From assembly GCA_029257435.1 (NCBI GenBank), contig JARIBI010000062.1, positions 1-37,244 of the forward strand: a stretch of DNA of 37,244 bases. Reading direction: 5' to 3'. Source of the DNA: Sporosarcina sp. (GTDB lineage: Bacteria; Bacillota; Bacilli; Bacillales_A; Planococcaceae). Below, piece by piece: positions 1 to 37,244 of the stretch (position 1 is its first letter; the number at the start of each line of letters is the position of its first letter). Under the pieces are notes generated by a model that ran no database searches, was not told the origin of the DNA, and saw only the letters and a list, made by a program, of their open reading frames with translations. The translations under genes and the position numbers were made by a program.

Positions 1-33
1 ATTTAGGTTAAGATAATTAAATAGGGTCATCAT
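1..33 (-). CDS. Start of a minus-strand gene leaving the window (partial)
   Basis: Two adjacent ATG codons (31-33 and 28-30) follow a strong Shine-Dalgarno GAGGAGG at 39-45, spaced 5 and 8 bases. The frame then stays open to the left edge and reads MMTLFNYLNL. Only about eleven codons are visible, so no family can be named. The strong ribosome binding site in an otherwise gene-free stretch makes a real start likely. The gene reads away from the protease terminator at 344-373. Confidence 0.5.
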   Translation of the reverse strand, partial: MMTLFNYLNLN

Positions 34-144
34 CAATTCCTCCTCAATGTGATCGTGGTTGTGAACATTGTAGCATAAGGAATTGATGTGGCCTTTTTCT
101 ATTTACACAATTATATGGACTTTATCCGCTTGGCCGGCGGGATC

Positions 145-341
145 GAGCGCTTACTCGGCTTAATGGAGCGCTTCGCCGGTGGCAACGAGCGCTTTCCCGG
201 CTGAATGGAGCGCTTCGCCGGTGGCAACGAGCGCTTACTCGGCAAAATGGAGCGCTTCGCCGGTGGAAACGAGCGCTTACTTGGCTGAATGGAGCGCTTA
301 GCCGGTGTAAACGAGCGGTCGCATAACATATTCGAGCGCAT
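145..341. repeat. Tandem array A: ten 21-bp AGCGCT-type units
   Basis: The word GAGCG recurs at 145, 166, 187, 208, 229, 250, 271, 292, 313 and 334, which is an exact 21-bp period without slippage. Units alternate between a type reading GAGCGCTTACTYGGCTRAAT and a type reading GAGCGCTTCGCCGGTGGCAA, so the pair period is 42 bp. The last two units are degenerate. Since 21 is a multiple of three, several frames stay open and give false Arg/Ser/Pro-rich peptides. The array ends at the left arm of the protease terminator. No leader of the kind seen at 5853-6021 is visible upstream. Confidence 0.93.
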
Positions 342-343
342 GC

Positions 344-373
344 AAAAGGCTGCCTGAGGGAGGGCAGCCTTTT
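344..373 (-). terminator. Rho-independent terminator of the protease gene
   Basis: A perfect 11-bp stem (AAAAGGCTGCC at 344-354 with GGCAGCCTTTT at 363-373) and an 8-base loop lie just past the protease stop codon at 378-380. In the minus direction the stem runs into TTTT. The stem has A and T runs at both ends, so it could also work on the other strand. Confidence 0.85.
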
Positions 374-377
374 CACC

Positions 378-3300
378 TTACTTTTGTACGATTACGTAGC
401 TTCCGGCAGCTTCGATTTCAAACTGCACTTCGTTCTTTTTCACTTTGACTTTTGAAGATTTGTTTGTGCTTACGTTGAGGACTTCTGCTTTCTTCAACTT
501 TTTCGCTGTTGCTTCATCCAATTGAATCGCTACTGAGATTTCTTCTTCGAACTTTTTAACAGCTGATTTGTGAGCTGCTGTGCCTTTTGAAAATTCGATT
601 GAGTAGACATCTGTGACGGCATTTTTCACCTTAGCCGATGAAGATGTGCCAAGTGTGATCACTGCGTCGCCTGCGCGGCTCAGCAATTCTTCCACTGCAT
701 CGTCTTCAAATGTGTACGCTGCGTTGCCTGCTTTTAGGACAAGATCTTTGCCAGACTTCTCGATTAGCTTCAATACTGATTTCGAGAATTCCACGTCCAT
801 TGTGCCCGCTGCTGCAGGTACATCAACGATGATTTGTTTCGCTTTTTTGTCTCCGATGAATGAAGCAATCATCTCTTCAGTTACTGTTACTGCCTTCGGT
901 GCAGCTGCTTCCACGTGAACTTTAACAGTCGTTGTGAAGTCGCCGAGAGTGACGCTGATTTCTGCGTCTCCTGCTCCGATTGCTGTGATTTTACCTTGGA
1001 ATACTTTTGCGACGTTCGCATTATTGGACTGGTACGTTGCGTTTGTTGTTACGTCTTTTGTAGTTGACGTGCCGTCTGCCTTCGTTGTTGTTTCAACAAG
1101 CTGGACAGATGCTGTGTCCCCCGCTTTCAAGGAAACACTATGTTTATCCAGCGAATACGTAACGATTGGAGCGGGCTCGCCTTTAACTGTCAAATAGACG
1201 AGGAGGCTTTCACCGTTCGGCAAGACAACTTTCACTTGCGTTTTGCCAGGTGTCAGCGCGCTGATTAACCCTTTTTTAACAGTTGCGATTTTGTTGTTGA
1301 CGACGCTGTAGCTACTAGCGCCCGTTACGTCTTTTTCAGTGATTTTGCCATCTGGCGTTACTGTCTTTTCTGTTACTTTTAGTTGTGTTTGCTGATTTAC
1401 TTGCATTTTCACGTCGGTTTTATTGACAGAGTATGTGACGATGTTTTGTGGTGGTGTGACGACTTCAATGTAAACGAAGATCGTGTCTTCTCCCGGAATC
1501 ATCACGCGGACTTGTGTTTTACCAGCTTTGTGTGCAGTGACAAGTCCTTTTGAAACTGTTGCGATTTTGTTATTCACTACGTTGAAGCTTGTGGATGGTG
1601 TGAAGTCTTTTTCGACGACCGTGCCGTCCGGCTTCACTGTTGTTTTTGTAATTGTCAATTGTTCTTGCTGACCAACGCCTAGTTTCAATGCGTTTTTATT
1701 CACCGAATACGTCACTGTGTCTTGAGGAAGATCTTTCACTTCTAGATAAACGAAGCGTGTATCTTGTCCCGGGATCATGACGCGGACTTGCGTTTTGCCT
1801 GCTTTGTGCCCAGTTACAAGACCTTGGTGAACTGTCGCGATTGAGTTATCCACTACGTTGAAACTTACTGTTGGCGTTACGTCTGTTTTCACGACTGTGC
1901 CATCAGCTTTTACTTTCGTTTCAGTGATGATCAGCTGTTCTTGCTGGCCAACCCCAAGTGATAGTTCTTTCTTGTTCAGTGCGTAGCTGACTTCTTCTTT
2001 CACAGGTTCAGCTGTAACTGTCACAGGAACCGTTTGCGTGAAGTCGTTGAAAGTGACTGTGACGCCCGCTTTACCTGCAGAGATTGCAGTAACTTTGCCA
2101 CCTGCAACTGTTGCAACAGCAGCATCGCTTGAAGCGAATGTTGCACTTGCTGTTACGTCGCGGACAGTTGATGTGCCGTCTGGCTTCGTTGTTGTTTCAG
2201 TCACTAGAAGCTGAGCCGTGTCCCCCACTTTCAAGTCCAATGCGGATTGATCCACAGAAACTGAAACTGTGTCGACTGCTGTGTAGATGACTTGTTCTGC
2301 TTTGTTGCCTGCAGCGTCTGCATATTTCACAGTGACGTTATTTTTGGTTTTATCAAACGTTGGAAGGTTGAATGCGAATGAACCATCCTGTTCAAGTTTA
2401 ACCGCACCAGAGTTAACAACTGTTCCCCCTGCTGTCACTTCGTATGTTGCTGCAAGTTTTGTGTTGATGTCATAGCCCATTCCGAATTTCACAAGTTCTT
2501 TCTGGTAATCTACGTACTTGTCGATGATTTTACCAGAAGCTTTTCCGTCTGCAACGGATCCTTCGATTGTGCCTGCTGTCGATTTCACGACAACGGGTCC
2601 AACGTAAGCAGAGATTGTCTTAGGATTGCCTGACTTCGGATCAGCTGTAAAGTCGATTGTATACAAGCCGTCCGGGATCTGTGCTTCCCCAGTTCCACCC
2701 CATGGCTTATAGGCACCCTTGACTGGAAGTGTGTAAGATCCTGCGTTTAATTCAGTACCTGCATGTAAGTATCCAATGTAACCATCTTCAAATTTACCGC
2801 CTGTTGGATCCATGATATTCCAGAGTTCAATGTAATTCGCACCTACATCGCCTGTGATTGTGAATGAAAGAACTGCTTCGTCTTTCACGCCGTCACCGTC
2901 GAATGAAAGGTCTGTTTCTGTAATTTTCATGTCTTTTACAGCAACAGCAGCTGCGCCGCCGAAGTCAGCAGCGAATGGTAATGAAAGATCTTTGCCATTG
3001 CCTTTAATGTGGATGTAGCCGAGAATTTCATCTCCAGCTTTTGTTGTTGCTTTAGATGCTGTCAGCGTGAGGTTGAGCGTTTGTTCGCCATTCAATGTGA
3101 ATTCAGGTTTGTCGACTGTCAGTTTCGCGTCTCCAAATCCTTTTGTCACGTCAACAGAAACGCTATAGTCGCCGCCTGCTGATTTCAAATCTTTTACTTT
3201 TATTTGCTTTGTTACGGATAGGTCTTTATCCAACTTTTGAGGACCGAATGTTACCGTTCCTTTTAAGTTTTCAACTTCTTTACCGTCGTTATTCGCTGTG

Positions 3301-5330
3301 TCGATTGCGTATGCTAAAACGTCTGCGTGTGCTGCTTTGTAAGCATCTACGCGTCCTGCACCTTGAGCGAATACGTCATATTTCTTCGTATCAAGAATGG
3401 TTGCTGTGTTCGAAAGCGCTACTTTTACGTCAAATGCGTTCCATGTCGGATTCGCTTGTTTCACGAGTGCTGCAATTCCCGCAATGTGCGGAGTTGCCAT
3501 GGAAGTTCCTGTCTTACGTGAGTAGGCTTCGCTGTAATCTGCGTCCGGGAAGTCATTCCCGTACATTGGAATTGTGGACATAATGTTTGTACCAGGCGCT
3601 GATACGTCAGGCTTAATGTCAAAGTTCGGTGTGGATGGACCGCGTGAACTTGAATCGTTGACTGCATCGCCTGTTGTTTTAACGCTTGAGAATTGATCGA
3701 ACGAGATCGTTCCTGGCGCTGCTGCTAAAGCTGCGCGAAGAGCATCGCCGTCTGTTACGGACATATCAAATGTCGGGATGAATTCGAACGCATCCCCTAG
3801 GAATACGTCTGATTTGTTCGGTGCGTTTGTACCGCCAGCAAAGTTGTGGACGATGATCGCTGCTGCGCCTTTTTCTTTAGCCGCTGCGACTTTATCGACA
3901 AACGCAATTTCCCCGCGGGAAACGAGCGCCACTTTGCCAGTTACATCCAGACCCGCGTAGTCTTTTTCAGCACCTACGCCAGGGACTGCAACTAGATCGA
4001 AGTCGCCTGTCAATTGTGTTTCTACGTCTTTACCGAATGTTGTTGCCATCAGGTCATTCACTTTGCTGTATGTGAAGTCTCCCGCTGTTACGTTTACGTT
4101 CGCTTTGAAATGTGTTTCAGGGTTTGTTGTATTACCAACCGCGATTCCTAGACGTGATGTCGCAGGAGTTCCCATAGTTCCGCGGTTCGGACCTGAGTTT
4201 CCTGTTGCAATCACAGAAATTGTTCCTGCAAGCATTGCGTTGTTGATGGCAAATGATGCGCCGTCTGTTTCAGAGTTTGCACCGCCGCCAAGTGACAGGT
4301 TGATAACGTCGATTTTTTCGATTACTGCTGTGTCGATTGCTTTGATGATGCCTGAAGTTGAACCGCTTCCGTATGCGCCAAGAACGCGGTACGAGTAAAG
4401 GTCAACTTTCGGTGCGATTCCTTTGATGCCGAATGCGTTGTTGCCTTGTGCAGCGATCGTTCCAGCTACGTGCGTCCCGTGTGTTGTGTAGAATGTGCTT
4501 CCTCTCTCGTTCACTTCTGGTTTGTTTGCTGGACGATCGAGCGGTGACGTTTCAGAACCGTCGTCATCTGCGCGCGGACGTGCATACTCGCCGTCTGTGT
4601 GAGGAACGAAGTTTTTACCGCCTTTATAAACCGCTTTCAAATCAGGATGAGAAGAGTCAATGCCCGTATCGAGGACTGCAACTTTGACACCTTGTCCTTC
4701 AATTCCTTCTTCCCAAAGCTTGTTAATGCCTAAGAATGGAATGCTTGTGTCCATTTTCGCATCTAGTTTCGGGTCTACTTTTTGAAGACCTTCAGAAGCA
4801 TAGACAGTTGTATCGGGTTCGACGTATTTCACGCCACTAATAGTTAGGAGTTTCTTGAGGTCGTTCGCTTTGACTGTACCGGAGAGACCGTTGAGGACTG
4901 TATCGTATGCGTAAACTTGGTCGAATTTGACGTTTTTGATCGTCATTTCTTTTCGAGTTGTGTTTTGCTGAGTTTTAATATCTTTCTTTTTTTGCGTGAC
5001 TTCAGCTTGGCTCATTTTTTTCCCTTTGAGCTTCTTAATCCCTTGTTCCAAACCAACCGAGCTTTCGGATAAATGAATGATGACAGGGACGTCTTGAGTG
5101 CCAGAGAGATCCTGCAAATCTTTATGGAGCTTGGCATCCCCTTCCAGCAGGCTTGTCTGCTGAGCAATCGCAGCTTTTTGCTGGAGCACACTTTCATCTT
5201 GCGGATTCGGCTTGAATGGCTGTTTCAACAGCGCTGCGTTGGCAGTGCTTGAAAACGGCAGAACAAGCGAAAGGACCATGATGAGTGTTAGAAATGTACT
5301 GAGAAATCTCGTGAATTTCTTATTGGTCAA
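378..5330 (-). CDS. Secreted subtilisin-family (S8) serine protease with Big2-type repeats
   Basis: This is an extracellular S8 endopeptidase resembling the Vpr/lactocepin group, 1650 residues. The start is TTG with AAGGGGG 8 bases upstream. Residues 1-32 form a signal peptide ending ANA. Residues about 80-180 resemble an I9 propeptide. The triad is D221 (VLDTGID), H284 (HGTHVAGT) and S610 (GTSMATP), with oxyanion N378. A PA domain is inserted at about 440-540. Residues 680-1015 look like Fn3/beta-sandwich modules. Five Big2-like repeats of about 90 residues follow (roughly 1021-1107, 1112-1199, 1205-1291, 1297-1383, 1388-1474). The C-terminal 170 residues match no family I can name. No LPxTG or SLH motif is visible, so surface anchoring is unproven. 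Repeats 2 and 3 are very alike, which suggests recent duplication. The gene is monocistronic with its own terminator. Confidence 0.95.
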   Translation of the reverse strand: MTNKKFTRFLSTFLTLIMVLSLVLPFSSTANAALLKQPFKPNPQDESVLQQKAAIAQQTSLLEGDAKLHKDLQDLSGTQDVPVIIHLSESSVGLEQGIKKLKGKKMSQAEVTQKKKDIKTQQNTTRKEMTIKNVKFDQVYAYDTVLNGLSGTVKANDLKKLLTISGVKYVEPDTTVYASEGLQKVDPKLDAKMDTSIPFLGINKLWEEGIEGQGVKVAVLDTGIDSSHPDLKAVYKGGKNFVPHTDGEYARPRADDDGSETSPLDRPANKPEVNERGSTFYTTHGTHVAGTIAAQGNNAFGIKGIAPKVDLYSYRVLGAYGSGSTSGIIKAIDTAVIEKIDVINLSLGGGANSETDGASFAINNAMLAGTISVIATGNSGPNRGTMGTPATSRLGIAVGNTTNPETHFKANVNVTAGDFTYSKVNDLMATTFGKDVETQLTGDFDLVAVPGVGAEKDYAGLDVTGKVALVSRGEIAFVDKVAAAKEKGAAAIIVHNFAGGTNAPNKSDVFLGDAFEFIPTFDMSVTDGDALRAALAAAPGTISFDQFSSVKTTGDAVNDSSSRGPSTPNFDIKPDVSAPGTNIMSTIPMYGNDFPDADYSEAYSRKTGTSMATPHIAGIAALVKQANPTWNAFDVKVALSNTATILDTKKYDVFAQGAGRVDAYKAAHADVLAYAIDTANNDGKEVENLKGTVTFGPQKLDKDLSVTKQIKVKDLKSAGGDYSVSVDVTKGFGDAKLTVDKPEFTLNGEQTLNLTLTASKATTKAGDEILGYIHIKGNGKDLSLPFAADFGGAAAVAVKDMKITETDLSFDGDGVKDEAVLSFTITGDVGANYIELWNIMDPTGGKFEDGYIGYLHAGTELNAGSYTLPVKGAYKPWGGTGEAQIPDGLYTIDFTADPKSGNPKTISAYVGPVVVKSTAGTIEGSVADGKASGKIIDKYVDYQKELVKFGMGYDINTKLAATYEVTAGGTVVNSGAVKLEQDGSFAFNLPTFDKTKNNVTVKYADAAGNKAEQVIYTAVDTVSVSVDQSALDLKVGDTAQLLVTETTTKPDGTSTVRDVTASATFASSDAAVATVAGGKVTAISAGKAGVTVTFNDFTQTVPVTVTAEPVKEEVSYALNKKELSLGVGQQEQLIITETKVKADGTVVKTDVTPTVSFNVVDNSIATVHQGLVTGHKAGKTQVRVMIPGQDTRFVYLEVKDLPQDTVTYSVNKNALKLGVGQQEQLTITKTTVKPDGTVVEKDFTPSTSFNVVNNKIATVSKGLVTAHKAGKTQVRVMIPGEDTIFVYIEVVTPPQNIVTYSVNKTDVKMQVNQQTQLKVTEKTVTPDGKITEKDVTGASSYSVVNNKIATVKKGLISALTPGKTQVKVVLPNGESLLVYLTVKGEPAPIVTYSLDKHSVSLKAGDTASVQLVETTTKADGTSTTKDVTTNATYQSNNANVAKVFQGKITAIGAGDAEISVTLGDFTTTVKVHVEAAAPKAVTVTEEMIASFIGDKKAKQIIVDVPAAAGTMDVEFSKSVLKLIEKSGKDLVLKAGNAAYTFEDDAVEELLSRAGDAVITLGTSSSAKVKNAVTDVYSIEFSKGTAAHKSAVKKFEEEISVAIQLDEATAKKLKKAEVLNVSTNKSSKVKVKKNEVQFEIEAAGSYVIVQK

Positions 5331-5361
5331 TTCTTCTTCCCCCTTAAACTTTTGTTGTCAG

Positions 5362-5378
5362 ACTTAACTAAATTAAGT
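5362..5378. promoter_or_regulatory. Inverted repeat upstream of the protease gene (possible operator)
   Basis: ACTTAA and TTAAGT are separated by five bases, about 32 bases upstream of the TTG start and 17 bases beyond the Shine-Dalgarno. The position suits a repressor site in the protease leader. I could not find a convincing sigma-A promoter to anchor it, so the role is a guess from position. Confidence 0.25.
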
Positions 5379-5626
5379 GACAGAATGACAATATCATAGT
5401 TTAGAAGATATGAGAATGGCTTAATGGCAAGGTTTACATGATTTAACACCATTTTCAGAAAAATCGTTCTATAGACATTCGTTTGGGTCATGTGGAGTAG
5501 TGCGTTGGAAGTGGATGTTATTTCGGATTCCGTGATATATGTCTGATTAAGGTGGTATAGGTCATTTGGCGGGGTGAGCTTTTCGGGGTGAGTTTTGGGT
5601 ATGTGCGGGTTGCTGGGCGGTGCAAC

Positions 5627-5852
5627 GAGCGGTTACTTGGCTGGATGGAGCGCTTAGCTGGCGGTTTCGAGCGCTCAGCCGGCGGCAACGAGCGCTTACT
5701 TGGCTGAATGGAGCGCTTAACCGGCGGCAACGAGCGCTTACTCGGCTAAATGGAGCGCTTAACCGGCGGCAACGAGCGCTTACTTGGCTGAATCGAGCGC
5801 TTAGCTGGCGGCAACGAGCGGTTACTCCGCTGAATCGAGCGCTTAGCCTAAC
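5627..5852. repeat. Tandem array B: eleven 21-bp AGCGCT-type units
   Basis: GAGCG occurs at 5627, 5648, 5669, 5690, 5711, 5732, 5753, 5774, 5795, 5816 and 5837, always 21 bp apart. Odd and even units differ as in array A (GGTTACTTGGCTGAAT versus GCTTAACCGGCGGCAA), and the phase of this alternation is kept throughout. The next unit (5853) is broken and merges into spacer copy 1. Nothing coding is visible here. The 290 bases between the protease start and this array hold only the protease leader and AT-rich sequence. Confidence 0.93.
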
Positions 5853-6021
5853 GCTCGGGTCCAAGAACGATAGCCCGGCGAACCATTGGAAGCTCTCATT
5901 CTTTCATCCCTAAATGCGCAGCGTAGCGGAGCAGACCAATCAGTCTTGGTTTTGCTCGGGGAAAGATGGATTGGTCGCGAGTTAGGAAAAAGATTGGAGA
6001 AAGTATACAGCCGCGGGAATG
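5853..6021. repeat. 169-bp inter-array spacer/leader, copy 1
   Basis: This is the first of three near-identical 169-bp segments placed between the 21-bp arrays. It contains an 8-bp inverted repeat, GACCAATC at 5934-5941 and GATTGGTC at 5969-5976, around a loop holding TTGGTTTTGCTCGGGG. The right arm ends 46-47 bp before the first unit of the next array, and the segment closes with CCGCGGGAATG. No ORF of credible composition is present. Confidence 0.85.
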
Positions 6022-6121
6022 GAGCGGTTCGGTGGCGGTTTCGAGCGCTTACTTGGCTGAATGGAGCGCTTAACCGGCGGCAACGAGCGGTTACTCGGCT
6101 AAATGGAGCGCTTCGCCGAAC
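6022..6121. repeat. Tandem array C: five 21-bp units
   Basis: Units start at 6022, 6043, 6064, 6085 and 6106. The last is cut to 16 bp before the word GAGCGGGTCC that opens the next spacer. This is the shortest array in the block. Its first unit (GAGCGGTTCGGTGGCGGTTTC) is identical to the first units of arrays D and E. Confidence 0.9.
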
Positions 6122-6290
6122 GAGCGGGTCCAAGAACGATAGCCCGGTGAACCATTGCAAGCTCTCATTCTTTCATCCCTAAATGCGTAGCGTAGCGGAG
6201 CAGACCAATCAGTCTTGGTTTTGCTCGGGGAAAGATGGATTGGTCGCGAGTTAGGAAGCAGATTAGAGGAAGTATGCTGCCGCGGGAATG
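6122..6290. repeat. 169-bp inter-array spacer/leader, copy 2
   Basis: This copy has the same length and nearly the same sequence as copy 1, including the intact GACCAATC ... GATTGGTC inverted repeat. The ATTGGT arm (6239-6244) is followed 47 bp later by array D. It differs from copy 1 near its right end (GCAGATTAGAGGAAGTATGCTG versus the AAAAGATTGGAG version). Confidence 0.85.
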
Positions 6291-6516
6291 GAGCGGTTCG
6301 GTGGCGGTTTCGAGCGGTTACTTGGCTGAATCGAGCGCTTAGCCGGTGGCAACGAGCGCTTACTTCGCTGAATCGAGCGCTTAACCGACGGCAACGAGCG
6401 GTTACTCGGCTGAATCGAGCGCTTAGCCGGCGACGACGAGCGCTTACTTGGCTGAATCGAGCGCTTAACCGGCGGCAACGAGCGGTTACTTGGCTGAATG
6501 GAGCGCTTAGCCGAAC
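6291..6516. repeat. Tandem array D: eleven 21-bp units
   Basis: Units start at 6291, 6312, 6333, 6354, 6375, 6396, 6417, 6438, 6459, 6480 and 6501, with no phase slip, and the last is cut to 16 bp as in array C. Array D is exactly six units (126 bp) longer than array C, so the two composite repeats differ by a whole number of units. Confidence 0.93.
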
Positions 6517-6685
6517 GAGCGGGTCCAAGGACGATAGCCCGGCGAACCACTGCAAGCTCTCATTCTTTTATCCCTAAATGCGTAGCGTAGCGGAGCACAC
6601 CAATTAGTCTTGGTTTTGCTCGGGGAGAGAATGATTGGTCGCGAGTTAGGAAAAAGATTGGAGAAAGTATACAGCCGCGGGAATG
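6517..6685. repeat. 169-bp inter-array spacer/leader, copy 3
   Basis: This is the third copy, again exactly 169 bp. Its inverted repeat has partly decayed (CACCAATT against GATTGGTC), leaving about six pairs, while the distance from ATTGGT (6634-6639) to the next array remains 47 bp. Confidence 0.83.
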
Positions 6686-6866
6686 GAGCGGTTCGGTGGC
6701 GGTTTCGAGCGGTTACTTGGCTGAATCGAGCGCTTAGCCGGCGGCAACGAGCGTTTACTCCGCTGAATCGAGCGCTTAACCGGCGGCAACGAGCGCTTAC
6801 TCCGCCGAATCGAGCGCTTAACCGGCGGCAACGAGCGCTTACTCGACTGAATGGAGCGCTTAGCCA
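6686..6866. repeat. Tandem array E: nine 21-bp units
   Basis: Units start at 6686, 6707, 6728, 6749, 6770, 6791, 6812, 6833 and 6854. The array ends about 35 bp before the terminator of the exonuclease gene, mirroring array A, which ends at the protease terminator. Confidence 0.92.
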
Positions 6867-6899
6867 AATAATCAGCTTCCCCCTTCTTAAACCCCCAAT

Positions 6900-6936
6900 A
6901 AAAAAACACTTCGCGCAATTACGAAGTGTCTTTTTT
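6900..6936 (-). terminator. Terminator downstream of the exonuclease gene
   Basis: An 8-bp stem, ACACTTCG with CGAAGTGT (6906-6913 and 6922-6929), has an 8-base loop and is flanked by A and T runs on both sides. It lies directly after the stop codon at 6938-6940 and could terminate in either direction. Confidence 0.75.
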
Positions 6937-6937
6937 A

Positions 6938-7573
6938 TTAGCAATTATTCAATTCATCGTTGACCTTACAGCAATACTGATAAATATTCGCAGTCGCACG
7001 ACAGTCAGTTATGCCGCTCATGGATTCTTGCTTGGTGCCGAGCAAAAAAGCTAACTTTTTCATTTTTTCTACATCCGTTAACTGACTTGCTACTTGTCGC
7101 GCTAATTTCGTTGTATCTACTACGGTATATTTAGGTAAATGAATAAGTGAGAAATCATGAAGTGACTCTAAAAAGCCCATTTCAAACGAGCTGTCATGGA
7201 TGACAATCGGCAACTCCCCGATATAAGAAATTAGGGGTTGAATCACATCCTCCATAATCGGTGAAGCTGTGATCTCTTCATTCGATAACCCTGTCCGTTG
7301 CGTCACTTCCAATGGAATATGCCGTTGAGGATTTACCAGCGATTCAAATCGCTCCTGTTCGATATGGTTTTCATAACGGATTGCCAGTACACTGATTATT
7401 TTATCTGCACCTGCGCGCATTCCGGTTGTTTCAAAATCCAGTACTACGTAATCCTGATGACAATCTTCTGTTGTTATATAATTGCTGCTTTTCGATTGTT
7501 TTCTGACACGAATGTTTTTCTGCATCGGCTGCTGATTCAAGAGCGCCTGGACAATCTTTCTTTGAGTCTCCAT
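6938..7573 (-). CDS. DnaQ/PolC-type 3'-5' exonuclease-like protein, degenerate active site
   Basis: The protein has an RNase H-like DEDD exonuclease fold. Numbering is from an in-frame GTG at 7582. Motif I is VLDFETTG (D49, E51), and VNPQRHIPLEVTQRTGLSNEEI is typical of DnaQ proteins. Motif II reads HDSSFEMGFL, with Glu134 where the family has Asp. Motif III reads MSGITDCRATA: D193 is kept, but the catalytic His five residues earlier is Met188. If the alignment is right the enzyme is weakened or inactive. The first 40 residues are a basic extension. The GTG at 7582 lies only 2 bases from AAGGG, whereas the ATG at 7573 is about 10 bases away, so I start there (211 residues). It is a lone gene next to the repeat block. 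Its cellular role is not inferable. Confidence 0.8.
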   Translation of the reverse strand: METQRKIVQALLNQQPMQKNIRVRKQSKSSNYITTEDCHQDYVVLDFETTGMRAGADKIISVLAIRYENHIEQERFESLVNPQRHIPLEVTQRTGLSNEEITASPIMEDVIQPLISYIGELPIVIHDSSFEMGFLESLHDFSLIHLPKYTVVDTTKLARQVASQLTDVEKMKKLAFLLGTKQESMSGITDCRATANIYQYCCKVNDELNNC

Positions 7574-7730
7574 AAGTTGCACGTCCCTTAGTATAATAAC
7601 TTTCTATTCCCCTATTTTTTAAAAAGTATTCCTGAATTCAAGATTTATTTAAAATTCCATTAAAATACCGACTATTGGTTAGCTGCAGTGCTCTGAAATC
7701 TACATGGTATCGTTTTCATAATACTATATA

Positions 7731-7779
7731 AAAATAATCCGATTCAACAGTTTCACTGTCAAAACGGACTATTTTTATG
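7731..7779 (-). terminator. Terminator of the adaptor/Yip1 operon
   Basis: A nested hairpin lies 20 bases past the stop of the adaptor gene. The outer arms AAAAATAGTCCG and CGGATTATTTTT pair with one G-U on the minus transcript, and an inner ACAGT/ACTGT stem sits in the loop. It ends in a T run. Confidence 0.7.
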
Positions 7780-7798
7780 AATTTTGCGTGTCAATGGT

Positions 7799-9082
7799 TT
7801 ACGGCTGTTTTAACAACAGCACTTTAAAGTAGTTTTTCCAGCCAAATGCTTTCCATTCAGCTTTTGACGGCATATCTAAAGGCATCGGGAAGAATACACG
7901 GGGCGCACTTTCCTGATCACGGATGGATTTGTTGTGAACCACAACATCCCCTGAAGCGAGACCTTCTGTGACAACCGTGCGATTGAGATATTCAAACGGC
8001 GTCGCAACTCCTGTCGAGGATGCATATCCCTTTTCATCCAGTCGCCATACAAGTGCCTGATCTGTGCCTGCGCCCGTAAGCCATTTTGTACGGACTGCTG
8101 CGGCGTTTTGCGCAACATTTGTCGTGATGACTGTGTTTACATGTGTTCCAAATGGAGCTGGAACTTCTCCTTCATTCGCATTCAAACGAACTCGGTAATA
8201 GGCTAAAGGATTGGTAACCTTCTTATCTGCAAGCGCTTTGTACGCCTTCAAAAATTCGTTGGGTGTTGCAGGGACTTGATCAATCGATTCGACAGAACCT
8301 TCCAGCGTACCTTCTGTGCCTTTTGCATCCAACACTGCTGGATCTCCGTTCGCAAGTCGGCTCCACTCTTCGTCTTCTGCGTACGTTTCAACCACTTGTT
8401 CATTGCTGTAAATGATGATTTTCGGCTGATCGCTATCACTCGTAATGCGTGCAACGACTCCATCTGTCGGACTGATCAGCGCAGGACTTGCAGAGTTTTG
8501 CTCTAACTGAGATTCGACTACTTTCAGTCGGCGTTCCGTATCTGCAAGATCCCGTTTTGCTTCTGCGACCGCTTGCGCATAAGATCCAGTTTGGTTAACA
8601 TCCACTTTCACATCGACATTTAACTCTACTTTCGTATCATCATCTGTTTTAGTCCGGTCTGATTTGGATGAATTCGAGCTATTTGTCTTATCTCCTGATT
8701 CTAAATCGGAAATTGTCGAACGGATTGTATTTTGCTGAGTGAGCAGCGCTTCTTTTTCAGACTCCCAAACGGCACGTTGACCGTCCGCTTGTTCTGTCTG
8801 CAGACGCGCAAGTTCCTCACCAGTCGTCACCGCATCGCCTTCACGTACGAGCCACGTGTCAATTGCATTGCTGTCGTTCGTATACACTGTGAACGTTTCA
8901 GCTGGCGCAACAAGCCCTTCTTTCGGCAATACTTCTTTATATTCTTTTGCTGACATACGTTCGTAGTCGCTCACATATACTGACTTCGGAATTACACTTT
9001 TATCCGAGTACATCAAGTAAAGGTTCAGTGCGACAAAAATACTGACAACAACCGCAATTACTGCATTTGTAGTTTTGTTCAT
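7799..9082 (-). CDS. Membrane-fusion/efflux adaptor protein (HlyD/RND-adaptor-like)
   Basis: This 427-residue membrane-anchored extracellular adaptor has an N-terminal transmembrane helix at about residues 7-26. A biotinyl-lipoyl-like half motif follows (about 60-100, with WLVREGDAVTTGEELARL). Then comes a long polar coiled-coil region with a low-complexity Ser/Asp/Lys/Val stretch (about 105-205). The returning half reads SPTDGVVARI, and a beta-barrel/membrane-proximal part ends in KNYFKVLLLKQP. Such proteins usually couple to an ABC exporter such as YknYZ, but no ATPase or permease gene lies beside it. Its ATG overlaps the stop of the upstream Yip1-like gene by four bases (ATGA), so the two are translationally coupled and probably work together. 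The substrate is unknown. Confidence 0.8.
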   Translation of the reverse strand: MNKTTNAVIAVVVSIFVALNLYLMYSDKSVIPKSVYVSDYERMSAKEYKEVLPKEGLVAPAETFTVYTNDSNAIDTWLVREGDAVTTGEELARLQTEQADGQRAVWESEKEALLTQQNTIRSTISDLESGDKTNSSNSSKSDRTKTDDDTKVELNVDVKVDVNQTGSYAQAVAEAKRDLADTERRLKVVESQLEQNSASPALISPTDGVVARITSDSDQPKIIIYSNEQVVETYAEDEEWSRLANGDPAVLDAKGTEGTLEGSVESIDQVPATPNEFLKAYKALADKKVTNPLAYYRVRLNANEGEVPAPFGTHVNTVITTNVAQNAAAVRTKWLTGAGTDQALVWRLDEKGYASSTGVATPFEYLNRTVVTEGLASGDVVVHNKSIRDQESAPRVFFPMPLDMPSKAEWKAFGWKNYFKVLLLKQP

Positions 9083-9771
9083 GACGAAGTGCCTCCTGAC
9101 ATGACATAGTTGAAGAGGCGTTCAAATGGAATGTACCCGATTGCCGTTGTCAGCAAAGCGAATACGATCTGCAATCCGATAAGAACTGCGAGCAGACTTT
9201 TCCAGTTCATCGTTTTTGTGTAGGAACGGATGAAACTGAACTGCAAACTCACGATGAGCGCAGAGATGATCGTTAACTGATTGAGGAACATGACTAAAAA
9301 CCATGTGTCCGAAAATGTTGCAGTCAGCGGACCAAATGATAGAAATGAAACATTTGTCGCTTCCCCTTTTACTACGAACACAAGGAAGACAAGTGCTTTT
9401 TCAATAAGTAACACACCGGTAACCAGTAATTGAAGCGGTACAATCCGACGAACCGGAATCGATGTTAACAGGCCAAGGATATAAGAAACAAAGAACAGAT
9501 GAAAAGCTATGTAGAGTACTGCCCATAAAATAGCACCAATCACGGAAACAAACCGCGCAATGGTATAATCACCATCTGTTGCAAGTGCAAGCATAGGGCT
9601 AAGAGATTCGGTTGTCATTCCCCATATGTCACGTAATGCAAAGATTACGATTCCAGAAAGAAAAAGGAAGACAATTCGTAAGTTGAATCCGCGCATTGCC
9701 GAACTTTGGTGATTCATCGCGAGTTGTGAGGGATTCGTTACATAGCGCCAGAACGAAAAGTTGAAAAACAT
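9079..9771 (-). CDS. Yip1-family-like polytopic membrane protein
   Basis: This 230-residue protein has about five hydrophobic helices (roughly 31-47, 74-103, 115-134, 157-185, 192-213). The N-terminus, FWRYVTNPSQLAMNH, resembles the entry segment of bacterial YIP1-domain proteins. The start is ATG with AAAGGA about 9 bases upstream. A possible promoter, TTGCAA-N16-TAAAGT, lies just upstream. It is the first gene of a two-gene operon with the adaptor, sharing a 4-base overlap. I infer that it is the membrane partner of that adaptor. The family call rests on topology and the N-terminal motif only. Confidence 0.65.
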   Translation of the reverse strand: MFFNFSFWRYVTNPSQLAMNHQSSAMRGFNLRIVFLFLSGIVIFALRDIWGMTTESLSPMLALATDGDYTIARFVSVIGAILWAVLYIAFHLFFVSYILGLLTSIPVRRIVPLQLLVTGVLLIEKALVFLVFVVKGEATNVSFLSFGPLTATFSDTWFLVMFLNQLTIISALIVSLQFSFIRSYTKTMNWKSLLAVLIGLQIVFALLTTAIGYIPFERLFNYVMSGGTSS

Positions 9772-10016
9772 GGGATAATTCCTTTCTTGTCAAAGATGGA
9801 AACGGATTTTCGATAATAACTTCCTATGCTCTACTTTAGCAAAATCTACAAGATTTGCAAAGATTTCATGTGGGAAACATTCGATAAAAGACGAATTGAT
9901 AGACTTAATTTTAGAAATGTGTTTCTAAGTGCCCCTAAAGTGGGTAATGAATAACTAGTAAGCAAGTTGACTATACTCCATACATCACGGATTAATCTTT
10001 CCGGAAATAGCGCGTT

Positions 10017-10030
10017 ATTTCCCGGGAAAT
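10017..10030. promoter_or_regulatory. Perfect 14-bp palindrome before the small membrane-peptide gene
   Basis: ATTTCCCGGGAAAT is a perfect palindrome, ending 7 bases before the AGGAG Shine-Dalgarno (10038-10042) of the plus-strand 38-codon gene. A second short palindrome, TTCCGGAA, lies at 9999-10006. Upstream, TTGACT at 9966 could be a -35, but no good -10 follows. The 280-base gap from 9772 to 10051 otherwise shows only the divergent promoter regions of the Yip1-like gene and this peptide gene. Confidence 0.35.
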
Positions 10031-10051
10031 CGACAAAAGGAGCGGAGTACA

Positions 10052-10168
10052 TTGGAAAATAATACTCAAACTCGAAAAATGGCATATATGTCTTGGCAAG
10101 ATATTGCATTTGGTCTAACTGGGTCAGCATTATTCGTCGTGCTATTATTCATTTTTACTGGACTATGA
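10052..10168 (+). CDS. 38-residue single-pass membrane peptide
   Basis: This is a TTG-initiated ORF of 38 codons with a strong Shine-Dalgarno (AAAAGGAG, 9-base spacer). It encodes a polar N-terminus (MENNTQTRKMAYMSWQDIAF) followed by one hydrophobic helix ending LLFIFTGL. A strong terminator starts 27 bases after the stop. The start signal, topology and terminator together make it a credible gene, although it is too short for ordinary gene callers. It stands alone on the plus strand between two minus-strand operons. I recognise no family, and its function is unknown. Confidence 0.6.
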   Translation: MENNTQTRKMAYMSWQDIAFGLTGSALFVVLLFIFTGL

Positions 10169-10195
10169 TGAGAAACCCAATCATAAAAACCCATT

Positions 10196-10235
10196 AAAAA
10201 ACACCTATCTCTTAACAAATGATAGGTGTTTTTTT
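10196..10235. terminator. Bidirectional terminator
   Basis: Arms AAAAAACACCTATC and GATAGGTGTTTTTT pair perfectly (14 bp) around an 11-base loop. It sits between the converging 38-codon plus-strand gene and the minus-strand IDEAL-domain gene (stop at 10244) and can serve both. Confidence 0.88.
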
Positions 10236-10243
10236 ACGTGGCG

Positions 10244-10708
10244 TTATTCAGTTTGTACATTCGGTGTGCGCATTCCTTCCGTCAGTTCAGTGAACAGTGC
10301 TTTATCGTTGTTTTCCAAGGCATAATCAATCATACGCAATCGGTTCTCCAATTCCAATTCACCAATCAGCTGCTCAATCTCACGTGCTTGCGGTTCAGAT
10401 AATTCCGGGGCCAGGTGGAAGATGCCTTCTAACACGCCTGATAAATGAAGGTGCAAGTCGGAAATCAGCAACAATTGGTACAGCGGTAATCGGATGAACC
10501 GGCTGCCTCGCTGAAAGACGAATACCTCTCCTAAGTTTTCGACTTGCAGGCTTTTCATGTTGATGACGATTTCTTTCCCTTCAATCGGGACAAATTGAAA
10601 GACTTCTTGACCTTTCAGAATCGAAAAGTACTGATATGCAAATACTAGTCGCAGACGGAAATCTTCTTTACTCGTATAAAATGGAGTCATTCGTTTCACT
10701 GATAGCAT
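10244..10708 (-). CDS. IDEAL-domain protein
   Basis: This 154-residue soluble protein carries an IDEAL-type segment at its C-terminal end (about residues 113-147). It reads ELENRLRMIDYALENNDKALF, matching the family pattern of a helix, an IDxAL core and D-K-x-F. The N-terminal 100 residues (KEDFRLRLVFAYQYFSILKG, VFVFQRGSRFIRLPLYQLLL) look like a compact alpha/beta domain I cannot name. The IDEAL motif occurs in small Firmicutes proteins, several of them adaptors or competence-related. The start is ATG with GGAGGGG about 7 bases upstream. It appears to be transcribed alone and ends at the shared terminator. Confidence 0.65.
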   Translation of the reverse strand: MLSVKRMTPFYTSKEDFRLRLVFAYQYFSILKGQEVFQFVPIEGKEIVINMKSLQVENLGEVFVFQRGSRFIRLPLYQLLLISDLHLHLSGVLEGIFHLAPELSEPQAREIEQLIGELELENRLRMIDYALENNDKALFTELTEGMRTPNVQTE

Positions 10709-10837
10709 CTGAATCCCCTCCGAATTTGAATATTCCGATTATTTATAGTCTATCACAACCGAGCTCTATTTGTGAATGATAAATGCCTGACTTAAGTAAC
10801 TATATGTTACGGAGAGAAAGGCTATTTCGCTAATTGC

Positions 10838-11167
10838 TTATTCCTTTTTATTATTAGGTGAAAACATGCAAAAGGACAAGCTTTGCGGCAGGAATTCTTC
10901 AATACCAAATTCTCGCAGCGCCTTTATTACAGCTTCCGCCAGCAGCCTATTGGATCGGTTCACCTGATTAAATGTAATCGTATCTCTTGAATAGTCCACT
11001 GTAATTGAGTCAAAAAACGACTCCCCTACCGTTGCCGAAATAATGTACATCGTCTGACGCTCTCGCACATCAATAATTCCAGCAGAACTCGCGGGTTTCA
11101 GTTTCGTCTGCAACAGACTCTCCCGATTTGCAATCAATTTTCTCAACCCAGGGATGTAGACGATCAT
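10838..11167 (-). CDS. Uncharacterised 109-residue protein
   Basis: I do not recognise a family. The protein is mixed alpha/beta: a basic N-terminus (IPGLRKLIANRESLLQTKLK), a central segment with beta character (TMYIISATVGESFFDSITVDY), a predicted helix (NRLLAEAVIKALREFGIEEF) and a short polar tail. The ATG at 11167 lacks a well-spaced Shine-Dalgarno: AAAAAGGAG lies 20 bases upstream, and no in-frame start is closer. Start misassignment, or a small frameshift at the 5' end, is possible. It lies between the IDEAL gene and the structured element at 11282-11375. Confidence 0.5.
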   Translation of the reverse strand: MIVYIPGLRKLIANRESLLQTKLKPASSAGIIDVRERQTMYIISATVGESFFDSITVDYSRDTITFNQVNRSNRLLAEAVIKALREFGIEEFLPQSLSFCMFSPNNKKE

Positions 11168-11281
11168 TTGTCCAGATATAACTGTTCACTCCTTTTTAGT
11201 TGATGAAATAGGATATTGGCTTGCTTTGATACATCTTTCAACAGTTCCCACTATGAATTATCCTTTGCTTGAAGTAAAAGC

Positions 11282-11375
11282 GGACCGTTAGGAGCACATC
11301 TTTGCTTTCGCAAGCGAATCCTGAAGACTGAAATTCAGTCCATCGGAAAGCGTTCTGCCCGTAAAGCAACGGTCC
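11282..11375. other. Structured three-hairpin element (possible small RNA or mobile repeat)
   Basis: Outer arms GGACCGTT (11282-11289) and AACGGTCC (11368-11375) are perfect complements. They enclose a GCTT/AAGC hairpin (11304-11315) and a 7-bp hairpin GACTGAA/TTCAGTC (11326-11340). The arrangement is a closed multi-branch junction of 94 bases. It lacks a T run, so it is not a terminator. It lies between divergent genes, upstream of the ywqB promoter. No known riboswitch class is recognised. Confidence 0.45.
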
Positions 11376-11434
11376 CACATTACTTGCCTTTTAAATAATA
11401 TTGACATGTTTTTTCGTTTCCCGAATGTGATGAT

Positions 11435-11463
11435 TTACGAAGGTCACTGAACTGATGTATAAT
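11435..11463 (+). promoter_or_regulatory. Sigma-A promoter of ywqB-ywqA
   Basis: TTACGA (11435-11440), a 17-bp spacer and a perfect TATAAT (11458-11463) place the transcript start near 11470. That would make the ATG at 11471 leaderless and favours the TTG at 11498, which has its own Shine-Dalgarno. Confidence 0.65.
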
Positions 11464-11497
11464 AGAAAGAATGCTTTGTCTAGGGAGTGGTTTTATT

Positions 11498-13078
11498 TTG
11501 CGCGTCGCTGCAGAACGTATTTCGTATTTGCATGAACGAGAAATCGAGAAGATGATGAATGATGTCCACTATACATTTAGACCCGATAATCCGGACCAGT
11601 CCGAGATTATCCGAAACGCCATTACTGCTGTGAGAAGAGGGGCAATCTCTTCATACCGTTATTCTCAGGATGACGGAGAAGTCCTCGCACAACTCAATGA
11701 CCGTGCTTCCGAATTTGTACGATTTTCGTTCGAGGAGCAAACGTTAAGCTGCACATGCGGTCGCAAGGAACGCTGCGTCCACCAGCTTACGGTCGTCTTT
11801 GACCTGTACTCTCAATTCCATTCATTAACCGAGTGGTTTCAAGAATGGCGGACTTCTGTAAAAGAACAGCTTGCCCTAAAAGTTACAGAGCGTACGCCTG
11901 AAGCGTGGGAATCCGTTTTGACACGGGTCACTGCCCCGCTTCGTAAACTTACCTTATCGACTAACTCATCTGTGTTCACATATGAATGTGCGGAAATTCA
12001 GAATCGTGTCAAACCACTTATGCCGTTTGAATACGAGTGGAAGCCGCTTTTCGACTTATTCTATCGCCTGCACTTAGTGGATTCGGCTTTTGAGTATGCC
12101 GCTTCTATACTTTCATCCGGTCAATCCCAACATTCTTACGGGACGTGGCAAGTCACGACTTGGCTCAATGACCAGATCTCCGATATTGAAAAATTAGCAG
12201 GGACGTTCAGTAACAAGCCAAAGTTATTTGAAACGGATCCGTTCATGAAACGGTTAAAAGAGCTTGTCCATTCCGTCTGTGTCCATCAAATCGATCTGTT
12301 CCCATATCGATTCCGCATTTACGAAGCCATATGGGGGCAGCTGTTTATAGACCGCAGCGAGCGCGAATCAGAGAAACTGCAGCTCGCAGAAGATGCCTCT
12401 GCTGATGCACGTCTGTTTGCAATGTATTTTGCCATCATCGAAGGACGCGGAGACATCCTGGAAAATGCGCTTGCTGAAGAAGAGCATCCTGACTTCGGCA
12501 GCTGGATGACGCTCGCTAGATTTGCGCTCACTGAAGCGCTTGCGCCGACTGCTGCATCCATTGCCAGAGGTCTTTATCCGTCGATTGAAGCGTATTTCAG
12601 TGAAAAGAAAAGCAGAAGCGAGCAGCTTTCTGCAGCTCACGAAATCGACATGCTCCTCGCAAACGGTGATTTTTCTGATGAAGAACGGGAAGCCGTATTC
12701 GCCATGTATGGAAAAATCGGGATTCCCCGATATTCAAATTTTTTAATCGAACGGGAACGGTATTCGGATTGGGCGGCGCTTTTACACCGCTTCAACGTGC
12801 CGTATGACAGTGTCGAACAGGATGACTTGAAGATTGTGTTATCTGAGCAGCCAGGTGCGGCACTTCCTTTACTGCATGATTACGCACAGCAATTCATCGC
12901 CGAAAAAAATCGCTTGAGCTACCGCCGCGCAGTGAAGCTGTTCAAACGCATGCGCACTGCATGCAAAAAAAGCGGTCAAACCGAATTTTGGAACCGGTAC
13001 ATCCGAACGGTGCGGGATAAGTACCGCCGGCTTCGCGCTTTAGTTGAAGAAATGGAGAGGGGTAGTCTTGAATTATGA
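11498..13078 (+). CDS. ywqB: SWIM zinc-finger protein (YwqB-like)
   Basis: This 526-residue protein has a SWIM zinc finger at residues 85-95, reading CTCGRKERCVH (C85, C87, C93, H95; CxCx5CxH). SWIM domains bind DNA or protein, and this family is regularly paired with a SNF2 helicase. The remaining 430 residues are helix-rich with no catalytic motif visible. I start at TTG 11498 (AGGGAG 10 bases upstream) because the promoter at 11435-11463 puts the upstream ATG at the transcript start. Its stop overlaps the ATG of ywqA by four bases, so the pair is translationally coupled. By analogy with the B. subtilis ywqB-ywqA pair, it probably acts as an accessory subunit of the helicase. Confidence 0.85.
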   Translation: MRVAAERISYLHEREIEKMMNDVHYTFRPDNPDQSEIIRNAITAVRRGAISSYRYSQDDGEVLAQLNDRASEFVRFSFEEQTLSCTCGRKERCVHQLTVVFDLYSQFHSLTEWFQEWRTSVKEQLALKVTERTPEAWESVLTRVTAPLRKLTLSTNSSVFTYECAEIQNRVKPLMPFEYEWKPLFDLFYRLHLVDSAFEYAASILSSGQSQHSYGTWQVTTWLNDQISDIEKLAGTFSNKPKLFETDPFMKRLKELVHSVCVHQIDLFPYRFRIYEAIWGQLFIDRSERESEKLQLAEDASADARLFAMYFAIIEGRGDILENALAEEEHPDFGSWMTLARFALTEALAPTAASIARGLYPSIEAYFSEKKSRSEQLSAAHEIDMLLANGDFSDEEREAVFAMYGKIGIPRYSNFLIERERYSDWAALLHRFNVPYDSVEQDDLKIVLSEQPGAALPLLHDYAQQFIAEKNRLSYRRAVKLFKRMRTACKKSGQTEFWNRYIRTVRDKYRRLRALVEEMERGSLEL

Positions 13079-15816
13079 GACCTGCACATCGACTCGCACG
13101 TGAGTTACAACTGACCATCCAGCCTACAGATCGCGGTAACTTTGCGATTTCAGCTGCAGATGACTATGGAACAGCGATACCTGCTGATCGACTTGTCTCC
13201 TTTTTCTTCTTTGCCGACGAAACATCCTTGTTCGGATTAACGGTGCCCATCGAAGATAATACTGTCCTGCTGCATCCGCATGAGTGGGTTCAGGCATTAA
13301 GCGGAAACCGTCATCCGTTCGTTGAATTTACAGGTGCGACAGAAAGAGATACCGAGCAATTGGAAGCAGCAGCAGAAGCAGCGAAACTGTGGCTGTCAAA
13401 AGACTTGTGGGCCTATACCGAGCCGGACGCTGAGCAAGTTATTCGTTTCGCGGGTGACGCAGCGGGCATTTCTGAATCGGCTGCACTTCTGACGAAGCAA
13501 GCCATTGCCAGCAAGTTTCAAACGCTCGGAGTCCATGCTGACATGGTCCCTGCTCTCTTGCCTCATTTAAAAACATACGGATGGCCGGGAGAGACCAAAT
13601 CCGATATACCAGTCCGCCCTGCGCTTCGGTTAACAGAACCTGATTCTGAAGGAATGGAAGACTGGTTGCTCGAAACCGTTATTCTGAATGAACGCGGAAC
13701 ACAATGGGTACCGGCTAAATCGAAACGGACAGCCTCCATCGAAAGTGCGTTGCCAGCGAAATTGAAGCCATATGCAGCAGCTATTACCGAGCAGCAATCT
13801 GAAATGATTTCGTTTCTGCAGTCCATTAAACCTGAGAACGAAGAGTCGTTTCTCCATATGCCGATGAGCGATCCGGAAGTCCGGATGTTTATCCAGCAAG
13901 ATCTACCGTTATTCCAATCGTTTGGACTTGCGGTTCTCCTGCCGTCTTGGCTAAAGACAGTGACTGAGACGAAAATGAAGATTCGAACAGATGCGGGCGT
14001 TCAATCGTACAAATCAGCTGCCGGTCTAGATGAAGTTCTCTCGTTTGACTGGAGTTTCTCACTTGCAGGCAATGAAATCGACCGGGATACATTCCAAAAG
14101 ATGGTTGATGAAAATCGGGAATTCATCCGCACAGGAGATGAATGGTTCCACATCGATCCGACTTGGTTAAAGCGCATTAAAGAATTAATGGAGCAAGCAG
14201 ATAACGGAGAGTGGACAGTTAAAGATTTATTATTCCAGGAGCTCCCTGAAGAAATTGTACCGAGTGAAGACGATGCGTTTGATGAGGATCCATTGCTTGC
14301 GTTTACGATGCAGCAGTCCCTTCGAAGCTATGTCGATCAGGTTATGGATAAAAAAGGATTGCCTTCTGTCAAAATCCCTGAGGCGTTGCAAACTGAGCTG
14401 CGGCCTTATCAGCAAGAAGGCTTCAATTGGCTTATGTTTATGCGGGAACAGCATTTCGGTGCGTGTCTTGCTGATGATATGGGACTTGGGAAAACGGTTC
14501 AGCTGATTAGTTATTTGTTGAAAGTGCATTCCGACCCAGATGCAACTCCATCACTTATCATTTGCCCGACTAGTGTATTGGGTAACTGGCAGAAAGAGCT
14601 GGAACGTTTTGCACCTTCTTTGAAAGCGGCCATTCACTATGGACCTGGCCGCTTAAAAGAAGATCAGTTCACTGCATTTTTAGCTCAGGAGAAACCTGAC
14701 GTTGTGCTGACGACTTACGGAACCGCGACGCAAGACAGCGAATTCCTTATCGAATTTCCATTTGCGAGCATCACATTGGATGAAGCGCAAAACATTAAGA
14801 ACATGCAAACGAAGCAATCCAGGGCGATTCGAAAACTGCGGGGTGGTCATCATATCGCGTTAACGGGAACGCCTATCGAGAACCGTCTTGCGGAGTTATG
14901 GGCAATTTTCGACTTCATCCACCGCGGGTATTTCGGGAGTTTCCGGAAATTCACGGATGACTTCATTATTCCGATTGAGCGGGATGACGACGAGCGGACG
15001 AAAAGTCGGTTGCGTTCTAAAATCCACCCATTCTTATTGCGGAGAACGAAAAGTGATCCGGACTTGCAGCTTAATCTGCCCAAAAAGCTGGAGCAAAATG
15101 AGTATGTTCCGCTTACAAGTGAACAGGCCGCCATCTATGAGAGCTTCATCGAGGAGACGAAGTTCAAGTTGCAGACACTCTCTGGATTTGAGCGTAAAGG
15201 GCTCATTTTGAAAATGTTGAGCCGGCTTAAGCAATTGTGCAATCACCCTGCGCTGTTCTTGAAAGAACCGTTCACGCAAGCCGATGAAATGCTGTCGAGA
15301 TCTGACAAATTGGAGCGGATTGTGAAATTAGCCGCAGAAATTGCGAGTAATGGCGAACAGTGTTTAATCTTCACACAGTATATTGGGATGGGACAGCTTA
15401 TTCGCCAATGCCTGTCTGAGCTTTATGGATTTGAAGTGCCTTTCCTGACAGGAAGTATGCCAAAAGGCCAGCGTGATCACCTTGTCGAAGCGTTCCAAAA
15501 AGGCGAGTTCCCGATTTTCATTCTGTCGTTAAAAGCTGGAGGCACCGGGCTGAATTTGACTGCTGCGAATCATGTGTTGCACGCTGATCGTTGGTGGAAT
15601 CCTGCCGTAGAAAACCAAGCGACTGACCGGGCATATCGTATTGGCCAAGAAAAGTTCGTGCATGTCCATAAGTTCGTAACGATCGGAACTATCGAAGAAA
15701 AAATTGATAAAATGCTTGAAGAGAAAGCTGCATTGTCAGCAGACCTTATCCAATCCAGCCAGTGGCTGACAGAACTATCCGATGGAGAATTGGATGACTT
15801 GCTGTCATTTGGCTAA
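13075..15816 (+). CDS. ywqA: SNF2-family DNA-dependent ATPase/helicase (YwqA-like)
   Basis: This 913-residue superfamily-2 ATPase of the bacterial Rad54/HepA-like SNF2 group uses ATP to translocate on duplex DNA. An N-terminal extension (about 1-430) has no obvious motif. The core starts at ELRPYQQEGFNWL. Walker A is DDMGLGKT (K473), Walker B is DEAQ (D569), and motif III is LTGTPIENR. The C-terminal RecA lobe has SLKAGGTGLNLTAANHV and ends with the arginine-finger motif TDRAYRIGQ (about residue 850). The ATG overlaps the ywqB stop, and AGGGG lies upstream. A terminator follows. The role in the cell (chromatin or replication-associated remodelling, restart, defence) is not evident from sequence. 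Confidence 0.93.
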   Translation: MRPAHRLARELQLTIQPTDRGNFAISAADDYGTAIPADRLVSFFFFADETSLFGLTVPIEDNTVLLHPHEWVQALSGNRHPFVEFTGATERDTEQLEAAAEAAKLWLSKDLWAYTEPDAEQVIRFAGDAAGISESAALLTKQAIASKFQTLGVHADMVPALLPHLKTYGWPGETKSDIPVRPALRLTEPDSEGMEDWLLETVILNERGTQWVPAKSKRTASIESALPAKLKPYAAAITEQQSEMISFLQSIKPENEESFLHMPMSDPEVRMFIQQDLPLFQSFGLAVLLPSWLKTVTETKMKIRTDAGVQSYKSAAGLDEVLSFDWSFSLAGNEIDRDTFQKMVDENREFIRTGDEWFHIDPTWLKRIKELMEQADNGEWTVKDLLFQELPEEIVPSEDDAFDEDPLLAFTMQQSLRSYVDQVMDKKGLPSVKIPEALQTELRPYQQEGFNWLMFMREQHFGACLADDMGLGKTVQLISYLLKVHSDPDATPSLIICPTSVLGNWQKELERFAPSLKAAIHYGPGRLKEDQFTAFLAQEKPDVVLTTYGTATQDSEFLIEFPFASITLDEAQNIKNMQTKQSRAIRKLRGGHHIALTGTPIENRLAELWAIFDFIHRGYFGSFRKFTDDFIIPIERDDDERTKSRLRSKIHPFLLRRTKSDPDLQLNLPKKLEQNEYVPLTSEQAAIYESFIEETKFKLQTLSGFERKGLILKMLSRLKQLCNHPALFLKEPFTQADEMLSRSDKLERIVKLAAEIASNGEQCLIFTQYIGMGQLIRQCLSELYGFEVPFLTGSMPKGQRDHLVEAFQKGEFPIFILSLKAGGTGLNLTAANHVLHADRWWNPAVENQATDRAYRIGQEKFVHVHKFVTIGTIEEKIDKMLEEKAALSADLIQSSQWLTELSDGELDDLLSFG

Positions 15817-15829
15817 CGGAAGTCTTGAT

Positions 15830-15862
15830 CCGCAAATCACGCCCGTGGTTTGCGGTTTTTTT
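15830..15862 (+). terminator. Terminator of ywqB-ywqA
   Basis: An 11-bp stem, CCGCAAATCAC with GTGGTTTGCGG (one G-U), a 4-base loop and seven T residues lies 14 bases past the ywqA stop. Confidence 0.9.
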
Positions 15863-15876
15863 ATGTAAATCAACAG

Positions 15877-16038
15877 TTATACGCGATTAGTCCGGTTGAT
15901 TTGAAGCACTCTGTGAATTTCCTGATTTCCTTTTTCCTGTTCCAGTTCATCCACCCGTTCGTTCAAATTGGCCACTAACCGGATCAGCTGTCCAATTTGT
16001 AATTCCATACGCAGTATGATTTGATGGTCTGAATCCAT
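15877..16038 (-). CDS. Small 53-residue coiled-coil protein
   Basis: The ATG at 16038 has AAAAGGAGAG about 6 bases upstream and is much better supported than more upstream in-frame codons. The 53 residues hold a heptad-like helix (LRMELQIGQLIRLVANLNERVDELEQE) followed by a basic tail ending RTNRV. I do not recognise the family. It converges on ywqA and the stop lies close to the ywqA terminator. The gene probably shares a transcript with ssb upstream, since no terminator is visible between them. Confidence 0.6.
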   Translation of the reverse strand: MDSDHQIILRMELQIGQLIRLVANLNERVDELEQEKGNQEIHRVLQINRTNRV

Positions 16039-16077
16039 GTGCTTCTCTCCTTTTAGGCGATTTTGCAGTCGGACCAA

Positions 16078-16215
16078 TTAAGAAGCGGTCTCTTCTGATC
16101 CGACAGCAAAATGGCGGTTAGTTGGTGGCGGAACCACCACTCCTCTTGAGTACTGCTTCGTTGTTACCTGTGCCTGATCACTTGTGACAACGGTTGTTGC
16201 TTGACCTTCTATCTT
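16078..16215 (-). other. Open 45-codon frame without a start codon, and flanking hairpins
   Basis: Downstream of ssb a frame is open from 16212 to a TAA at 16078-16080. It has protein-like composition (QYSRGVVVPPPTNRHFAVGS) but no ATG, GTG or TTG in a plausible place. It stops 40 bases before the next start, which suits an operon member or a decayed gene. A hairpin at 16218-16245 (ATCAGCAGG/CCTGCTGAT, no T run) and another at 16123-16137 (GGTGG/CCACC) flank or overlap it. The stretch 16246-16390 shows nothing I can interpret. This may be a remnant with a lost start. Confidence 0.25.
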
Positions 16216-16390
16216 AGATCAGCAGGAATCCCCACCCCTGCTGATGCTGTTCTTTGCTTTATATCTCCCTCGTTACGCATTCACACTGCTCTTTCCATGG
16301 GCAATGGGCGTATCGTTTATCCGTTGTTTTTTGCTGTCATTCCCCCTTCGATCATTGCTTTCCCAATGCGCTATGTAGCTGACGGGCGCA

Positions 16391-16819
16391 TTAGAAAATC
16401 GGCAAGGTTTCTTTTTCATGATTTTGTGAAGGCAATTCAAAATGATCTGCTGCTGAAGAAGATCGTTGCGGCTGGGCAGTAGCATGTACTTCGTTAGACG
16501 GCTTTTTTGTAATAAGGAATCGAACATCCTCTCCAGCAACTTGCGTGATGTACGCTCTCGTCTTGTCTTCACGCTCGTATGATCGAGTTTGGATACGTCC
16601 GCTTACTCCAATTAAAGATCCTTTGCCACAATGTTTCGCTGTATTTTCTGCCGTTTTGCCCCAAATGGTACATAAAATGAAATCCGCATCGACATCGCCT
16701 TGCTGGTTTTTAAAACTACGATTGACCGCAAGAGTAAAGTTCGCTTGCATCCTTCCATCCCCAATCATTCGGACTTCTGGATCTTTGGTCATTCTCCCGA
16801 CTAGTGCTACATGATTCAC
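16391..16819 (-). CDS. ssb: Single-stranded DNA-binding protein
   Basis: This 142-residue SSB has an OB-fold (residues 1-105): it opens MNHVALVGRMTKDPEVR and contains NRSFKNQQGDVDADFILCTIWGK and GSLIGVSGRIQTRSYE. A short linker follows, with an acidic-to-hydrophobic C-terminal tip, ETLPIF, equivalent to the DDDLPF partner-binding tip. SSB coats single-stranded DNA and recruits replication and recombination partners. The start is GTG with AGGAGGG 6 bases upstream; the nearby ATG at 16812 is out of frame. The position beside a ywpF-like gene matches B. subtilis ssbB (ywpH), the competence-associated paralogue. No clean ComK box was found, so that specialisation is not demonstrated. Confidence 0.93.
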   Translation of the reverse strand: MNHVALVGRMTKDPEVRMIGDGRMQANFTLAVNRSFKNQQGDVDADFILCTIWGKTAENTAKHCGKGSLIGVSGRIQTRSYEREDKTRAYITQVAGEDVRFLITKKPSNEVHATAQPQRSSSAADHFELPSQNHEKETLPIF

Positions 16820-16849
16820 CTGGTTCCCTCCTCTCTTTGAATTCCTTTC

Positions 16850-16878
16850 ATCATACGGATAAGGTTGGAATTGGACAA
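16850..16878 (-). promoter_or_regulatory. Sigma-A promoter of ssb
   Basis: TTGTCC (complement of 16873-16878), a 17-bp spacer and TATGAT (complement of 16850-16855) lie about 30 bases upstream of the ssb GTG. Confidence 0.6.
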
Positions 16879-17045
16879 ATAAGGGTTTCCAGGATTTGAA
16901 GGGAATTTCAAAGCTGAACCTGAAGTTTGAGGACGTACGTTTTTCAAAGATTTCTCTTTTATCGTTGGGGGGACTAGGGTTTCAAATTGTGTTCTTTTAG
17001 CGATAATTCGGCTTTCCCCATATTCAAAGAAGATTAAAGCAATTG

Positions 17046-17054
17046 TGGTATACT
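17046..17054 (+). promoter_or_regulatory. Extended -10 promoter of the ywpF-like gene
   Basis: TGG-TATACT is an extended -10 element 27 bases upstream of the ATG at 17081. No good -35 lies at 17 bp, which is typical of extended -10 promoters. Confidence 0.45.
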
Positions 17055-17080
17055 GGGTGAAAAAGGGGGATTCTGACGGG

Positions 17081-17506
17081 ATGAAGACTTTTAAAATGAT
17101 TTCCTTCGGCTTGCTGACTGGCGATATAGCCGACTATTTACCGATGCATGACGGTATTATTATTAACCAGGAAAACAGCCATCGCATGTGGATTCTTGAG
17201 ATGTTTTTGGATGCAGCGCACAAAGAGCGTTTTGAAAAGTTGAAAGCAGAAGAAGCACTCATTGAAGCGAAAGTAGTGATTTCTTATCCCGAAAACGAAC
17301 CGGCTGCCTTTGTGCTTGCAGTAGATGCCGTTCATGACATAGGAGACCGCGTTTCAGTCCTGTTAAAAGGCCGTTTGAAGCGTCAGCGTTCTGAATATGC
17401 AGAACAGCTCTTAAGCGAATTGCTGGATCAGGGGTTAGAGGGGCAGGATCTGCTTAAACGATTTGAAAGTGACATGCGGTCGAGACCTCGTTTAAAAAAG
17501 AAATGA
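17081..17506 (+). CDS. ywpF: YwpF-like protein
   Basis: This 141-residue cytoplasmic protein opens MKTFKMISFGLL, as YwpF proteins do. Beta-rich and helical segments follow (NSHRMWILEMFLD, EEALIEAKVVISYPENEPAAF), with a C-terminal helix and a basic tail, RLKKK. The ATG at 17081 is preferred because AAGGGGG lies 10-12 bases upstream, and earlier in-frame codons overlap the promoter. It is monocistronic, with its own promoter and a terminator 8 bases past the stop. It lies next to ssb as in B. subtilis. The family has no established biochemical function. Confidence 0.75.
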   Translation: MKTFKMISFGLLTGDIADYLPMHDGIIINQENSHRMWILEMFLDAAHKERFEKLKAEEALIEAKVVISYPENEPAAFVLAVDAVHDIGDRVSVLLKGRLKRQRSEYAEQLLSELLDQGLEGQDLLKRFESDMRSRPRLKKK

Positions 17507-17514
17507 ACGAAAAG

Positions 17515-17547
17515 AAAAACCACGGGAAAGTGTTCTCCGTGGTTTTT
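17515..17547. terminator. Bidirectional terminator between ywpF and the lipoprotein gene
   Basis: A perfect 11-bp stem, AAAAACCACGG with CCGTGGTTTTT, and an 11-base loop lie between two converging genes with stops at 17506 and 17556. Confidence 0.88.
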
Positions 17548-17555
17548 CTAATGAA

Positions 17556-17963
17556 TTATTTCCCGCCAGACATGTTTCTGTCATCTTCTTTTGGAGAACC
17601 ACCATTATTACCAGTTCCAGCGCTATTTCCGCCTCCCGGTGTACTGTTTTCCCCAACTGTACCGCCTTCTCCACTTCCCGCACCTTCAAGCGTGTTATCT
17701 TCGACGCCATCGCGGTTTAAGACACCTTCGTTATCTCCCCCAGTACGATCTTCTTCCAGTCCATCCAGATTAGGACCTGTTGTACCATTAGGCGTATTTC
17801 CTTCCATCTCCGGTGTCCAATCCTTATCACGATCGTCATGCATACGGTCGTCCAAGTCCTCCATCGGTGTTTCGTTTTTGTCTGGGATTTCGTCCTTAGT
17901 TGTTCCACACCCAGCCAGTACGAACCCTGCAACAAGTGCTGCCGGCAATACTTTCTTCAACAT
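17556..17963 (-). CDS. Acidic, low-complexity lipoprotein
   Basis: This 135-residue secreted lipoprotein has an N-terminal region MLKKVLPAALVAGFVLAGC carrying a lipobox (LAGC) with the lipidated Cys at 19. The mature part is strongly acidic and rich in Asp, Glu, Gly, Asn, Thr and Pro. It first has DDRMHDDRDKDW, then a Gly/Asn/Ser-rich tail, and probably lacks a fold. A GGAGGG Shine-Dalgarno precedes the ATG. No enzymatic motif is visible. The acidic DDRD-type stretches might bind cations, but that is a guess. It lies downstream of the 128-residue orphan, with a 73-base gap and no terminator, so the two may be co-transcribed. Confidence 0.75.
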   Translation of the reverse strand: MLKKVLPAALVAGFVLAGCGTTKDEIPDKNETPMEDLDDRMHDDRDKDWTPEMEGNTPNGTTGPNLDGLEEDRTGGDNEGVLNRDGVEDNTLEGAGSGEGGTVGENSTPGGGNSAGTGNNGGSPKEDDRNMSGGK

Positions 17964-18036
17964 GAAAAATTCCCTCCTTTCAAATAGCTATCCAACATAG
18001 CTTGGCTTGAAAAGAGGGAACTATCCATTATTTCTT

Positions 18037-18423
18037 TTATGCGTCGTAGCGTTTTTTGAGTTCAGCCTCAACGAATGCAGCTTCAGCCTTACATTCATAT
18101 ACGAATTGCGTATTGAGGGCTTCCTGCATTTTTTGAATCGATGCAATCTGCTCCTCTGATGGCGGCTCACTTAACACTTTTTTAATGACTTCATTGATAC
18201 GGACTGCAACTTCCTCGTGAAATTGGGTTGCGTATTTGACGTCATCAGGTATTTTCTCATACCAAAGCGCTTTTTCCGTAATGTACGCGCTCCACCGTTT
18301 CATGAAATCTGCCATATCATAGCGTTCCGGATCCCATTCGATCTCCGTCATGTATTGTTCAAAGGTCTGTGTAATGGACCTCGTGATGCTGCTCTTTAGA
18401 TTGGGTGAAAGACTTTTGAACAT
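18037..18423 (-). CDS. Uncharacterised 128-residue helical protein
   Basis: I do not recognise a family. The protein is almost entirely helical and charged, with no signal peptide or membrane segment. It opens MFKSLSPNLKSSITRSITQTF, has an aromatic-rich middle (FMKRWSAYITEKALWYEK), and ends in amphipathic helices (KKVLSEPPSEEQIASIQKMQ, FVEAELKKRYDA). The ATG has GGGAGGT about 10 bases upstream. Its promoter region holds two palindromes (18485-18521). A small cytoplasmic adaptor or regulator is one possibility, without direct evidence. Confidence 0.6.
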   Translation of the reverse strand: MFKSLSPNLKSSITRSITQTFEQYMTEIEWDPERYDMADFMKRWSAYITEKALWYEKIPDDVKYATQFHEEVAVRINEVIKKVLSEPPSEEQIASIQKMQEALNTQFVYECKAEAAFVEAELKKRYDA

Positions 18424-18484
18424 TCTCGTTTAGTACCTCCCACGATGTACATGCTATGTTAACTGCATGCTTGATTGGCTGATT

Positions 18485-18521
18485 GTGCAAATTTGCACGC
18501 GCCAAAGTGTGTAAACACACT
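18485..18521. promoter_or_regulatory. Two adjacent palindromes (candidate operators)
   Basis: GTGCAAATTTGCAC (18485-18498) is a perfect 14-bp palindrome. AGTGTGT-AA-ACACACT (18506-18521) has 7-bp arms. Their centres are about 22 bp apart, two helical turns. They lie 50-75 bases past the fabZ stop and 62-98 bases upstream of the start of the 128-residue orphan, so they suit dimeric repressor binding at that gene's promoter. Confidence 0.4.
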
Positions 18522-18571
18522 ATGTAAAATTTTAGCGGATTTTTCTGCCAGATGCAACTATTAACCGAAGA

Positions 18572-19003
18572 TCACTCTTTTGCCCCAAGTGCGAATGTGA
18601 TTTCCGCTTCACACGCGATGTCACCTTCGACGGTCGCTGTTGCTTTCCCTTTACCAATGGAACCGCGCATACGTGTGATTTCCACTTCAAGACGAATGAC
18701 GTCGCCAGGGACGACTTGACGTTTGAACCGGCAATTATCAATTCCCGCAAAAAATGCAAGGCGGCCTTTGTTCTCTTCTTTTTGCAAAATCGCAACAGCT
18801 CCGACTTGCGCCAGTGCCTCTACGATCAGCACACCCGGCATAACCGGGTATCCCGGGAAGTGACCGTTAAAGTAGTTTTCGTTAATGCTTACGTTTTTGA
18901 TCCCTACTGCACGCACGCCTTCTTCAACTTCAAGAATCCGGTCAACCAATAGGAACGGATAGCGATGTGGAATGATTGCTTGGATTTGTTCAGCTGTCAG
19001 CAT
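18572..19003 (-). CDS. fabZ: 3-hydroxyacyl-ACP dehydratase FabZ
   Basis: This 143-residue hot-dog-fold enzyme dehydrates beta-hydroxyacyl-ACP in type II fatty acid synthesis in the cytosol. The N-terminal [13 protein letters not shown] is diagnostic. The active site is H48 in [14 protein letters not shown], with E62 in IVEALAQ on the central helix. The length is normal. The start is ATG with AAAAGGAG about 9 bases upstream. It is the last gene of the mbl-flhO-flhP-epuA-fabZ run, 37 bases after epuA, the same neighbourhood as in B. subtilis (ywpB). No clear terminator follows. Confidence 0.96.
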
Positions 19004-19040
19004 AGTGATTCTCCTTTTAGGTTGTCCTGAAATCGTTCGT

Positions 19041-19487
19041 TCATTTCTCTTTACCGCTCATAATATCAAAAATATGCATCCATGTATCTTTTTGGAAGAT
19101 CCCGCCTGCCGTCCCGTCCCCAAGGACGCTATAGCCGATTAAAGCCCCGAGCACTGCAGCTGCAGCGAGCAGCACAATCACTAGAAGAACGCGTACGTAA
19201 ATTGGCAGAATCCGGATTTGAACCCAGCGGACCGGCTTTGTTTCCGCCGCTTCTTCGGTTTCCGTCTTCTCACTGCGCTTGCCTCGTGTTTTTTGGACAG
19301 CTTTCTCTTTTTTCACAGGCTTCGCTTCAGATTTTCGTTTACTGCGCGTTATCTGCTCGTTTTCGGATGCAGATTGAGCCGTTGCTGCATGGGTCGCTCT
19401 TGCTTCGGTTCGACTTTTGGCAATTGGCTTATTCGGCTCTGCTGGCGAATTGGACGGGATGTCTGTCGTTCTTTTATCATCTGTCAT
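19041..19487 (-). CDS. EpuA-family single-pass membrane protein
   Basis: The protein has a long disordered basic/acidic N-terminus (about 85 residues of Lys, Glu, Thr, Ala and Ser), then [15 protein letters not shown] leading into one membrane helix (about 96-118). It ends GYSVLGDG followed by [13 protein letters not shown], the conserved signature of the EpuA family. That family is often labelled DNA-directed RNA polymerase subunit beta in databases, but nothing here resembles RpoB. The ATG at 19487 (148 residues) has GGGGAGT about 7 bases upstream. An in-frame GTG at 19502 lies inside that Shine-Dalgarno and is rejected. It sits between flhP and fabZ. The function is not known to me. Confidence 0.8.
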
Positions 19488-19507
19488 ATCAATACTCCCC
19501 ACTTAGC

Positions 19508-20335
19508 TCACCGGATATTATTGACCAGGCCGAGCATCTGATCAGCGATTGAAACAGTGCGTGAGTTGAATTGATACGCTCGCTGTACGTTGATGAGGTC
19601 TGTCATTTCTTTCTGATAGTCAACATTGGACCCTTCAAGAGCACCTTGCTGTATACCGACGTCCGGGCCAGTAATTTCTGTTAAAATATCGGCTTCCGTT
19701 ACATTCAGTTCATCCAAATTAGCAGGAAGTGTGAAATGCGTCGAGGACAAGCGCGTCATCAGGTTTGGCCGTTCGATTAAGGTAACTGCCAATTCAGCTG
19801 TCTGCTCCGTGCCATCTGCCGACTTCGCGACTACTGTGCCATCCGTCTTCAGTTCAAACGAATTTACGGAACCATTGAACGTGATCGCATTCCCCGCACG
19901 GTCTGCAACGGCATTTCCTTCGCCGTCAACGAGTGCTGTTTGGTTTCCCTGTCCAGGTGACAGGTAGAAGTTACCTTGACGTGTATACACTGTTTCAGGA
20001 CCATCTGGACCTTGCACGAGTACGTTGAAATAGTTTTTCGGCTGCGTGAGAGCGAAGTCCAAGTTTCTTCCTGTTTGCTGCAGTGTTCCCACTTTCCAGT
20101 TCATCTGCGTTTGCCCCAGCATCGCTCCGACACCATAGCGGATGCCTTCAGGTGACTGACGCTGCGCTGTATCTGCTTTGTCATTGTTGAACTGCTGATA
20201 CAGCATTTCCTGAAAACTCGCCTGATTGGACTGGTAACCGTGTGTGCCTATATTCGATAAATTATTACCGATGATATCCAGATTATTTTGCAGCTGGTTC
20301 ATCGTATTAACAGCTGTTGTCATCGTGCGAATCAT
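19508..20335 (-). CDS. flhP: Flagellar rod/hook-basal body protein FlhP
   Basis: This 275-residue FlgG/FlgF-type axial protein is exported by the flagellar type III system and assembles in the distal rod. The N-terminal rod signature reads MNQLQNNLDIIGNNLSNIGT. The middle holds the beta-domain found in FlgG proteins (VYTRQGNFYLSPG). The C-terminal Flg_bbr helix reads NVDYQKEMTDLINVQRAYQF and ends at LGLVNNIR. There is no cleavable signal, as expected. The ATG has AAAGGGG about 9 bases upstream. It follows flhO by 36 bases in the same operon, as in B. subtilis, where flhO-flhP follow mbl. Confidence 0.92.
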   Translation of the reverse strand: MIRTMTTAVNTMNQLQNNLDIIGNNLSNIGTHGYQSNQASFQEMLYQQFNNDKADTAQRQSPEGIRYGVGAMLGQTQMNWKVGTLQQTGRNLDFALTQPKNYFNVLVQGPDGPETVYTRQGNFYLSPGQGNQTALVDGEGNAVADRAGNAITFNGSVNSFELKTDGTVVAKSADGTEQTAELAVTLIERPNLMTRLSSTHFTLPANLDELNVTEADILTEITGPDVGIQQGALEGSNVDYQKEMTDLINVQRAYQFNSRTVSIADQMLGLVNNIR

Positions 20336-20371
20336 TTAGTTTGACCCCTTTCGCTTATCGGAAGTTCGCGA

Positions 20372-21208
20372 TTATCCATTGACACGGCCAATTTCCGAAA
20401 CCGCTTTTTCCATACTGCGGTCATATGCTTGCAATACTTTCTGATTTGCTTCAAAAGCCCGGTAAGCGGTCATCATATCCGTCATCGTGCGCGATGCATC
20501 CACGTTCGACTGCTCGATGAACCCCTGTTTGAATGAATAGCTGACGCCTTGCGCACCTGCTGCATTCGGCAAGTCTTGCTGTGCATAAAACAGTCCATTA
20601 TCACGTTTTACAAGCAAGTCTGGATTTGCTGCATAGCTGATGCCGATTGCAGCGGCTTCCAGTTCACCGTATTTGATGATGCCGTCTTCCGTCACTTGGA
20701 AATCATCGTTCGGCAATTGAATACGCTGGCCGTTTTGATCCACCACATAATTCCCTGCAGAATTCGTTAAGTAGCCTTCCGGGTTCAATGCGAAATTACC
20801 GCTTTTTGTATAGGCGAGTTCACCATCTGTTCCTTCCAGCGTGTAGAATACTGCGCCCGGTTTACCTGTATCAGGATTCACAGGCAGCGTCCCATCGACA
20901 AGTGCAATATCTGTTGTAAGTTGTGTTTCCCTCAGCTGCCCTTGGGTAAACAGCGGCATTGTCTCTTGCATGTATGTCCCTGTTGACAGAGCACCTATCG
21001 GGTCGAAGCCTTTCATCTGAAAGCTATTTTGAACTGGCACTTTGGTTGCGTCCAAGTTTGACAAGTACATTTCAGGAAATGACCGGATTGAAGACTGATC
21101 TGCCTTAAAACCCGGAGTGTTCGCGTTGGCCATATTGTTTGATAATAACTCTGTTCTGCGCTGCTGTGCAATCATTCCTGATCCTGCTGTATAAAATCCA
21201 CGGAACAT
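20372..21208 (-). CDS. flhO: Flagellar rod/hook-basal body protein FlhO
   Basis: This 278-residue axial protein of the FlgF/FlgG family is the partner of FlhP in rod assembly. It has the N-terminal rod motif (MFRGFYTAGSGMIAQQRRTE, then LSNNMANANTPGFKA) and a central beta-region with LAYTKSGNFALNPEGYL. The C-terminal helix reads SNVDASRTMTDMMTAYRAFE and ends SEIGRVNG. The start is ATG with AAAAAGGAGG about 7 bases upstream. It lies 50 bases downstream of mbl. I looked for a sigma-D promoter in that gap and found only a TAAA with a poor -10, so read-through from mbl seems likely. Confidence 0.92.
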   Translation of the reverse strand: MFRGFYTAGSGMIAQQRRTELLSNNMANANTPGFKADQSSIRSFPEMYLSNLDATKVPVQNSFQMKGFDPIGALSTGTYMQETMPLFTQGQLRETQLTTDIALVDGTLPVNPDTGKPGAVFYTLEGTDGELAYTKSGNFALNPEGYLTNSAGNYVVDQNGQRIQLPNDDFQVTEDGIIKYGELEAAAIGISYAANPDLLVKRDNGLFYAQQDLPNAAGAQGVSYSFKQGFIEQSNVDASRTMTDMMTAYRAFEANQKVLQAYDRSMEKAVSEIGRVNG

Positions 21209-21258
21209 AAGCCCGCCTCCTTTTTAGGTGTGTTGCAAATGATCCAGTGGCAAGTCGT

Positions 21259-22254
21259 TTAAGAACGGGTTCGTTTTTTGTCTAAGCTTTCTAGCATAAT
21301 GCCTGTCCCTTTAGCGACACACCCGAGCGGGTCGTCCGCTATGAAAACAGGTACTTTTAATTCTTCTGCGAGCAATTGGTCCAGCCCCCGAAGAAGTGCG
21401 CCGCCGCCAGTTAAGATGATTCCTCGGTCAATAATGTCTGCTGACAGTTCTGGCGGTGTTTTTTCCAAAACGTTTTTTGCTGAATGAAGAATCCACGCAA
21501 TGGACTCTTCCATCGCTTTTGTGATTTCTGTTGAATTGACGGTAACCGTCCGGGGAAGACCTGAAACCATATCGCGTCCGCGAATGTCCATTTCTTCAAA
21601 ATGACTATCTGGAAATACGGATGTGATGCTCATTTTGATGTCTTCCGCCGTACGTTCGCCGATTAACAGCTTATGAGTTTTCTTGATATGCTGGATAATG
21701 TCTTGATCGAACGTATTGCCTGCAATCTTAATGGATTCGGATGTGACAATGTCTCCCATGGAAAGAACGGCGACGTCTGTCGTACCGCCTCCGATGTCAA
21801 TGACCATGTTTCCGCTGGGCTGATAAATGTCCATGCCTGCTCCAATTGCAGCCACTTTCGGTTCGGCTTCCAGAAATACTTGCCGGCCGCCCGATTTTTG
21901 AACAGCTTCTTTAATAGCTTTCTGTTCTACACTTGTCACGTCAGTAGGACAGCAGATTAAGATGCGCGGTTTAGAAAACCACCCTTTGACATTCAAACGA
22001 TCAATGAAACCTTTCAGCATTGCTTCTGTGCTGTCAAAGTCAGCAATGACACCGTGTTTCAATGGTCGCATTACCTGGATATTACTAGGGGTCCGTCCAA
22101 TCATCAGTCTCGCTTTTTCTCCAACCGCCATAATCTCGCGTGTTTTCGTGTCGACCGCAACTACTGATGGCTCGTTAAGCAGAATCCCTTTTCCTTTTAC
22201 ATGTATTAAAACATTTGCCGTTCCCAGGTCAATGCCGATATCTTTCGCAAACAT
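21259..22254 (-). CDS. mbl: Rod-shape determining actin homologue Mbl
   Basis: This 331-residue MreB paralogue polymerises at the membrane and directs lateral wall synthesis with the elongation machinery. Actin-fold nucleotide motifs are present: phosphate-1 DLGTANVLIHVKGKGI near residue 9, phosphate-2 MVIDIGGGTTDVAVLSMGD near 150-165, and adenosine motif ILTGGGALLRGLDQLL near 285. The length matches B. subtilis Mbl (about 333). The start is ATG with AAGGGG upstream. Position between spoIIID and flhO identifies it as Mbl rather than MreB or MreBH. It is the head of the operon running to fabZ. Confidence 0.95.
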   Translation of the reverse strand: MFAKDIGIDLGTANVLIHVKGKGILLNEPSVVAVDTKTREIMAVGEKARLMIGRTPSNIQVMRPLKHGVIADFDSTEAMLKGFIDRLNVKGWFSKPRILICCPTDVTSVEQKAIKEAVQKSGGRQVFLEAEPKVAAIGAGMDIYQPSGNMVIDIGGGTTDVAVLSMGDIVTSESIKIAGNTFDQDIIQHIKKTHKLLIGERTAEDIKMSITSVFPDSHFEEMDIRGRDMVSGLPRTVTVNSTEITKAMEESIAWILHSAKNVLEKTPPELSADIIDRGIILTGGGALLRGLDQLLAEELKVPVFIADDPLGCVAKGTGIMLESLDKKRTRS

Positions 22255-22419
22255 CTCATCCTTGCCCCTTCCATTCGTTCAGGCGTAATTTCGTACGTTT
22301 ACACGTTCTCCTAACTTAACATTTTATCACAGTGTTCCGAAAAAGAACATAAAAAAAGGGTATTTTCCGTGCTTTATCACGGTTTTGAGGCGGGTAGTTC
22401 GGATTTAACCGTTTCCAAC

Positions 22420-22451
22420 AAAAAAACGGACCGCGTTAGCCGCTAGTCCGT
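22420..22451 (-). terminator. Terminator overlapping the spoIIID stop codon
   Basis: ACGGAC and GTCCGT arms (with inner GCG/CGC pairs) are followed on the minus transcript by seven T residues. The TAG stop codon of spoIIID at 22443-22445 lies inside the hairpin, so terminating ribosomes could influence its folding. Confidence 0.75.
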
Positions 22452-22730
22452 CTCTGTTGCTGCTGACTCATTCAGTTTTCGCTGTTCGATTTTCCATTTT
22501 TGACGTGTCGCTTCCCCGCCTCGCAAATGACGAATCGATTTGTGATAGGCTAAGATTTTCGCAACTTCTTCCGACAATTGAGCATCAATATTAGGCAGAC
22601 GCTCTGTCAAATCTTTGTGAACTGTACTTTTCGAGTAGCCCGTCGCTTTTGCGAGCGCTCTCACAGTAAGACCGGTTTCGATGAGCAGGTTGCCGAGACG
22701 AACACAGCGTCTCCGAATTTGTTCGTGCAC
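22443..22730 (-). CDS. spoIIID: Sporulation transcriptional regulator SpoIIID
   Basis: This 95-residue DNA-binding regulator of the mother-cell programme activates and represses sigma-E and sigma-K genes. The helix-turn-helix reads TVRALAKATGYSKSTVHKDL, followed by TERLP. The C-terminal basic region YHKSIRHLRGGEATRQKWK is the family hallmark. I start at GTG 22730 (VHEQIRRRC), matching the usual SpoIIID N-terminus. AAAGGAAGAGGG lies directly upstream, and a more upstream in-frame start would add residues absent from the family. A sigma-E promoter sits at 22767-22795. The gene ends in a terminator before mbl. Confidence 0.94.
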   Translation of the reverse strand: MHEQIRRRCVRLGNLLIETGLTVRALAKATGYSKSTVHKDLTERLPNIDAQLSEEVAKILAYHKSIRHLRGGEATRQKWKIEQRKLNESAATETD

Positions 22731-22766
22731 ACCCTCTTCCTTTCCCGTCAATCCATTTGTTCTCTC

Positions 22767-22795
22767 ACTGTATGCGAAAGAGCAGCGGGCTATTC
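22767..22795 (-). promoter_or_regulatory. Sigma-E promoter of spoIIID
   Basis: CATACAGT (complement of 22767-22774) matches the sigma-E -10 consensus CATACAnT at every defined position. GAATA (complement of 22791-22795), 16 bp upstream, is a fair -35. The transcript would start about 30 bases before the GTG. Sigma-E control is the known regulation of spoIIID in B. subtilis. Confidence 0.7.
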
Positions 22796-22846
22796 CTTTT
22801 CACGATCAGAGCATTTCCGATCACTAAGCGTATGCTCTTGATCTAA

Positions 22847-23002
22847 AAGTGCACTTTACCAATCAACTCTTTGGTCTTCTCTCAGACTCTGAGGAATTTT
22901 CAACGTCGTTCAGGGATTACTTGGTGGCGCTTCGCTTGTTGGACGGGCTATTTCATTGGGTATACGCTTACTGCGGTGAAGATAAAGGGTATATTTTTTG
23001 CC
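22847..23002. repeat. Leader of array F, homologous to the 36.7-kb leader
   Basis: The first 27 bases (22847-22873) are identical to 36734-36760 and begin with the palindrome AAGTGCACTT followed by TACCAATCAACTC. A second conserved block, TTGGTGGCGCTTCGCTTGTT (22921-22940), matches 36827-36846 with one change. ACCAAT and the later TTGGT can pair. The last 40-60 bases are AT-rich and may be decayed units. The 514-base gap 22731-23244 holds only the spoIIID promoter, this leader, array F and the spoIIQ terminator. Confidence 0.75.
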
Positions 23003-23163
23003 TTATGATCACTTTTGGGATGCTTATGAGCAGCTTCTTGCGTTTATGATCACTTTCTCTGCGTTATGATCATATTTGCAAGTTTATGATCACTATTCTG
23101 GATTTATGAGCGATTCCCCACGTTTATGAGCGGTATTCCATTTTTATGAGCACATACCACATG
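23003..23163. repeat. Tandem array F: eight 20-bp TTATGA(T/G)CAC units
   Basis: TTATGA occurs at 23003, 23024, 23044, 23064, 23084, 23104, 23124 and 23144, so the period is 20 bp after one 21-bp first step. The first units read TTATGATCAC (with the TGATCA palindrome) and later ones TTATGAGC. The remaining half of each unit varies. The array ends in short CACATG repeats (23161-23176) before the spoIIQ terminator. Confidence 0.88.
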
Positions 23164-23196
23164 CCACATGTCACATGTCGCACGCGCTATCGACAA

Positions 23197-23229
23197 AAAT
23201 AAAAAAAACCTGCCGGGAGGTGGCAGGTT
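23197..23229 (-). terminator. Terminator of spoIIQ
   Basis: AACCTGCC and GGCAGGTT (8 bp, 7-base loop) are followed on the minus transcript by eight T residues. It lies 16 bases after the spoIIQ stop. Confidence 0.88.
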
Positions 23230-23244
23230 GGCTCAATGATTTAA

Positions 23245-23904
23245 TTAAAATGCCAAGAAAGATCGGGGATTTACAGCTACGTCGTCTTTTTGGACTTCGA
23301 AGTGTAAGTGGATGCCCGCTTGCGGGTTCCATTCGTTTTCTGCAGTTTGTGCCAGGACTTCACCTTGCTGGATTTCGTCACCCTCTTTTACGAGAATGCC
23401 AGTAACGGAGCGGTAGATCGTTTTCAATCCATCTTTGTGCGTGAGTACGATTTCACTGCCTTTAAATGGATCTGATACGATTTGTTCCACTTTTCCGCTC
23501 ATCGCTGCGACTACATCGAACGGTTTGCCGTCAACCGCAATTGAAACACCTTCGTTTGTAACGTATGTCTGTTTAAATACGAGCAGTGCGTTTTCACGAC
23601 TGGATGCATCGGCTTTTGCATCATAGAAGTCCTGAATAATAGCAACTTGGTCAAGAAGTTCTTCGTCAAACGGATACTTCAATGTTTCGTTTGCTGCGTT
23701 TGTTTCCAATGTGACTTCTTCTTGTTGCTTCTCTTTGTCTACAGCTGCCTGATCCCCGGCGTCTGGTTTCGTCAATGCATTATATCCCCATACCATTCCA
23801 ACGAACAGCAGGGCGAAACTTGCATAGATAGATGGCCAGAACCAGTTGCTTTTCGTGCTCTTGTTTTTCTGAGAAGGGGCGTTCGGTTTTTTTTCTTCTC
23901 TCAT
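23245..23904 (-). CDS. spoIIQ: Stage II sporulation protein SpoIIQ (degenerate LytM/M23)
   Basis: This 219-residue forespore membrane protein binds SpoIIIAH across the intermembrane space in engulfment and the feeding-tube channel. A basic N-terminus is followed by one membrane helix (about 22-40), an acidic linker, and a LytM domain (about 85-215). The second zinc motif HLHFEV (H199, H201) is kept. The first, normally HxGxD, reads NEGVS (N117, S121), so two zinc ligands are missing and endopeptidase activity is not expected, as described for Bacillus SpoIIQ. The start is ATG with GTGAGGTG upstream. It lies 32 bases after spoIID. The expected sigma-F promoter was not found in that short gap. 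Confidence 0.92.
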   Translation of the reverse strand: MREEKKPNAPSQKNKSTKSNWFWPSIYASFALLFVGMVWGYNALTKPDAGDQAAVDKEKQQEEVTLETNAANETLKYPFDEELLDQVAIIQDFYDAKADASSRENALLVFKQTYVTNEGVSIAVDGKPFDVVAAMSGKVEQIVSDPFKGSEIVLTHKDGLKTIYRSVTGILVKEGDEIQQGEVLAQTAENEWNPQAGIHLHFEVQKDDVAVNPRSFLAF

Positions 23905-23936
23905 TTATGATCACCTCACTCGCTATTCTCTGCAAG

Positions 23937-24884
23937 TTAAGGATTTTTTAAACATTCCTCTTTCGATTTTTCAAAAGTTTTTATTTCTGTGCCTGTATAG
24001 TAGTGTTTTACAATCTGTTCTGCGGTCCATCCCTTTTTCGAATACGCTTCCGCTCCATTTTGGCTCATGCCAACGCCGTGGCCGTATCCTTTAGTAGTAA
24101 TATGGACAATTTCATTGGCCACATCGAACCCTATATTGAAGTCCGTAGATGGAAGTTTAAGTTTTTCCCGAACTTCCCGGCCGCTCGTTTCGAATGTGCC
24201 TGAAAGGACGCTTTGTACTCGTCCCGTCTCGTTTCTAACAAGCTGAAGTGCACGGAAATCGTCTTCCTTCCAAGAGGTGCCAAGCTTTTTATTCCACTCT
24301 GTAAGAGGCATATCTACTGTTCGTTCCACTTTTTCAGATACAGTTTGTTCGTCGGGACTGTCCACACTTTGCAGATAAGGAACTGAATTGCCCGAGAAGT
24401 TCTCTGCGGTTTCGGTTTTACCATTTGAAGTAGAGAAAAACATAGCTGTGATCATTTGTTCTTCGTGCACGATTATGGAACCCGCTGTCTCTTCAACTGC
24501 TTGACGGATCTTTTTTTCGTTTTCTTTGAAGTTTTTGCCCCATCGTTCTTTCCGTTCTTTTTCGTTTGAATAGACTTGTGCTGTAACGTCCCGACCGATT
24601 GGTTTTGTGCCTTCTGCCGTTTCTTTGAGCGCATAGGTGCGTGCAGCAATCGCTTGTGCTTTTAGTGCTTCCAGTGAATAAGCGACTGGCATTTCAGATG
24701 CGACGACTCCGATAATGTACTCTTCAAGCGGCAGTGGCTTGTCCTCTCCTTCTACTGTAATTTCGGTCTCACAAGCTATTTCCTTGGGTGGCTTAGTGTC
24801 TAGCGGTCTGTTGTACTTCAAGTTTAGAAGTACAGGTATAAAAAATAATAAAATGATGAATACTGCTAATAGTCGTTTGTCCAT
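23937..24884 (-). CDS. spoIID: Stage II sporulation protein SpoIID (lytic transglycosylase)
   Basis: This 315-residue mother-cell membrane enzyme cleaves glycan strands during septal thinning and engulfment with SpoIIM and SpoIIP. A single membrane helix spans about residues 4-21. The SpoIID domain begins PLEEYIIGVVASEMP, with the catalytic Glu at E64, then ALKAQAIAARTYAL. The end carries the conserved GYGHGVGMSQNGA and WTAEQIVKHYY. I start at ATG 24884 (MDKRLLAV), since an upstream in-frame GTG at 24992 adds 36 residues foreign to the family. Its Shine-Dalgarno is weak (GGAAA, about 17 bases off), so the start is less certain than the product. Confidence 0.92.
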   Translation of the reverse strand: MDKRLLAVFIILLFFIPVLLNLKYNRPLDTKPPKEIACETEITVEGEDKPLPLEEYIIGVVASEMPVAYSLEALKAQAIAARTYALKETAEGTKPIGRDVTAQVYSNEKERKERWGKNFKENEKKIRQAVEETAGSIIVHEEQMITAMFFSTSNGKTETAENFSGNSVPYLQSVDSPDEQTVSEKVERTVDMPLTEWNKKLGTSWKEDDFRALQLVRNETGRVQSVLSGTFETSGREVREKLKLPSTDFNIGFDVANEIVHITTKGYGHGVGMSQNGAEAYSKKGWTAEQIVKHYYTGTEIKTFEKSKEECLKNP

Positions 24885-24912
24885 GTTGCATGGTATGTTA
24901 GTTTCCAATAAA

Positions 24913-24990
24913 TTATGAGCACGAGACAATTTTAAGTTTAGAAGAGGTCTGTGAGAAATAGTGACAATATCCGACAAATAGTGAGCACGC
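24913..24990. repeat. Short remnant of a 20-bp array upstream of spoIID
   Basis: AAATAGTGA occurs at 24956 and 24976 (20 bp apart), with the second copy continuing GCAC. TTATGAGCAC, the unit of array F, occurs once at 24912-24921. This looks like a two-unit remnant related to array F, 1.8 kb away, lying in the spoIID promoter region. Confidence 0.4.
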
Positions 24991-25017
24991 ACATGACGAT
25001 TGCTTGAATTTATCCAT

Positions 25018-25050
25018 AAAAAAACTGTCCCTCTGTAAAGGGACAGTTTT
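25018..25050 (-). terminator. Terminator of murA
   Basis: A perfect stem, AAAACTGTCCCT with AGGGACAGTTTT (12 bp), and a 6-base loop are followed on the minus transcript by seven T residues, 9 bases after the murA stop. Confidence 0.9.
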
Positions 25051-25058
25051 ACATACTA

Positions 25059-26360
25059 TTATGAATGCACGATTTCTGTGTCTGCTGTTTCAGATTCGCT
25101 GGAAACGCGGCTGATATCTGCACCGAGTGCTTTCAGTTTCTGATGGAAATTAACGTAGCCACGATCTAAGTGAATGAGTTCAGTGACTCTGGTAACACCT
25201 TCAGCAACAAGCCCAGCAAGGATTAGTGCAGCTGCAGCGCGCAGATCAGTTGCTGCGACTTCAGCGCCTTGCAAGTTAGAAGGTCCGTTCATGATAACAG
25301 AACGTCCTTCAATTTTAATGTCAGCATTCATGCGGCGGAATTCTTCCACGTGCATGAAACGGTTTTCGAAGACTGTTTCTGTAAGAACACCCGTACCTTC
25401 TGATTTCAGCATAAGTGCCATCATTTGTGACTGCATGTCTGTAGGGAAACCAGGGTGCGGCATTGTTTTCAAGTCCACTGATTTCAATGGATGCTTCGCA
25501 GTAATACGAAGGCCTTCATCAAGTTCAGTAATGACAACGCCCATTTCTTGTAGTTTAGAGATCAGTGCTGCGTTGTGCTCAGGCAATGCATTTTCAATCG
25601 TGACATCTCCGCCTGTAATTGCTGCAGCGACCATGAATGTACCTGTTTCGATACGGTCAGGAATAATGTTGTGAACAGCACCGGTTAATTGTTTCACGCC
25701 TTCGATACGGATAACATCTGTACCTGCGCCGATGACTCTTCCGCCCATTTCGTTGATGAAGTTCGCAAGGTCCACAATTTCAGGCTCTTTAGCAGCATTT
25801 TCGATCAATGTCGTTCCTGTTGCGAGTGCAGCTGCAGTCATGATGTTCTCAGTTGCGCCAACACTTGGGAAGTCCAAATAGATTTTTGCTCCTTGAAGAC
25901 CGTTCTTAGCTCGTGCTTCAACAAATCCGTGTCCAAACGAGATATCCGCGCCCATGGCTTCGAAACCTTTTAAATGCTGGTCAATCGGACGTGATCCAAT
26001 CGCACAGCCACCCGGCATAGCAACACGTGCAAAGCCATTACGCGCTAGAAGTGGACCCATTACTAGAATGGATGCGCGCATTTTACGGACGTATTCGAAT
26101 TGCGCCTCGCTCGTTAGCGTCTCCGTAGAGTCAATGATCAATTCGCCAATTTCAGGTTTATATTCAGTTTTTGCATATAAGCTTTTAAGTACTTCATTAA
26201 TTGTGCGAACATCCGACAAATTAGGTACTTCACGGATGACATTGACGCCCTCAGTAGCTAGCAACGCAGCCGCGAGTATCGGCAGCACTGCATTCTTAGC
26301 TCCTTCAACCCGCACCGTACCGTGCAGTTGTCGCCCACCATTAATAATAATTTTATCCAA
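25059..26360 (-). CDS. murA: UDP-N-acetylglucosamine 1-carboxyvinyltransferase MurA
   Basis: This 433-residue enzyme transfers enolpyruvate from PEP to UDP-GlcNAc, the first committed step of peptidoglycan synthesis, in the cytosol. Key residues are K22 in [10 protein letters not shown] and C119 in [11 protein letters not shown], the PEP-attacking, fosfomycin-reactive Cys. Further family motifs are [29 protein letters not shown] and [14 protein letters not shown] start at TTG 26360 (reading MDKIIINGG), which has GGAGGGG 6 bases upstream and matches the family N-terminus. The longer frame to 26408 adds 16 unrelated residues. The position upstream of spoIID and downstream of atpC matches B. subtilis murAA. 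A sigma-A promoter lies at 26468-26496. Confidence 0.95.
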
Positions 26361-26467
26361 AACAAGCCCCTCCGACTCAAAGTTATAATTCGTTCTTAAG
26401 CGTGACAAGTTTACATATCCAAAAATCCATTAATTAATCTGGTAAAAAAATCATCTAAACTCAGTCC

Positions 26468-26496
26468 ATTGTACAACGACACGCCACAGTTCACAA
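26468..26496 (-). promoter_or_regulatory. Sigma-A promoter of murA
   Basis: TTGTGA (complement of 26491-26496), a 17-bp spacer and TACAAT (complement of 26468-26473) give a transcript leader of roughly 100 bases before the TTG start. In the rest of the 370-base gap (26497-26730) I see no further gene I can support. Confidence 0.6.
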
Positions 26497-26730
26497 GCGT
26501 CATTGTGACCCATTCCGACAAAAGATAGCTCTAGTCTAAATTATGTAAGGCTGGGATGTCCTGTGTGTGTATTTTACAATTTTTTTATGACTGCCATATT
26601 ACAAAAAGGTTACATTCAACTTTGTTCCCTAGCGCGGTTCCACGTAAACCTATCTCATCAAATTCTAATGAAATACTTCGTCTCATTGCCCCAGAGGCAC
26701 AAATTGTCTATGCGGCGATAAGACGAATCA

Positions 26731-26961
26731 TCAAAAGATGAAAGGAAGTCTTCCCGACCAATAGGATATGTCTAAAAAGAAATTTGATACCGCTGAACCG
26801 ATAGCAATACTCAATAAAATAAATAAAAGCTGTGTTTGCAGCACTCGATTTTTACGAATGATCGCTTGCGGCATAATTGCTTGCAAGGCATAAAACGAAA
26901 TTCCGATGAAAAAAATGTGTGATCCGATTGCTAATAACGGATTGACACCTAATGCGTTCAT
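26731..26961 (-). CDS. ywzB: YwzB-like (DUF1146) small membrane protein
   Basis: This 76-residue protein has two hydrophobic helices (about 8-30 and 43-62) separated by a short basic loop (QAIIRKNRVLQ). It ends in an aromatic tail, SYWSGRLPFIF. Size, topology and position directly downstream of atpC match the DUF1146/YwzB family of Bacillales. The start is ATG with GGGAGTAG about 9 bases upstream. The strong terminator after atpC (27022-27057) separates it from the atp transcript. A hairpin with CGTACTTC/GAAGTACG arms lies at 26980-27006 in its leader. The function is unknown. Confidence 0.8.
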   Translation of the reverse strand: MNALGVNPLLAIGSHIFFIGISFYALQAIMPQAIIRKNRVLQTQLLFILLSIAIGSAVSNFFLDISYWSGRLPFIF

Positions 26962-27021
26962 AATGATCTACTCCCGTTGCGTACTTCTTTAGTTTCATGA
27001 AGTACGTTTTTGGCTGACTTT

Positions 27022-27057
27022 AAAAAAATCGGACAGAAGGTTCTCCCCTGTCCGATT
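27022..27057 (-). terminator. Terminator of the ATP synthase operon
   Basis: A 10-bp stem, AATCGGACAG with CTGTCCGATT (27027-27036 and 27048-27057), is followed on the minus transcript by seven T residues, 14 bases after the atpC stop. Confidence 0.92.
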
Positions 27058-27071
27058 CGCTCATATCCGCC

Positions 27072-27467
27072 TTACATGCCGGAAACTTTAATACGGTTAA
27101 TGGCCCTGCGCAAGCTCAGTTCAGCCATTTGCTGCTCCACTTTGTTCTTTTTCTGCTGGAGTTCAGCTTCTGCTTTACGCTGCGCAAGTTCTGCACGTGC
27201 TAAGTCAATGTGAGAAGCAAGTTCTGCACTTTGGGCAAGCACTGTGACAACATCCGGACGGACTTCCAAGAAGCCGCCGTTTACTGCCACGTGTTCTGTG
27301 GAATTGCCGTTTTTAAGACGAAGTGCGCCGATGTCAAGTGGTGCTACCATCGCGATGTGTCCTGGCAAAATACCAAGTTCACCCGTTTCAGTAACAGCAA
27401 TCACCATATCCGCTTCTGTTTCGCTGACAGGGCCGTCGGGAGTGACGATATTAACTTTTATCTTCAT
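27072..27467 (-). CDS. atpC: ATP synthase F1 epsilon subunit
   Basis: This 131-residue subunit of the F1 central stalk inhibits ATP hydrolysis. The N-terminal beta-sandwich carries [17 protein letters not shown] and [16 protein letters not shown]. The C-terminal two-helix part contains [16 protein letters not shown] and ends in [12 protein letters not shown]. Length and motifs are normal. The ATG has GGAGGGG about 7 bases upstream. It is the last gene of the operon, 24 bases after atpD. Confidence 0.96.
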
Positions 27468-27491
27468 AATTTCCCCTCCTGGTCCCTTTTA

Positions 27492-29811
<2,320 letters not shown>

Positions 29812-29856
29812 CTATTCACCACCTTTTAGTTTTAGTCCCGTAGTCCGTTACTTAAC

Positions 29857-31380
<1,524 letters not shown>

Positions 31381-31395
31381 TCATCTTTCAAGATT

Positions 31396-31932
31396 TTAAC
31401 CAATCAACGTACGCTCCAGCTTAGCAAGCTTGCTGCTAATGCTGCTGTCGAAGATTTGGTTTCCGATCTGAAGGCGAATGCCTCCGATCAATTTTGGTTC
31501 AATAATTGTTTGAATCTGAAGCGACTGTTTGCCGACTTTGTGAGCAAACGCGCTGGAAATTGCTGTTTCTTCCTGTTCAGTTAATGGACGTGTTGCATAA
31601 ACTGTCGCTTCCGCAACACCCGATGCATCGTTTGCTAACTGGTGGAAGTCTTCGAGAACGTCGCTAAGTTCAGTCATACGGTCAGCATCAAGCATCACGT
31701 ATAGTGCGTTGAGTAATAACTCTTGTGCACCCGGCAGGACATTAGCGATCAATTCACGTTTTTTGATCAAGGACAGTTGTGGTAAGCTCATAAGCTCCCC
31801 GAAGTCTTTGTTGCCGTCGAGTGCTGCTTGGAGCTCTCGAACGTCAGTGTGGACTGCGAGCAAGACGCCTTGTTCCTGAGCTGCTTTGAACAACCCAGTT
31901 GCATAACGTTCCGCTACGATAGAACGGCTCAT
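31396..31932 (-). CDS. atpH: ATP synthase F1 delta subunit
   Basis: This 178-residue peripheral stalk subunit joins the top of F1 to subunit b. The N-terminal helical domain opens with RSIVAERYATGLFKAAQEQG, and the C-terminal part has the signature EPKLIGGIRLQIGNQIFDSSI. Its ATG overlaps the atpF stop (ATGA), indicating translational coupling of the two stalk subunits. A Shine-Dalgarno GGGGAAGG lies within the end of atpF. Confidence 0.96.
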   Translation of the reverse strand: MSRSIVAERYATGLFKAAQEQGVLLAVHTDVRELQAALDGNKDFGELMSLPQLSLIKKRELIANVLPGAQELLLNALYVMLDADRMTELSDVLEDFHQLANDASGVAEATVYATRPLTEQEETAISSAFAHKVGKQSLQIQTIIEPKLIGGIRLQIGNQIFDSSISSKLAKLERTLIG

Positions 31933-32480
31933 CGGCCTTCCCCTGCCTTCACAATCGTTTCTTCGATCAATGCGCGGTTATCCTCCTCGGATACTTCTTT
32001 ACCGAGTACTTTAGTCGCTGCCATGATTGAAAGAGATACGAATTCTTCGCGTACAGCCGCGATTGCTTTTTCTCTCTCTGTTGCGATTTCGAGCGCTGCG
32101 TTTTCTTTCATACGACCCACTTCCGCGCGTGTCGTTTGAATGAGTTCCTCACGCTGTGCTTCGCCTTGCTTCTTCGCGTTTTCAACGATGACTAACGCGT
32201 TTGTATGTGCTTCTTTTAAAAGAGCACGTTGCTCTTCTAACAATTTCTGTGAGTCTAGACGACTTTGTTCAGCCGCTTCGATTTCATTTGCAATCATCTC
32301 AGCACGCTGATCCATAATCCCCATCAACGGTCCCCATGCGAATTTCTTCAATAGAAGCATGAGAATTGTGAAGAAGACCACTGTTGCAATGATATCACCT
32401 AAGTTCAGCCGTTGGTTCAGGCTGGATAAGAATCCTGAGTCAGCATTGCTTGACAAAAGGACGAAGGTATCCAAAAACAC
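31929..32480 (-). CDS. atpF: ATP synthase Fo subunit b
   Basis: This 183-residue peripheral stalk subunit has an N-terminal membrane helix (about 29-47, IIATVVFFTILMLLLKKFAW) and a long charged helix up to the C-terminus (LDSQKLLEEQRALLKEAHTN and similar). The start is GTG with AAGGGAG about 10 bases upstream. It is separated from atpE by 256 bases, unusually far for this operon, with a hairpin in the gap. It overlaps atpH by four bases. Confidence 0.95.
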   Translation of the reverse strand: MFLDTFVLLSSNADSGFLSSLNQRLNLGDIIATVVFFTILMLLLKKFAWGPLMGIMDQRAEMIANEIEAAEQSRLDSQKLLEEQRALLKEAHTNALVIVENAKKQGEAQREELIQTTRAEVGRMKENAALEIATEREKAIAAVREEFVSLSIMAATKVLGKEVSEEDNRALIEETIVKAGEGR

Positions 32481-32582
32481 GATTGTTTCACTCCCTTCAA
32501 AAACTTACGTCTGATCTACAAACGTTCTGGTTAGAATGATTAGTTCGAGCAAAGACATGCCCGATATCCGCTGACATAAACG

Positions 32583-32620
32583 AATGGCGAAGGATACATC
32601 TTTTTCCATTCTTCGCCATT
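32583..32620 (-). other. Intercistronic hairpin between atpE and atpF
   Basis: AATGGCGAAG (32583-32592) and CTTCGCCATT (32611-32620) form a perfect 10-bp stem with an 18-base loop, about 103 bases upstream of atpF and 117 bases past the atpE stop. There is no T run, so it is probably an RNA processing or stabilising element rather than a terminator. The 256-base gap has no ORF I can support. Confidence 0.6.
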
Positions 32621-32736
32621 GTTTAACGTTCTTATAAAGTGGTTAGGTAATAGAAGGAGTCATACAGGCTGGCAAGACCGCAGTGCAGCCCAGGCCCTAT
32701 CCGTTTCATTAACTACCTGAATTGAATCTGTGTAAA

Positions 32737-34137
<1,401 letters not shown>

Positions 34138-34186
34138 GGTAGGTGAGTCTCCTATTACGATAAGTTTAGTTAGAAACTGAAACGCC

Positions 34187-34418
34187 CGGCTTTTGGTTTA
34201 GAAGCCGAACAGCGAGCGGGTTCGCAGGTTGGTACGCGTTGGCTTGTCCGAGATGCACGGCAACCACTTACTGATCAGCTGTCTCGGAAAGGTTCCGGAC
34301 GAAGATGGTAAGAAAAGTGCCGCCTGCTTGGCGTTCACCAGGACACGTTGTCCAACGTATCGCACTGATGCCCAACAATTCAAGTGCGATAGGCTACGAG
34401 TGATGATAGAACTTAGCC
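34187..34418 (-). ncRNA. Structured 5' leader of the atp operon (candidate cis-RNA)
   Basis: Between the atp promoter and atpI lies a GC-richer stretch with several perfect stems. These are CGGCTT/AAGCCG (34187-34207), TCCGAGA/TCTCGGA (34247-34253 with 34282-34288, competing with GTCCG/CGGAC at 34246/34296), CGTT/AACG (34346-34357), TATCGCACT/AGTGCGATA (34358-34366 with 34383-34391) and GGCTA/TAGCC (34392-34396 with 34414-34418). I recognise no known riboswitch. The AT-rich remainder (34511-34739) shows nothing beyond the promoter region. Confidence 0.5.
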
Positions 34419-34481
34419 AAAAAATCAAGCGGTTTCAGCTGATTTATCTATGTATAAACCCTATCATTATTACCCTCTATA

Positions 34482-34510
34482 AGCATACAATAGCGGTATT
34501 TTGATGTCAA
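34482..34510 (-). promoter_or_regulatory. Sigma-A promoter of the atp operon
   Basis: A perfect TTGACA (complement of 34505-34510), a 17-bp spacer and TATGCT (complement of 34482-34487) form the best sigma-A promoter in the window. Transcription would start near 34475, about 338 bases before the atpI ATG. Confidence 0.8.
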
Positions 34511-34739
34511 TTGATTCCCGTGAAATTCTTCACATACTATTAGCACTGTCAAATAATCGTCACACTTTCATAGGATTTCGCCGTATTTCTAAAATTTAGG
34601 GATTCCCCTTACTTTTCCGTGTGAATTTCCACAACAGTTATAGCGCGATAACATTTGCAAATTTAAGCTTTCAGCATATTTGTAGTCCTTCTCTCTTACT
34701 TTCCTTACTTTAGCTGTTTGAGAGAACTATAGAAATAGA

Positions 34740-34769
34740 AAAAGCAGAGGGTTGTTAGCCTCTGCTTTT
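34740..34769 (-). terminator. Terminator of upp-mnaA
   Basis: A perfect 11-bp stem, AAAAGCAGAGG with CCTCTGCTTTT, and an 8-base loop lie 18 bases past the mnaA stop. Confidence 0.9.
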
Positions 34770-34787
34770 CCACTAACTTTTATTCAT

Positions 34788-35909
34788 TTAGTTTTGTTCG
34801 TTTAAATATTTTTTCAAAGCTTCCACGATTCGTTCGGATGCGTGGCCGTCTCCGTAAGGGTTGGACGCTTTTGCCATAGAGTCGTATGCGGTTTGATTGG
34901 AGAGAAGTTCATCTGCTAAGTTGAAGATCGTCTCTTCGTCCGTTCCCGCTAATTTGAGTGTTCCGGCGTCGATTCCTTCCGGCCGTTCTGTTGTATCACG
35001 AAGGACGATAACAGGTTTGCCGAGCGAAGGGGCTTCTTCTTGGATGCCGCCCGAGTCCGTTAAGATGATATGTGAACGCGCTGCAAAGTTATGGAAATCC
35101 ACAACTTCGAGTGGCTCGATCAAATGAATCCGGTCATTATTTCCGAGTAATTCATCCGCAACTTCACGGACTGCTGGATTCATGTGAACTGGATAGATCA
35201 CCTGAATGTCATCGTGTTTTTCGAGTAGGCGGTTAATCGCACGGAACATATTGCGCATCGGATCCCCTAAATTTTCGCGGCGGTGTGCCGTCAGCAAGAC
35301 AAGCCGGTCAGTTCCGAGCTTTTCAAAAATCGGATGCGTGTACGTGTCATCGACAGTAGTATGCAGCGCATCGATTGCCGTATTCCCCGTAATGTAGATC
35401 CGGTTTTCCGGCTTTCCTTCATTAATTAAGTTTTGCGCCGACTTTTCTGTTGGTGAGAAATGAAGGTCTGCCAGAACGCCCGTCAGCTGACGATTCATCT
35501 CTTCCGGATATGGAGAGTACTTGTCCCATGTACGAAGACCCGCTTCAACGTGTCCGACTGCGATTTTGTTATAAAATGCCGCCAGACTGCCGACGAATGT
35601 CGTAGCGGTGTCACCGTGAACGAGTACGATATCGGGCTGTGCTTCTTTCATAATCCCGTCAAGACCTTCAAGTCCTCGAGTTGCAACATCGATAAGAGTT
35701 TGACGGTCTTTCATAATATTCAGGTCGAAGTCAGGTGTGATCCCGAACGTTTTCAGCACTTGGTCCAACATTTCACGGTGCTGAGCCGTTACAGTCACAA
35801 TCGATTCGATTTCGTCTTCATGCTTTTGCAGTTCGAGAACGAGCGGAGCCATTTTGATGGCTTCCGGACGCGTTCCGAAAATAGTCATTACTTTCCATTT
35901 GCGTTTCAA
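34788..35909 (-). CDS. mnaA: UDP-N-acetylglucosamine 2-epimerase (non-hydrolysing)
   Basis: This 373-residue GT-B-fold enzyme interconverts UDP-GlcNAc and UDP-ManNAc, which feeds wall teichoic acid linkage-unit and other polymer synthesis. The N-terminus KVMTIFGTRPEAIKMAPLV is diagnostic. Predicted catalytic residues are D100 (VHGDTATT), E122 (GHVEAGLRT), E136 (YPEEMNR) and H209 (TAHRREN). The C-terminal lobe carries LTDSGGIQEEAPSLGKPV and RDTTERPEG. I start at TTG 35909 (MKRKWKVM), about 10 bases from GGGGAGGG. The GTG at 35918 lies only 2 bases from it. It probably shares the upp transcript (20-base gap). Confidence 0.94.
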   Translation of the reverse strand: MKRKWKVMTIFGTRPEAIKMAPLVLELQKHEDEIESIVTVTAQHREMLDQVLKTFGITPDFDLNIMKDRQTLIDVATRGLEGLDGIMKEAQPDIVLVHGDTATTFVGSLAAFYNKIAVGHVEAGLRTWDKYSPYPEEMNRQLTGVLADLHFSPTEKSAQNLINEGKPENRIYITGNTAIDALHTTVDDTYTHPIFEKLGTDRLVLLTAHRRENLGDPMRNMFRAINRLLEKHDDIQVIYPVHMNPAVREVADELLGNNDRIHLIEPLEVVDFHNFAARSHIILTDSGGIQEEAPSLGKPVIVLRDTTERPEGIDAGTLKLAGTDEETIFNLADELLSNQTAYDSMAKASNPYGDGHASERIVEALKKYLNEQN

Positions 35910-35929
35910 ACTGTTCACGCCCTCCCCAA

Positions 35930-36559
35930 TTATTTGGTTCCGAACAAACGGTCCCCGGCATCGCCGAGTCCAGGTACAATGTATCCGTGATCGTTCAGTT
36001 TTTCATCCAGTGCCGCGATGTAAACATCTACGTCAGGGTGTGCATCTGTAAATACTTTTACGCCTTCAGGAGCTGCGATCAGACACATGAATTTGATGTG
36101 TTTCGCTCCGCGCTTTTTCAATGAATTGACGGCTTCTACTGCTGTTCCGCCTGTTGCAAGCATGGGATCGACGACGATCAATTCACGTTCTGATACGTCA
36201 GACGGCAACTTCACGAAATATTCGTGCGGCTGCAATGTTTCCGGATCGCGGAATAAACCGACGTGTCCCACTCTTGCTGCCGGGATCAGTTTTAGAATCC
36301 CATCTACCATCCCAATTCCTGCACGCAGGATAGGCACGATTCCAAGTTTTTTCCCTGCAAGTACGTTCGATTTCGCCATGCAAACCGGCGTTTCAACGTC
36401 TACTTCTTGAAGGGGGAGCTCCCGTGTAATTTCAAAAGCCATCAATGTAGCAACTTCGTCTACGAGTTCACGGAATTCTTTGGTTCCTGTGTTTACGTCG
36501 CGGATGAAGGTAAGTTTGTGCTGGATGAGCGGGTGATCGAATACGTGTACTTTAGCCAT
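35930..36559 (-). CDS. upp: Uracil phosphoribosyltransferase
   Basis: This 209-residue type I phosphoribosyltransferase converts uracil and PRPP to UMP in pyrimidine salvage. The PRPP loop is [11 protein letters not shown] (D131). [12 protein letters not shown] is the dimer/pyrophosphate region, and the uracil-binding C-terminus ends [18 protein letters not shown] start at ATG 36559 ([16 protein letters not shown]), which has AAAAGGAG about 8 bases upstream. A longer in-frame extension to 36715 crosses the promoter and is rejected. In B. subtilis glyA lies upstream; here a repeat block follows instead within the window. Confidence 0.97.
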
Positions 36560-36584
36560 TAGAATCGCTCCTTTTACTTTGTCC

Positions 36585-36613
36585 AATACAGTATAACAGA
36601 ATGATGCCGTCAA
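36585..36613 (-). promoter_or_regulatory. Sigma-A promoter of upp
   Basis: TTGACG (complement of 36608-36613), a 17-bp spacer and TGTATT (complement of 36585-36590) give a leader of about 20 bases before the upp ATG. There is no room for a PyrR-type attenuator in that leader. Confidence 0.5.
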
Positions 36614-36733
36614 CGGTTGTCTGGTGCGAAGTTTGGAATTTCCGGAACATTTACACGGTTGTGTTGTGTAGTTTTTGCGTTGTCGAACACGTATAGCGGA
36701 TTGTCCGACGCCCATCGCGGGTTCTTAATCACT

Positions 36734-36879
36734 AAGTGCACTTTACCAATCAACTCTTTGCATTTCTTCATCAGTTAGCGGAGTTTCTCGATAACGGAAC
36801 ACAGTTCAACTTGTTTAAGGGATTAATTGGTAGCGCTTCGCTTGTTGAGGGATGGGCTATTCCAATGGCTTGGGTGGAA
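36734..36879. repeat. Leader of array G (copy 1)
   Basis: It starts with the palindrome AAGTGCACTT and is identical to 22847-22873 over its first 27 bases. TACCAATCAACTC (36744-36756) pairs with GGATTAATTGGTA (36820-36832) at 10 of 13 positions. ATTGGT (36826-36831) lies 49 bp before the next array, close to the 47 bp in the 169-bp spacers of the 6-kb block. The 685 bases from 36560 to the end of the window contain only the upp promoter and these repeats. Confidence 0.75.
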
Positions 36880-36990
36880 TCGGACAGATGGCGGTTAGTA
36901 TCGGACACGTTCGGTAAAGAATCGGACACTTGGCGCAGGGAATCGGACAAATTCCGTGAACAATCGGCCACTCCAGCGAATTAATCAGCC
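36880..36990. repeat. Tandem array G1: six 21-bp TCGGACA units
   Basis: TCGGAC or close variants occur at 36880, 36901, 36922, 36943, 36964 (TCGGCC) and 36985 (TCAGCC), always 21 bp apart. The last two units are degenerate. Confidence 0.9.
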
Positions 36991-37076
36991 AACGCACACA
37001 ATTCAACTGCATTAAGAGATTAATTGGTAGCGCTTCGCTTTTTGAGAGATGGGCTATTTCAGCGGCTCGAGCGGAA
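36991..37076. repeat. Short leader of array G (copy 2)
   Basis: This is a shortened version of the leader: it keeps GATTAATTGGTAGCGCTTCGC and GATGGGCTATT but lacks the AAGTGCACTT start. ATTGGT (37023-37028) again lies 49 bp before the first array unit. It begins CGCACACAATTCAACT, a word that recurs at 37191 after the second array. Confidence 0.75.
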
Positions 37077-37187
37077 TCGGACAGATGGTGGTTAGTATCG
37101 GACACGTTCGGTAAAGAATCGGACACTTGGCGCGAAGTATCGGCCAGATTCTGCGAACAATCCGACACTCCAGCGAATTAATCAGCC
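37077..37187. repeat. Tandem array G2: six 21-bp TCGGACA units
   Basis: Units start at 37077, 37098, 37119, 37140, 37161 and 37182, an exact 21-bp period. G1 and G2 are offset by 197 bp and nearly identical, so leader plus array was duplicated in tandem. The window ends 57 bp later, and the word CGCACACAATTCAACT after the array suggests that a third copy may begin there. Confidence 0.9.
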
Positions 37188-37244
37188 ACCGCACACAATT
37201 CAACTATGCAAAGAGAAGTTATCGACTTCCCTTCCACCAAAAAA

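Follow-up and report, generated by a model that had tools for sequence, protein, structure and literature searches.

Intergenic direct-repeat arrays with a fixed 20/21-bp spacing and changing words in Sporosarcina

Arrays and leaders in the window

The window, by which we mean the whole 37,244-nt stretch of Sporosarcina DNA analysed, holds eight arrays of short direct repeats in four intergenic gaps, all on the plus strand and six of them with a leader in front. The repeated words are GAGCG at 21 bp, TTATGAKCR at 20 bp and ATCRGMCA at 21 bp. Arrays of the GAGCG word lie at 127–345 (21-bp period, ∼10 units of alternating types), 5627–5857 (21-bp period, 11 units), 6022–6113 (array C, ∼5 units), 6291–6513 (array D, 21-bp period) and 6686–6863 (array E, 21-bp period). 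The TTATGAKCR array F (23003–23150; 20-bp period, eight units) occupies the gap between spoIIID and spoIIQ, with six intervals of 20 bp and one of 21 bp. Two arrays of the ATCGGACA word, G1 upstream of upp (36879–36990) and G2 (37076–37187), have a 21-bp period and ∼6 units each. The initial annotation had described three periodic loci with unrelated unit words. The GAGCG/AGCGCT units at 5.6–6.9 kb (21 bp), the TTATGA units at 23003–23150 and the ATCGGACA units at 36.88–36.99 and 37.08–37.19 kb are all present, but the GAGCG array at 127–345 makes a fourth locus, and while the words do differ, TTATGAGCG and AATGAGCG have ATGAGCG in common.

Two kinds of leader precede the arrays, also on the plus strand. 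Leader A stands before array C (5905–6021, with ACCAATCA at 5935, the inverted repeat ACCAA-TCAGTC-TTGGT and ATTGGTCGCG at 5970), array D (6174–6290, with ACCAATCA at 6204 and ATTGGTCGCG at 6239) and array E (6570–6685, with ACCAATTA at 6599 and ATTGGTCGCG at 6634). Leader TQ stands before array F (22847–22957), where it has a 27-base block common to G1 plus a GCGCTTCGCTTGTT block, and before G1 (36731–36864); a partial copy before G2 (36994–37061) consists of the right part only, without the ACCAATCA arm. The 27-base block, pointed out earlier as common to the F and G leaders, is an exact match at 22847 and 36734. Inverted-repeat arms had been placed before C, D, E and both G arrays; the right arm is found at all of them, but the left arm ACCAATCA is absent at G2, and E carries ACCAATTA. 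The arm ATTGGTNGCG at 5970, 6239 and 6634 is followed by first words at 6022, 6291 and 6686 (C, D, E), and at 36826 and 37023 by first words at 36879 and 37076 (G1, G2). The intervening distance is constant as proposed, at 42 bp for C, D and E and 43 bp for G1 and G2, the original 47 and 49 bp having been counted from another edge. In the F leader, the block CTTGGTGGCG (22920), which resembles ATTGGTNGCG, ends 73 bp ahead of the first TTATGA. ACCAATCA also occurs without an array at 9535, 10361, 31399 and 33832, where ∼1 occurrence is expected in the window by base composition.

A search with leader profiles, built mostly from the window copies and run on a set that includes the window, gave 31 matches to the F/G leader in 2.25 Mb and 24 to the C/D/E leader. 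An array followed within 350 bp in 19 of the former; of the latter, 19 had one downstream and five had one upstream, compared with 131 of 3000 random positions. The proposed composite of leader and array thus reflects a strong link, but not an absolute one, as some leaders have no array. The picture of a constant leader joined to interchangeable arrays survives in that each of two leader families occurs with several words: the F/G leader stands ahead of ATCGG, TTATGA and TCGGAA arrays, the C/D/E leader ahead of GAGCG, GCTTGA and AATCGA arrays. In a sister species, TTATGA arrays (L410) lie behind a C/D/E-type leader (three partial matches, E = 1e-5 to 4e-4). The leader is not, however, the organising principle of the arrays, because several arrays in relatives sit just past the end of a gene and lack a recognisable leader, the F/G leader partly consists of a decayed 21-bp array on the opposite strand, and some leaders are arrayless.

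Abundance and placement of the arrays

Three TTATGA words at 20 bp, with no mismatch, matched 93 + 141 times in the genome of the window, and three GAGCG words at 21 bp, with at most one mismatch, 128 + 96 times, while the reversed control of each gave 0 + 0. The reversed TTATGA control did match, 1–11 times, in four genomes of one other genus (G026, G097, G105 and G112). Arrays make up ∼1–3% of the sampled Sporosarcina DNA, where the 3% sample was partly picked for having an array. Among other genera, one of 20 genomes had an array in the start of its first contig, two of these samples being shorter than 20 kb.

Within 1.2 Mb, only two of 58 arrays lie mostly inside an open reading frame of at least 250 aa, though such frames cover 61%. 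Two arrays within long open frames count against reading the arrays as binding sites. Convergent (11/98), divergent (8/110) and co-directional (31/406) gaps carry arrays with no clear preference, and orientation relative to the downstream gene, counted over 37 entries for a subset of the array loci, is not consistent (opposite to same strand in the genome of the window: TTATGA 3:3, ATCGG 8:7, GAGCG 7:2). A regulatory role is therefore not visible from gap type or orientation, and the same counts led us to reject an element linked to terminators or promoters.

Fixed spacing and changing words

At the orthologous spoIIID-spoIIQ gap, an array is present in 30 of 67 Sporosarcina genomes, a dozen or more different words being used, compared with 0 of 1340 dinucleotide shuffles. 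The intervals there, from a detector that admits spacings of 19–23 bp, were 19 bp (1), 20 bp (129), 21 bp (202) and 22 bp (6), with 51 doubled intervals of 39–42 bp. A word-blind spectrum of lags 8–63 in 400 kb from 20 Sporosarcina genomes returned 20, 21 and their sums only (20 bp, 6; 21 bp, 21; 40 bp, 4; 41 bp, 1; 42 bp, 10; 63 bp, 6, where one array may count at several lags). This sample was centred on spoIIID, with 10 genomes picked for an array there and 10 for none; eight of the latter carry one at another position within the 20 kb. Control lags of 14–18, 24–28 and 34–38 gave 0 in this sample and 29–33 gave 3, while lags of 10–14 also admit doubled spacings of 21–27 and hence count true arrays. 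The word-blind spectrum of 800 kb from one sister genome placed 43 of 48 cases at 20, 21 or their sums. In 28 TTATGA arrays, with spacings of 10–27 bp permitted, 284 of 300 intervals are 20 bp, 15 are 21 bp and one is 19 bp, and for the 80 spacers below 65% identity to all others in the same array, the interval is still 20 bp in 73. The same words are found at several loci per genome and at the same gap of related species, and TATGAKCR, mostly spaced at 20 bp, is present beyond Sporosarcina in another genus of the same family, in Fictibacillus and in Bacillus niameyensis.

Change is two to five times rarer in words than in spacers, in a comparison biased somewhat towards conservation by locating word positions through word patterns. 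Between the genome of the window and its sister G156, the TTATGA array aligns without gaps and has 0/72 word changes compared with 12/89 spacer changes (p = 6e-4), while the GAGCG array has 10/80 and 38/130 (p = 0.006), its unit-by-unit orthology being uncertain. Tandem ATCGG copies within the genome of the window, which are non-independent, have 35/1368 word and 305/2219 spacer changes, and 33 of the 35 word changes sit at the two degenerate letters. Four arrays compared between G200 and G201 have 1/192 and 5/310, too few changes to tell. Word and spacing are thus conserved against a freer spacer, the pattern of a protein-binding array, and among the three readings first put forward, the data favour a multi-site protein-binding element.

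An alternative that we consider unlikely is a neutral satellite, in which chance direct repeats ∼20 bp apart seed tandem duplication by slippage or unequal crossing-over, and word conservation is only apparent, as word-bearing units amplify. Dimer and higher-order units (40, 41, 42 and 63 bp) and copy-number differences among relatives speak of active tandem duplication, and B. niameyensis has arrays of ∼90 perfect copies, which look like plain recent expansion. The array copying suggested earlier accordingly holds as ordinary tandem duplication, with nothing beyond that needed. A neutral process leaves unexplained, however, why lags of 8–63 yield 20–21 bp and sums only, why spacing stays constant between unrelated spacers, and why the gap-free alignment has changes in spacers and none in words.

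The spacing also bears on readings at the level of RNA or protein. That the arrays are a transcribed non-coding RNA family, with repeated words binding protein or pairing with targets, is quite improbable. Both strands of the TTATGA array gave better folds than shuffled sequence (z = −2.0 and −2.7), an effect that the self-complementary TGATCA words in it could account for on their own. Folding of three leaders, the ATCGG array and the GAGCG array (both strands) resembled that of shuffles (z = −0.9 to 0.8), and a 20/21-bp rule is one to expect of double-stranded DNA rather than of RNA. Rfam at gathering score had no match in the window and only a T-box among 10 other loci; with no support from Rfam and little from folding, this earlier suggestion was rejected. 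Translated heptad-repeat proteins, with 21 bp as seven codons, are barely conceivable: open frames in GAGCG arrays reach 154 aa, and in two long arrays from relatives the frame stays open over 250 aa, but 20-bp and alternating 20/21-bp arrays break the frame. We rejected coding repeats, as seven array ORFs gave no Pfam family at cut-off (best TPR_12, 21.2 vs 30.1 bits). Three smaller candidates were also dropped: overlapping ATGA minigenes at 20-bp spacing, given a TAG stop inside the unit in G104; restriction-site arrays, given that non-palindromic words are frequent too; and the Bacillus subtilis Chi sequence, AGCGG, which is absent from the other words.

Known repeat systems and possible function

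REP/BIME elements with their RAYT transposases are interspersed intergenic repeats, some with hairpins. The arrays resemble them in being interspersed and intergenic in genomes with a Y1 transposase gene, but are 20/21-bp phased direct arrays unlinked to the transposase genes examined. An improbable origin would be a REP/MITE-like element, with a leader hairpin that a Y1 (RAYT-type) transposase or a reverse transcriptase mobilises and with arrays as cargo or target sites. Leaders do stand at many places joined to differing arrays, and the hairpin foot equals the array word in five of 10 Fictibacillus arrays. A Y1 transposase matched in 8/8 genomes, including the nearly array-free G021 and G066, and its stop-free form (∼55–68 bits) is missing from G021 only; G066, however, has the same form. 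Several arrays are leaderless, and none of seven stretches of 4–10 kb, covering eight of 13 Y1 matches, contains an array. With no clustering at Y1 genes and reverse transcriptase (RVT_1) absent from the array-bearing G200 and G191, we rejected both enzymes as array makers. A plasmid or phage origin was likewise rejected, the G leader and arrays matching neither plasmid nor phage and the C–E region no plasmid in the searches that covered those regions. A TTATGA-type pattern matched one viral contig.

Plasmid iterons of the Rep_3 type are direct head-to-tail repeats of about two helical turns, and many have a TGAGnG core, which the TGAGCG of the Sporosarcina arrays resembles. The arrays share the ∼20-bp tandem direct repeats with a conserved core but, unlike iterons, match hundreds of times genome-wide, with several words per genome and different words between species. 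Rep_3 (PF01051) was found in two of eight genomes (G000 and G169); iterons were rejected, this initiator missing in four array-bearing genomes (G156, G200, G122 and G191). CRISPR arrays similarly have direct repeats and variable spacers behind a leader, but the Sporosarcina repeats are 7–9 bp, with spacers of 11–14 bp that duplicate and drift, at very many loci on both strands. Noc and MatP sites are single palindromic sites of one sequence; like the candidate sites here they are sequence-specific and scattered over the chromosome, whereas Sporosarcina has phased arrays with several words. The bcr1-bcr18 elements of the Bacillus cereus group are described, in the passages of PMC6542083 consulted, as mostly chromosomal short interspersed repeats with units of 100–400 bp, each detected by a single consensus. 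On that description the arrays share dispersal of short repeats in a Bacillales genome but, unlike bcr elements, keep their period and change their sequence. Tested as RNA, as coding sequence, as products of RAYT or reverse transcriptase and as Rep_3 iterons, the arrays fit no known class. Searches of the open literature, including for bcr repeats and iterons, returned no description of such arrays, the texts covered being passages of PMC6542083 and PMC2267715.

With even confidence, we favour helically phased, head-to-tail sites for putative DNA-binding proteins whose specificity turns over, in arrays growing by tandem duplication. Asymmetric recognition sites of 7–9 bp, 20 or 21 bp (two helical turns) apart, would all lie on the same face of the double helix, where the putative binders, one sequence-specific protein for each word class, probably align cooperatively. 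Arrays in intergenic gaps would grow and shrink by duplication of one or two units, their word shifting over evolutionary time with binder specificity, and leaders may be older, partly decayed bits of the same repeat landscape, copied along with arrays. Selection on word and spacing, intergenic location and word turnover at fixed sites are supported; from these we infer a binding protein that acts cooperatively and serves to organise the chromosome or to insulate adjoining genes. No binding protein for the array words was found among the sequence analyses. At least three word classes per genome would need several proteins or one very tolerant one. More tentatively, and doubtful as it stands, the arrays could form a genus-wide system of chromosomal addressing: hundreds of intergenic arrays that nucleate filaments of a DNA-binding protein family, with two-turn spacing held constant, words diversifying as in an arms race of satellite and binder, several words to a genome and one or more of them mostly restricted to a single chromosomal region.

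Whereas a repeat family is usually recognised by its sequence, what stays conserved in these arrays is a length of two DNA turns, with a sequence that can vary from species to species and from locus to locus. Should the words prove to be binding sites, ∼1–3% of the sampled Sporosarcina DNA would serve a so far undescribed DNA-binding system, and the orthologous gaps of 67 genomes would offer a natural experiment in the joint change of a DNA-binding specificity and its many genomic sites.

Leaders and arrays in the window

The window, part of a 3.37 Mb draft genome, contains eight arrays spread over four intergenic gaps. Two of these gaps flank a 1650-aa serine-peptidase-like gene, one past its 3′ end and the other upstream of its 5′ end; a third runs from spoIIID to spoIIQ, and the fourth lies upstream of upp, the only gene flanking the window arrays whose name passed the curated cut-off. 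The words, which are the conserved cores of units otherwise made of spacer, are GAGCG every 21 bp, TTATGAKCR every 20 bp and ATCRGMCA every 21 bp, and a leader precedes six of the eight arrays. The initial annotation had proposed a constant leader with interchangeable arrays, and this is supported: leader TQ (before arrays F and G) and leader A, the inverted-repeat block before arrays C, D and E, each precede several words, and in G156, a near sister of the source genome, partial leader A matches stand before TTATGA arrays three times (L410). The fixed distance from arm to word, also claimed, is essentially right, at 42 bp for C, D and E and 43 bp for G1 and G2, but G2 is without the left arm and E has a variant.

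An array follows within 350 bp downstream of 19 of 31 TQ matches and 19 of 24 A matches, against 131 of 3000 random positions. Among the 12 TQ matches without an array, seven have a best lag of 21, an effect due in part to decayed TTCTCCGACAC units in the following leader copy. Another runs off the end of its stretch, and the remaining four give no signal. Since an array lies behind many but not all leader matches, the leaders are old companions of the arrays and not their obligate start.

The leader block GCGCTTCGC, at window positions 22927-22940 and 36833-36846, is the complement of GCGAAGCGC, which includes GCGAAGC, a very stable DNA mini-hairpin. Five of ten arrays in Fictibacillus (L269, L276, L437, L440 and L462) start where a CCAGC...GCTGG-type hairpin has its 3′ foot; two of the remaining five have no readable upstream sequence. 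This foot is the array word itself (ATGAGC, ACGAGC or ATGATC), so that the foot on the other side carries the word inverted.

Period, word and spacer

The rule common to the arrays is their period. A word-blind count, which tried each lag from 8 to 63 and scored any six-letter word recurring five times at exactly that lag, returned only lags 20, 21, 40, 41, 42 and 63 in a 20-genome sample (48 cases, where one array may score at more than one lag). The same count placed 43 of 48 cases in G156 at 20, 21 or multiples, the remainder falling at 12, 18 and 30, and 4 of 7 cases in other genera; it found no case over the stretches of the congeners G021 and G066. Across 28 TTATGA arrays, with a range of 10-27 permitted, 284 of the 300 intervals come to exactly 20 bp, and the 20-bp interval is held in 73 of 80 units whose spacer is unlike all others of their array. 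Many arrays alternate two unit types, with a common word and different spacers.

Word and spacer also diverge differently. In a gapless alignment of the TTATGA array between the source genome and G156, 0 of 72 word letters differ compared to 12 of 89 in the spacer (p = 6e-4); the GAGCG array, where unit orthology is less sure, differs at 10 of 80 word letters and 38 of 130 spacer letters (p = 0.006). Tandem copies of the ATCGG type, which are not independent, differ at 35 of 1368 word and 305 of 2219 spacer letters, and G200 and G201 differ at 1 of 192 word letters and 5 of 310 spacer letters, which is not enough change to judge by. Neutral satellite growth, an unlikely source of the arrays, should erode word and spacing jointly. 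Strict two-turn spacing, asymmetric head-to-tail words that are conserved while the spacers vary freely, and the return of one word at many loci are instead expected of protein sites lined up along one face of the DNA, and we see about an even chance that the arrays are such sites. A mobile element seems improbable, an RNA very doubtful and a coding repeat scarcely credible. Arrays change in length as blocks of one or two units are duplicated, and we infer a binding protein, its cooperativity and a benefit to the cell.

Genomic position and turnover

Among 68 genomes of the genus, the spoIIID-spoIIQ gap was located in 67 and holds an array in 30. Of the 54 with both neighbours in view, 23 have an array; the median gap is 659 bp with one and 179 bp without. 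Its words include TTATGAKC, AACCATT, TCGGTT, TGGTCGG and AACTCG, as well as TTGAGCGG, GAGAACTC, TATGATCG, GAATGGACC, TTTGGACGCG, TTTACGAGCG, TTGCGCGG and TTTGAGCG/TTTGATCAC. Among the arrays displayed for this gap, all GAGCG- and GATCG-like words lie on the strand opposite spoIIID, which suggests that an inherited array was altered in place and not newly inserted. The same gaps hold arrays in related species, often with the word kept and sometimes with another. ATCGG stands beside upp in the source genome, G171, G186, G200 and G201, and G151 and G116 retain the leader there without a clear array.

Only 2 of 58 arrays in the two samples lie mostly inside an ORF of at least 250 aa. Convergent, divergent and co-directional gaps are occupied at similar rates, and median array distances, by simple ORF calls, are 86 bp to gene 3′ ends and 165 bp to 5′ ends. 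In the even G156 sample the origin-near half, 22 of the 40 stretches, is denser and holds 20 of the 25 clusters (p = 0.014; 23 of 28 with two synteny stretches added, p = 0.007), with clusters and cut hand-picked, the cut set afterwards and the origin taken from GC skew. Fifteen of 17 ATCGG sites in G156 fall within 0.16-0.62 Mb, one seventh of the chromosome, while in the 840-kb sample the two remaining word classes are scattered more widely.

Distribution and relation to known systems

The source genome contains 234 matches to a three-unit TTATGA pattern without mismatch and 224 to a GAGCG pattern with at most one mismatch, each with none for the reversed pattern; these exceed array counts, as overlapping matches score one array several times. 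The G leader with its array, used as query, matched 68 pieces. Arrays of at least five words occur in 18 of 20 congeners (11.2 kb of array in 400 kb, 20 kb sampled each, ten genomes having been picked for an array at the centre), and in 840 kb of the complete G156 chromosome, taken as 40 evenly spread stretches and two added for synteny, 33 arrays with four or more words make up 7.4 kb. G021 has none in eight 20-kb stretches and G066 one in seven, so some congeners are nearly array-free.

Across 18 other genera of the family, 1 of 20 genomes has an array (one contig start per genome). Within the order, 24 genomes out of 261 have TTATGA-type 20-bp arrays; they belong to 2 of the 19 genera, 20 being congeners (out of 68) and four belonging to g7, another genus. 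Such arrays also occur in Fictibacillus and Bacillus niameyensis; Sporosarcina makes up most of the named records. Other family genera carry 20-bp arrays of more words, TTATGACCGGATAG, GTTATGAATTAAGGAG and TTTACGAGCTTTATTT (L113, L125 and L132 in G104; L111 in G077; L112 in G031). The reversed control AGTATT per 20 bp gave 1-11 matches each in G026, G097, G105 and G112 of g7, where it is perhaps a further array word. Two B. niameyensis arrays (L274, L436) hold about 90 near-perfect 20-bp copies each, with units TATGAGCGAG(T/A)TTCGGATTT that differ by one base between the arrays, and are a very recent expansion. Short isolated 20-bp arrays outside Bacillales, on an uncultured Eubacterium contig (L295) and a viral contig (L356) (TTATGATCATGATAAAGAAG; TTATAAATGCTCATAAATGC), may be unrelated.

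Iterons are the nearest functional likeness, but the iteron initiator Rep_3 was not found in four array-bearing genomes. The bcr repeats, REP/RAYT elements and CRISPR each have one defining feature unlike the arrays. Searches of an open-access paper collection returned no description of the arrays, and an earlier one may exist in subscription journals. What the arrays conserve is a period, not a sequence. Their probable mode of action, through in-phase protein sites, belongs to a known sort.
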